Source of the DNA: Onthophagus taurus
Taxonomy: Eukaryota; Arthropoda; Insecta; Coleoptera; Scarabaeidae
Direction: 5' to 3'
Assembly: GCF_036711975.1 (NCBI RefSeq)
Contig: NC_091971.1
Location: 2,487,501 to 2,551,500 of the forward strand
Length of the DNA stretch: 64,000 nucleotides
In this document: piece after piece, positions 1 through 64,000 of the stretch
How the letters are laid out: each line of letters begins with the position of its first letter
How positions within the stretch are numbered: the first letter of the stretch is position 1
The notes under the pieces: generated by a model
Databases searched by the model: none
The model's input: only the letters and a program-made list of their open reading frames with translations
What the model was told of the DNA's origin: nothing
Position numbers and translations under genes: made by a program

Positions 1-332
1 AGACCTTTTGCACATATGAAATATACACGTACCCTTCAAGATTTGGATAATAAAATAATTGAATGTAAATTTGAAGATGGTGTGTGGAAATTCATGAGGG
101 AACGTACTGATAAATCATTTCCAAACAGTTACAACACTGCAAAAAGTATTAAATCTGATTGCAAAAATTACGTTAAAAGAAGTAATTACCATTCTTTTTT
201 TTTTTAGGTGTTTGTCAAAGTATAAAAAATCCTGTAACAAAAGATCGTCTAATTGACTTCATAAATAATCATAGATTCGATGATGATTGTGAGAAAATGC
301 CGCCGCCCTCTAAAAGAGTACGTCGCACATGA
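1..332 (+). CDS. mRNA-capping enzyme, C-terminal end (partial at left edge)
   Basis: Partial 3' end of the bifunctional capping enzyme (RNA triphosphatase plus guanylyltransferase), which adds the GMP cap to nascent Pol II transcripts in the nucleus. Two exons are visible, 1-145 and 208-332, joined by a 62-bp intron with GT at 146 and AG at 206-207 after a T-run; the split codon AGT restores the frame. The first exon carries [20 protein letters not shown] followed by [10 protein letters not shown], the conserved C-terminal OB-fold motif of metazoan guanylyltransferases. The second reads [19 protein letters not shown] and ends in a basic tail before TGA at 330-332. The catalytic KxDG lysine lies outside the window. 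The identification is by family motif and is firm; the gene continues to the left. Confidence 0.93.
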
Positions 333-1050
333 CGTTATTTATTTTCCCTTACAACGTACAATTATCGATATTTAATTATAATATTGTTTTTACTGAAATG
401 TATTGATAAAAATTGAAATTAAACGATCATGAACCTTATTAAAATGTGATTTATTTTCTAAAATCAACCATAACCACATCTTATACAGAATGCATCTGAA
501 TGACTGCAACAAACTTCAAGCGGTGATTCTTTAGTGAATTTTAAGGGTATTTTGATATATGAACCATGGGCGACTTCGACTCCCCTAAGGAGCTACACCC
601 CTCCAAAAATGACGGAAAATTTTGGTTTAATTTTTTTTTCTCAAAAACCATAAACGCTAGGAAAATGAAATTTGGGGGATATGTTTAACTCATAATAGGG
701 CACGTTTTGACCCTATTTGTACTTTCAACCGCCCCTTCTAAACTACTACACTATACCAAGAACTAGAAACATTTGGGATTTTAGTTTTAGGTCTAGTGTT
801 AGTTCTAGTGATAGTGCTAGTGTAGAACTAGAACAAACACTAGACCTTTAATTAAATTAATATTTAAATTTAATTTTTAATATAATTAAACAATCATGAA
901 CCTTATTAAAATGTGATTTATTTTCTAAAATCAACCATAACCACATCTTATATACACAAATAAAACTGAATTAACATTATAATAAAATAAATTATTTATT
1001 AGAAGTAATACTTATTGAATTATTTAAACAGAATTAGGCCGTTTATGTTA
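333..1050. repeat. Intergenic repeat insertion flanked by 68-bp direct repeats
   Basis: No gene. A 68-bp sequence at 418-485 (ATTAAAC.ATCATGAACC to ATCTTATA) recurs almost unchanged at 885-952. Between the copies lie a truncated arm of the foldback element described at 39215-40393 (486-about 740, beginning CAGAATGCATCTGAATGAC directly after TA) and a CTAG-family fragment (about 757-848). The arm resembles the right arm of the intron copy more than the left one (shared TGATATATGAACCATGGG). The remainder is AT-rich and probably contains the 3' UTRs of the two convergent neighbours. Confidence 0.75.
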
Positions 1051-2039
1051 TTACATTTTTGATTGCTCGATGTATTGATAATTCCCATCAATTTCCTTCA
1101 CTTTTTTCTCTCTAACCAATTTTGTTAAATGATGTTGAACATTGTAAGCGGCTGCTAAATACAATTCTTTAGGGGTTTCAATGTAAATCGCCTCCACCAA
1201 TTGCATAGGTGTATATTTTCGTTTAGGTTCGGTAGTTAAGACACTAATTATTTGATTTTCTCGTTGTTTTCTATGATCTATGTAATATTGAATTTTTTCA
1301 ATAGGCTCATGAATGATATTTCCATGTCCAGGATAAATAATTGATGGCTGAATATCCAAAATACTCTCTAATGAATTCATATAATCGTATAAATCCTCAA
1401 AAACAGCTGTTCCTTCACCCAGAATACAATCGCAACTAAATACGGCGTTATCTTCAAGTAGATGAAGCACAACATGGTCTGTTGTATGTCCTGGGGTGTG
1501 AACAATTCGTATAGTAGCTCCTTCAACTTCAAATTCTTGACCATCTTTCAAAAAATCAAAGGAAATGTTATTTGGAAGCTCTTCAACTTTAACATCAGTT
1601 CTTGGATATTTCCAAACTTGACAATATTCTATAATTTTTAAAAGAATTTTATTAAAAGTCGAATTTAAGGTTATTTATTTATTCTTACTCGTATGTTCCT
1701 TTATTTGCATAACATCAGAAACACCCCCAATGTGGTCATGATGCCAATGTGATATAAATATATGAGCCAAATCAATTCCATTTTGTTTAAGAACCGATTT
1801 AAGATGATTTATGTATTGTGGTACATCAGCATCGCCAGTATCTAATAAAATTCGCCTTGAAAAGAAAATATTTACAATAAGTTAATGCACTATAATTAGA
1901 TGTTCAAAGATAAATACCTTTTTCCTGTTCCAATAATGTAGGTGTTAGTACCTTGGAGAGTCATAGGCCCAGGATTTGCTCCAAGAACTCGGATAATTCT
2001 TGGGGAAAGTCTGCTTACACTTGGTATCACAGCTGCCAT
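1051..2039 (-). CDS. LACTB2: LACTB2, metallo-beta-lactamase-fold endoribonuclease
   Basis: Homologue of LACTB2, a metallo-beta-lactamase-fold enzyme known in mammals as a mitochondrial single-strand endoribonuclease. Three exons on the minus strand: 1918-2039, 1689-1855 and 1051-1616; all joins are GT-AG and keep frame, giving 284 aa, close to the human 288. It starts [20 protein letters not shown] and then has [13 protein letters not shown], a hallmark of the family. Metal ligands are visible: H77-W-H79-H-D81-H82 (HWHHDHIGG), H140 in [10 protein letters not shown]159 in [10 protein letters not shown], and H194 in IYPGHG. The family usually has FSGDC, so the Cys at 158 is a local substitution. 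The C-terminal third (about residues 200-275) is the winged-helix-like extension typical of LACTB2. The gene is divergent from PEBP-A across 654 bp. Confidence 0.95.
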
Positions 2040-2693
2040 TCTTAATAATGTTATAAACCTAAAAATTTATGCTTATTTCAACCTAAACATGTTTATTTTT
2101 CATTCAATTTTACATTATTATTAAAAAAACAAAGTGACGTTTTAAACGTCAAAAATTGTAACTTTAGGTTATGTTGACATGTCATCGTTATGTAATTTAA
2201 ATAAATCTATATTAACTGGCAAAGTAAATTTATTACTTACAAATTTGACAAGAAATATAAACTAGAAGAAAGATAAACTCCACTTAATAGGATTAAATTT
2301 CTTGTAGTATGCTTTTCGATTGCCCGAAATATAGAGCTAAGATTGCATCTGAGCGAAGTTTATATGTAAATCAGTCCGAGTGGAAAAAAGGCCGACTCAT
2401 TCATTACTGATATTGCTAATAAAGATTGAAATTATTACTATACCGGTTTAAACCGACGTTGGAGGTCAAGACTTGATCTTAAATGAGGAATAATCTTAAT
2501 TTAGTCGATTTGCTTTGATTTATAAGTTATTTTTAAAATAATTTCACTAAAATATTTATTTAATTTAAATAAAAAGATAGATAGTTACTATAACAACATA
2601 CCCCTTCTTTTTTTATAACAAACTTTCTATCAACGGATCAAACACAGTTTCTCTTTGTCAAATCGTTTTTATCCAGGTAATACCTTTATAAAG
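2040..2693. promoter_or_regulatory. Divergent LACTB2 / PEBP-A upstream region
   Basis: This 654-bp head-to-head interval contains GACGTTTTAAACGTC at about 2134-2148, followed at about 2167 by TAGGTTATGTTGACATG. The same pair of motifs recurs elsewhere in the window. It lies about 100 bp before the LACTB2 ATG, as expected for a TATA-less housekeeping promoter. On the PEBP side a TATA-like TTTTATAA at about 2610-2618 lies roughly 30 bp before TCAAACACAGTTT, a possible initiator region. Assignment as promoters is inference from position. Confidence 0.5.
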
Positions 2694-3308
2694 ATGTTAA
2701 TTCGCGCAACGATACTCCTCATAGTTACTTTATTAGCACGTTATTCATCAACAACGGATATAACATCGTTGATGGAGAAAGGCGGTGTAGTTCCGGATGT
2801 TATAGACACAGCCCCGAAGACCAGTTTAGAAGTCCTCTACGCAAATAACGTGAAAGTAGACGGTGGAAATGAATTAACGCCAACGAAGGTTAAAGATGTA
2901 CCTAATGTTAAATGGCAAGCAGAAGAAGGTTCATATTATACTTTAATTATGACCGACCCAGATGCTCCAAGTAGGACAAATCCAAAAATGAGGGAGTGGC
3001 ATCATTGGTTGGTTGGAAATATTCCCGGAAATGATATTAAGAAAGGTACGACTTTATCGGAATATATCGGATCTGCTCCACCGAAAGATTCCGGTTTGCA
3101 TCGTTATGTTTTGTTGGTGTTTAAACAACCCGGGAAGGTTGAATTTTCTGAAGATAAATTGACTAATAAGAGTGGAAAGGGGCGAGGAAAATTCAATACT
3201 AAATCATTCGCCCAAAAATATAATTTAGGAAATCCCATCGCCGGAAATTTTTTTAAAGCTCAATGGGATAATTACGTGCCTACAATTTATAAACAATTAA
3301 GTGGTTAA
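2694..3308 (+). CDS. Secreted PEBP-family protein A (single coding exon)
   Basis: Phosphatidylethanolamine-binding protein family, 204 aa, most likely secreted. The frame is open further upstream but has no ATG, so the first ATG at 2694 is chosen; it gives a hydrophobic signal segment MLIRATILLIVTLLARYSS. The mature part has the PEBP anion-binding motifs: DPDAPSR at D88, H115-region EWHHWLVGNIPG, the GLHRYVLLVFKQ motif with H136, and a C-terminal NPIAGNFFKAQWDNYVP helix. Insect PEBPs include odorant- and immunity-associated members; the ligand cannot be told from sequence. The coding region has no intron, whereas the convergent paralogue at 4751-5435 has one after the signal peptide. The two share domain order, similar length and the same DPDAPSR position, so they look like a local duplicate pair. 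Confidence 0.92.
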   Translation: MLIRATILLIVTLLARYSSTTDITSLMEKGGVVPDVIDTAPKTSLEVLYANNVKVDGGNELTPTKVKDVPNVKWQAEEGSYYTLIMTDPDAPSRTNPKMREWHHWLVGNIPGNDIKKGTTLSEYIGSAPPKDSGLHRYVLLVFKQPGKVEFSEDKLTNKSGKGRGKFNTKSFAQKYNLGNPIAGNFFKAQWDNYVPTIYKQLSG

Positions 3309-4750
3309 AAGTTTTATCTATCTGTTTATTGGAGATGTTATGAAAGAATTAAAAATCATTTTTTGATCATAAAAGTAAAATTTGTATTATTTAACCCCAA
3401 AATTTGAGATGACATTTCAAACGTCAAAAAAAAATATAAAACATAACCTTAACATAAAATTAGTAATTTGAAAATATGCAACAAATAAATAAAAATTTAT
3501 TCGTATTTATTTAAATATTATATAATTTTAGTTTCAAAAACAAATTTATCTTATTGATTTTTTTGGGACAGCCAAAAATGTTGTTATTGCTTCCTTTGGA
3601 ATAACAAGAAAGAATTATTTGAGTATATCTCAAAATTTTAACGGAATTCGAGACTATGTTATCGTAAACATTAAGAAACAACAACGGATTATTCACTTAT
3701 GTTTATAGTTTAAACAGACACAATAAGGATGACCTCATAAGAGAGTTAAACGTGAGTAGGATATTGCTCTTTAATAAAGGATTAAAGGTCGATGTTGAAA
3801 CTACGACGTTTATATTTTAAAGTTTCTTATTTTTAGCATATTGTAAATTATAATAAACACTAAACAAGAAGAAATTAAAACATAACAAAATAGTACTATA
3901 AATATTCATTCACTGAATTGTAAAATTAAGATAAAGTGCTTAAAAAACGATTTATTTGGGTCTAAAAACCTAGTTGATTAGATCCTAAACAAATTTCATA
4001 AACAGAATGATGCAGTGGATTTTGTTCAGAGGTTATCATAGAAGAAAGAACAAATTTTTTAGCTATTTTATAAACAAACTATTTTGTCTTGACTCCCTTA
4101 CTAATAAATTCCTTAGTATGGAGTAAAAACGAGAAAAAAGTAAACAATAATAGTAACATGTGATAAAAACGTGACATCCTCGTTGTGGATGTCTTTAGCG
4201 GATGCGAGTCCAATGTTACAAGAGATAACGATGTTTATGTTCATTGAGGGTCGTTAAAATAAAAATGAAGGTAATCCCAGTTCATCACAAGAATTCACAA
4301 GTCCATTAAAAACATGTTAAAAATTTTAATGAGTTAAATTATAAATAAAGTACAAGAATAAGCATATTTATTGCATTAGGCTGATGTCCTGATCTCGTAA
4401 AGGAATTTTTTTTTGATAACGGCGTGGTTTAAAGTACACTTTGACTAACTGCGCATTTTGATTACGTTTTCCAAGTTAAAACAGAAAAGATCAAAGTTTC
4501 ATTCCCAATGTTATTTGAAGATGATCTTAACAAGGATATTTAGAAGATAAAAATGTTTATAAATAACTGGACCATTTTTAACCTGTTATTTATAACCTAT
4601 CTAACAAAAAGATTTTTGAATATGTTCAAAAATATTTAATCCAAAAATATGATTTTAATTAAATTAAAGCGCCATCTATCGTATAATTACTTTATTATAT
4701 AAAGAAAACTGTTTTAATCCTGCACCAATTATAATTTTTGTAAATAACAT
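3309..4750. other. Intergenic space between convergent PEBP genes
   Basis: AT-rich, with only short open frames that lack codon structure. At 3408-3455 there is GACATTTCAAACGTCAAAAA followed by ACATAACCTTAAC, another instance of the recurrent ACGTC/ATAACCT motif pair. Nothing else recognisable; it should include both 3' UTRs. Confidence 0.6.
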
Positions 4751-5435
4751 TTATTGCTTTTCTACAAGGCTATTAATAATTTTATTCCTTTCATCAACGT
4801 ACGAATCCCATTGTGCTTTATAAAAGTTCCCTGCGATCGCTTCTCCTAAATCGTATTTCTTAATAAATTTCCTCAAATTGAAGTTTAATCGATGCGATCG
4901 TGATAATTTTTCGGTTCTTGGTTCATCAAAAGTAAATTTCTCTTTTTGTTTGAACAATAAAAATATGTATCTATGCAAACCAGTTCCTTTCGGCGGCCCA
5001 GAGCCTAAATACTCAGTTATTGTATCGGCATTTTCAAAGTTTCCATTCAAAATGTTGCCGATTAACCAATGATTTACTTCTCTAAATGTGTGGTTATCTC
5101 TACTTGGCGCATCTGGATCAACCATCGCCAAAGTGTAATAAACATCTTGTTCAGGTTCAAATTTTATTGTTGGTGGATCTTTTACTTGGGTAGGAGTTAA
5201 TTCTTCTCCTAAATTAACCTCTTCTCCACCTGAATAGGTTATGATTAATTTTTTATCGGGTGATTTGTCGATTACATCGGGAATTATTTCTTCTTGCTCA
5301 AATTTCTATGGAATTTTATTAATAGTTTTATAAGTAAAAGGAGTTGTTTGAAATACTTACTGTCTTAATCATGTTTGTGTTAGCTGTTGAAAAGAAAACT
5401 AAAAGAAATAAAAGTGATATGATTTGCGTATGCAT
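4751..5435 (-). CDS. Secreted PEBP-family protein B (two exons)
   Basis: Phosphatidylethanolamine-binding protein family, 209 aa. Exon 1 is 5361-5435 (25 codons, MHTQIISLLFLLVFFSTANT, a clear signal peptide); exon 2 is 4751-5305. The intron is 55 bp, with donor GTAAGTATT and acceptor TTCCATAG, phase 0. The mature domain has LTPTQVKDPPTIKFEPEQ, DPDAPSR at D88, REVNHWLIGNI, GLHRYIFLLFKQ, and a C-terminal AIAGNFYKAQWDSYV block matching paralogue A. All expected ligand-pocket motifs are intact, so the protein should be a functional PEBP-fold protein. Physiological role and ligand are not readable from sequence. Confidence 0.93.
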
Positions 5436-6246
5436 GTTGGTCGTTGTAGTTTAAAATACTGTTTAATTTACTTTACCTTGTGGTACGTAGAAGTAGATGA
5501 GGTAATTGGTTGGAGAGTAGTGGAAAAGAGAAATGATTGACCTCTATTTATTCTTTATTTAATTGATCAGTTATCACAAAGAAATCTCTTTATTGTTACA
5601 TAAATATACAGATAATATTCTTATTAACATCTTATTGTATCTTTTATCTACAAAAATAATCATCTGATATAATTTATTTATAATTTAAACTAATATACAT
5701 AAAATTCCGTTTTATTTTTGTATTTTAGTTTAATTATTAAATTCTAAACCTGATTAAATACTGAATTACTTTCTTGAGATATGGTACAGTTTTTTTTTAA
5801 AAGCACCAGTCCGGCTGGTTATGTCAAAAATATTTTCAGAAAATCTGATTTTGATTTAAAATGAATTCAAACTTGTTCCCTCGATTGATCATTGAGCTAA
5901 AAATTACTCTCTACATCTTACATTGATTTAAAAATTAATAAAAAGTAAAACGTTTATATCACATGATAAGAGAAAAAAATGTATATCATTAAAAATAAAA
6001 TGTTAACTAAGCCGGGAATGTATCGCGTTGTTGTAATAGCTCGAATTAAGACTCATCGGTGGCTGCAACAGAAAATAAATACTTTTTAAGATGATTTAAA
6101 GATTAATTTTTGTAATTTAATCGGATATAATAACCCATGAAGCATGCAAAACATCATCAAATAAACAGACATTATTTTTTTCCATGCATAAATCCAATTT
6201 GGAATATTCTCCTTTTTAAAAAACATTATAATCTTTTTTCCAATGT
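5436..6246. other. Intergenic, PEBP-B upstream and MFSD1 downstream
   Basis: AT-rich. The first 120 bp upstream of PEBP-B should contain its promoter; AATAAATAGAGG on the minus strand is a weak TATA candidate. No gene or recognisable repeat seen. Confidence 0.5.
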
Positions 6247-9200
6247 TCAGAAATACAATTTCAGAATATTTACCGCAGTTCCAATCTTTTGCAAATACTT
6301 ATTTCTTATTTGTATGTCTGAACTTGGTTGCATTGCGTCACCTGAGCTTTCACCTTCCTCCTCATTCACGTCCTTTAGCAGTCTTTCTTTATCTTGACTC
6401 GTCCTACATCAAAAAATTATTAAAAAAAAATAAGCTAATTAAGAAAAATTGTATCTCACGATAAATACATTTCCCTCTGTTCACGACGTAACGGTGACAT
6501 ATTCAACGTTCCATCACATCTTCTGTCCCAAATCCACAAACAGATTGTAGCCATAAACGAAACTTAAAAAAATAATTAAATAAAATTAACAACCTCAAAT
6601 AAAACATCCTTACTCGCCAATGAATACAAAAAGAACATTTCCAACCAAAAATACCCATAATGATGTTGAATGAATCCAGTTAATAATGATATCACAGCCA
6701 TACCTAAATTTTGAACAGCTTGACAGCTAAAAAAAGATAAATTAAATCTTTTTATGTAATAATTTCGACTTCATCATATTAATTACATTCCATAAGCAGT
6801 CCCCAAGTGGTGCTCAGGTACTAAAAGTGCCACCAAAGGCCATAAACCACTCGCCAATAATGAATATCCAATTCCCATGATGGCCATACCCACGTAAGGA
6901 TTTAAATAAGTAAAAATGATGATGGAATGAGCGATCGCAGTCGTTATTATGGAAATTACAACGAATGTTAAGTTTCTACCCGCCTTATCAATTAAATAGC
7001 CCAAAAATGGGGATGCTACACCGGATATTAAATAAATTATGCTATTTACGTTATTGGCTTGTTGTGGTTCTAAATTAAATCGTTCTATAAAAAATTGCCT
7101 TAAAAAAAAGATCAAATTAAAAATAAACTTTAAATAATCTATTTTTTTTTTTGATAACTTACTTTCCTAGAGCTATAAAAGGGAAAATAGTCACATAATA
7201 AGCGGTTATTATAACTGAAACGAGCCAAAAAGCACTCGGAAAATCTTTAACGCTTAACAAATTGGCTAAAGGAGATATGTTCGTTTCAGTTTGTTGTCTT
7301 CTTAAAAGCCTATCGGCTCGTTTATTCATACAACCGAGAAATAAGGAACACACCATCGATATTATACACGAAAATCCGGCTATAAATAATGCTAAACCTA
7401 AACATTCGTATCCCGTATAAGTATGTCCAACCCATTGGTAAATAGATTCCATAATCCAAAAGTTTACGGTACTTCCAATTCGAGCTAAACTCAATTGAAG
7501 CCCGAAAACCATATTCAATTCTTTCCCTTTAAACCAAAGTACTGCATAATTATTTTGGGCAACAGCTAATGATTCACCACCAGTTCTAAAATTAATTATA
7601 TGTTTTGTATGGAGTGTGTACTAATTTTTGTTTATAGATATACATAGTTATTTAATTAATTTAGTTGGGTTGCATATCCATTAGTAGATGTTTTGTACTT
7701 AATTTGCTCCAAGTTTTGTCTTAATTTGCTTAAAGTGCTCTAGCACTATCACTAGAACTAATACTAGACCTAGAATCATTCGGGTTTAGCCATCTTGAAA
7801 GACGTGCGGCTAAACCCGAATGTTTCTAGTTCTATTTGTTTTCAAGAAAACTTCCGAAAATGTAATATTTAATATTATTACTAATGCAAGGACGAATTCA
7901 ATGGTAATTTTTAGCTTAAAAGTGGGTATTTTGTAGAGAAATAGATTGTGAAGCTACTTTCTAATGATTTTTTGTGCCTTATAATACTCGTAAGTCATTT
8001 TCATGAAAATATGTAGTTACGTTCTTGTGATCCTAAATCCTCGACTAGTACTGTTACTATGTAGAACTAATACTGTACCTAGAACTAGAATCATTTGGGT
8101 TTAGCAGCGCGTCTCTAAAGACGACTAAACCCTAATGATTCCAGTTCTTGGTCTAGCGCTGCATAACAATTAAAACTAGAACTAATACTAGACCTAAAAC
8201 GGGAAACATTCTGGTTTAGTCGCACGTCTTTCAAGACGGCTAAACCTGAATGATTCTAATTCTAGGTCGTGTTAGTCCTAGTGATAGTGCTAGTATAAAA
8301 CTAGAACTAACACTATACCTAGAACTAGAATCATTCGGGTTTAGCCGTCTGTAGAGACGTGCGGCTAAACCCAAATGATTCTAGTTCTAGGTATAGTGTT
8401 AGTTCTACATACATAGTAACAGTGCTAGTCTAAAACTAGAACACTAGACCTAGGACTAGAAATATTCGGGTTTAGCCGTCTTGAACGACGTGCAGCTAAA
8501 CACGAATGTTTCTAGTTCTAGGTCTAGTGTTAGTCTAGTGTTAGTCTAGTTTTATTTGTTATTCAGGGCTAGATTGTTGTATATTTTTATTGAGGTTATA
8601 TCGAGGTTTTACAGTAATGTCAAATTATATTGACATGTTGTATTGTATGTAGGACAAAGTAAGTTGGTACGCCCTGTTTTCTATGGAAATATGTTTTTGT
8701 ATATTGCATCTTAAGTAAAATTCAATGTATATCTATAAACAAGTTTTATTTAATTTTCTTAGTTTAGAATTTATAGAATATTATTTAGTTTATTCTTCAA
8801 AATATAAAAAAAAATTTTATTAACATATTTTTGTAAAATAATAAAAGATGGCGTTGCCTAAATTACAAAAAGTCACCTGTCAAAACTTCAAACTGAGTTA
8901 AAATAAGCTCTCCAACCTTTTTTTTATTGAATGTAAGTACAAACCTTTATAAACATTTAATTTTCATTACTTTTTAATTTTACATACCCAAAAATAAATC
9001 GTCCCAATGCCATAACCCAAAATTCATTTTGTATTGTACCATAAGCAAAAACGACTTGACCTAATAACGTTAAGAACATGTATATATTTGTTCCAAGTCC
9101 TATACCAAAAACACTTAAAGAAAAAGTTGGTTTATTGTATAAAAATATTTCAATTTTGACCTACCTATCTAAAAGAAATCCGCCCACGAAACATAAAACA

Positions 9201-9648
9201 ACATTTGGCCAGGAATACAATGAATACAACATAACGAAATGTTGACTGGTCATATTTAAATCTTTGGTAAAATAATCTTGTAAAGCTGCAGGATTATCAT
9301 AACAAAAATATGAACCTGAAATACATAAAAAAAACAAATAAAACGTCTTTATCTTTAAGGCAACTTTAATTAAGCTTTTCCGCATTCCTAAAGAATTTTT
9401 TATACACATGTGTATGGGATAAGGTCAAAAGATCAAAGATTAAAACAGACTCAAAACAAAAAGGAATTATAATAATTGTATGATGTATACATACCAAACC
9501 CTAAGAAACACATAAAAAATAATGCTATAAATCGATGGGATTTTCCTCTGGGATCAAAGCAACTGTAATAACAGGTGTTTGTCATGTTTTCTTCATCCGA
9601 AGAGATGGTTAAATTGTCGGCTTCTTGGATATTTGGGCCTCCTTCCAT
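6247..9648 (-). CDS. MFSD1: MFSD1, lysosomal-type major facilitator superfamily transporter
   Basis: Homologue of MFSD1, a 12-helix MFS transporter that in mammals acts in lysosomes as a dipeptide exporter. Exons (minus): 9495-9648, 9165-9315, 8988-9113, 7163-7585, 6787-7098, 6614-6726, 6460-6562, 6247-6403; every join keeps frame, giving 512 aa. Conserved blocks read in order: FIALFFMCFLGFGSYFCYDN, PAALQDYFTKDLN, SWPNVVLCFVGGFLLDR, FGTGGESLAVAQNNYAV, WFKGKELNMVFGLQLSLARI, PFLGYLIDKAGRN, SLLASGLWPLVALLVPEHHL and GTAYGICQAVQNLGMAVISL. The N-terminal tail is acidic and has an NLT sequon. Without the last splice the frame stops at 6456-6458 and the protein is 461 aa, closer to human length; both ends are possible. 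Intron 3 (7586-8987) carries a CTAG-repeat cluster. Confidence 0.92.
7735..8580. repeat. CTAG palindromic repeat cluster inside MFSD1 intron 3
   Basis: About five palindromic units in tandem or near-tandem. Each has arms built from spaced CTAG tetramers (TCTAGTTCTAGGTCTAGTG) around a stem of GGGTTTAGCC and GGCTAAACCC with a loop carrying GACGTGC. Both core orientations occur (CCGTCTTGAA..ACGTGCGG and CCGCACGTCTTTCAAGACGG). The right end runs into GTTATTCAGGGCTAGATTGT and TATATTTTTATTGA, which recurs at the ends of other copies. Confidence 0.85.
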
Positions 9649-10326
9649 GATTACTATTAAAAAATTGCAACACAAACTTATTTTCTTTGCACTTTAAGCT
9701 ACGTCACAAATTGCGGAATACAATAATTTTTATAAATGAAATTCGATGAGTTCGTCGTCAATAATTAATCGTTATCTATCCACATATTCAATATCCGAAT
9801 AATAAATAAACCGTTCGGATTATGCACGACTACACAAACACAAGTGGGTCATCCTTTACGTCCAGATTATTGTTTGAACTATTCTGAACGAGATTATTTT
9901 TGAGGTTCCTTTGTGTAACGGAGCTTGCGTATTAATCGATTCTGATACATCAGATTTCCTTTTGTAATGAAAAAATCGTCGACGGTTAACATAAAAACTG
10001 ATAAATTCGTTTTGTGGTTAACTTTCTGACAGGAAAAAAAAATTTAGAAATTTAATTTTACAACGTCATTGTAATAATAAAAAATCAATACGAATAATTT
10101 ATGATGAAGTAACAATAATTAATAAAAAGTAATTTAAAACATTTTAAAACTAATTAAATTTATATAATTTGACCAGTATAAAAAGTGATTTGTATAAGAA
10201 TTAATCATGTTTTGACATTTGACATATAATGAAGTTAGTTTCAAACCTTTTTCGCTCCAAAAGAAAACAATTCTAGTTTTTGAATTATTTACGTGAAAAA
10301 AGTGATTTTATAAATACATTTAAGTT
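9649..10326. promoter_or_regulatory. Divergent MFSD1 / BAP18 upstream region
   Basis: A 678-bp head-to-head interval that should hold both promoters. About 120 bp before the BAP18 ATG is TTTTGACATTTGACATATAA, a degenerate form of the recurrent TGACRTTTNACRT motif. No TATA box is obvious. Function is inferred from position. Confidence 0.45.
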
Positions 10327-10992
10327 ATGGATAGAAGCATGTCTGGAAGTAGTGCAAATAAGGTATGTATGCTTCAATTTTTGTATTATTAAATTTATAA
10401 GAGGTTATGTATTAAAACACTTTTATCCTCGAAGGTTGGGGAGATTTTTACAGCAGCCGGAGCAGCGTTTAATAAATTAGGCGATTTAACAATGCAATTA
10501 CACCCAAATGGGGATTGCCCAACAGGGTAAGATTAAAAAAAAATGATACATTAATTTTTAATATTTATATAATTAGAAAATGGACAGATGAAGAAATTGA
10601 GATGTTGCGATCGATTGTAAAGACATTTTCTGATAGTTTAAATCAACTAAGTGAGCATATTCGTTCTAGAACTGTGTAAGTGCATTATTCCCAATTTCTT
10701 CATTAAAAGATCTTAGGATGTTTACATTTATTGGTGTTTTAGGTCCCAAATTAGAACAGCTTTAAAAAAGAAGGCGTTTGAAGATGTTGGATTACCAGTT
10801 ACGCAACATACACCTATAAGATCAGTTCAACAAAACTTACAATCCACAATTAAACAAGAACAAATAATAAAACAACCTTCGGAGGTGACACTAAACATGT
10901 TAAATGCCGCAGAATCTGAAGTTGATGTAGAAGGATTACCTGATGAAGTTAAACTTGAATTTGAAGCAAGCGCGGAGGAAGTTAGACCATAG
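10327..10992 (+). CDS. BAP18, chromatin-complex subunit with SANT-like domain
   Basis: Homologue of BAP18 (C17orf49), a small subunit of chromatin complexes associated with BPTF/NURF and MLL in vertebrates. Four exons: 10327-10362, 10435-10526, 10577-10675, 10743-10992; GT-AG joins keep frame for 158 aa (human 172). The protein starts MDRSMSGSSANK, then has GEIFTAAGAAFNKLGDLTMQ and the SANT/Myb-like helix region KWTDEEIEMLRSIVKTF .. SQIRTALKKKAFEDVGL. The C-terminal 60 residues are polar and end acidic (LEFEASAEEVRP). It probably acts in the nucleus as a histone-tail-reading accessory factor; that role is from the family, not shown here. Its stop lies 26 bp from the BCDIN3D stop, so the two 3' UTRs must overlap or be extremely short. 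Confidence 0.92.
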
Positions 10993-11018
10993 AATTTAGA
11001 TTATAAAAATAAAATATT

Positions 11019-11771
11019 TCATGCTTGTGAAAATATTTGTAATTTTCTCCCCCATTTTGGTTCAAAAATTTCATTAATTTTAATGAAATTTAGTTGTAAT
11101 AAAGTTTCCTCAATTTTCTCTTCTACTTGGTGACGAATTTTAAGTTTTTCGTATCTTGGAAAAGTCTCATTTGATTTTTTCATCCTTCTTATGGCAGTTT
11201 TGTAACATTTCCATGGTTGTGGTTCAATAACAATCATTTTTGATATTTCACATATGCTTTTAATGAAATGAATCAATCCTTCATCTCCATTATTTAAATG
11301 AATCCACATTGTTATCGAAAAACAAAAAGTTACATCAAATTTATTTTTATCTTTTAAATAATTTTTTAGTATTTCTACTCTTTCTGAATCATTTGTAAAA
11401 TCTAAACGGGTAAATGTTATATTCTCATTTATATTGTTAACTTGTGCTCGTTTTATTAAAATGGGGTCTAAATCTACACCGAGAATTTTGATGGTTTTAT
11501 GTAATTCTGTAAAATATTTATGTAAAGCTATTGTGAGGTCCTAAAAATAATTTTAAGTACTTTAATACAGATGAGGATTCAAAACGATAATTTTTACCCC
11601 CGCATTACAACCAACATCCAAACAAACCATTTCATCGAAACTTTTCCAAGCATCACTTGGTAATAGATTTATTCTGGAATTGGGGGGATGAAATTGATAG
11701 TAATTTATGAAATTTCCATGTTTTACAGCTCCGGGATCATTTCCTTTAAAATTTAATTCATCCACGTTCAT
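11019..11771 (-). CDS. BCDIN3D: BCDIN3D, RNA 5'-monophosphate methyltransferase
   Basis: Homologue of BCDIN3D, a Bin3-type SAM-dependent methyltransferase that methylates RNA 5'-monophosphates (tRNA-His and pre-miRNAs in vertebrates). Two exons: 11598-11771 and 11019-11540, phase-0 intron of 57 bp, 231 aa in total. SAM motif I is CLDVGCNAGDLTIAL (residues 50-64), split by the intron after G58. Motif II is ILGVDLDPILIKRAQ. The Bin3 signature is FCFSITMWIHLNNGDEGL followed by VIEPQPWKCY. N-terminal GNFINYYQFHPPNSR is also a family block. Shorter than the human protein (292 aa) mainly at the C-terminus. Cytosolic action is expected from the family. Convergent with BAP18. Confidence 0.95.
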
Positions 11772-14009
11772 TATATGGAAGAAAAGTTGATTCTAACCTC
11801 AAAATATGACAGATTCCTATTTTAATCGGTAAATTAGTTCATATTAATACCAATAGATGGGGATATTAGGTATTTATTAAGATTTTTAGATTTGTATTTA
11901 TTTTAATGACTAATTATTGTATTTATTTAAGTAAAATCGTTATGATTCATAAGTCTATAAGGAAAAATAATTAAAAAAAGGATGTTTCAAAATTTGATGA
12001 TAATCCGGGTATGACTTAAACAAACTATGATGACATACGGGGACTAGCAAAAATTGATGACTTGAATGTAGGACAGATGGGGGAAACACGTGCGAAAAAT
12101 TACGTGCATCTGTTCGTGACAGGTTGGGGTCAGATGATTTTTGTTTCCTAAGAAAGCTTATTTAAGCCTCACCTGTTATTCACAATAAAAAAACAAATTT
12201 TTTTTTATACAATGTTAGTCAAAAGAATCGAAATATTAACTTCTTTTTAGATTTCCATAGTTTATGTGAGCTTTTGCAACAGAAAGACACGTACAATTAG
12301 AACATGCGGCGCTGTTTTCAGGCTTGGCTTGACATTTCGCACGGACATAATATCGTAATATACATTAGAAATTGGTTTGTGCGTAAGCGTATTGCAAAAG
12401 CGGCGTTGATTTTCAAAAAAGAAAGAGAAAAAAATTCTTTCTAAGCGCCCGGTAAGCGTATGTGTATAAAGGCGAGTTGCGGAGAGATCGAAGTCGAAGA
12501 GGTGAGGCAATCGGCCGACTTATTATGGAAATCGTTCGACTCCGGGAAAAATTCAAAACGGTTCGTTCGCCAACAGAAATGCCACACGACGTGGTCTGTG
12601 CGGCAGAATTAAAGTTGGCTTAGGTCAGCGAATCTGGGCCGCAACGCAGCATCATTGACAAGGTTGCAGTGCAATGAGGTCGGGGACACAGTATATCGTA
12701 TACGATTTTAATTTTGCTTTATTAAACATTATAATTTTCATTGAGGGCCTTTTAAATCGCATTCATTTTGCGTATTAATCCAAGTAGATTGTTACAAAAA
12801 ATTGGGTCAATTTATTTTGAAGGTGTTTCATCAAAAGATCCTTTTAAATCCACCATATCGAGTTCGACGCAACGCGTTTCATTGAGTCAGAAGTGTGTGC
12901 GGATCGGGACTTCTCCTCTTATGGTCCGTCTGGGTCGCTGTAAATGGACACGCGGCCACGGAGACCGTACGAACACGAAAACAGGTTATTTTCCCCCCAA
13001 CCCCTCGACGTCCACCGGCAACGACGTTCAACTCGGTAGCGAGAGATCCGAATTGCTATGCCCCGTTCGTTGTGGGGCGAATTCTACTTCCAAAGGGGGG
13101 AACACAAAAAGACCAGAAGCGCACGAGATTTTCAGGGTTTGAACGAACCGTGCACGTGTTCAGTTGGTTCTTCTTGATGCTCTTTGTTTTTTGACCTCTG
13201 CCGGAGCTAATTGAAGTAAACCAGGCGTGCGCGTCGAAGTGAAATTAATAACCTTTATAGAATTTCAATCTGATATTGTATATACAGAGTGATTCAGATA
13301 AGTTTTCAAACTTACAATTAAATTATTATGACTCTGCTTGCTTATATTAGATGTTTAATATCACTTTAAGATTATTACAAAGTAATTTAGACTTTGTTAC
13401 ATAACCTCCATCCATACTAATAAGTTTTAGGTTGGTTTCATTTCTTCTTCTTAAAGTGCCATTCTGATTCCTGCATCACTCGCTTTTCCGTTCCGATTAT
13501 TCTATTATGTGCAGCGTTCTGTAATGGCCACGATAATTTTTTTCTAGCTTAAGTTTGATCTTGCTGATATTAATTTTGGTATCACTTCGAGTGTTGTCAA
13601 TTGTCAAAAGACGCGACTGTGTTTCGGAGTTTATTAAAACCCCAAGCTATGAAGCTGCGCAGAAAGTGAGTAGGTCATTCTCACACAGATAATGATGGGC
13701 CCTAGAAGGTTTCCAGAACTTGAAGCAACCCAACAGAATTCTACAGCGACAGAATGAAACATAAATAAAAATCCCCACCATGATGGAAAGATCATGACAG
13801 AATGTCAAGAAGGGCCAGAGGTCGTTTGGCTTCAAAATGGAATATGAGGAAGGATCGCCAAAGCAATTTTGTTCGAAAAACGAAGAAAACAACAGACTTA
13901 TATATACTTTCAATAGTATAGCTGTCCAAATCCATAAAGGACATGCCTATTCATTAAATGATTGCTACCCGTGCCTTAATCGTCAATGACAACCCATTTA
14001 AATTTTAAA
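11772..14009. other. Gene-poor intergenic stretch
   Basis: No convincing coding region. The first 60 bp contain AACCTCAAAATATGACAG next to the BCDIN3D start, a weak form of the ATAACCT/TGACA signal. Positions about 12540-13160 are distinctly GC-richer than the surroundings and give overlapping open frames of 99-124 codons in competing registers with no recognisable domain. TATACAGAGTGATTCAG at about 13278 looks like a transposon terminus, but no partner end was found. Confidence 0.5.
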
Positions 14010-14140
14010 TGGGGTTGGTTCTAGTTTTGCTCTAGCACTGTTACTAGAACTCATTCGGGTTTAGCCGTCTTGAGAGACGTGCGGCTAAACCCGATTATTT
14101 GTAGTTCTAGGGCTAGTGTTAGTTCTAGTTTTAGTTCTAG
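14010..14140 (+). repeat. CTAG palindromic repeat, single unit
   Basis: One unit with the core GGGTTTAGCCGTCTTGAGAG, then ACGTGCGGCTAAACCCGA, flanked by TTCTAGTTTTGCTCTAGC on the left and GTAGTTCTAGGGCTAGTG on the right. Confidence 0.85.
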
Positions 14141-16024
14141 CATCAAAACTATTCGAACTCCAAAACCCGACCTGTGGAGCAAGAAAACGATAAAACCCCA
14201 AACTAGAAATCAGAAAAACAAGAATGTTATAATACCAATAGAAATCCTATGAATTTGACATTGATAGATATAAAAAGAAACAAAGTGTAGGTAAATTGGA
14301 AACACCTACTTTTCTGACAAAGTAAAATCACCATGACGCATAAATTCGTAATCAAGTACACAATGCACCATAAGATCCTTCTTTAATCTAATAATAAGTT
14401 TCACTTATAACGATACAAAATCAAAATTGAATAAGCACTTATGCACGATTAAAAAGATGTATAAAAGGAAGAGATTGAAACATGAAATTGTTTTAGAGTC
14501 GGAAATTTTGTAACGTTCAAGGAGAACATTGACGTATGACCGTTTCAACAGCGAGTGTAAATTGAGCTGAAATAATTTGCATACATTGATAAATTATTTT
14601 AGGCGTTTATTCGTGTACACTGCAAGTATTTAGCAATATTGATATGAGTTATAACATGGAAAGTTACTAAATGAGTATATGTACATGTATGTTGAACGAC
14701 TACTAATTGTAGATGAATCATATTCTTGAAATATAAAAGTAAGATCACTTTTTCTTTAAAAAAAAAAAACGTAATCGAATTTAATCCACATAAAAGAGTC
14801 ACTCATTTAAATATAAATTCGTGACCGGTCTGGTCACTGAATATATTCGGTCTCTAAATATAGACCTTGGCGAAATTCGAACAAGATCGCAGTCACGTAC
14901 CTCGCGGATCTCGGTCATAGGCGTGCGTGCGCCATCGAGAGAGGCAAACGCGAGCGCGCGCGCCTCTGACCCTGGGGCCAACCTTGCGAGAAGCCGGCGC
15001 AAAATGACCACGACGCCGTCGTCGTCGTTGAAATAAGAAAAAAAAACGCGTTCCGCGACGTCCACAATGGTCATTTATTGTGGGAGGGGAAACCCCCGTT
15101 GCGTCCCTCTCGGTGTATGCCCCCATAGCGGATGCTTATTGAATCGTTTACGAGTTTTCTCGGGAGGGAGAGAAGAACCGGTCACTTTTAAAGTCGCGGG
15201 GATAAATAAAGTTTATAGGTATGCTCACGGACCCCGTAATTGGGCGCCGCCTCGTCCTACGTGTATGAGGCACAAAGGGCATTTTGCCTGAACAATCCTC
15301 TTGAGTAGCTCGATTGTAAGTGGAAACGTGGGCGAAATGGATAACTGATGAACGTATTATGCTGAAAGGATTTTGTTGGATGTATGTGTTATCTATGGAT
15401 GATTTTGTACTTAATAAAAGTTTTTCTTACTACATTAGCTAAGTAAGAATTATTTAATCTTCCTTCTAAGAAGCTTTCTTTAAAAGCTATTACAAAACCT
15501 TTTAAAAAAATGAAGAAAAATAAATAACGTTACGCGTCCATAACTCTCGAGAAAGAGTTAAGAGTCCAAGACGTTCGGCCAACAATAAACTGTGAGAGCA
15601 ATTTGAATACCTCACTGGTCTTAATGCAAAATGTATTCGCGCGGTTCAAGTCGTTTTAACGACCGAAAGATAGCTAAGAGTCAAAAAAGAATGCCGCACC
15701 CTATAAAGAAAAGGACGCGGCCATCTGCCGCAGACGCCACAAGCGATTAACGCCCCGTTAATGGGGCTTTTACGACGCGTTAGTTTTGCAAAAAAAATCG
15801 CCTCCTCATTGATAAAGCAAAAAAAAATTAATTTTTCGATAAAATAAAAACTCTCTCGCTCCTTTGTTGCGTTATCTGCGCGTTATACAATCGATAATTG
15901 CATTGTATTTAGAAAAGATCACCTTGGATCTGATAGCGGATCGTTTCTTTATTGAATTTGCCAACAATACAATACTACCTGACTCTCTGATCTTGCTTAA
16001 TTCCTTATGTAATGTCGCAGTAAG
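14141..16024. other. Intergenic with a GC-rich island
   Basis: No gene recognised. Positions about 14820-15290 are GC-rich (runs such as GCGAGCGCGCGCGCCTC and CGACGCCGTCGTCGTCG) and give open frames on both strands, the usual sign of composition rather than coding. The remainder is AT-rich. Confidence 0.5.
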
Positions 16025-17105
16025 ATTTCGTATTTCATTTTAAGTAATCTTAATAATCTTATAATCTTCTTAAAAATAAAAAAATTTTAATGTCAACGAC
16101 AACATTCCATACATTTTTATTTTTTTAAACAAAAACGAAATCGAGGAAAACACGTTTTGTATTTTCTAAGGTGCTACTACAAGTTTTAAGTTTTGTTGGT
16201 CTCTTTGTTTTGATAAACTTAAATAGTTGAAAGGAAGATATAATGAAGAAGATATTGAGTTATATCTAGTTATATTATTAATAGATATCTAGTTTTAGGT
16301 CTAGTGTTAGTTTTGATGCTAGAACTAAAACTAGAACTAGACCTAGAACTAGAAACATTCGGATTTAGCCAGCTTGAGAGACGTGCGGCTAAACCCGAAT
16401 GTTTCTAGTTCTTGGTCTAGTGTTAGTTTTGGTGCAGGAACTAAAACTAACACTGAATCACAATTACAACTAGAACTAAAACTCGAAACATTTGGGTTTT
16501 GCTGCACGTCTCTAAAGACGGCTAAACCCGAACTCTTCACCTCTTCTTTCTAATATTCAGAAGGCGCTTTGATGTTTTTTTATTTGGGCAGCAGTGTTCT
16601 TGACCCCATTTATGCTTTGTTTTTTTTTTCGCTTCAGTAATTAACTTCTGTTTTTCTCTTTAGTTCTATGGTGAGGTGGAAGATCACATATTGAACCTCA
16701 TCATAAGTTTGATCATCGCAGATATTTATTTTAAGTATTTTGTTCTTATATTTGTATTTTTTTTGTATACATCTGATTATCAATAAACCATTATTAGTAT
16801 TATCAAACCCGAATGTTTCTAGTTCTAGGTCTAGTGTTAGTTTTGGTGGAAGAACTAAAACTAGAATTTCGTATTTCATTCTAAGTAATCTTAATAATCT
16901 TATAATCTTCTTAAAAATACAAAAAATTTTAATGTCAACGACAACATTCCGTACATTTTTATTTTTTTAAACAAAGACGAAAACGAGGAGAACACATTTT
17001 TTATTTTCTAAGGTGCTACTACAAGTTTTAAGTTTTGTTGGTCTCTTTGTTTTGATAAACTCGAATAGTTGAAAGGAAGATATAACGAAGAAGATATTGA
17101 GTTAT
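16025..17105. repeat. 240-bp direct duplication flanking CTAG repeats
   Basis: A 240-bp sequence at 16025-16264 (ATTTCGTATTTCATTTTAAG to GATATTGAGTTAT) recurs at 16866-17105 with only scattered mismatches. CTAG-family units occupy 16285-16540 (two hairpin cores, one in each orientation) and 16805-16865. The second 240-bp copy starts immediately after ACTAGA of a CTAG arm, so the junction coincides with the repeat edge. Between 16541 and 16804 is unique AT-rich sequence. Confidence 0.85.
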
Positions 17106-20100
17106 TTTTAGTTCCGTCTAGAATACCAAACAGGTTGCGTAACTTTGAAAGCCCGAAATAAAAACGACAACAAAGAAAAAGTAAAAATAAAAAAACAATT
17201 TGTTCAATAAAGCAAAATTAGTTATATCTGTTATCATCGAAGGTTATTAATGAACCTTCATAAAAAAATCTAATCATTTCATTGTTACGCAGTAACAATA
17301 ACACATAATACTTAGTAAAAGCGCCGAAAATTACGATGTGACGCAGAACAATACGTGGCCGGAGAGATAAGTTTGCCGAAAAATTCGGATCAGCAGCATG
17401 TGGCGCGATTGCTTAATTTCAAAGTATGTGTGGATACACGCAAAAACTGAGATAAAAGAGGAAATTTGGCAATAGAATTTTTGCTATCGTTCGGGTATAC
17501 TCGAAGTTTAATCGGCCAGCCAGCCAATTTCGACATCGTAGGCTAAGTAATTCCCAAACAACGTCTGTTGACATAACACTTCATTTTCGAAAGCGCAAAA
17601 TCAACTCATAACTTGCAATTTATTAAATTGCGCAAAATAAAAATTTTACTAAAATCTGCATACAAAAATAAAATTGTAATTTTTGATTTAATACATAATT
17701 AATTTTCGTAGCAGGTTGGGATGATGTTAATGAGGAGTAGCGGAAATACACCATTGCATATTTATTGAAAAATCTTGCCCCGATTATTTACAAACTTCAA
17801 GGTGATTTTAATGTGACGATGTAAATACCGCTACCATCTAGTGTCGAAGAGATGCTGTAATAAGCATATGGCGTTTATCTAAAAATATAACCAAATATTT
17901 GTTCTAATGTTAGAATTAAAAGTAACGAATCGATTTTGAGGCGCAAATCTTTAGCAAAAAATGTATTAATATACGCATATGTATTAAATCGAATAGATAA
18001 AAGTGGAATTTATTAATATTGCCTTTGACTTAATGGAAATGCAAGAATTAATTCCGGAATTTACTGAAGTAATTTAATTTCTCTTTAATTAATATTTTGT
18101 CATTTAATTAAAACTAGTGTGTCTAGTTTTGTGTCAATTGAACATGCACCTGCCTTAATTGCCGTAATGATTACATTAAAGTGTATTCATTTCAAACAGA
18201 AGATATAAGAACGTAACGCCAGATGGTAAACCTGACAATATTTTCGCGCCTCGGTCATTAGATGGCTACAATGGAAATCCATTATGACGCCATCACCATG
18301 GTTCAATGGTGAACCGACGACGACGTCTTGCAACCGAGAGAGCTTTTAAAACCTGCCCGAGCAACGTCTTTTCATAACTTTTCCTGAAGAAACGGCGGAT
18401 CCATAACGAATTCATTAACTTAGAAGAACATAAAAGATCCTGGACAAGACTTTTTGTTCTCCTACCACAATATGTTTTATTGTATACGCTTCATAAAGAT
18501 ATAATCGTTAAAAAGATTTTTTTTGTATGTTTATGTGAACTTGTTGAGAGGAATGTTGAAAAATTAATTTCTTAGGTGTATATTGACGCTAAGAATTAAC
18601 ATAAATTGTAAATCTATACATGTACTCAATTAACATGGTTAAAGTAACATTTTCAAATTGGCAAATACTAGTCGTCGTCCGTTAATTGAATGTAAATTGG
18701 TGGTATACGGTTCAAGGTCGGCGAAACAACGTTATTTACAACATTCCCGGTAGAAGTTTTATGTTTTACTTCTATCTTGTTTTACGATTTCCATCATCGT
18801 AAAGTAGTTCAATATTAGCATCACGATATCTCGATAAGTTCATTGAAATTACCGCAAGAAAACCGAGCCACCGCTGTCGTTGTTGCGGCTAGTTTCGTAA
18901 TTCTCGGCATAAGAGGTTATTTATATATCGGAACAAAGGGTTTACGACCATTGTTGAAACCGCTGAAGCTGCTCATTGTTTTGTAGCGGTCGAGGGATAT
19001 AACACCGCAAGAACATTGACGGACCCGTAATCTCCTGTTTACAAATACGCAGTTGACACAATTTTGTTGTTTGTCGGCATTTATAATCATCTCTTTTGTC
19101 TCTTTAATACCAGAAAAAATATTCAAAGAATCAAGGCCAATTGTCATTCAATTGAAATTAAAATCAGGTCTTAACTGATTTCAACATTAAAACTGAAATC
19201 AAAATAACCGTCTCAAGATTATGTATTATTACAAAAATGAATACTAAGTAATCGAGATTGAGAATAATAAACAATTACATAAAATATTTCCCATACACAC
19301 ACTTAAAAGTAAAGTTCCTTCAGGTAGAACAAAGAAAAATCCGACCTAAACGACCTTATTTCAGTTGAATTGAACGCACCACTTGACTCTTTGAAAGCTT
19401 TATTTACTAATGGGGTTGATAATTGACATGTGAAAAGACGAATTGACGTTTCATGGGGTTGTTAATACCCCAATAAGTATCCTACAGCGCATGGGAAACT
19501 CACAGAGAAATGTATTTCAAGAAAAAAAAAATCTAAGCAAAAAAAGAACTTGTAATTTGATTTAAATTAAATTTTTTAATTTAAATTTTCTGACTATACC
19601 GATTTCATTCGGTTGTAATTCGGCGTAAAAATGTTCAACCTTGAACTCAAAGCGTCCTAACGCCAAAGTATGAACTTAGAATTTGGTTCGTTTCGGTTGG
19701 TTGCCTTCTTCCGCTATCACAGGTAGCGCGTTGTTGTGAGAAAGTAATGAACTCGCGTTGCTTCGCTTCCGCTTCTTCGTTGGTTGTAGAAGAACAGAAC
19801 TCGGACGGCGTTACGCCTTAGAGCTAGAGTAAAACCTTCTCTCATTATTATTAAATAGGTTTTTAAATGAAATTAACGACGAAGGCCGGGGAGAGATAAT
19901 AAATGTATACGTGTCGGCCATCGCGTGTTCGTCGTTGGTAACACTGCCATATCTGATGATGCCACTCACTTTGGTCATTATATGACAATATATCTAATCA
20001 AATCGACGAGAATTTTTTTTTAGCTGCGTATGCGAAACGGTTTTTATTCCGGTGAATTTCTTTGTTCCATCTTCTATTTTTGGATGCTATTGTGACCAGT

Positions 20101-20207
20101 ATTAAAATATTTTATTTGTTTCTTATCAGCGATAAAAATATTAACTGATTAAAAGAAAATTTGTTAAATTTTTGTTGTAGAAGAATTTTTAATTTAATTT
20201 TTGACCT
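17106..20207. other. Intergenic, nothing recognised
   Basis: AT-rich with short GC-richer patches near 18240-18360 and 19690-19960. No open frame with a known domain and no clear repeat. Confidence 0.5.
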
Positions 20208-21320
20208 AACCTGAATTAATTGTTTTAAAAAGTGTGCGTATTAAAAATTTCTAACAAATAAGTGATTAATTGTTACTAAAATTGATAAAAAAATGTTCTT
20301 TTTATAAAAATCCAAGGAAAAACACGAAATGGTTTTAAAAAATATGATTTCAATGCCAGTTACCAAAATTGCGATAAAAAAAGATAATCTAATCAAATAA
20401 TATCCAAAATCGAACGTTTTTAATAAATTAATGAAATAATTTTGATATACACTTTGTTTTTTCTATAACATCTGTCAAATTTTTATAAAGTTGGCAATGT
20501 TGACGTTTAAAGTCAATTTCTGTCAAAGTGACGTTTGAATTTTTATTATTCAAAAAGATTTAATTCAATTTTTATATTTATACACAAAGAATTGAAATAA
20601 ATATTTCTTAACGTCAACTATCTAGGTATTACAAATGTTATTAAAAATCAAAGAAACAATAAATTTAATTAGGTTCCGGGATAATACCAACAGAAACCCT
20701 AAAAATTTGACCTTGAAAAGTATTCCAGAAAAGATAAATTTAATAGGTACTATAAATAAAGTTTTCAGTTGTAACCTAAATTAGTTGTTTTAAAAAGTGT
20801 GCATATTAAAAATTTCTAATAAATAAATAATTAATTGTTACTAAAACTGATATGAAAATGTTCTCTTTATAAAAAATCCAAGCAAAAACACGAAATGGTA
20901 CTAAAAAATACGCAGATTCCAATGCCAGTTACCAAAATTACGATAAAAAAGCTAATCTAATCAAATAATATCCAAAATCGAACGTTTTTAATAAATTAAT
21001 GAAATAATTTTGATATACACTTTGTTTTTTCTATAACATCTGTCAAATTTTTATAAAGTTGGCAATGTTGACGTTTTGAAATCAATTTCTGTCAAAGTGA
21101 CGTTTGAATTTTTATTATTCAAAAAGGTTTAATTCAGTTTTTATATTTATACACAAAGAATTGAAATAAAATCAAATAAAAATTTCTTAACGTCAACTAT
21201 CAAGGTACTACAAATGTTATAAAAAATCAAAGAAACAATAAATTTAATAAGGATCCCGGATTATACCAACAGAAACCCCAAAAATTTGACCTTGAAAAGT
21301 ATTATAGAAAAAAATAAACT
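20208..21320 (+). repeat. Tandem duplication, offset 565 bp
   Basis: Two head-to-tail copies, about 20208-20750 and 20775-21320, from AACCTRAATTARTTGTTTTA through CCTTGAAAAGTATT. They differ by scattered substitutions and small indels. Each copy includes TTGGCAATGTTGACGTTT and TCTGTCAAAGTGACGTTTGA, related to the recurrent TGACGTTT motif. No coding capacity seen. A CTAG-family unit follows at 21328. Confidence 0.85.
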
Positions 21321-21327
21321 GTAATAT

Positions 21328-21450
21328 ACTCGGCTAAACCCGATATTTCTAGTTCTAGGTCTAGTGTTAGTTCTACTTTTAATTGTGATTCAGTGCTATG
21401 TTGCTGTATATTTTTATTGAACTAACAATAGACCTAGAACTAGAAACTTT
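21328..21450. repeat. CTAG palindromic repeat, partial units
   Basis: CGGCTAAACCCGATATTTCT followed by AGTTCTAGGTCTAGTGTTAG, then the recurrent end segment GTGATTCAGTGCTATGTTG and TATATTTTTATTGAACTAAC, then a second arm AGACCTAGAACTAGAAAC. It begins within a few bases of the end of the 565-bp tandem duplication. Confidence 0.8.
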
Positions 21451-24009
21451 CGCAACATCCTTCGACAATCTATACAGATTTTCCTTTCTGGAGTGAGATG
21501 ATTTTGTGCTGCAATCTCTCTAAGCCTTACGTGTTTGTACTTGATGTTATAATAACTGCGAAGTTGTCTTGTTAAAAATATAGTATCCCAGATATAGATC
21601 TGACACATTTTTATTGACTAAAATAAAGCAACCATCGATACATTTTTTTTTTTTATAAAATTCTATATTTATTGTTAAAAAATATTTTCGCGATGACTCA
21701 AAGATGTTAAAAACAACCTCCACCAAACCAAATACGTTCGACTACAATAATTTAAACGCCCAATGTAGATCTGATACGGAGGTAAACAACCAGGTTGACT
21801 ATTATTTCTCTCCTTTAAGACGAAACGTTTACCATTAAATTATCCCCGATTGAAGGCGTTGAACGGTTGCAACGTTCTCGTTTTGCACAACCTCACTTTG
21901 CCGGTGTTCTTATACGAACCAGTTAAATTAAGAGGAGATTTTTATTTCATGTACGCAAAGCGAACCGATTGACCAGGTTGATATTCTAATGCGGACTATT
22001 TATTTAATGTTATCGTTAAAATAAATCGTCGAACTACTCGAACGGTCGATCTACCTCATAAATATTAATCAAAAAGCGAAACCAGGTGACGTGCATCGCC
22101 GATTCGCCACATCTCGTATCATTATCTTTTTTTAGTCGCGCAATTAGCGAAATCCGCAATACAATGTCCCATTGTTTCGTCGTTAAATGATGATGTTACA
22201 TTTCTTAACGATACAAAAAAAAATACTACCCAATAAAAAGAAGGTGAACCATAAAAATACCGATTTTACGTCGTTTTTATGTTCAAAACGGCCGGTGTTT
22301 TTGATGCTACAAAGCTAAAAGACCGGTAGCCGGCTTCTACTATTCTTTGTCCTTTTTTTTTTGAAAGACCGAGTCTCTCTTCGTGTATGGATTAGGATGT
22401 GTGGGCATAAATCTGGTTAAAGTAGACAAAAGGTGCACGTGCACTACAGGTAAATGTTTCCAAACCAGGTGTCGAAATTATTCAAGAAAAATAATCAATT
22501 CTTCATTTAGATATAAATAAATTAAGATCTTAATTTTAACTAGAAATCTATTCAACATCATAGCTCTAAATATGGCTTAATAGATTTTTAATTATTACAC
22601 ATTAACTTCCTTTCTTGGATTTACCAATATCCAATATACAATTAACCAACCTCATAAAGTATTAAGCAGTTTAAATCATCATTGAATTAACTTCCAGATA
22701 AATCTATCTCATTGAATTAAATTAATTGATCTTTTCACGTTGTGTATTTTATTAATTTTACCTTCCAAGAACAATTCAATCCGGCAACGGAACTTTATCC
22801 TAGTCACGATGATAGTGACATTTACCATTGCACAATTAACGTATAGAATAAAATATTCTCATAAACTCGTTATTAGTCACGTCACGAGGTTGGATCGCGT
22901 TTGATTTGAAAGAATGCAATTTCAGCACGTTTCATAAAGTTATGTTATAAAAAATTCAATTTAAAGCTACTGAAATAACTGAATATATACGTTAGAAAAT
23001 TAAAACCGTGAGAAAAACCTACTTCTTAGATTCTACATCTTAAAGATGCATTCAGGTGTTCAATGAAGGGTTTCGTATATCAAAAGGATTTATTTTATTA
23101 TTTTTTTTTTTGGAGTGGGTGTATTTGAGCACCCCCAAAAAAATTTCGAAATAAATTAATCGCTATGAAATATAAATTACGTGACAAGCATGAATAAATA
23201 TTGTGCAATGTGTATTTGAAAAATAAAATTGCAAATCATTGTTGAAATATTCTGAAACCAGCTTACATAAGTAATCAAGTTTAAAAAAGGCGATTAGATG
23301 AAAACTTTTTTCATAAGATGTGTCTAAATCCTGATGAATAAGGAAACGAAAAATACGTTTCGTAACGCTTTTAACAATCGTTTTTATCCAGCGTGATGTA
23401 TTATGGCGCAATCGAATAAGGATTATCGTATGGTGCGTGACGTTTTACAAATATACACAGAATGTGTTGTTCTCCCATTGCATGCCGTTTAACACGTTTT
23501 TAAACTCTATCTAATAAAAAGTTACTTAACACGTTCTGTGATGAAATAATAAGTCCACTTACGGAGATAAATCCTTGTTTATATGATGAATTTTTTTTTT
23601 TTTTTAATTTATTTTTATTTTTATAATAAATATTCTCACCCTTAAAAGTTATTTTGGTTTTGTCGACAACCTTCTATAACCACACCTGATTTTTATACGA
23701 AAGAATGGAGGGAAATGTAGGGTAGAAAACCGAGGGGTTCTCGGTGAATATGTATTTTTAACACCGTGCACTGTGCACGATCATTTTTATGCAAAATTCT
23801 TTCGTCGGGGTCACCAGACCAGAGGAATGTAGGTCAATAAAATTCGATTCTCAGTCGCGTCTTATGCTAATCTTTTTTACAGTCGAAAGGGTTCATACCC
23901 CAACCCTTTTAAAATTGGATGGTGAAAAATTATTTGATGGGAAACTAAATTTTTAAGATGAAACTCAAAAAGAATGTAAATACAGTAAGCATACAACAAT
24001 ATAACGCGG
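21451..24009. other. Intergenic, nothing recognised
   Basis: AT-rich with T-runs near 23100 and 23590. Short open frames only. No repeat matching other parts of the window was seen. Confidence 0.5.
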
Positions 24010-24188
24010 AATAATAACTAAAACTAGAATTTACATTAGTTATTATAGAACATTAATACATTAGTTCTAGTTTTGGTTGAATAAAAACAATCTAGCAGTG
24101 ATTAACAAGTAAAACTAGAACTAACACTAGACCTAGAACTAGAAAGTTTCGGGTTTAGACATGCGTCTGAAGACGGCTAAAGTAGGTT
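24010..24188. repeat. CTAG palindromic repeat at left edge of inverted duplication
   Basis: Contains the end segment ACAATCTAGCAGTGATTAAC, the arm ACTAGACCTAGAACTAGAAA and the core GGGTTTAGACATGCGTCTGA then AGACGGCTAAA. It is cut off after GGCTAAA, where the inverted-duplication arm (TAGGTTGTTATACATACC) begins. Confidence 0.8.
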
Positions 24189-24189
24189 G

Positions 24190-27100
24190 TTATACATACC
24201 TTGATTTGCTGGAAAACACTCTTCCAGGACGTTTGGAAGACTTAGCGGTAAATCGGAGACTTGTTTATGCAGCATGCAGCTCCACCGCACTTTTAACTTG
24301 ATATTAGGGAATATTAGGGAACTTCCTGGAAGATGGATTGGTCAAGGGGATTCCATTGCGTAGCCTCCACGGCCGCCAAATTTGAATGCAGTTGACTTTT
24401 GTATATGCCCTATAAATGTTTTAAACCAAAAACTAAATTTGAATGCTTGGTATTTTTGTTGTACTGCCGGTAGCATACTGCCGTTTCTTGCAGGAACCTC
24501 AGTTAATCGTTATGCAGGTACAATAATGCCTAGCATATCTTATAATAACGTTCAAATCATTATATATAGATTATTAAAGTTTTAATAGAAATATTGGTTA
24601 AAATCTGTCAAACTGACATTCAACATAACCTCAAAATCGCAAACAATATTTTTTACCTTTAAAATATAATTATTCCAAGTGTTCAAACATTTTAATAGTT
24701 AACACATATTTCGACTCACATTATTATAGCTGTTTCTTCAACTTTTCGAGGTTTATTTATTCTTTTACTGATATTTTTATGTCAGTAATTTTTATGTAAA
24801 GTCCATTCCACGAACATTGATCAAATGTAAATAATTCAGCGTGATTAATTTCCAATTTATTAATATAATTTTGTCACGTGGATAAGAACAAAATATATTC
24901 ATTAAGCCAAATTGAAATAAATTAAAAGTTATATAACAAGAATTTGAATTTTAACGTTAAACGTCAAAAACATATTCAAGGTTATGTTTCTTGTCAAACT
25001 ATTACAGGTACCTGTAAATCATAGATAACTCAAACAGTTTCTAGTTCTACGTCTAGTGTTAGTTCTAATTTTAGTTCAAAAAAATATGCAACATAGTGAT
25101 ATCTAATACTAACTAGCGGTATCTAGCACTGTCACTAGAACTAACACTAATAGACCTAGAATTAGAAACATTTGTGTTTAACCGTGCATCTGAGAGCGAA
25201 AGTGCAAGAGAGTAATATTGTGAAGAATAATATTTGCTATAACTTTTGATCTAAAAGTTTTTTGATAAAATGCAAAATTTTTTATATAACGGAATTTACT
25301 GTAAATTATTATCTCATTATTTACTCATTATAAAACGTTTTCAATCTTAATTATGCCAAAAAAATAACGTTTTCAATTTTGGTAAACAATTTTAGCCAAT
25401 GTCAATAATTCTACCGGTTATAAACAAACTGTTTCTCTTGGTCATAATATTTTCGTTAGATAATTCTCGGAATACTTACGCTTTTACGAAGTTTATTTAT
25501 CAAAACTTGGTTGAATGAAGTAAACAGGCTTAAATGGATCTTGTCCCAACAAGAAAAGACTTCATTGTTAGCGGTGTCCCGTCGGAATCCCGTCGCGTCC
25601 GATCCTGTATGAATCACCCTCTTCAAACTAGCAAATGACTCATACATTTTCTTCTTCATCACCAAGGGGTCAGTAGACTATGTGCATGCAGCATCCTGTC
25701 TGCTGACTCGTACGTTTCAATATTTACATGAAACAGCACGTTTCAAAGAAGAATTTCTAATGTTTTTATGTCTCAGTTTATAAATTGGTTATATTTCGTC
25801 ATCACGTGTGCTAAAGATCTAAAATGTGAAATTTTCGGGCGAGTTTATCTGTAATAAATATTTTTCAGTTGCGCCATACTGATGCAATCGAAAACATTTT
25901 GTTGATACATATGCATAATTTGCAAAAGTACTTTTAAAAACAAAAGCAGGAAATGGCGTGTTATTAAAAAAATAAATCCACTTCCTTAGAAATAATAAAA
26001 AAACATCGCGATTATTATTTATCATTTAAATAATTGATACGGTTATCACTTTTCTAGGGCTACAATACATTTTCTAGAATCATTTTTATTTATTGTGTGC
26101 AGATTAAGATAAGATATCACAAATTTTCCTTAATTTTACATTAATTTATGTAAAAATAAAAAAAATTGTTATTTTAGTTACTAAATCCCAATTAGCAATA
26201 CTTTATACATCAACAAATATTTATTTAACTCTTGCAATAAACCCTTCTATATCAACAAACTTATCTGCGCGTTATCGTTAAGTCTTATCTAAAATTTAAT
26301 TTGCACCGAAAAAATTTGCGAATCCACATTAACCGTGTTATTGAACCGAAAATTTCGAAACTCCTTTTCCGTCTTTAGTCGCGACACGCGCACACTTATT
26401 ATTACTCAATCGTATTTAGCGTTTACATCGTTATTTGCGAGTAAACAGACTTTTTTGTTAGTCTTTAGATTGATTTCTTTTTGAAGAAATCAGTACACGA
26501 ATTTATTTCTTAGACTGTATATAAATAATTGAGAATGGAAAAGAGTGAATGGGAAGGAAGGGGGATTTCGATGGGGCAACTGATGAGGCAAAGAGTTTTG
26601 TAAGAACAACTCTGAAAGAAAAAAAAACGAAATAAGGAGTGCGAGTTTTGAGCGAACGTATGTTGTTGCAAAATGTTGAAACTGATGAGGTAATTATTAC
26701 CTTGAAATTTTATGTTTATGGGGAGTATCTATAATTTTTTTGGGAATAGTATTTTTAATTTAGAAAAGTTAGTTGTATTTGTTAAAGTTTATTGTGTATT
26801 AATTATACTGCTACATAAATTTAATGTTTGAGAATTATCTATCATTTACAGATAACTGTAATAGTTTGACAAGAAACATAACCTTGAATATGTTTTTGAC
26901 GTTTAACGTTAAAATTGAAATTCCTATGATTTATTCCTAATTTATTTCAATTTGGCTCAATCAATATATTTTATTCTTATCCATGTGACAAAATTATATT
27001 AATAAATTGGAAATTAATCACGCAGAATTATTTACAATGAAATGTCATTGTGTGACATTTGATCAATGTTGGTGGAACGGACTTTATATAAAAATTTCTT

Positions 27101-27685
27101 TCTAACAAAAAAATAGCGGTAAAAGAATAAATAAGTCTCGAAAAGTTAAAGAAACAGCTATAATAATGTGAGTTGAAATATGTGTTAACTATTAAAATGT
27201 TTGAAAACTTGGAATAATTATATTTTAACGGTAAACAATGGTGTTTGCGGTTTTGAGGTTATGTTGAAAATCAGTTTGACACATTTTAACCAATATTTCT
27301 AAACTGATATAATCTTTATATAATGATTTGAACGTTATCATAAGATATGTTAGGCATTGTTGTACCAGCATAACGATTAATTGAGGTTCCTGCAAGAAAC
27401 GGCAGTATTGTACATAATACGTAAAGAAAAAATACCAAACATTAAAACTTAGTTTTTGCTTTTAAACATTTATAGGGCATATACAAAAGTCTACGGGATT
27501 CAAATTTGGAGGTCGTGGAGGCTACGCAATGGAACCCCCTTAACCAATCCATCTTCCAGGAAGTTAGATGTTCCCTAATATCAAGTAAAAAGTGCGGTGG
27601 AGCTGCATCCTGCATAAACGAGTCTCCGATTTACCGCAGGAGACCGATTTTCCAGGAAATCAAGGTATGGGTAACAACCTATCCC
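24190..27685. repeat. Large inverted duplication (arms about 0.85 kb, spacer 1.8 kb)
   Basis: Left arm 24190-25036 and right arm 26825-27685 are reverse complements with moderate divergence. Outer ends are TAGGTTGTTATACATACCTT and AAGGTATGGGTAACAACCTA; inner ends share CAAACA / TGTTTG. Inside the arms are GCGTAGCCTCCACGGCCGCC (left, plus strand) and the matching GGAGGTCGTGGAGGCTACGC (right), and GACGTTTAACGTTAAA with ACATAACCTTGAATA. On the right arm 27506-27667 is open and ends ATCAAG/GTATGGGTAAC, like a splice donor; the left arm has the same donor but stops in that frame. It could be an inverted copy of a gene fragment or a large TIR element; no transposase is seen in the spacer. Confidence 0.8.
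25037..25200. repeat. CTAG palindromic repeat at inner edge of left arm
   Basis: Begins GTTTCTAGTTCTACGTCTAG exactly where the left arm of the inverted duplication ends. It continues with AACTAACACTAATAGACCTA and a decayed core TTGTGTTTAACCGTGCATC. The left arm is therefore bounded by CTAG elements on both sides; the right arm is not. Confidence 0.75.
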
Positions 27686-28946
27686 CTATGCTGCTTAACT
27701 TGAGGCGAAATTCTTCTCATACTTGTTTACAGCTTCATCAATGAACAGAACCCAAAACAACCTGAGTTAGTATTTTCGATTCCTATTTAATCAGATTTCT
27801 AAACCTACAAATTACGCTTTTTTAGATCAACAATACGAGTTGCTTTTATTTTGCTCTTATTTTACTTTGTGCTGATGAACAAACGTACTCTGATTCCTAA
27901 ATCCTAGGTAGAAATTGAATGGGAGAGGTGTAATAACAAACAAGTGAAAAAATATTTTAATCTTAAACGTTGTTTGAACTAAAAAAACATTAATATTAAA
28001 ATGCCAATAAGTATCCTAGAAAATTTGTTATGATAAACATATTTTTGATAATAGAACAATTCGGTAAAAAATGTTTATCTTATTAATAATAACAAGAAAA
28101 AAATGAGTCACTTTGTTTCCAAAACAGGATTACGTGACAGTTATCATTAATTTTTTTCATAACCACCAAACAAAAAATATCAATAAACAAATAAAAATCT
28201 TTTACGAAACGAAAACGAAAAGAAAACAACATCAACCCAAAAAAATAAGATAAAAAAGTAATCTCCAAACCGTATTTCCATCCATGCACACGCACCTTTT
28301 TCGAAAATTTCTATGTGAGATATAAAGTTTGTTTACTATTCAAAAAAGAGGGCAGATGTATCCAAGGAAAAGAAGAGATTGAGTAGGAAAAAAAAATTAT
28401 AAGCAGCTGGTGCTGCAAAGACTATTGTTGAGATGGTTTTATATGGATAAAAAAATCTTAGGGGTGGCTTCGAAGCTTGGTGTGGTGGATTGTAGGCGGC
28501 AGATGTCAGGTAAAATTTCACCTTGAAGCTTTTGTAGCATCCCTTAAACCAAAAAGGGAGTTCTTAGTACTGAGTTTGCGTCGGTATCGATCGCGCTTGC
28601 GCCAAAAGGCCCCTCCACGTTTTGGCGTCCATTTCAAAACGTAGAACTAGACATTCTCGATGACAGTGTGCACTTGGCTGCGATGGCGTTGAGTCTGCGT
28701 CGTTGAGTCCGCTCGTTCGATAAAACGCTAAATATTATATATATATTTTTTTATTTGACTCTTTATAATTATTACGCGAAAGTGGTTCAATCCGCAAAGT
28801 ATTAATTTCTTAAACAATTAAGTGTTTTCTTCTTCATCTCTCAGGGATTACATTAAATATAGAATTTTTAAGTCAAAAGTGGTTTTGTACTCGAAACAAA
28901 ATTATCGATTGTGTTCATTTTTGGGGATCCTAATAAATCAGTGAAG
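27686..28946. promoter_or_regulatory. trbl upstream region
   Basis: AT-rich, then a GC-richer block at about 28560-28730 (GGTATCGATCGCGCTTGCGC, GTTGAGTCTGCGTCGTTGAG) about 250 bp before the trbl ATG. This block is a plausible core promoter or 5' UTR. Location only; no initiator was assigned with confidence. Confidence 0.4.
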
Positions 28947-31900
28947 ATGCAAAATTTAATGCCAGAATTGTTTTCGCCGCAACAAACGTCGAGGGATGTT
29001 AAAAAAGTGGACCTGATTTCGAAATCTTATGTGACAAACATCGGGGATATTTTTTCTAAACATCGGGGGCCTAAAACACCCCCAAAGGATGTCGAGTGTT
29101 TGATCCATCGCGTAATATCGGATAGAGATGTGCCGAAATTAGCTTGTGACTATTTGGTGGAGGACAGTGTTAGCTCTTCTTATACGATAATAGGGAATAA
29201 GTATGTGCTTCTGGACACTGTGGAGGGAAGCTCAATGTACAAGTGCGTCGATATTCGGACGAAGGAGGAGTACGTTTGTAAGGTAAGCGTCGTCTTTGGT
29301 TCTCTTTTAAGCGCGGGGCGGTGCGGCCTCGTCGCGGAGGTCAAGTTGACGTCGTCGCAAATAAACGAAAAAATCAAGAACCCAACTTTCGAGTTTTAAA
29401 ACTCGTCGCGAGGACGCATTCTTCTCAGCCGCGGGCGATAGTGACCCACCCTAACCCTAACTCTTTCTATACACACTCACATACAGCATCTCCTCCAACT
29501 AGTTTTATTTCGTGAGAAAACCACTCACCCTATTATTCTCACCAACACTATTTTTATTAAATCAAATTAACATATTCTCCGCTTATCCTCCTTCTCTTTT
29601 CGCCTTTATCCACGTGGTGCAATTTTAAATGTCTCCTCAATATCCTAAAGACGACGTCATTCAACGACGTTCGTTTCCCGTAGCGCTCGTGATCAAAAAT
29701 AACTACGACTTTGTCAAGGTCTCAATATATACAATTCGCACCAAATAGTTTTGTGTAACATTCCAAATTTAATAATTTTTTTTTTAATTCTTTTTAGGTT
29801 GTTCCTCATACGAATTATTCAATGGTAGGTGCTCACTACCGTTTAGATTCAAACTCCCGAATAGCATCTCTTCACGAAGTTATAGTTCAAGATAAACACC
29901 TGTACCTATTTTTTCCACGAACATACGGCGATTTACACTCGTATGTTCGCTCGAGGAAAAGACTACGCGAATCGGAAGCAAAAAGACTGTTTAAGCAAAT
30001 CGTGGAAACCGTGCAAGTATGCCACGAAAACGGAATAGTGTTGCGCGACTTAAAGCTTAGGAAATTTGTATTCACGGATCCCGAGAGGTAAGTTCATGCT
30101 ATTTTTGTTCATTCTGACGCAATTTTATCCCCGTTTTACACATGATATACATACACCATGAATTATTTCTATATTAATGGTATTATTCATTTTTATTATT
30201 CATCGTATTTCTCGTAAACGATTGTTGCTAATTCATAAAAAGCTTGTTTAAAACGCATTAAAACTAAGCATCTAATTATGACCGTCATGGTATCCTATCA
30301 TGGTAATCACCATATCATCATGTAAACTTGACGTCAATGGAATAATGCGTACACGTCACGGTTTTTATGTTGCAATCTTTTCCAATATTGAATCAAGGAA
30401 ATTTTAATTGCAACTCAAACAATGGATTAATAAAGTTTACATTATAAAGTTGCGATTAATTGAGTAAAAAATGTTTGTTCTATATAAATAATGACATCAA
30501 AAATTCAAAACTTTAAAAAGTCTATTTATACATGGTGGATTTAGGATCTTTAGGATGTTTTTGGGTTATGGTCAAAGTTTGGCAATCACTAATTAAATCA
30601 ATTAAGGCATACCATCTTCACAACAACCTAATTTAACACCAAAGAAATTCCTTAACCAAACTGTAGAACCAAAGGAACTCCCTTTGGTTTCATTTTAATT
30701 AAAACTTGATATCCACATAGCAGACCTAATCCCAAAGCAACTCTGTCACAACTTTTTTTCATTCGGATATCTCCACAAATATAGGCATTAGATAAGCTAG
30801 AACTTTCTTAAACTGTCTTTAAACGCTCTTAAGCCCATTCTTACCACCTCTTGATAAATTTATCCGATAGATAAATCTAGCTCTTAGCCAATAAGAGCGT
30901 TTAAAATCACCGTAACCATGGCAACTGTCTCCTAGATAGTTTATCAAGAAGATGGTAAAAGTGGGAATTAATTCAAGTTTTTGGTTTTACCAGTTTCAGT
31001 CTCTTCTCATTGATAATATATTTTGGCACAAATATCACATGAGATAATTCATCTGGTATCTGGTACGTAACTTGTATAAAGAATCTATCTATTAAAGACC
31101 TCATATTCACAGTAATAATACTTCTCTATAGCTTCAACAGTCTTACTGGAACATCCTTGTGCCTGTAGTTAGCTCTTCAAAGATAGTCCATAAAGTTCAT
31201 GTAATTATATTCTTTAAAATTAACCGAAAATTAACCAAGGCAAGTCTTCAAAGTCAACTTTTCGATCACTTATCTCAAGAACTCTACTGCAAATTATTAA
31301 TGGTATGAGAATAACTGACCAACCCAACCCAAGGCTAGGTTAAGACTTCGATCTCTAGCAAACTGCGTCTATAATGTTTATTCTCTGCAGCTTTTTTTGC
31401 TGCTGGATACTCTTACGTCATTCCAAGCTGCTGACCCTTTCAGTTTTTGGGGACACATCGCTACATCAACCCGCAAAGCAGATAACCTTAACATGAGAGT
31501 ATGTTTTGACTGACGTGGTAATTGTATTCACTTTATGCCATGAAAAACTGAAACCTCGTAGACGGAATAGAATTCAACCCAAATCATGTATTGGAGAAAT
31601 TGTTTTCAGTCAGAACACTCCAAGACAGAGTTACGAATTACAAGTTGAAACCTTAATATCAATAATGTCATCGGTGCATACCGTTGCTTTCAAGCCAAAA
31701 CGACATAAACGCCAAAATAGTCACTTTTTTACTTAGGTAGGATTTTTAAATCTGCATCAAACAGTTATATAACCACAAACAAACTTCAAGCGCTAAAATA
31801 TTGGTTTAAAATTTATGTAAATGCCTATTTGAATACGACGCCGACGTGATGAAAGCTTTTTGGGTTTCCTGGAAAATCGAGCAAATTCTACAAATATAGC

Positions 31901-34900
31901 TACAATAACATTCGAAAACTCCTACCAGATCAGATAATGTTTACTTTGTTGGGACGGCGCCGAATACACAATCATATTTACCAGAAAATCGTTTGATACA
32001 AATGCTGAATTCATAAAAAATAACCAATTTCACCAAAAATTTACAACAAATCCTAATTACCAAAAAATAAAAACCAAAATATCCCAGTGTTATTTTTCAA
32101 ATTGTTATGTTGGATATTTATCTATCCAACATCTTTATTGGCATCTAAAAAAGAAAATCTGGCAACTCTTCGACGATGAGAATGCCAAAAAATGTGGTAA
32201 CAGTAAAAGCATCCATTCAACAATAATCAAAATGTCCATGTTGATGTTTTTATCAAATCCAAACTCTCTTTTAAAATGTATATACTCACTATATGTATAA
32301 GAAAGAATCAATATGAGAATTTCTCAACGTGATTGCGTTATGAATCTTATCTCTTCTTGTCATAGGTTAGTGCAACGATAACTTTCCGATTGAGAACAAA
32401 ACACGAGAATTGTAAAAATAAATTTTTTCGCTCAAAACAACACCTGGCCATTTAAAATCGATGAATGAATGAAAGAATGGTTCTTGCAGATGTTCCCTAC
32501 CGTCAACTTATCAAAAGAATCTTTTGTTATATCGGGTGGACACCTGGAAAATGTCTTTCATACTCGCGTAGGTGACACGAAACACTTGAACTAGTTCAGG
32601 TGACAAAAACCGATTTTTTTTTATTTCGATTCCTTTTTCCAAGTTGTAACCGAGATTTTAGTTATTTCTATTAGCGGCCGCGTTGTAACCTTAGAACGAG
32701 AAGGTCCCTGCGAAGGTCGATGAGGTTCGAGCCAGAAACGCAAAACTTCACATATTCATTTACATGGATTTTTTTTTGTTACTTTACCTTGAAATTTGAA
32801 ATAGATAGTTTTTAAATATTTTTATTTTATTAGTATTAAAGTTTATATTTTAATTTTTTGGGTAATAATAATAATTAATTTTTTTCGCTGTCGTTTGAAA
32901 TATCGAGGTTAAATCTTCGCGCAACCTCTCTCGAATTTCGCCAATCCCACGCACTCTTCGTCCTTGTTTATCGTACCGTTTACTATATTCTGTCTCCGTT
33001 GGTTACGTTACCCGGACCTTAACCTACTTTGCGTGGCAACACAAAGCTGCATTTCGTAGTCTTGGCCTTATTTCCAGGAGGTTAGAAGGTGCGCAGAAAA
33101 CTATTAAAACTAAGATGTTCTAAATTGACTTTTTTTGGGGGGTTTTTGCTGAATTCTTTTAATTGGAGATTATGTCCATCCAGACGCAAGTTGTCTAGAG
33201 TCTAGAGGGAGCAGGAAAACCTGACGCTTCTTAATTGCTTTTAATAGCTTTGTTTATCACCACTTTGCTTGCGTCATCGACGCGGCGCGCACACACCGAT
33301 TTCGAAATGCAAGGCACGTTGCATCAACTTTGGTTTGCACTGCAACCATTATTCAATTTGTTATTTCAACACCTTTTGAATCTCCTCTATAGATTTGGAA
33401 AAAATTTGGCAACTTTTTTGATTTCAAAATAAATTTTAAGATCCTCTTTGAAACAATTTGCGTCAAAATGAATTATTATTTTGATAAAAGTATTACAAAA
33501 TTTAATTTATAAATAGTAACAAAAAAAGCTATTACATTAGTGTTTATAAAAAAATAAATCGTGTAGTAAGGTTCTGATAGCGCGTTGATTAAGATTAGAC
33601 GTTTGTAATTGAGCAATTTAAACGGATGTATGCGTCAGACGTGGGTTTAATCACGCGATTCGGGTGTTGGGTTTCTACGTAAAATTGTATGAATGAAAAA
33701 CCGGGAAATTCCTGTTTTATATTAGATCGAAGTGAATAATCCAAATAAGTAATTTGTTGAGATTACTTTTGTTTTGGAATTGTTGTTACGCCGTAAGAAA
33801 ATTGCGTAATCTTATCTGTTGCAAGTCGGATTCTTTTCGAATTTTTTTTTCTGCCGCGTTGCAGCGCCCGATTGCGCCACCACCACACCGACTCTACACA
33901 CACCATAATACGCGCGCCACTCCTACAGCAACAACCGACGGGTTTCTATATGTTTAACCGGATTGCTTTAACTTTTGTAACGATGCCATTTCATCATCGT
34001 GGTTGATGTGTCCGAATTGTGCAAAATGTTTGCTCGTCGCTGTAAACGTAACGTTATGTTTAGTCGGCTCATTTTTAATTTTATTCTTATTTAAGCAATG
34101 TTAGTATTTAGTCAACATTTTTTTTTAATCGCAATTTCTTTTTACACCTGTACAAATCGAAATAATTGCTACATAAACTTCGTTCAGGGTCTTTGGATTT
34201 ATCTCTCTCGCATTGTTTCATAAAATCACATTCGACCCTCCCTATCGAGACTTATACAGAGAGCACGCAATGAAGCAACCTCGCACACGATAAGTCAAAG
34301 AGATATCAGTATTTACCCAATACTGTTTGCCGCTGTCTGTATACGAGATTTTCAACACCATTTTTTTTGGGCCCCCGATAAAAATGACGAAACCACTTGT
34401 TGTCACGCTTCTCTCTATCCATCCAAATTGTACCCGAAAATTCCTAACGATCTCGTTTTTCCCCCCTATTGTGTTACATGACTCAACTAATTTTTTTACC
34501 ATGAATTTAATTTCATTTCGAAACCACTTCCTCTTTAAACCCTACTTCAAAGTTAAATAATCAACAATACTACTACAAAAAAAAATCTATGATTTATCAA
34601 AATTTTACTGAATTGGATAAAATAGGACAAAGAGTAATTTCGAAACAAAGGATTTCGGAACGTAAATCGATAGTTGTGTCGGGCGCTTGGTGCGCAAGAC
34701 TGGCAAAAACAATGGTGATTGCGATGACGTGCGCAAACATGTGTCGTTTCGTCACGTTTTTCTCTGTCCCTGTGAACGGAAGAGCGTATACAGGACGCAG
34801 GATATGATGCCCCCGCTTCGGGGTCCGCCGAAAAAGGACACAATTGCGTTCAACTTGAAACGTGTGGGTTGTTGCTATTGAATCTACTAAATAGACGCGA

Positions 34901-37900
34901 ACAGGATATCGGAGACCGGAAACCGCAGCCATTGTGTCGGCTCCCCTTTTTTTCCGAAAAGGACCATTTCCGATTCTAGCGATTACGTCCTCCGGATGAC
35001 GTCAAGAGGTCAGCTCACCGCCTGCTTATCCATTCACAGTTGTACCCGTTGTATCCGCAATTAAGCTAAACGGGAGGTCTATTAGTAAAGAGTAAAGACT
35101 AATTTAGCGTACTCAAGGTTGTTTTTATTAGTATTTATGATTGTTAAAGAATGCTTAAAACAATTTTTAAATGTTAAATTTGATAATAAAATTGATTCTA
35201 AGAAAAAATAACTTCATTGATAATTTTTTTTCTTCTTATCGCTTAGAATGTATTGTCTAGTTCTAAAAAAACACAAAAGAAAAAATGATAAACGATTTTG
35301 TAACTTTTTTTTCTATAAAATTAATCTAGATTTTAGGTTAATAAACTTTCTTATCAGCTTTTCTTTGTAATCTCTGGTATTAAAAATTTTAAGACACACT
35401 TTATTACCTAATTATTAACGTTACGTATTAAAAGTCAATGAATCGAAAAATCTTCTGTAATACATATCCAAAAATAAAATTATTCCAAATATTTGTTTAA
35501 AAGCCGGTGGAAAGAGGTGATAATAATCTCGTTTTTCCATCTGTGCATCTGTTTTTCATAAAAAGGCATCTGAACAAATAAAGGAAATGTAGTATTTTAA
35601 AATATTTACTTATTTATACGATTTCACTATTTCTTTCCTTTTTTTTGTTAAAAAAAGTTAGTAACCAAAAATGTATCCATCACGATTAGACAAAATGCGA
35701 ATTTTCTGACATTGCATTCTCAAGATTTTTTTTTAATTTGATCGCATTCGTTGTTTTCTAGAAGCATTGAAATTCCATATTAGGTATCAATTACATCTGG
35801 TACAGTTAAATGTGACCTTAATATATTTCTTAATATCTTTGTTCCCAGTCGTTTACTACACCAAATAGGAAAAGGAAGTGTGAAGACTAACATCACACCC
35901 ATAAAATGGACACCCAAATAATCGATACACTTTCACAGTACGAAACAAAGCGAACCCCTGACAGCCTTCAAATAAAGAACCCAACCCAAGCTGCACTCTT
36001 TTTGGACAATACTCAAACTTAAATTTCATAGCTAAAATAATATAGTTTAGAAAAAATTTTAATCTATAAAGTTGATGCATTATCTGGAGTGTTTTAAATA
36101 ATAAGACGACTCAAGGAAAAGAAGTTTTTCTAATCTCCATAAATTTAAACATTCGAAGGCGCATTGTCGAAATGGCGAAAAATGAATTGGATTTTTACTA
36201 TTGCTATTATTTTATATCTAGATAACACTGTTGATGTTAATTTGCAATTTGCCATTTTTGCCTAGAGTCTGCTACCATTGTTAATGCTCATCGTCTTCAT
36301 TTCAGCAATAACAAGAAAAATGAAAATGAAATTCGGGTTGTCAAGGTTTCGTAGTTATCCACGATTGTCTTCAAAATTCGATCTCTCTCTGGTTTATTTT
36401 TTAAGCTAAGGTTGCAGTATTTCAATCCGTCATGTTCCGGCATTCGCTGATTGCTCCTTCATCAAAAAGTTCGTTGACATCACGAATTCACTGCGCTCAT
36501 CCTTTCTGGAAGTTGTAAAGCTTAATAATAGTATGGTATGATTATTGGGACACATTTTTATAATGAAATTTTTATTTCATTAGAGCAATTTATGCACCAA
36601 CCTTAATTCCATGCACACTATTCACGATTCAGTTCGCTGTTTCAATATTGCAAACCTTTTTTTACCATAAAAAATTATACATGTACTTTCTGAATTTATC
36701 AACATAGTAATTGATGTTTAAATAAGCCATATTACAGTTATTACACTTTCTCCGTTTGTCCGTGAGGTTGCTCAATTTTCTTTCTATCCCGGATTCGTCC
36801 AATGTGTTTTGTATTTTTTGTAGCTAGACGTAATAATTAATAAAAACTGCTCTTTTTTAATTTAAACATAATGAGGACAATTGTTTGCATTGTTAAGTTC
36901 TTATGTATATTATAAATAGAAACGACGTACTTACACTTAACAATATTGATAACAACTGGGCTGACCTCATACTGTCTTGGGTGAGGTGTTGGCATGTTAA
37001 ATACATACCAACAAGACTTTTTATAATAAATTACCATAAAATTTCAAACCTATTTGGGTTGAAAAGTGTATCGATAAGCCGTCTAAAAATCCTCGAAATA
37101 TAAAAATTTCTTTTTATCAATACAATATCATTTCAGAGACACGTCATAAAAGCATTGTTTTATGTTTCGTAAACGTTTGTTTGTAATCATTTGAAAAATA
37201 GATAACAATAGTGGAGTAAGTAGATAAATAACATAGCGGTGATTGTGTTTAGTATTTTTGAAAAACGCTTGTTTTTGTTAGCAAAGATTTTTTGTTTGAT
37301 ATTTCACCTGAATGCGTTCCATATTTTTGCTTACAATTAGTTAGAAGGTTTTTGCGACGCAAGGTTTCGCGCACACACTTACGTAACGCGTCATAACCGC
37401 TCAAGGTCCGTCAAAGGTTACACCGATATTAAAAACGATTACTTTAATAGTGTATAGGCGTTTCGAAATCGACAAATTCAACGGCGTATAACACAATGCT
37501 GTTTATAGTTTCCCATCGAAAATTTTGTATCTCATGGCCCCTGGTAATATGGGGATCGTAATAATGACGAAATTCGATACTAAATTGGTTTAATTGACGA
37601 GGTTCTTCAACTCGAGAGATCGTGTATCGGGGCGCGTGGCAGATGTCTTCGGTTACTTTGAAAAAAAAGCAACGAACACAACAGAAGAAGAATAAAAAAA
37701 ATTATCGAAGGTACGTCACGCGAGGAAGCCGGCGTTCTTAAAAATAAAATGGCTGGAAAAAAATATAAAAAGGAGAACAGACTCGACGTTCCGTTGTTGT
37801 GAAAGAGATCCGTATAGGATAAAGCAGTCCAGGTAGTAGGATGTCGCTGCCTTTGGGTATATGGCAGATGGCGTTTCGACCCTTTTCTCTTCTTCTCCTT

Positions 37901-40900
37901 CCGTCCACCAAACACCTACGGATCCATTGGGGGCAGATGAGGCAACAGGAAACATATGCTCCCCACAGGACAGACGGACAAAGCGGGCAATTATCGACTA
38001 AATCTGGCTTTCGAACTTTAATTTTCTGACACGATCTCAGGTATACAAGGGAGGAGACAGGAAGACCTTCTGTATGATTACTTTTCAAGTCGGGAAGTTC
38101 AAAATCAAATTTTTTTTAATTTGATTTACAAAGGATAAAAGAAAATTAGGAAAACACGTTTTGTGTTATTACAAAATTGAGGTGTTACAAAAGCATGTAG
38201 CGGTGTCGCGTTTTCAATTCGGAATTTCGCAAACCGCGTTCGCAGAATCGCCCGTTTAACGATCCTTATATATTTAGAGAGAGCCGCGGGCGCAGCAGTC
38301 TCTCTATTTTGGACGCATTGCAAAAGCTAAAGCCGACACACGCGCTTACACAGCACCGCATATATATACACACACAGAAACCCGAGAGAGTTTCGAAATC
38401 GCCTTTCCTAATATCCTTTCTCCGAACATCTCCCGCGGGCTACGTTGGGAAATGTCCTGGGCTGATGAAATTTTGCTACATCTCACAAAATGTCACCCGG
38501 AAATCAATAACAAGAACACCGTATTGCACTCCTATGGAGATAAATCGAAATTTAAGCTTAATTAAATTGGGTTTAAGTTTTAGGTTTTAGAAAAAAGGTT
38601 ACTGCAGTGAGAGGTGTAAGATTCCAACAACACGATTCGATTGGAATTACGCAAATTGAAAAATTTCTCTATTGCGACTTTCGTTTCGCGAACAAAATCG
38701 CGAACTGGTTGGGTGCTTTCTCCTTGTTATTGACCGCTGCAGACCCCGTAAGAGTTCAGTGGCCCGGCCATAGCACCCGGAACTCTCTGTTTTGCAACAT
38801 TTGGGACGAACCTTATTTTTACGAAACCCTCCAGCGTTCGCGTTCGTCCACACACTGTGTTAATTGAGCGGCGAAAGTATACACATTCTTTTTTTCTTCA
38901 AAATACTTAAATTTTCCTTTGTATCCATCATGTTCTTTATAACAACTTTATTCTATTTTAGTTACGAAACCTTTCTGACATTTATTGGTTATACAAAAAC
39001 GACCTCCAACTTATTTAATCAACCTGAAGGGTTACGCCAACCTGTTGCACATATACATATACAGTGAATTTCATTTAAAATGTAATATACAAAAATGTAT
39101 TTTCATAGAAACTAGGGTGCACCTGCTTACTTTGTCTTATATAAAATGCAACACGTCAATATAATTTGACGTTATAGTAAAAGAACGATATATTATTGCT
39201 TAATAAAAATATACAGGGTGTATCTGAATGACGTGCCCAAACTTCAGGGGGTGATTCTTTAGGCAATTTTAAGGGTACTTTCTTGTATAAACTATCAGCG
39301 ATTTCGACTCCCCTGCGGAGCTACGCCCCTTCAAAAATGGCGAAAAATTTTGGTTTATTTTTTAAAACCATTAATACCAAGAAAATGAAATTTGGGAAAT
39401 ATGTTTAGCTTATAATAGGGCATGTTTCGAGCCTATTTGTACTTTCAATCTTCCCTTCTAAGTTACTAAACATCGTTCAATTTTTGTCTAGATCTTTTTT
39501 ATGACGGTGATAAATACATTGGAAATATTTTATTTAGATAGACGAAAATATTCTAAAACTTTTTTGCCTCTCTGATGTTCTTCGAAAAGTTAATAGTTTC
39601 TGAGAAAAAAATTAATTAAGCAAACACTAATTGTTAAGCTGTAGCGTTGTTAATCGAAAGTTGGAATGAATTTTTAAAGAAAAAATCTTAGCAGGCTTGG
39701 CAATCTTTGTCAGAAATATGTTTGACGTTTAAATGTCAGTGATTTTTTTTACTATTATTATTGTTTTATTTAAAATTTTGAAACGTCGAGTGAACGAGCG
39801 TAAATGCGATAGAAGTTTATTCAAAAATTTGAAAAACAATAATAATAGTAAGAAAAACACTGACATTTAAACGTCAAAAATATTTCTGACAAAGATTGCA
39901 AAGCCTACTAAGATTTTTTCATTAAAAATTCATTCCAACTTTTGATAGACAACCCCGTTGTTTAACGAGCAGTGTTTGCTTTACTATTTTTTTTCTCAAA
40001 AATTAGTCGTTTTTGGAAAAATTTTAGAGAGACAAAAAAGTTTTAGGATACTTTCATCTACCTATGTAAATTTTTTTTTAATGTATTTACCATCTGTATA
40101 AAAATATTTTAGCAAAAATGTAAAGGGGGTGGTTACGTTTAGTAGTTTAGAAGGATAGGTTGAAAGTACAAATAGGATGAAAACGTGCCCTACTATGAGT
40201 TAAACATATTCGCCAAATTTCGTTTTCCTAGCGTTTAAGGTTTTTGAGAAAAAAAAATTAAACCAAAATTTTCCGCCATTTTTGAAGGTGTGTAGCTCTT
40301 TAGGGGAGCCCATGGTTCATATATCAAAGTACCCTTAAAATTGCCTAAAGAATCATCCCCTGACGTTTGGGCATGTCATTCAGATACACCCTGTATAACA
40401 ATCTAGCACTGAATAACAAATAAAACTAGACTAATACTAAGACTAGAATTAACTCTAGACCTAGAACTAGAAAGTATCGGGTTTAGCTGTACATCTGAAG
40501 ACTTAACACTAGGACGAGAACTAGAATCATTCGGATTTAGTCGTCTTGAAAGACGTGCGGCTAAATATGAATGGTTCTAGGTCTAGTGTTGGTTCTAGTT
40601 TTACACTAGCACTATCACTAGAACTAACACAAGACCTAGAACTAGAATCATTCGGGTTTAGCCGCCTTGAAAGACGTGCGGCTAAATCCGAATATTTCTA
40701 GTTCTAGGTCTAGTGTTAGTTCTAGTTTTACACTACCACTATCACTAGAACTAACACAAGACCTAGAACTAGAATCATTCGGGTTTAGCCGTCTTGAGAG
40801 ACGTGCGGCTAAACTCGAATGTTTCTAGTTCTAGGTCTAGTGTTAGTTCTAGTTTTACACTACCACTATCACTAGAACTAACACAAGACCTAGAACTAGA

Positions 40901-43900
40901 ATCATTCGGGTTTAGCCGTCTTGAGAGACGTGCGGCTAAACTCGAATGTTTCTAATTCTCGGTCTAGTGTTAGTTCTAGTTTTACACTACCACTATCACT
41001 AGAACTAACACAAGACCTAGAACTAGAATCATTCGGGTTTAGCCGTCTTGAGAGACGTGCGGCTAAACTCGAATGTTTCTAGTTCTAGGTCTAGTGTTAG
41101 TTCTAGTTTTACACTACTACTATCACTAGAACTAACACAAGACCTAGAACTAGAATCATTCGGGTTTAGCCGTCTTGAGAGACGTGCGGCTAAACTCGAA
41201 TGTTTCTAGTTCTAGGTCTAGTGTTAGTTCTAGTTTTACACTAGCAGTATTACTAGAACTAACACTATACCTAGAACTAGACTCATTCGGGTTTAGCCGT
41301 CTTGAGAGACGTGCGGCTAAACTCGAATGTTTCTAATTCTAGGTCTAGTGTTAGTTCTAGTTTTACACTACCACTATCACTAGAACTAACACAAGACCTA
41401 GAACTAGAATCATTCGGGTTTAGCCGTCTTGAGAGACGTGCGGCTAAACTCGAATGTTTCTAGTTCTAGGTCTAGTGTTAGTTCTAGTTTTGCTCTATGC
41501 TGTTCTAGTGACAGTGGGAGGTAGCGCAAGTTAGCACAAGATATCACTATGTTGTATATTTTTATTGAACTAAAACTAGAACTAACACAAGACCTAGAAC
41601 AAGAATCATTCGGGTTAAGCCGTCTTAAAAGACGTGCGGCTAAATCCGAATGTTTCTAGATCTAGGTCTAGTGTTAGTTCTAGTTTTAATTGTTATTCTG
41701 CGTTAGATTGTGGTATATTCTTATGTAGTATTATTCTTGCATTTTATGTGGGACACTGCAAGTGCACAGTAGTTTCGTAACTATGATTACTGCATTCATA
41801 TATTGCAAGTTAATGAAATTCCCGGTATAAGTCCTTTCGAAAATATAACTTATTTCAATTAGTATTATTACATTGAGGGGCTTTATGTTTTAATTATAGA
41901 ATAGTGTGTGGCCCTAGTAATGGTATAGAAAATCGGCTTATTTCAACGTAAGATGACGTAAGCCAAGACAAGGTAAACACAAAGCGAAATTTCCATAAAT
42001 CGCAACCGGCGCACCTAAATACTGAACGGGCGTAGCAGGTTACGGGCTGTTTCAAAATTGCACGCAGAAAGGAAAAAGACGGTCGGGCTCGTTATTTTGC
42101 GCCTTTTGCAAACGTTTCGCCTGGTTTTTGAAACTTGGCCCGCGGCCCTCCGCAACTCCGACGGAGTCTGACGACATCCTTACTGTGTGCCAATCGAGAA
42201 ATTCTCGAATCGGCCCAATTATCGCGAAAAGTACGCTCTCCCCGTCAACAAACTCTCCTCGTGTTTCGGTCAACGACCTTCGATTACGACTTGGAACATG
42301 ACCACATTTTTTTCTGTCTTCTTTTCTATTGTGAATTGAATACTAATTTGAAAATAAGGTGTGTTACTCTTAGACAAAGAAAAAAATTCGTTATTATGAA
42401 GTGTTAATAGTCAAAAGTTTATAAAATGAAAAGTATAATTGTGGTTTATAGAGTGTGCCCTCAGGTATCTTTCGTAATCCGGATTCTATTTGTAAACTCG
42501 GGCGCGGATATCGTGTGGTCGAAATCGTGCAACGGTGCATCGACCTATAGCGGAAACGGGGTTTGCGCGCTCACTCTATATCTAGAGTAGTAGACGCAAG
42601 AGAAATGCGGAAACGTTTGATCGCGACCGGCGCTCAGACTGCACTTGTCTACTGCGACGTCGGCGTTCCAAGGCTAAGCGCAAACGACGACGACGGCGAC
42701 GGCGTCGCTTCGATGCCGCGCCGTTCTACTAACTGTACAATTTTCGCTATTTCTATCTCCTTCAACCCACAATAACTTACATTTTCTTTACTGCTTCACC
42801 GCTTTAAACCGTTATAACAATTTATAAGAAATTTTATTACTGTATAGTAAATACAAAGAATTTTCTTTACTGTTAAATAAGTAATTTTTCAAATAGATAA
42901 GGAAAAAAGATAATAAAAAAAACGGTTCATTTTTTAGCCCCCATAAAATTTCCTGTGTATTTTTCGTTTTCGAAACTTTACATAACGATAATCCGATAAC
43001 ATTTTGAAACTCTATTTAAATTTAAATATTTCAAATATTCCTAAGCTTTTTAACACCCGGATGTTCTATGTACATTTATTACCATCATTTTATATTTCGG
43101 GGAAGCCCCACATTTTTCTCTCAATAACGATTTCAAAGCAAGTGGTTGAATGTAATAAATTTAATGTTAGCGTTCATAGCAAGCTACTATTGAAACCTAC
43201 AAAATGATGAATGCTTGAGCGAAATTGGAGAAATCGTGGGAAGAAGTCACTGCACGATAAAGAAAATCATCTATAAATATGACGTCGTACTGGAGAGAAT
43301 TTACAACGCGTTGGAAGATCGAAACGGCTTAGAGACGCCCAAGTTAAGAGAAATGGAGGCAAATCCCACTTCAAATGTAGTTCAAATAGCGAACGAAATC
43401 TCAGGCAAGTCGGAATGTTGCGGTTAATCATAAAAACTTGATAACTGCATTAAAAGAAAATGTCATGGCGACACTGTTAAACACGATGAAAACTTGGTTA
43501 TGAATAAATCATTCAACAATTTAAAAGTGCAACTCTATGATCTACGCACAAGTACTGAAAAGGAACTAAACTTGTTGGGTCACTAACCAGTTACTGACTC
43601 ATTAGTGAATTCGCTGTTTTGAATGGTCCAATCCGCATCTAAAAAACTGAGGGTGTGAAATTCGTCATCAAATCAGCTTGCGTTAGATGACCACGTCATG
43701 ATGCAACCTCCCCCTTCTTTGTTTCATGTTTCTTTGAGTAGCTTGGAAGCTGAAAACCATATAAAAACGGAGCTTTTTCCAGTTTCGCCACGAGCAAAAG
43801 GTTGAGTTGTTAGTTATTCATCACGCTGAATCATTTGGAACTGGAAACTCAAATCAGTAAGCGATCCGACATGCGACATGGACATACTTTGGATCATCCA

Positions 43901-46900
43901 CCGCAGTCCCCAGAACTAATCCCGATTTGTGGGAGCACCTTGACAAAAAGGTTAGACAAAGGATCATTTAAGTAAATCGGATCTAAAAAAATGCTTCAAG
44001 AAAAGAAAAATCTGAATGGTGAAGTGCAAAGAATGTCATAATTAATTTTTGTAACGACATTTTCATTAACTTTTTAATATAGACTCAAAAACTGTTTACT
44101 TTACTTTTGATACTCACCAAATATTACATAAAATTATCTTAAAAACATAACTTCTTCATATACTTAACTTTCTAAGAAAATAAAATGAAAACTGGTGTAG
44201 AGTATATCTTGTAAAATACCTCAAATGATTCAAAAAAAATTAATATTTTCCTTTATTTGTTTCAGGACACAATTACGATTAGAATCTTTAGAAGATGCCG
44301 TCGTTTTAGAAGACAACAGTGATCTCTTACACGATAAAAGAGGATGTCCGGCGTACGTTAGCCCTGAAATATTAAAAGTAGGAGCGAATTATTCAGGAAA
44401 AGCGGCGGATATGTGGAGTTTAGGAGTTATAATGTACACCATGTTAGTCGGAAGGTAAATATCGAATTTGTTTTCCCCTTAATATTAAGTTTAAGCTTCG
44501 TTAAGATGAATTATTTAAGCGTTTCAACCAAGTAAGCACATCCAATTACTGGGGATCCTTAAAAAGGGGGTAAATCACCGTCACACCTTACGCTCTACTG
44601 CTCACCCCATAGTTTTTTTCTAACTAACCTTGAAGACGTGTGGCTTATGAATACAAAATTAGGTTGAGATGGGTTATTTTTAACTACTCCTATATACGTT
44701 TTTTTTTCTTGAAAGTCTTTAAAGACTTCCCTTTGGACGGGGAAAAACGGTGAAAAGACGTTAGCAAAAGAACACTTGTGCGACATGTGCACTTGAGGTG
44801 GAATAATTATTAACCCCCTAAGTCGAGGTGAAATGCACCTGTATTTCTTTTCTTAAAAACCAACATATGGTTTTGAACGTTACGCATGATAGCTTGGGAA
44901 ATAAGAAATAAGATGAGGGGGTTTTTTAAAAACCACCGTTTTATTTTATTGCGTGAGAAAAAAATGTTTTTGGCACAAAAACGGTTTTTTCCGTTTATTT
45001 ATTATTTCATTTATGTAAAATTTATTTAAAAAAAGAAATACAAAAATATTTTCTTTTGACTACCTCACTTTTGCACCTGCCCATCCATTAATTAACCGAG
45101 TCCAATGATGGGTAGCGCTTTTTAAAAAATTCCCCTTTTTTATCTTTACCGGCACCTGCTTGGGTTTTCTAAAAAGGCTGAAAAAAAAATCTAAAAATCG
45201 TTCGAAGATGAACCCGCACGTTTTACCCGGACGTGTTATCATAAGATCGGGTAGTAGTACTACCATCGACCAAAAGAACGGGTTTGTGCGTGCACCTGTC
45301 GTCGACCCGTACCTTTACCTCCTATAATCTATATAGTTTCAACAACAAAAAAAATAAAGAAGGGCCCAATTCACCTGTTCGTTTATATCACGACCGTGTG
45401 GCAGCCAACATGTGGCCAAAAAAGAGTAAAAACAAAACTGTTCAATAAACACGTGCTGGCAGGTGCCTCAGAAGAAAAGAACTTCCTATGCGGGATACTT
45501 AAATTCAGTGAGAATTAGCCGGTTTTAGTATGTTGTATGGAAATTCTACTGATTTCTTTTTCAATGTTTAAACGTACAGGTACCAAGAAAATTGGTTCTA
45601 ATTGTAATTTATTACCACATTCAACTTCATTAGAGAGTCTTGTTTAATGTTAACTAAAAGCGTTGTTTGTAAACGAAGGTTACTTAAAGTTTAAATGAGG
45701 TGCTACTACTTTGAAAAATAATATTAATGGAATTTTAGTATTTTTTATTTTTATGTTTTATATAAAAGCAAAATACTGGTCAAATTTGTCGAAATGGCAA
45801 AAACTAGAGATCAATGTCTGGTTAAATATTTAAAAATAAAGTTAATCAGAACAACGAAACATTCCTGCGGACGCGGTTTGGTATATTCTAGAATTAATGA
45901 TAACCTCAGATTATTAAATATATATTATGTAATAAGCACGGCCAATAAATATTAAGATAACTATTTTCGAATCAAAGCTTACTCATTCTATTTGCGACAA
46001 CCCATTTATGTGAAACCGGATGTCCAACTTTAGCTACAATAAAATGCAAGATTCGTTCAAATATAACTCGAGTTTTATTATACCTCTCGCTTAATGTAGA
46101 GCGAAAAATGAGAGTGACTGCAATTTAAAATATATCTTTTTGTTGCTCAAAGTTTTAGTTTAAATTTGTAGATTTTTCTAATTCAATTTTAATAAATATG
46201 AACTTCACACCAACAGATCTTTATTATCTTAAAAAAAGTAATATAAATTTTTATGCACCAAAAAAATAGAAGGCCGCTCATAGATTTCCGAAGCAAAAAC
46301 GTCTGCCAAGTGACTCCAATGAGAATTGTTTAAGTTTGGGAACCCACCCTAACCTCTTTTCTGATGGTTAGCATAGTTCCTGCAATCTGTCTTACTAATT
46401 TCAAAGATTTATTGACGATTGAACATTTTCTATCTTAACAGGGTTATTTATAGGTCGAGATTAAACTCAGTTACTATCTATAACCTGCAATTATGGTCTG
46501 CAATGTGCAACTATTGTCTAAAGTCTTGGTTTCAAATCAGCTGTAATTTAAAGTCTGCAGCTATGATCTGCTATGGTCTCCATTCTGTAATTATGGTCTG
46601 CAATGTGCAACTATTGTCTAAAGTCTTGGTTTCAAATCAGCTGTAATTTAAAGTCTGCAGCTATGATCTGCTATGGTCTCCATTCTGTAATTATGGTCTG
46701 GAATGTATAACTTTTGTCTAAAGTCATGGTTTTAATCTTTAAATGTAATTTAAAGTATGCAGCTTTGATTTGACGTTTACTCCTATGGTCTACACTCTGT
46801 TATTATGACTTGGAGTCATGGTTTCAATCTTGAAATCTAACTTTTAAGGCAGCACATACAATTTGAAGCTCGCAGTCATAGCCCACAGGTTATAATTGGA

Positions 46901-47737
46901 GTTAGGAGACTGGAAATAACATTAATAGTTTAAAGGCATATCATGCGAGACACAGGTTGAAGGGAAAACAACTTTACTTTTATTGCTATTTTGTCCAAAA
47001 AAAAGGATGTTGGTGTGGAGACAATTTCTTCTTCATTTCTCAATTTTAAGCAAGTCTAGTTCCAATATTTATTTTTATTTGGTGATTTGCGTAATTTTTC
47101 AGCGCTGATAATCATTTTACTATTATTGTCGATAATCAAATTTTAAATAAAAATTTAAACAATGTAATATTTAATTAAAACTCACAAAATTAATAAATCC
47201 ATTAATCAACTACGCATATTAGTATCAATAACATTATGAAATCACCTCTTAATAGAATAATATTATTAAAAAGTAACAAGATAAGAATTTCTACGTGATT
47301 TCAAAGTATTTATCCAAAAACCTTTATCAATGAAAGAGTATTTATAAAATTTACTAATTCCAAAGTACTCTTTTCTAAATTTATTTGCATAATAACTTAT
47401 CGAAACGCTACAAATATCTTTCTTGTAAATAAAATTTATTATATCTTTCCACTTAATAAAATTTTTTGTTTGTTTCAGATATCCTTTTAATGATCCAGAT
47501 CATACGGTTCTCTTTGCGAAAATTACGAAAGGTCATTTTGTAATACCTGATTGCATATCATCGCGGGCGAGATGCCTAATAAGGTCGTTATTAAGAAAAG
47601 AACCGTCTGAGCGTTTAGTTTCTGAAGATATTTTATTCCATCCGTGGTTAGCGAAAGAAGATAGGGATTGGCAGGCGAGAGCTTGCGATCAATTAGTGCC
47701 AGAGTCCTGTTTTTACGATGGTGAAGATCAGGATTAA
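28947..47737 (+). CDS. trbl: Tribbles pseudokinase
   Basis: Tribbles is a pseudokinase scaffold that directs substrates such as C/EBP (Slbo) and String/Cdc25 to ubiquitin-dependent degradation and binds Akt and MEK. Four exons: 28947-29282, 29798-30087, 44266-44454, 47479-47737; joins keep frame, giving 357 aa (human TRIB2 343, Drosophila longer). The start is the first ATG in a frame that is open upstream without ATG. The VAIK-like lysine is K112 in EYVCKVV. The catalytic loop is LRDLKLRKF (D196, K198). DFG is replaced by SLE in LRLESLEDA (216-218), the Tribbles hallmark. [12 protein letters not shown] and [20 protein letters not shown] are the activation-segment and alpha-F motifs. The C-terminal COP1-binding motif DQLVPE is at 342-347, followed by an acidic tail. 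Intron 2 is 14.2 kb and full of repeats. Confidence 0.96.
30088..39212. other. trbl intron 2, left part
   Basis: Nine kilobases of mostly AT-rich intron with no gene recognised. GC-richer islands lie at about 33880-33920, 34680-34990, 37610-37960 and 38180-38480; they produce overlapping frames on both strands and are more likely regulatory or compositional. The small palindromic element at 30834-30965 is listed separately. Confidence 0.5.
30834..30965. mobile_element. Small palindromic MITE-like element with an X-box-like site
   Basis: Terminal inverted repeats of about 29 bp: CCCATTCTTACCACCTCTTG (ATAAATTTA) at 30834-30862 and its complement ending CTTGATGG-like AAGATGGTAAAAGTGGG at 30937-30965. 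Inside are GATAAATTTATC and GTAACCATGGCAAC (30912-30925), which fits the RFX X-box consensus GTHNYYATRRNAAC. A second inverted pair, TTTAAACGCTCTTA and TAAGAGCGTTTAAA, interleaves with the first. Confidence 0.6.
39215..40393. mobile_element. Palindromic foldback element (1179 bp) in trbl intron 2
   Basis: Starts CAGGGTGTATCTGAATGACG and ends GTCATTCAGATACACCCTG, flanked by TA on both sides as for Tc1/mariner-superfamily insertion. The arms are reverse complements almost to the centre near 39800: GATTCTTTAGGCAATTTTAAGGG pairs with its complement near 40340, and GACATTTAAACGTC-type sequence at 39726 pairs with that at 39860. There is no open frame of note, so it is non-autonomous. A truncated arm of the same family lies at 486-740. 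Confidence 0.88.
40394..41720. repeat. 127-bp tandem array of the CTAG palindromic repeat
   Basis: Seven cores GGGTTTAGCCGTCTTGAGAG (first one CCTTGAAAG) start at 40654, 40781, 40908, 41035, 41162, 41289 and 41416, exactly 127 bp apart. A divergent unit precedes at about 40533 and another follows at 41612. Each monomer is a roughly 109-bp palindrome plus an 18-bp spacer TTTTACACTACCACTATC. The array directly abuts the right end of the foldback element (CCCTGTATAACAATCTAGCAC). Units are nearly identical, implying recent amplification or homogenisation. Confidence 0.92.
41721..43204. other. trbl intron 2, between array and Tc1 remnant
   Basis: No gene recognised. Positions 42000-42290 and 42460-42740 are GC-rich; the second contains CGACGACGACGGCGACGGCG and short frames in competing registers. 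Such islands in an AT-rich intron may be regulatory; that is inference. Confidence 0.45.
43205..44050 (+). pseudogene. Degenerate Tc1-like transposase in trbl intron 2
   Basis: An N-terminal HTH piece reads [20 protein letters not shown] followed by [12 protein letters not shown] and [14 protein letters not shown] (43215-43410), as in the paired-like DNA-binding domain of Tc1 transposases. Sequence between is decayed. The catalytic-domain piece [10 protein letters not shown] then, in another frame, [14 protein letters not shown] (about 43896-43970) matches the conserved PPQSPxLNPIExLW block. Frameshifts and stops rule out activity. No TIRs were identified. Confidence 0.7.
44836..45465. promoter_or_regulatory. 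Cluster of six CACCTG E-boxes in trbl intron 3
   Basis: CACCTG occurs at 44836, 45074, 45153, 45293 and 45372, and CAGGTG at 45460, with CACGTG at 45450. A hexamer on both strands is expected about 0.3 times in 630 bp of random sequence with equal base use. CACCTG/CAGGTG is bound by Snail-type zinc fingers and some bHLH factors. Enhancer function is inference. Confidence 0.4.
46483..46790 (+). repeat. 100-bp minisatellite in trbl intron 3
   Basis: About three copies of a 100-bp unit: CAATGTGCAACTATTGTCTA at 46501 and again at 46601, with a divergent GAATGTATAACTTTTGTCTA at 46701. Units one and two are almost identical. Decayed traces (TCATGGTTTCAATCTTGAAA) continue to about 46850. Confidence 0.9.
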
Positions 47738-48925
47738 AAAGAATTTTTAAAAAAAGGCGTCGTCAATGAAGAAGAAGATGAACGATGAGCGAATTGTGAT
47801 CCTTAGTTATTTGTTTTGTTTTTACGTTAAACGTTGTTGAAACTCCAGAGCTGTGCTGTTTTTTTTGTTTTATTTTTTTTTGTAAATTTAAAACTTCGAT
47901 CTTCCACTTAATAGCAATCGATTGATTTCTTTTAATTAATATCTTTTTAATTTTTATTAATATTGGTTTGTAAAATTTAAATTTCACGCGAAATTTTGCG
48001 GCTTTAAGTACAAATTAATTGATCTTTTTATTTTGGATGTTTTTTTATTAGAGTAAATTATAATTTTTTTAAACTTTTTTCTTCAAAATTTGGCATCACG
48101 ATTGTTTTATTAAAATATATAAATCTAGGTATTTATTACTTTTTTTTGCGTTAAAGAAAAGAAACTTATTGAAGACTGATTATAAAACTCCCAACTATCT
48201 AAATGATTAATTTTATTGCACTTAAACGATATCTTTTCCTCTTTTAATTTAATTTTTGTTTGTTTTTAATTCCGGATTGGATATCGTTTTTGAACAATAT
48301 ACAAAGGAAACGAAAGCATCTTAATCATAATAATAACTTACGTTTTAATAATAATAATGAAGAAATAATATATTACTGTTGATGTTTATTAATTTATTAT
48401 TATACGCTAAATTATAATGACCAAAAGATGAAAAAGATGCATAACTAAACTATTATTATAATTAAATGGGACGTGTAAAATAATTTGTAATATTAAGTAG
48501 AATCGTAGATAAGAATTGTAGTCGTGATGCTAATTGGGAAAAATAAAACTGGAGAAAATACAATTATTAAAGGAACTAGTGAGATAGTGATCTCTTAAAA
48601 AAAATTGTGTTAGAACGAAATCTATTTTGTATACTAGGTACCAAAAAAAATGAAAATATGTTCCCATTTACGTCGTTCGATGTTATTTATACGAGAAATA
48701 AGTTAAAATACGCAATTCTCCGATTTAAATTGTATATATGTATCTTTATAATCGATGTTTTCAATTATTATTATTATTATTGTAAATGTTGTACAAAGTT
48801 ATCTAGATATTGTAAAGCCGGTTCCAGTCAGAGTAAAAAAAAATAATAATAAGTGAAAAAAATACGATTTATGCGAATTTCAAAGTCACTACGTTGTTGG
48901 TTTGTGATCATTGAAGAAAAGAATA
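47738..48925 (+). other. Probable trbl 3' UTR
   Basis: Strongly AT-rich sequence directly after the trbl stop, with T-runs, a TTATTATTATTATTATT stretch at about 48763 and TGTAAAT-type Pumilio-like sites. AATAAA occurs at about 48542 and again near 48920. The extent is a guess from AATAAA positions and the start of the satellite at 49.3 kb. Confidence 0.4.
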
Positions 48926-49289
48926 AAAGCGGTTTTCTTTCTGTATTAAAACCACGTTGTTTTAATTCATAATTGTACCCTTTCAAAATTTTGTTCAGGA
49001 TTTCCCAACCAGGGGGGGTACGCCTCCTTAGAGGAGAAATGTCAAGAGCAAAATACTTTACAGATTCCTTTGTTAAATAGGAGATTTTGGACTGTACGCA
49101 AATTTGCAAAATTTTTCAAGTTATGTTTTTAATTATGTTGAGAAATTTATTGGTCGCGTTGAAATGATTGCATTTCACTGTTAAAAGGTAAGTTTATTAC
49201 GGACGTGAAGAAAATATGCAACTCATTTATTAATTTTATTTAAAAAATTTAAACATTAAAAAAAAATTATATTTTTTCTTATATCAAAA

Positions 49290-51230
49290 GAAATGATGAC
49301 GGCCGACTTCGAAGACGTCGGCCGCCATTAGTATTGCTCCAAGTATCACGAGCAATACTTATGGACATCTTCAAAGTCGGCCAATATTATTTCCCAACTC
49401 CAGAATCACGAATAATACTTATGGCGGCCGACGTCTTCGAAGTCGGCCGAGATTCTTTCCCAACCCAAGTATCACGAACAATACTTATAGCGGCCGACAT
49501 CTTCGAAGTCGGCCGAGATTATTTCTTATATCAACAGAATATTATTGTTCTGGGTATTGTTCGTGAAATTTAGGGCGGCCCACATTGAGAACGTCGGGCG
49601 CCATAGATATTGTTCGTGATACTTGGGTTGGTAAAGAATTTCGGCCGACTTCGAAGACGTCGGCCGCCCCAGTGTCACGAGCAATACTTATGGACATCTT
49701 CAAAGTCGGCCAATATTATTTCCCAACTCCAGAATCACGAATATACTTATGGCGGCCGACGTCTTCGAAGTCGACCGAGATTCTTTCCCAACCCAAGTAT
49801 CACGAACAATACTTATAGCGGCCGACATCTTCAAAGTCGGCCAATATTATTTCCCAACTCCAGAATCACGAATATACTTATGGCGGCCGACGTCTTCGAA
49901 GTCGGCCGAGATTCTTTCCCAACCCAAGTATCACGAACAATACTTATAGCGGCAGACATCTTCGAAGTCGGCCAAGATTATTTCTTCTTAGTTCGTGATA
50001 CTTAGGTTGGGAAAGAATCTCGGCCGACTTCCAAGACGTCGGCCGCTCCAAATATCATGAACAATATTTATGGCGGCCAAGATTATTTCTTATATCAACA
50101 GAATATTATTGTTTTGAGTATTGTTCGTGAAATTTAGGGCGGCCCAGATTGAGGACGTCGGGCGCCATAAATATTGTTCGTGATACTTGGGTTGGGAAAG
50201 AATTTCGGCCGACTTCGAAGACGTCGGCCGCCCCAGTATCACGAGCAATACTTATGGACATCTTCAAAGTCGGCCAATATTATTTCCCAACTCCAGAATC
50301 ACGAATATACTTATGGCGGCCGACGTCTTCGAAGTCGGCCGAGATTCTTTCCCAACCCAAGTATCACGAACAATACTTATAGCGGCAGACATCTTCGAAG
50401 TCGGCCGAGATTATTTCTTCTTAGTTCGTGATACTTAGGTTGGGAAAGAATCTCGGCCGACTTCCAAGACGTCGGCCGCTCCAAGTATCATGAACAATAT
50501 TTATGGCGGCCGAGATTATTTCTTATATCACCAGAATATTATTGTTCTGAGTATTGTTCGTGAAATTTAGGGCGGCCCACATTGAGAACGTCGGGCGCCA
50601 TAAATATTGTTCGTGATACTTGGGTTGGGAAAGAATTTCGGCCGACTTCGAAGACGTCGGCCGCTCCAGTATCACGAGCAATACTTATGGACATCTTTAA
50701 AGTCGGCCAAGATTATTTCCCAACTCCAGAATCACGAATAATACTTATGGCGGCCGATGTCTTCAAAGTCGGCCGAGATTCTTTCCCAACCCAAGTATCA
50801 CGAAAAATATTTATGGCGGCCGACATCTTCGAAGTCGGCCGAGATTATTTCTTCTTAGTTCGTGATACTTAGGTTGGGAAAGAATCTCGGTCGACTTCCA
50901 AGACGTCGGCCGCTCCAAGTATCATGAACAATATTTATGGCGGCCGACATTATTTCTTAAATCAACAGAATATTCTTGTTCAGAGTATTGTTCGTGATAT
51001 TTGGGGCGGCCCACATCGAAGACGTCGGCCGCCCCAAGTATTACGAGCAATACTTATGGACATCTTCAAAGTCGGCCAAGATTCTTTCCCAACCCAAGTA
51101 TCACGAACATGTTGGTGGCCGACATCTTCGAAGTCGGCCGAGATTATTTCTTATATCAATAAAATATTATTGTTTAAGTATTGTTCGTGATACTTGGAGC
51201 GCCCGGCGTTTTCGAAGTCGATTTCTGTTG
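49290..51230. repeat. Satellite of 66-bp hairpin units with higher-order structure
   Basis: The base unit is about 66 bp (GACRTCTTC starts at 49364, 49430 and 49496): a hairpin word GGCCGACGTCTTCGAAGTCG GCC or its reverse complement, joined by linkers such as AGATTCTTTCCCAACCCAAG TATCACGAACAATACTTATGG. Blocks of units are inverted relative to each other, and longer blocks recur: GTTCGTGATACTTGGGTTGG after GGCGCCATA at about 49596, 50160 and 50597. The many 60-130-codon frames here (repeated FEVGRDSFPTQVSR) are satellite translations, not genes. GC content is far above the flanks. Confidence 0.92.
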
Positions 51231-53402
51231 ACTCAACATGAAGTATGTTGTCACAACTCAGAGAGAAGCAAATATTTATAATCCAAAAAAGCTTGATTTA
51301 CTTTATATAAGTATTTATTGATTCAATCATTAGTTAGATACACTTTTGTATAGAGTTCTGTACATCCTACGCTATTTTCCCCTCCATTCCCTTTTCCGGT
51401 AATAAATCTTCGTTTTAATACAACGGCAGCACCTAGCACCTCGTAATGGACGAGTTGTCCATGGGAATTCGCCTGCGACCTCTCACCTCGTAGCACCTCT
51501 AAAGTTGTTTTTGTCCTCACCAAGAGCAAAAGCGAGTTCTGCTACTTAACTCGTCGAGAAAAATTGGCGTAATTTATACGGTCGGGAGAAAAGGAATTTA
51601 CATTTCCAGACGCGGCGCCCCTTTTTGTTCAACAACATAGAAAGGGTTAACACGTATAATAAATAACCACAAAAAAATAAAATAATTTTTTTTTAATTAA
51701 ATCCAGACGATTTCTTGTTATATATTTCTTGTAGGTTTTAATGATTTCCTTGTTTGTTAGCACGAGTTGATTGTAGGTGGCTTATAAAGACATCGAACCT
51801 CGAACGTTAATCCCACGTGGCGAAAACAATGATGACGACGACAACGTTGACTAAAGAAAACAAACCTGGAAGATTAACACGGCCAATTTAACCGCGAGAT
51901 TCGCTTTTTTACGAGCTTCTAACGACCCGACGGTTTTATTGGGATAATCTAAGAGCGAGCTTTTCTTAGATTAGTTCTCGAAGCATCTGTGGTGATTATT
52001 AAAAGCGACGCTGTTTGCGAGTTTGCGCGTTCATTAAGACGCTTCTTATGATTACGCGACGATTGCCAACGATAAATCAAAAGCTATTTCGCTATTAACG
52101 TTCAAAATTTGCTTTGTACCATAGAAATTACTTAATGTAGATTTCTGAATTGGTCTCATTTATTTCGTGATGTTTTATAATTATTAGTTGATGTAGAAAT
52201 GTCGATTGGGTGAACAAATTTTGTGTCAGCTGCCAAGTTGCGCAAAATGTTGCAACTGGCGCGCATCCGCCTTCGAGATCGTTAATAAAATCGTTTAGCA
52301 ACCGTATTGTTCCGAACTTTTAGACCGCGGCTCTCTATAAATAATAACCAGTGAACTAACTGTACCTTGACCCCTACTAACAGAAAATTATGCAATACTA
52401 AACGTTAAGAAACTTCATATCATTTCCTCATTTCTTTTTTGATTCAATTTTTAAACGATTACACTAATTATTTTACATCATTGAATTAACTACAAACATT
52501 TAGATTACTTAAACACTCTCTATAAGTACCGAGTATTATTTTTAGGATTTCATTGTGTTGGGTGACGTCATGGTGAAGATTTAAACGTTGAATCTAAAAA
52601 TGAACATCGTGGGTGAATAAAATTAAAACACTTGTATGTATTAGATTAAATCGGCTTTAATTAAATAATTGAGTTATATACAACTATAAAAGCTACACAG
52701 AGTTAAGTATTTACAAGCAAAATTCCAATCTATTTACGATTAATAAAATCATTTCGTTACGTCATAACACTCTGTTAGTTTTAAAAGATAATAAAACGAT
52801 GCGCAATCAGTTTCTTTTTATTTGAGAACAAATTGATCTTGAGGATTGCAAAGTCAGAATGGAGTAATTATAAAGGCGAAAAATGTTTAACATTGAAATT
52901 TCTCCATGGTATACGATGAGATATTAACTTTTAAATGCAAAGTTAATTTAGTTTTTAGTTAAGTTTTTGCGCACACCCAGAGCTTTTAATATAAAAGAAA
53001 AAGAAACGGGTTTCCATTATAAATGATGAAAAGCCTGAATTACATTGCTTGATGTTATTACCTTGAAAACCTTGAAAGAAAACGGGGTGTACCGTAAAAT
53101 CGGTACACCATTGTAATATCGTCTTGCAGGTGTTTGACCCTTTGTTTCTTGTTTAAGTGGAAATGAGAGCGGGACAGGTAAAATGAACAGTACAAAGATA
53201 TATTTACAGTCAGTACAATTTTTCGTTTAACACCTGGATTTCTTTTTTAAACAAGATTTCTTTTTTGAGATCAACTCAGATTTAAATGATACAGAATGAT
53301 TAGGTAATCTTGATTAGATTTGGAAAACGATTGAAATGGATTAAGTAAAGTACATATCAAGCTTGTGTAGGGTTAAAGAAAATAATGAAGCTAAGGCGTA
53401 TA
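51231..53402. other. Intergenic, nothing recognised
   Basis: Mixed AT-rich sequence with a moderately GC-richer part at 51800-52110 (ACGTGGCGAAAACAATGATG). No gene or repeat match found. Short open frames only. Confidence 0.5.
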
Positions 53403-54536
53403 TACAGTGGTAGACAAAAGTCTATGTACAGCATTGAATTTTGAGGTTTTTGAACAATAGCACGCAGATTTCAGTGTGTTCGCATCTGTGATTTTGTATC
53501 TTACGTCCTAAAAGCTCCCAAACATACTCAATTGAATTTAAATTCGGACTTTGAGGAGGTGTATTCAATTGCCTGGGTACATAATATAGCAACCAATGTT
53601 TGATAAGGTTTGCGGTATGCTTGGGGTCATTGTCTTGCTGGAATATCCAGCGATCCTCGAGGGTCAAGTTTTCAATTGGTTTCAAATTTTGTTCTAAAAT
53701 ACTTTTTTGTAATTCGCGACGGTAATGAAAGCTATAACAGTACTCAAACGGGTGCTGTAATGAGACTCCTTACAGCATCCGATGCTGTAATGAGATTTTA
53801 GTAACATTTTATGGAACCAGTTCAAGTTGGTGACATTGGGTCATTAATTTTTCTAGTTGTCAATGTGACAATGTTTGTCTATGGATGTTTAAACACGTTC
53901 TTAGCATCGAATACAAGGTCCAAAATGATGAGGACATTGAACTTTGAGCAATTTCTCTTATTTTGGGAGGTGTACATGAAATATTTTTGTCAGGTGAATA
54001 CATTTTATGTTTTGACAGTTTCTAATTGTCAATTCAAATTTGTATTTTCAAGTGTTACGGTATTACCAACTGGTACATACCTATTTCCCTACATTGTCAA
54101 AATTTATTTTATTTTTGAGAAAGAAAAGGATAAAAACGCGAATTACAAAAAATAGCATAAAAAACACGTTTCATAAGACTTAAAGCACTCATTCATTAAA
54201 AAACTCGTAGCTTCGCCACTCGTTTTTCAACTTGAATTCGTGCATTTCAAACGTGTCTTACGAAACTTGTTTTTTAATATACTATTATAGTTATACCGAT
54301 CCATAATTCCATCAATGTAATGCCAGTTTTCCTACACCAGATGCTGTTATCGCCTTCCAATCTTTGCTGCTTTATAGTTGGTACTACATTTTTCAACTCT
54401 ATCGCCGTGTTTCGTTTTGTCCAAATTTTTGCTCGACCATCACTTCCAAAAATATTGTACTTCGACTCGGCAGTAAACAAAACCCTGGACCAGAAATCCA
54501 TTTCCTTATCGATATGAGATTGAGCAAATTCTAGTC
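53403..54536 (-). pseudogene. Tc1-like transposon remnant with nested insertion
   Basis: Minus-strand transposase catalytic domain in two parts. The upstream part (about 54288-54536) reads RLEFAQSHIDKEMDFWSRVL, FTAESKYNIFGSDGRAKIW and, after a frameshift, YIDGIMDRYNY. The downstream part (53403-53724) reads RRELQKSILEQNLKPIENLT, WIFQQDNDPKHTANLIKHWL and TPPQSPNLNSIEYVWELL. The DDE residues are represented by ESK, QQDND and the SPNLNSIE block. At 53404 CAGTGGTAGACAAAAGTCTA is a typical Tc1-type terminus next to TA. The N-terminus is missing: a CTAG repeat starts at 54537. About 560 bp of foreign sequence separates the parts. Confidence 0.85.
53725..54285. mobile_element. 560-bp insertion splitting the Tc1 remnant
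   Basis: Sequence between the two transposase halves is unrelated to Tc1. Near its left end are repeated words TGCTGTAATGAGACTCCTTA and GATGCTGTAATGAGA. At 54155-54277 an imperfect hairpin pairs AAAACACGTTTCATAAGAC with GTCTTACGAAACTTGTTTT, with AACTCGTAGCTTCGCC at its loop. A 114-codon plus-strand frame (53811-54155) matches no family I know. A non-autonomous DNA element is the simplest reading. Confidence 0.55.
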
Positions 54537-54725
54537 GAAGACTAGAACTACAACTAACACTAACACTAGACCTAGAACTAGAATCATTTGGGTTTAGCCG
54601 TCTTGATAGACGTGTGGCTAAATCATAAATCTAGTATTAGTTCTACATTTAGTTCAATAAATATACAACAACCGAGCACTGAATAACTATAAAACTGGAA
54701 CTAACACTAGCACTGTCACTTTTGT
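54537..54725. repeat. CTAG palindromic repeat
   Basis: Core GGGTTTAGCCGTCTTGATAG then ACGTGTGGCTAAAT, with arm CTAACACTAGACCTAGAACT. It ends with ATATACAACAACCGAGCACT and GAATAACTATAAAACTGG, the recurrent end segment. It truncates the Tc1 transposase. Confidence 0.85.
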
Positions 54726-56759
54726 GATAAGTAAGTATCTCTAATGACACTATAACACTAATTTTCTATTACCTTATTATGTTTTACAAAAACCTCATAA
54801 TTCAATTATTTATCTATTTATCTATGTATCTCATTATTAGAAGTTTCTATTATCAAGTACTGATAAAGCTTGTATCTTTCTGACCACCACAACACATTCA
54901 CTATAAATGCAAAAAATATTATAAGACATAAATTAAAATTAATTCTTTGTAGTCTTCATTATCTTGATCGTTATCTTCATACATAGAAGTATTTTACTCC
55001 GTAAATTCTTACAATCGTACTTATCTATATCACTTTTATTTCATTTTCGCACTTTAAATTTCAAAATCTAAAACTCATTGGATATAGTACATACAAAGTG
55101 TTGAATGTAGCAGGTAAAAAATAATCTCATGATAGACGTAATGTATATTTTGGAACAGCTTGCAGGTGTTTAATCGAAATGGTGCGTTAGACACATTGAA
55201 ATTCAGATTATATGGATTGTACATGCCCCACTTCCGGTTTACCAAAAACACTCCTACATCTTTGAACCCAAAAGAACCGCACCATTTGCTTTGTAGCTCA
55301 CTTAGCAGAGATTTGATTCAATAAAAAAACGAAATTAAATACTATTTTTTAATTGTTAGACATAATGATCTAAAACCCTTCCGAAACTTTCCAAAACATT
55401 TTTTTAGTTCATAGGGAACCATTAGGGAGTGTTTTTTTTTAATGAATTATTTTAATGTAATTATTTTTTGTCGTATTAATCAACATGAAAAAGTAGTTAA
55501 AGTTAAATAACTTAGGGAAGTTTTTTTGTCAATTAAAATTTTTTAACCACGTGTGCATCATCATCAATTTTAAAATTTCAAATGTGAGAACAAAAAGTTC
55601 TTTGTATATGAAATATTTCTTCGTAAAGGTTTATAAAATAATGTCTAAGCCGTCGTATAAGATATGAAAGAGGGGGAATTTAACGTTTGATAAGAGACCC
55701 GCTTGCACAAACATCCTTCCCTAGCGATAAAGTGTCGCTTCTGGAAAGTACAGCACTTTAAAGTTACTCAGCCATTTGGTAATCGTTACGTATTTGATTT
55801 AACACTTCCTTTCTTAGAATATCTAAGATTTATTTTTTTAACGGAGCAGATAGATTAATGAGTAATTTATGTAATTTATTGATTTTAACAATTGGACAGT
55901 TTGTAGTTTTTTGAAACGTGTGGCAACAGAAACTACCTCGTCAAACAAAACGGCAAACGCTGATTTAAATCCGACCTAGTTGTTTTCGAAATTTACTCCG
56001 TACAGATCTCTTGTTACATGTGACGCAAATTGCTCAGGTTATGTTTACCAGATTATCTACGGTGCCCTGGCAAGGCTTTATTGCGCGGCGTTCGAGTTGT
56101 TTATGTCCAATTGTTAGAACGCGAGGTTAACAATGGGGGGTTTAATTTTGAAACAAAGATGTTTTGGTAATTACTTTTTTGCAACATAATATAACATGCA
56201 TAATAATAAATAAAGACATTTTTTTTTTTAATTTTTCTATTAATTTTAGTTACATCCGGGCCACATAAAACAAGGACTTTGACCTCGAACTCTGAAGTTT
56301 CGTAGCGTTGAACCTTTTTTTCAACAGAGGATTAATATTTAACATCCTTCTACCTGCTGGTAGGACCCCATTCCGGCAACCAAACGAAGTGCGGGCCAAA
56401 GGGGGGGGTTTTTGTTGCTCTACTCAAGGTTACTAAAGCGTCAATCTCTGGTTAACTTTTTTTTGCGACTATATATTTTCTTTTTATTTCGAAATTCGCA
56501 TGCATAACCGATCAATTTCGGTTGCACAACGATACCCGCCGCGATGCGATCAAAAAAATAAATAAATAAAACCTCCCGGTGACTATACCACTACCATTAT
56601 CACACAATGGGTCTTTTATGACGTGTTTTAAACTAATAAATTGGCCAGTCGTGTACGGCTGCGGTCGAGTTAATAACGCAATCGTATGTATCGAAGCATT
56701 TCGATTCGTAATTTTAACACTTGATTAATATTTAATATTTAAGATGGATTAACCCGAAA
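54726..56759. other. Intergenic, nothing recognised
   Basis: AT-rich, with a G-run at about 56400. No open frame with a domain and no match to other repeats in the window. Confidence 0.5.
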
Positions 56760-57070
56760 ATTTTTAGTACTAGTTCTAATGTTAGTGTTAGTTCTAGTTT
56801 TAGTTGTTATTTAGCGTTAGATTGTATATTTTTCATTGGATTAAACGTAGAACTAACAATAGACCTAGAACTAGAAACATTCGGGTTTAGCCGTGCGTCT
56901 CTTAAGACGGCTAAACCCGAATGTTTCTAGTTCTAGGTTTAGTTCTGCTTTCAATTCACTAAAAATATAGAACAATCTAGTGCTGAATTAACCCCGAATG
57001 TTTCTATTTCTAGGTTTAGTGTTAGTTTTACTTTCAGTTCACTAAAAATATACAACAATCTAGTGCTGAA
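56760..57070. repeat. CTAG palindromic repeat, reversed core, plus end-segment duplicates
   Basis: Core GGGTTTAGCCGTGCGTCTCT then TAAGACGGCTAAACCC with full arms. The end segment CACTAAAAATATAGAACAAT CTAGTGCTGAATTA occurs twice in direct orientation (about 56957 and 57041) with a short CTAG arm between. Confidence 0.85.
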
Positions 57071-57089
57071 TTACACTTAAAACTTCTTT

Positions 57090-57400
57090 CTAGAGCACGT
57101 CTGAATATTCTCCCTTCATCTATACGCCGCACATGGCTGGCCCATAGCAACTTTAAGCTGTGTCCAAACATAAAACGTCAGTCGAATTCATTGCCGTCTC
57201 TGGCGAGGTTGGTTCCCAGATATATGAAGTTCCTTCTCTATATTACAATTCGACATAGTTAGATCCCGTCCTATTGGCATGTTTCCACGTGATTGCATCA
57301 CATTCATTTTGTCGCCGTTGATAGGTAGCCTTGCATCTCGTGCTGCCGTATTGAGTTTAGCTAAGACTTCTTCTTCTCAGAGCCAGGGTAGAAAGTGTAA
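57090..57400 (-). pseudogene. Non-LTR retrotransposon reverse transcriptase fragment
   Basis: Minus strand reads KLNTAARDARLPINGDKMNV then MPIGRDLTMSNCNIEKE and, after a frameshift, FIYLGTNLARDGNEFD, the YLG-containing end of an insect non-LTR reverse transcriptase. Right after it comes LLWASHVRRIDEGRIFRRAL, which matches the LRWxGHVxRMDExRxxKRxL block that normally lies further downstream, so an internal deletion is evident. Stops and frameshifts show it is dead. Flanked by CTAG repeats at 56760-57070 and a fragment at 57500-57535. Confidence 0.7.
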
Positions 57401-57635
57401 GTGACCCAACCCAAGCCAACCCTTTTTTTACGACGTCGGGGAAAATCTGCTAAACAGACTAGGATCTTGAGCAACCTTCTGAAGTGACCATTCGAACTTG
57501 TGATTCTAGGTCTAGTGTTAGTTTTAGTTTAATTAACACCGGCCGTAAAAGCCTTCGTACTTATATGTAACAAAAACTCTCAAAATGAAACAAAATATGA
57601 ATTTGTATGTATTCTATGTAATTCAAACAAATAAT

Positions 57636-58310
57636 TCAGAAAAGCTTCTTTCTGTTGCGCACGTTGTTGGTGAGCAATTTAAGATTTGCTACTTTGCTTA
57701 AAGATGTAGTACAACAAAGAGACTTCCACCATATAACAGAATGCAGTTCACCCCTATCCAAAGCTTTCCACACGAAATCGTTAGAAAATAATTGTTCTTT
57801 TGATTTATAATAGGCAATTTCAGTTATAAAGTTTGCTACATTAGATGCATTAACCAGAAGCGCCGATAATTTATTGATATATGTCAATGCTGCAATATAC
57901 CCGTCGTTACTGAGATGTTTTCCCATAATTTTTGAATCTAGTAAATTTGCTACTAAGTGTAAAGGTGCAACAACCATATCTCTTCGTGCCTTTAAAAGTT
58001 ATAGAATTGTTTTTACCTCTAAACCTGGGCATTCACTTTGTGGTTGATCATTCAAATGTTGAAAATAGTCAACAACACGAGAAATGCAAGGTTGGGAAGT
58101 TTGTACATTTTTTAAAATTATTGAAATGAGATTTAAAATCTTATATTATGTATCAAGTTTCTCCAAGAATATATCGCTTAAAATGTTACGTTTAACATTT
58201 GCGTCTAAAATACTTGTTATAGTTTTTGTTATAACCAACTCTTTTAAGTTTCTTATAGGGACTTTACAGCATTATCAAAACACCGAAAGCGCATGCGCAG
58301 ATACATCCTA
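57636..58310 (-). pseudogene. hAT-like transposase C-terminal fragment
   Basis: Minus-strand frame from 57977 reads APLHLVANLLDSKIMGKHLS and then WWKSLCCTTSLSKVANLKLL, ending NNVRNRKKLF. This matches the hAT dimerisation region (LHxxAxxLxPxxxG .. WWKxLC..LSKVAxxIL), where the usual SAxxERxFS block is deleted. Further upstream, 57985-58300 reads LIRNLKELVITKTITSIL and ISRVVDYFQHLND with stops between, consistent with the same transposase. No terminal repeats found. Confidence 0.65.
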
Positions 58311-58529
58311 GCTCCTAATTTATGAAAAATTTGTTTGGTAATTTACAGTAAATTACGGTAAATATGTTGGTAATTTACAAATTTACATCACTGGGTACAA
58401 TACTCCGACCCATTTAATACCCCTGTCCTCGTCTTGTCTCTGCCAGAGTCTCTGCAAACTTGGAACTGAGTTCTTCTATGTTCTTCTCCTGAAACCCAAC
58501 CCAACCCAGCCGACGTATCTTCAGACGCA

Positions 58530-58920
58530 CGGCTAATCACGAATTTTTCTAGTTCTATGTCTAGTCTTAGTTTAATAAAAACATGTAACATAATGATATT
58601 TAGTGCTAAATTTAGCCGTCTTGAAAGACGTACGGCTAAACCCGAATATTTTTAATTCTAGGTGTAGTATTAGTTCTGGTTTTAATCGTAATTCAGCGCT
58701 AAATTGTTGTATATTTTTAGTGAACTAACACTAAACCTAGAACAAGAAACATTCGGGTTTGAGAGCCGTCTTGAGAGACGTTCGGCTAAATCCGAATGTT
58801 TCTAGTTCTAGTGTTTACAATTAAAACTAGATCCAACACTACATCTAGAACTAGAAACATTCGGGTTTAGACATACGTCTTTTAAGACGGCTAAATGCGA
58901 ATTTGTGTTAATTCTAGGCG
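58530..58920. repeat. CTAG palindromic repeat cluster
   Basis: At least three decayed units: a TTTAGCCGTCTTGAAAGACG core at 58614, a unit with GAGAGCCGTCTTGAGAGACG at 58760, and a reversed core GGGTTTAGACATACGTCTTT at 58864. End segments TAATTCAGCGCTAAATTGTT and TATATTTTTAGTGAAC separate the first two. Confidence 0.82.
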
Positions 58921-60358
58921 ATTACCATCTATTTTTAAGAATATAGTCTTTGTTGATTTAAATTCCATAAAGATCTGTTAATACCAAACCAATATTAGAA
59001 CCTGTATTATTGTAAATATAAAAGATATTTTATTAAAATAATAAATTAATATCATTAAAAGTTAAAATAAAAAAAAAATTATAATAATGTTGTAAGAATA
59101 GATTTGTATAAACTGAAACTAAATTAGCTCACAGTATAATTTCATAATACCAACACCATGATGAAACACATTATAAACAGATCTTTGAAAAAAAAGGTTA
59201 TTGGTGAACAGGTAGAGTTGAACGGTGACGGCAAGTCGCAAGTGTATACGGCCTATTGGTACATACGGATACTTGCACAATTCCGCTTGCTGGGTTGCAA
59301 CACCCGAACGATTGATATTACGCTGATATATACGAGTCGCGGTTGGGCAACGGGCTCGGAGCCGCGGCCGCAAGGTTAACACCACCTCTCGGAGATCTCT
59401 GCCCGTTCGCGAGCCACTTAACAATAAGCTGCACCTGTTTTAACAGTTACCCAAGCGTCCGAACACGCCCAAACTCAGCGCGAATTAAACCTATGCACCG
59501 GAGAGACAACGACGCGGACAACCACCGTCGGGGTTTCTTGGTAAAAGGTGCGCGCTCGAGAAAGAGCTATCTCAAAATTGCATTCGCAATTATCTCTCAG
59601 AAAGTTCAATGTGAAAAGGAAGGGAAGGATACGAAACTTTTCATCACATTTATTCCTTCGAGATTAATTGCCTTTGGTTTTAGAGTAACAATTATGATAA
59701 TAAAATCTACGTGTCTGCCATCTAATAAATTAATTTGTACAACGCGTGCCTACGCACTCCTGGGGACGGCAATAAACGCTGTCATAAATATGCAAATGTG
59801 TGATATTTAAGAAAGCGACATGTGGGTATCGCGCCTGGCCGCCTTCGCTTCTAACTAGTAATACCGTTTCACTACCAATAAGTTCCTATAATTGTGCGAA
59901 ACGCGTTCCCCAATGGAAACAACGTCTGATGTTTACCGCTAGCAAATACCTACTGCTTTTGTATAACAACCCACTAACGCTATACGACTTTCTACGCGTG
60001 TTAAAACTTTATCTTCAAATGCATTATTCATATGTCAAGTTCTTTAACGAGGTTTCCAAGTATTCGAATAAAAATATTTTTTACTTTCTCGCATATTTCA
60101 CGAAATATTATATATATCTTAATAAACCTAGAATCTTGTAAACCATAATATTTCATTACATAACCATACAAAAAAGATCAAGTAAAATTGAATAAGGTTA
60201 ATATAAAAAAAAATCTTCAAATACTGTTTGTATTATTATTACTCCATTAATTTTTAATAATTAACAACGATCTTCTAAGTTTACTTTTTCTTAATAATAC
60301 AACTTTTAAATACATTTTAAAATTCTTACCTCTTAAAACCTCCACACCCAATCAAAAT
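58921..60358. other. Intergenic with a GC-richer island before NDUFV1
   Basis: Positions 59340-59560 are GC-rich (CGGAGCCGCGGCCGCAAGG). A plus-strand frame of 155 codons (59343-59810) and an overlapping one of 113 codons (59800-60141, non-ATG start possible) contain no domain I recognise. The last 200 bp should be the NDUFV1 3' UTR. Confidence 0.45.
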
Positions 60359-62159
<1,801 letters not shown>

Positions 62160-62446
62160 TTTTTTGGCATAAAATCTTTTTGACGTTTAACGTCAAATTC
62201 GTTTGTAAGGTTTTACCCAATATTAAAATACCTAATCATTTCATTTTTAATTTAATTTCTAATAATGAAATTAATAGTATTAATTGTGTATTATTAATTT
62301 TAAATGATAAATTGATATTAAAAAAGAAATTAATGAATTAGGTTATATGATTATTAGGACTTGTGAGAGATCGCTAAATCGTAGTGCAGGTGTACTCAGG
62401 TGACAGTTCTGTTTTTAAAACCTCTTTTCCGGAATAATAGCAAAAA
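62160..62446. promoter_or_regulatory. Divergent NDUFV1 / IGBP1 promoter region
   Basis: Only 287 bp separate the two ATGs. It contains TTTTTGACGTTTAACGTCAA at about 62179-62197, close to the NDUFV1 start. A further TAGGTTATGTTTTTTGGTC lies at about 62021 in NDUFV1 intron 1. GGTGTACTCAGGTGACAG at about 62389 may be near the IGBP1 start site. No TATA box. Shared promoter use is inferred from spacing. Confidence 0.5.
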
Positions 62447-63556
62447 ATGTCGGGATTATCAGCAGAAAATGAAGATAAAAGCCTCCCGGTGCTTTTCCAA
62501 GAAGGTCTCGACCTTTACAACCACATAGAAACTTTAAATGAACCGACTAACAGTTCAAATTTTCAGGTAAAAATATAAAAGATCCTAAAAATAATTTGTT
62601 TATTAATCCACTTATTCCTTCTTAAATATTTGTTTTAATAGAGTTATGTAAAAAGGACTATGAAAATGTTTGAAGACGCAACACGTTTGGTTTCGATGGC
62701 GTCTCTTTTTAGTACAAATGAAACTTTAGAGGATATCCCAACAGAAAATCTTCAATATTTAATGTTACCTGCCTTATTGGGTACTTTAAGCTTAAAATTA
62801 ACAGGTGGAGAACGTAAAACAACGATAGATGTAGCCGAAGTTTATTATAAAGATTTCCTGCAAAGAAGTAACGATTATGGATTAAGTAATTACGATTTTA
62901 ATGAACAGAAAAAAGAAAGTTTTGAGCCACGATCGCAAGTTGATGATTTAAGACACTCTGTAAATACCAGAGCTGATAAAATCCAGCGTTTTCTTAAACA
63001 AAAAGAATTAAAAAAGAAACTGGAAGATTTAAAAATAAACATGAAAAATGAAAATGTTGATGATGAAACTAAAAGAAGTTATTTCCTTACTATGTTAGAA
63101 CTTTTCATTTATGAAGCTATCGATGAACTAAAAAGTATTGAAATGGAAAAACCCATTTTGGAACATATGGCCAAATTAGGACAAAGAGATGAAAAACCTT
63201 TAAAAAGACCACCTCCACCTCCATTAAAACCAATAATTATTACAAGAGATGAAGTTCAAAAAGCTGTTTTTGGAGCTGGATATCCTGCTTTACCCACAAT
63301 GACTGTGCAGGAATTCTATGATAAACGAGTTCAAGATGGAGTTTTCCCCGATCCAACAAAACCTAACAATACACCAATGAGCATGCAACAAGCCGCTCTG
63401 CAAGGTGTTTCATTACATGATGATGATAAAGAAGCTGAGGATGAAGAAAAGAAAATTGAGGAAGATGATCCCGAGAATATTGAAAGAATGAGAGCTAGAG
63501 ATGAATTTAAAGATGAACATAGGAGGGGTTGGGGAAATAGAATGAATAGAAGTTAA
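62447..63556 (+). CDS. IGBP1 / alpha4 / Tap42, PP2A-regulatory protein
   Basis: Homologue of alpha4 (IGBP1; yeast and fly Tap42), which binds and stabilises the catalytic subunits of PP2A, PP4 and PP6 in the TOR pathway. Two exons, 62447-62566 and 62642-63556, phase-0 intron of 75 bp, 344 aa (human 339). It starts MSGLSAENEDKSLPVLFQEG. The N-terminal two-thirds is the TAP42 helical repeat domain, with LMLPALLGTLSLKLTGGERK and SYFLTMLELFIYEAIDELKS. Residues near 200 are a proline stretch (KRPPPPPLKP). The C-terminal family block is AGYPALPTMTVQEFYDKRVQ with FPDP following. The last 60 residues are highly charged and acidic. Divergent from NDUFV1. Confidence 0.96.
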
Positions 63557-64000
63557 ATGAAAAATTTTGAAATGAATGTTTATTTGTATTATAATTTTTG
63601 TGTATTTTTGATATTACTTTTTTTGTATTTTATATAGGATCATGTTCATTTAGAAAAGAAATAGATTTTTTTTTTGATAAAAATATTTATTATTATTTTG
63701 GTCAAAAAGGTCACTGTATTGCATTAATATATCTTCCAAGAGATGGCGCTAAGTATGCATAAACCGATTTTGTGTATCGTTTACTTATGATAAGATATGA
63801 AAAAGTACAATTTTTTTATCGAGTTTTCGTCAATAACAAAGATAACACTGAACTAGTTAATACAAATTGCAATAGTTAATTTTTTGAACTCAAAAAACCG
63901 AAAGAAAATCAACCTTGAATTAATTAGGATGTAAATTATATCAGAAAAAGTAAGTATTATTTATTATTGACATTAAAACACTTAACACACTTTTATTAGA
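63557..64000. other. IGBP1 downstream region
   Basis: AT-rich sequence to the window edge. It should contain the IGBP1 3' UTR. No further gene or repeat recognised. Confidence 0.5.

What the first reader, a model, noticed from the sequence alone, without database searches (positions are those of the whole stretch)
757..58920. A CTAG-rich palindromic repeat family spread over the whole window
About a dozen loci (757, 7735, 14010, 16285, 21328, 24010, 25037, 40394, 54537, 56760, 57500, 58530) share one design. It has arms of CTAG tetramers at short fixed spacings (CTAGTTCTAGGTCTAGTG), a GGGTTTAGCC/GGCTAAACCC stem and a small asymmetric loop with GACGTGC. Outer segments end in TTATTCAGCGCTAGATTGTT and TATATTTTTATTGAA. 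A full unit is therefore a palindrome of roughly 220 bp. The stem is conserved better than the arms, suggesting selection on, or a copying mechanism that uses, the hairpin. No coding part exists and I do not recognise the family by name.
Basis: partly seen in the sequence, partly recalled or inferred. Interest (0 to 1): 0.7.

Follow-up and report, generated by a model that had tools for sequence, protein, structure and literature searches.

The report
CTAG-rich palindromic repeats inside transposons
These repeats are arrays of a 108-base hairpin-shaped sequence carried inside a non-coding "jumping gene" of what looks like an insect genome; the kind is known and the hairpin shows no sign of being kept by selection, but the arrays concentrate CTAG sites, and other jumping genes that insert at CTAG land in some of them.

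Summary
The repeat family is real: all 12 listed positions lie in it or within 3 bp of it. Its stem decamer occurs 23,240 times in this 290.8 Mb genome against 189 for the reversed control, although 2 of 8 sampled places were not the family. The unit is a 108-bp palindrome, not about 220 bp. Tandem units lie inside a non-coding transposon with two related ends, A and B. Insertion at TA is supported by empty sites for two copies. It is best read as a non-autonomous IS630/Tc1/mariner-type element whose interior became a satellite, like Xenopus miDNA4. The stem is not consistently better conserved than the arms, and pairing across the loop is no better than across the spacer to the next unit. No autonomous partner was found. 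Unexpectedly, another clade of Tc1/mariner-like transposons here inserts at CTAG (62 of 64 ends) and lands in these arrays: 11 of 40 ends of one family, 1 of 24 of another, 0 of 124 background flanks. In this repeat-dense window 72% of all CTAG lies in the 7% that is repeat. Most window pieces (10 of 12 clusters) lack ends; how they spread is open.

The parts
39060..41829 (-). Complete element of the family (A end at the right, minus strand): TA, B end, nested foreign transposon (about 39,213-40,400), CTAG unit array, A end, TA
   Evidence: A/B ends by BLAST and TA on both sides; interior
39062..39159 (+). B end (CAGTGAATTTCA...), terminal inverted repeat partner of A
   Evidence: 87% identity to the B end
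41737..41827 (-). A end (reads TACCGGGAATTTC... on the minus strand)
   Evidence: 95% identity; 594 A ends with up to 2 mismatches genome-wide, control 0
40392..41700 (+). Array of 10 palindromic units, the first one partial; 7 regular units with period 127 bp at 40,618-41,487, last unit 41,576-41,683
   Evidence: nhmmer; Tandem Repeats Finder period 127, 95% matches
40999..41106 (+). One typical 108-bp palindromic unit: 46-bp arms around a 16-nt loop
   Evidence: folds as single-stranded DNA at -45.8 kcal/mol, shuffle z -17.5
7736..8750 (.). Element stretch with 5 units (7,741-8,534) and a B end; no A end found
   Evidence: B end 8,646-8,731
741..859 (.). End-less fragment of a unit next to another transposon
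14011..14173 (.). Single nearly complete unit (14,032-14,128), no A/B ends
16262..16866 (.). One full unit, one partial unit and a half unit, no A/B ends, in a locally duplicated stretch
21329..21452 (.). Half unit, spacer and arm fragment, no A/B ends
23991..24188 (.). Partial unit with spacer, no A/B ends
25027..25195 (.). Two partial units, no A/B ends
54527..54720 (.). One unit with spacer, no A/B ends
56738..57084 (.). One unit and two arm fragments with spacers, no A/B ends
57503..57534 (.). 32-bp arm fragment
58508..58918 (.). Four partial to nearly full units with spacers, no A/B ends

Best explanation
It is a non-coding, non-autonomous cut-and-paste transposon family of the IS630/Tc1/mariner kind whose interior is a variable array of 108-bp palindromic, CTAG-rich units. 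Shown: two distinct, mutually homologous ends (A and B, similarity over about 100 bp) bracket the units; every facing pair of neighbouring ends seen is A with B; elements run from about 240 bp to 3.3 kb; TA stands at the borders and two copies have matching empty sites; units occur in tandem, most often with 19-bp spacers. Inferred: a transposase from elsewhere in the genome moves the A/B elements; units multiply and shrink inside them by slippage or unequal exchange; most dispersed pieces are broken remains of such arrays or were copied without the ends. The hairpin is a by-product of the inverted-repeat design. A side effect is that the arrays gather CTAG sites, so a different clade of Tc1/mariner-like transposons that inserts at CTAG nests in some of them.
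For: A ends 306+288 and B ends 383+334 with up to 2 mismatches, reversed-pattern controls 0. 25 facing A/B neighbour pairs and no A/A or B/B pair in the held loci; 12 of the 25 were fetched because they pair, 13 were not. A versus B over 100 bp: alignment z 11.3, 0 of 300 shuffles as good. TA on both sides in 14 of 16 pairs with both termini readable; 9 of the 14 were found through an end pattern that includes TA, so 5 count as independent. Joined flanks of 15 elements: 2 (L025, L026) match paralogous sites straight across the junction; five were fetched for each, and for L025 all five have the length expected for one TA where the filled site has two. The interiors of the two longest pairs with foreign content (L093, L095) share no similarity with each other. 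Spacers are 19 bp in 41 of 105. CTAG insertion: C before TA in 23 of 24 and 39 of 40 ends of two other transposon families; units in the fetched stretch of 5 of 14 loci of that clade and 0 of 7 other DDE_3 loci.
Against: None of 21 DDE_3 loci holds an A or B end at E 1e-3 (termini could not be located in all of them), and other transposase families were not searched. Only 2 of 12 window clusters, and 1 of the 6 stem-selected loci that do hold the family, carry an A or B end in reach, so most of these units are outside recognisable elements; decay alone may not explain this. 13 of 15 joined-flank tests gave only their own flanks or nothing among the 40 candidates scored. L089 lacks the expected TA at its B end. 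In L026 the empty sites vary by small indels at the junction; in L025 a duplicated TA cannot be told from a TA brought by the element, as in any TA-inserting family.
Confidence: 0.8

Rival explanations
1. The units spread on their own, not only as passengers of A/B elements: fragments are inserted at breaks, by template switching or through circular DNA, which would explain the many end-less pieces.
For: 10 of 12 window clusters and 5 of 6 family loci picked only by the stem have no A/B end in reach; window pieces of 32-605 bp stop at scattered positions. Rough scaling (inference) gives far more units than 594 A and 717 B ends would carry.
Against: No empty site was found for any of the 10 end-less window pieces tested (only 40 candidates scored), so insertion as a fragment was not shown; loss of the ends by deletion gives the same picture. 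I saw no common terminus among the boundaries printed.
Confidence: 0.25
2. The hairpin is under selection, for example as a protein-binding cruciform, a hairpin RNA or a transposase recognition site, and is kept by compensatory change.
For: Very stable fold (z -17.5); pairing is slightly above shuffled arms (0.872 against 0.856, 0 of 500 shuffles reached it), with excess double changes at pairs 16/93 and 36/73. In full-length rows the left stem half is the best conserved part (0.955).
Against: The excess is not specific to the hairpin: arms facing each other across the spacer match as well (0.8791) as arms of one unit (0.8785). The right stem half is no better than the arms (0.901); three consensus mismatches within the arms; no Rfam family in the window.
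Confidence: 0.06
3. The CTAG richness itself is maintained because CTAG-inserting transposons use the arrays, or because the arrays protect the host by drawing insertions away from genes.
For: 37.9 CTAG per kb in the element stretches against 1.14 outside; 171 of 239 window CTAG are in them. 11 of 40 L073-type ends lie at exact element flanks, 0 of 124 background flanks.
Against: CTAG positions are hardly better conserved than other arm positions (0.921 against 0.902; 0.927 against 0.921 in full units). L071-type ends hit the arrays rarely (1 of 24 exact, 3 of 24 with one mismatch; background 0 and 8 of 124). Landing there needs no selection, only CTAG density.
Confidence: 0.08
4. It is a Foldback or Helitron/Helentron element rather than an IS630/Tc1/mariner-type one.
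For: Tandem or inverted internal repeats occur in both kinds (general knowledge; DINE-1 seen in a search listing, Tetris as a cited title).
Against: TA at the borders with empty sites, and inverted ends.
Confidence: 0.03

Closest known systems
miDNA4, a Tc1/mariner MITE of Xenopus with an internal satellite (Scalvenzi and Pollet, as described in PMC12628747; passages read; original paper not read)
   Same: Tc1/mariner-type non-autonomous element whose internal repeat exists as one monomer or as a variable array; arrays without element ends are proposed to arise from it
   Different: Here the monomer is a 108-bp palindrome rich in CTAG tetramers; the sequences were not compared because miDNA4 was not at hand
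Tetris foldback transposon and derived satellite of Drosophila virilis (cited in PMC12628747; only its title was seen)
   Same: A transposon that provided building blocks for a satellite
   Different: A foldback element; here TA borders and A/B ends point to an IS630/Tc1/mariner-type carrier
IS630 of Shigella sonnei, with preferential transposition to TA in 5'-CTAG-3' (Tenzen and Ohtsubo 1991; title seen in the reference list of PMC2170065)
   Same: Same target, CTAG with TA, as the L071/L073/L077 transposons that nest in the arrays; related by superfamily (DDE_3 domain in L071 and L077)
   Different: Bacterial; the transposons here are in a eukaryote and have terminal repeats of up to about 300 bp; the A/B family itself does not insert at CTAG (0 of 14)

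Membership tests
IS630/Tc1/mariner-type non-autonomous element | TA target-site duplication | tested here: met
   Empty sites for L025 and L026; TA on both sides in 14 of 16 pairs, 5 of them independent of the search pattern
IS630/Tc1/mariner-type non-autonomous element | Terminal inverted repeats | tested here: met
   A and B ends homologous over about 100 bp, imperfect (z 11.3)
IS630/Tc1/mariner-type non-autonomous element | Autonomous relative with the same ends and a DDE/D transposase | tested here: inconclusive
   No A or B end in 21 DDE_3 loci; best lead L077, terminal similarity to A z 5.1 and 4.4; other transposase families not searched
IS630/Tc1/mariner-type non-autonomous element | Mobilised by such a transposase | not testable with these tools
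   Needs an excision or integration assay
MITE in the narrow sense | Short (under about 600 bp, recalled) and uniform in length | tested here: not met
   A/B elements of 238 bp to 3,273 bp; part of the length is nested foreign DNA
Foldback element | Long inverted repeats built of tandem subrepeats reaching the termini, 9-bp duplication (recalled) | tested here: not met
   Termini are the non-tandem A/B ends; borders are TA
Helitron/Helentron | No target-site duplication, insertion between A and T or T and T (recalled) | tested here: not met
   TA borders with empty sites, and inverted ends
Transposon-derived satellite DNA | Tandem arrays of a monomer also found inside transposons | tested here: met
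   127-bp period array in the window, inside an A/B element; about 700-bp tandem arrays holding A or B ends on contig C5 (L096, L097)

The most novel reading that the evidence does not exclude
The CTAG-rich arrays act as a genome-wide landing site: they hold a large share of all CTAG tetramers (72% in this repeat-dense window; perhaps a quarter to a third genome-wide by rough scaling), so they capture a sizeable share of insertions of a CTAG-specific clade of Tc1/mariner-like transposons and thereby shape where that clade lives, a link between one transposon-derived satellite and the target choice of another transposon.
Probability: 0.35. Interest if true: 0.55.

Novelty: new variant of a known kind. 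Interest (0 to 1): 0.4.

Why it matters
A transposon-borne satellite of a known kind would be ordinary, but here it comes with a measurable link to other transposons: insertion-site choice (CTAG) and a repeat that concentrates that site meet in one genome. That makes the idea of repeats as transposon havens testable by counting insertions. It also gives eukaryotic Tc1/mariner-like families with a nearly strict four-base target, a preference I found on record only for bacterial IS630. Six phrases such as 'CTAG target' gave 9 papers, none of which by title and start of abstract treats a eukaryotic Tc1/mariner element, and IS630 with CTAG and target site gave 3 papers, none on eukaryotic CTAG targeting in the passages seen. 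These are limited searches of an open-access library.

Tried and rejected
Hairpin selection or covariation: rejected as the main explanation. Breakage at the palindrome centre as the source of half units: breaks within positions 41-68 were 50 of 121, 47.1 expected if uniform; in the larger set 72 of 188, 73.1 expected. Left-hand starts do peak at positions 37-45 (23 of 75), which I ascribe to the half unit next to A ends (inference). A 220-bp palindrome: 0 of 202 hairpins. CTAG maintained by selection: no clear difference from other arm positions. Known RNA family: none in the window. Unit or end sequences in papers: 0 papers for six strings each. Unit in viral contigs or prokaryote genome contigs: 0 exact matches. 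Species: Venturia canescens (290.8 Mb, passages of PMC10542567) was considered and rejected because its G+C is 39.6% against 33-34% in the sequence held here; Cotesia was only a guess; the species stays unknown. Of telomere-like TNAGG arrays of six repeats only one short TTAGG place was found. Autonomous partner: 21 DDE_3 loci looked at, none with A/B ends; a protein search with the L077 transposase did not complete. End-less pieces: joined flanks of 10 window pieces gave no empty site. Rows dropped: L009, L041 (the window's own copy) and L040 (overlaps L039) were left out of the unit alignment; L089 was left out of the joined-flank query.
Full report
WHAT WAS CHECKED. The window is G000:C6:2,487,501-2,551,500 of an unnamed 290.8 Mb genome in 33 contigs; window genes match phosphatidylethanolamine-binding protein, TAP42, complex I 51K and a metallo-beta-lactamase-like protein, and I take it to be an insect (inference). 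All 12 positions given fall in, or within 3 bp of, sequence similar to the repeat family; BLAST against a library of complete elements gives 15 stretches in 12 clusters, 4,517 bp, in the window. An HMM of the unit finds 33 units or fragments there (66 hits, one per strand). The stem decamer with up to one mismatch occurs 38 times, 1.76 expected, the CTAG triplet 15 times, 0.00 expected. Genome-wide the exact decamer occurs 11,577 + 11,663 times against 84 + 105 for the reversed control. Of the first eight places fetched, six are the family and two (L003, L008) are copies of another repeat that holds the decamer, so 23,240 overstates the family. The window holds 21 exact decamers against about 5 per 64 kb on average, so it is at least four times denser than the genome.

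ANATOMY OF THE UNIT. The repeat is a 108-bp palindrome: CTAG-rich arms of 46 bp (8 CTAG in a perfect unit) around the loop GTCTTGAGAGACGTGC. A window unit folds as single-stranded DNA at -45.8 kcal/mol, z -17.5. In the window seven regular units lie 127 bp apart in an array of ten; among 105 spacers in the held sequence 41 are 19 bp.

THE CARRIER. Loci fetched with unit or end sequence show two unlike but related ends. A ends: 306 + 288 places with up to two mismatches; B ends: 383 + 334; reversed controls 0. A and B are homologous over about 100 bp in inverted orientation (z 11.3, 0 of 300 shuffles). In the held loci 25 facing neighbour pairs are A/B, none A/A or B/B; 12 of the 25 had been fetched because they pair. 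Elements span 238 bp to 3,273 bp. Two of the three longest, L093 and L095, carry foreign, transposon-like interiors (read by eye) that share no similarity with each other; the third, L094, is a long unit array. The window holds one complete element, 39,060-41,829, split by a nested transposon, and one stretch with only a B end found (7,736-8,750).

TARGET SITE. Of 16 pairs with both termini readable, 14 have TA on both sides; 9 of them were found through an end pattern that contains TA, leaving 5 independent. The exceptions are L025 (A end directly followed by another base, see below) and L089. The joined flanks of 15 elements (L089 left out) were searched. Two, L025 and L026, match other copies of their host repeat straight across the junction (18 and 6 places listed); five places were fetched for each and aligned. 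In L025 all five empty sites have the length expected for a single TA where the filled site has TA at both element borders; three of five read CTTATAnAAAA exactly. Whether one TA is duplicated or brought along cannot be told from this, as in any TA-inserting family. In L026 small indels at the junction leave the base count open. The other 13 gave only their own flanks, or nothing, among the 40 candidates scored.

HAIRPIN TESTS. In units from the window, A-end loci and A/B pairs (180 distinct rows of 194 hits) mean column identity is 0.915 and 0.896 in the two stem halves, 0.910 and 0.918 in the arms. In the 70 full-length rows the left stem is higher (0.955) and the right stem lower (0.901) than the arms (0.929, 0.923). 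Arms of one unit pair at 0.872 of cells against 0.856 for shuffled right arms, 0 of 500 shuffles as high (171 distinct full units, a set that includes loci chosen by unit similarity), so there is some coupling. But over 95 neighbour pairs the pairing within a unit is 0.8785, across the spacer between neighbouring units 0.8791, left arm with the next unit's far arm 0.8667, and with random units 0.8466. The coupling is therefore local relatedness rather than the hairpin. Three pairs are mismatched in the consensus (14/95, 31/78, 39/70).

END-LESS PIECES. Ten of 12 window clusters, and 5 of the 6 stem-selected loci that hold the family, lack A/B ends in reach. Unit breakpoints are scattered and not in excess at the centre (50 of 121, 47.1 expected), with a peak of left-hand starts at 37-45 that I ascribe to the half unit next to A ends. 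Joined flanks of ten window pieces found no empty site. Whether the pieces are decayed elements or moved alone is open.

PARTNER. Twelve DDE_3 loci of different score classes and nine more chosen from one clade hold no A or B end at E 1e-3; their own termini were located in most but not all. The L077 family's terminal repeat resembles end A (z 5.1 and 4.4, 0 of 300 shuffles each, among 18 ends compared). But the A/B family does not insert at CTAG (0 of 14) while L077's relatives do, so this is only a lead. Transposase families other than DDE_3 were not searched.

THE CTAG LINK. Reading the termini of those loci showed C directly before TATACC in 20 of 21 ends, that is, insertion at C-TA-G. Two genome-wide pattern searches, which include several of the same places, gave 23 of 24 ends (L071 type) and 39 of 40 (L073 type) with C (the patterns demand a perfect end and exclude G at the tenth base outward). 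Palindromic units lie in the fetched stretch of 5 of 14 loci of this clade (L071, L073, L113, L114, L116) and of 0 of 7 other DDE_3 loci. Exact element decamers flank 11 of 40 L073-type ends and 1 of 24 L071-type ends, against 0 of 124 window CTAG flanks outside the repeats; with one mismatch 20 of 40, 3 of 24 and 8 of 124. In the window 171 of 239 CTAG lie in the 4,517 bp of repeat, 37.9 against 1.14 per kb. Scaling by the density of this window gives roughly a quarter to a third of all CTAG genome-wide (inference). The L073 type fits random choice among CTAG sites; the L071 type is lower than that, which tells against a simple sink. CTAG positions are not clearly better conserved than other arm positions.

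COMPARISON. The nearest described case is miDNA4 of Xenopus, a Tc1/mariner MITE with an internal satellite in one to many copies; the review that describes it also reports the proposal that such arrays lose their ends with time (passages of PMC12628747). Preference for TA in CTAG is on record for bacterial IS630 (reference title in PMC2170065). So the family is a variant of a known kind; the meeting of a CTAG-rich satellite and CTAG-specific transposons in one genome is the part I would follow.

Noticed in passing
window 39213-40400 and about 600-741: A transposon with ends like TACAGGGTGTAT... is nested in the 39,060-41,829 element (read by eye); a similar-looking piece abuts the fragment at 741. 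The flank at 741 has dozens of genome copies, many as inverted pairs about 750 bp apart.
   Followed up: partly
window 49337-51033: Tandem repeats with periods of about 65, 131 and 433 bp, 82-97% matches.
   Followed up: no
window 46485-46769: A 100-bp tandem repeat, 2.8 copies, 91% matches.
   Followed up: no
window about 16026-17113: Local duplication around the CTAG units: one outer flank of each of two pieces matches a second place about 840 bp away.
   Followed up: no
G000:C5 about 2.772 Mb and 2.946 Mb (L096, L097): Separate tandem arrays of about 700-bp repeats, one with A ends, the other with B ends, each with CTAG units and other sequence.
   Followed up: partly
G000:C8 13.54-14.04 Mb: Eleven DDE_3 transposase matches on one strand (8 with a 304-aa frame), about 36-65 kb apart, suggesting a segmental tandem amplification.
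   Followed up: no
window 2691-3302 (+) and 4757-5302 (-): Two phosphatidylethanolamine-binding protein genes facing each other.
   Followed up: no
B ends, e.g. L043 2430-2500 and window 8590-8630: Inside several B ends lies a stretch like ACAGTAAAACCTCGATATAACGGATCAATACGGGG, which looks like the terminus of a pogo-like element (recalled, not tested).
   Followed up: no
L071, L075, L112, L115 and one search list: CTAG-inserting DDE_3 transposons have inverted terminal repeats of about 257-303 bp made of short internal repeats; 17 listed DDE_3 matches share the score 72.7 bits, 15 of them with a 363-aa frame, suggesting recent activity.
   Followed up: partly
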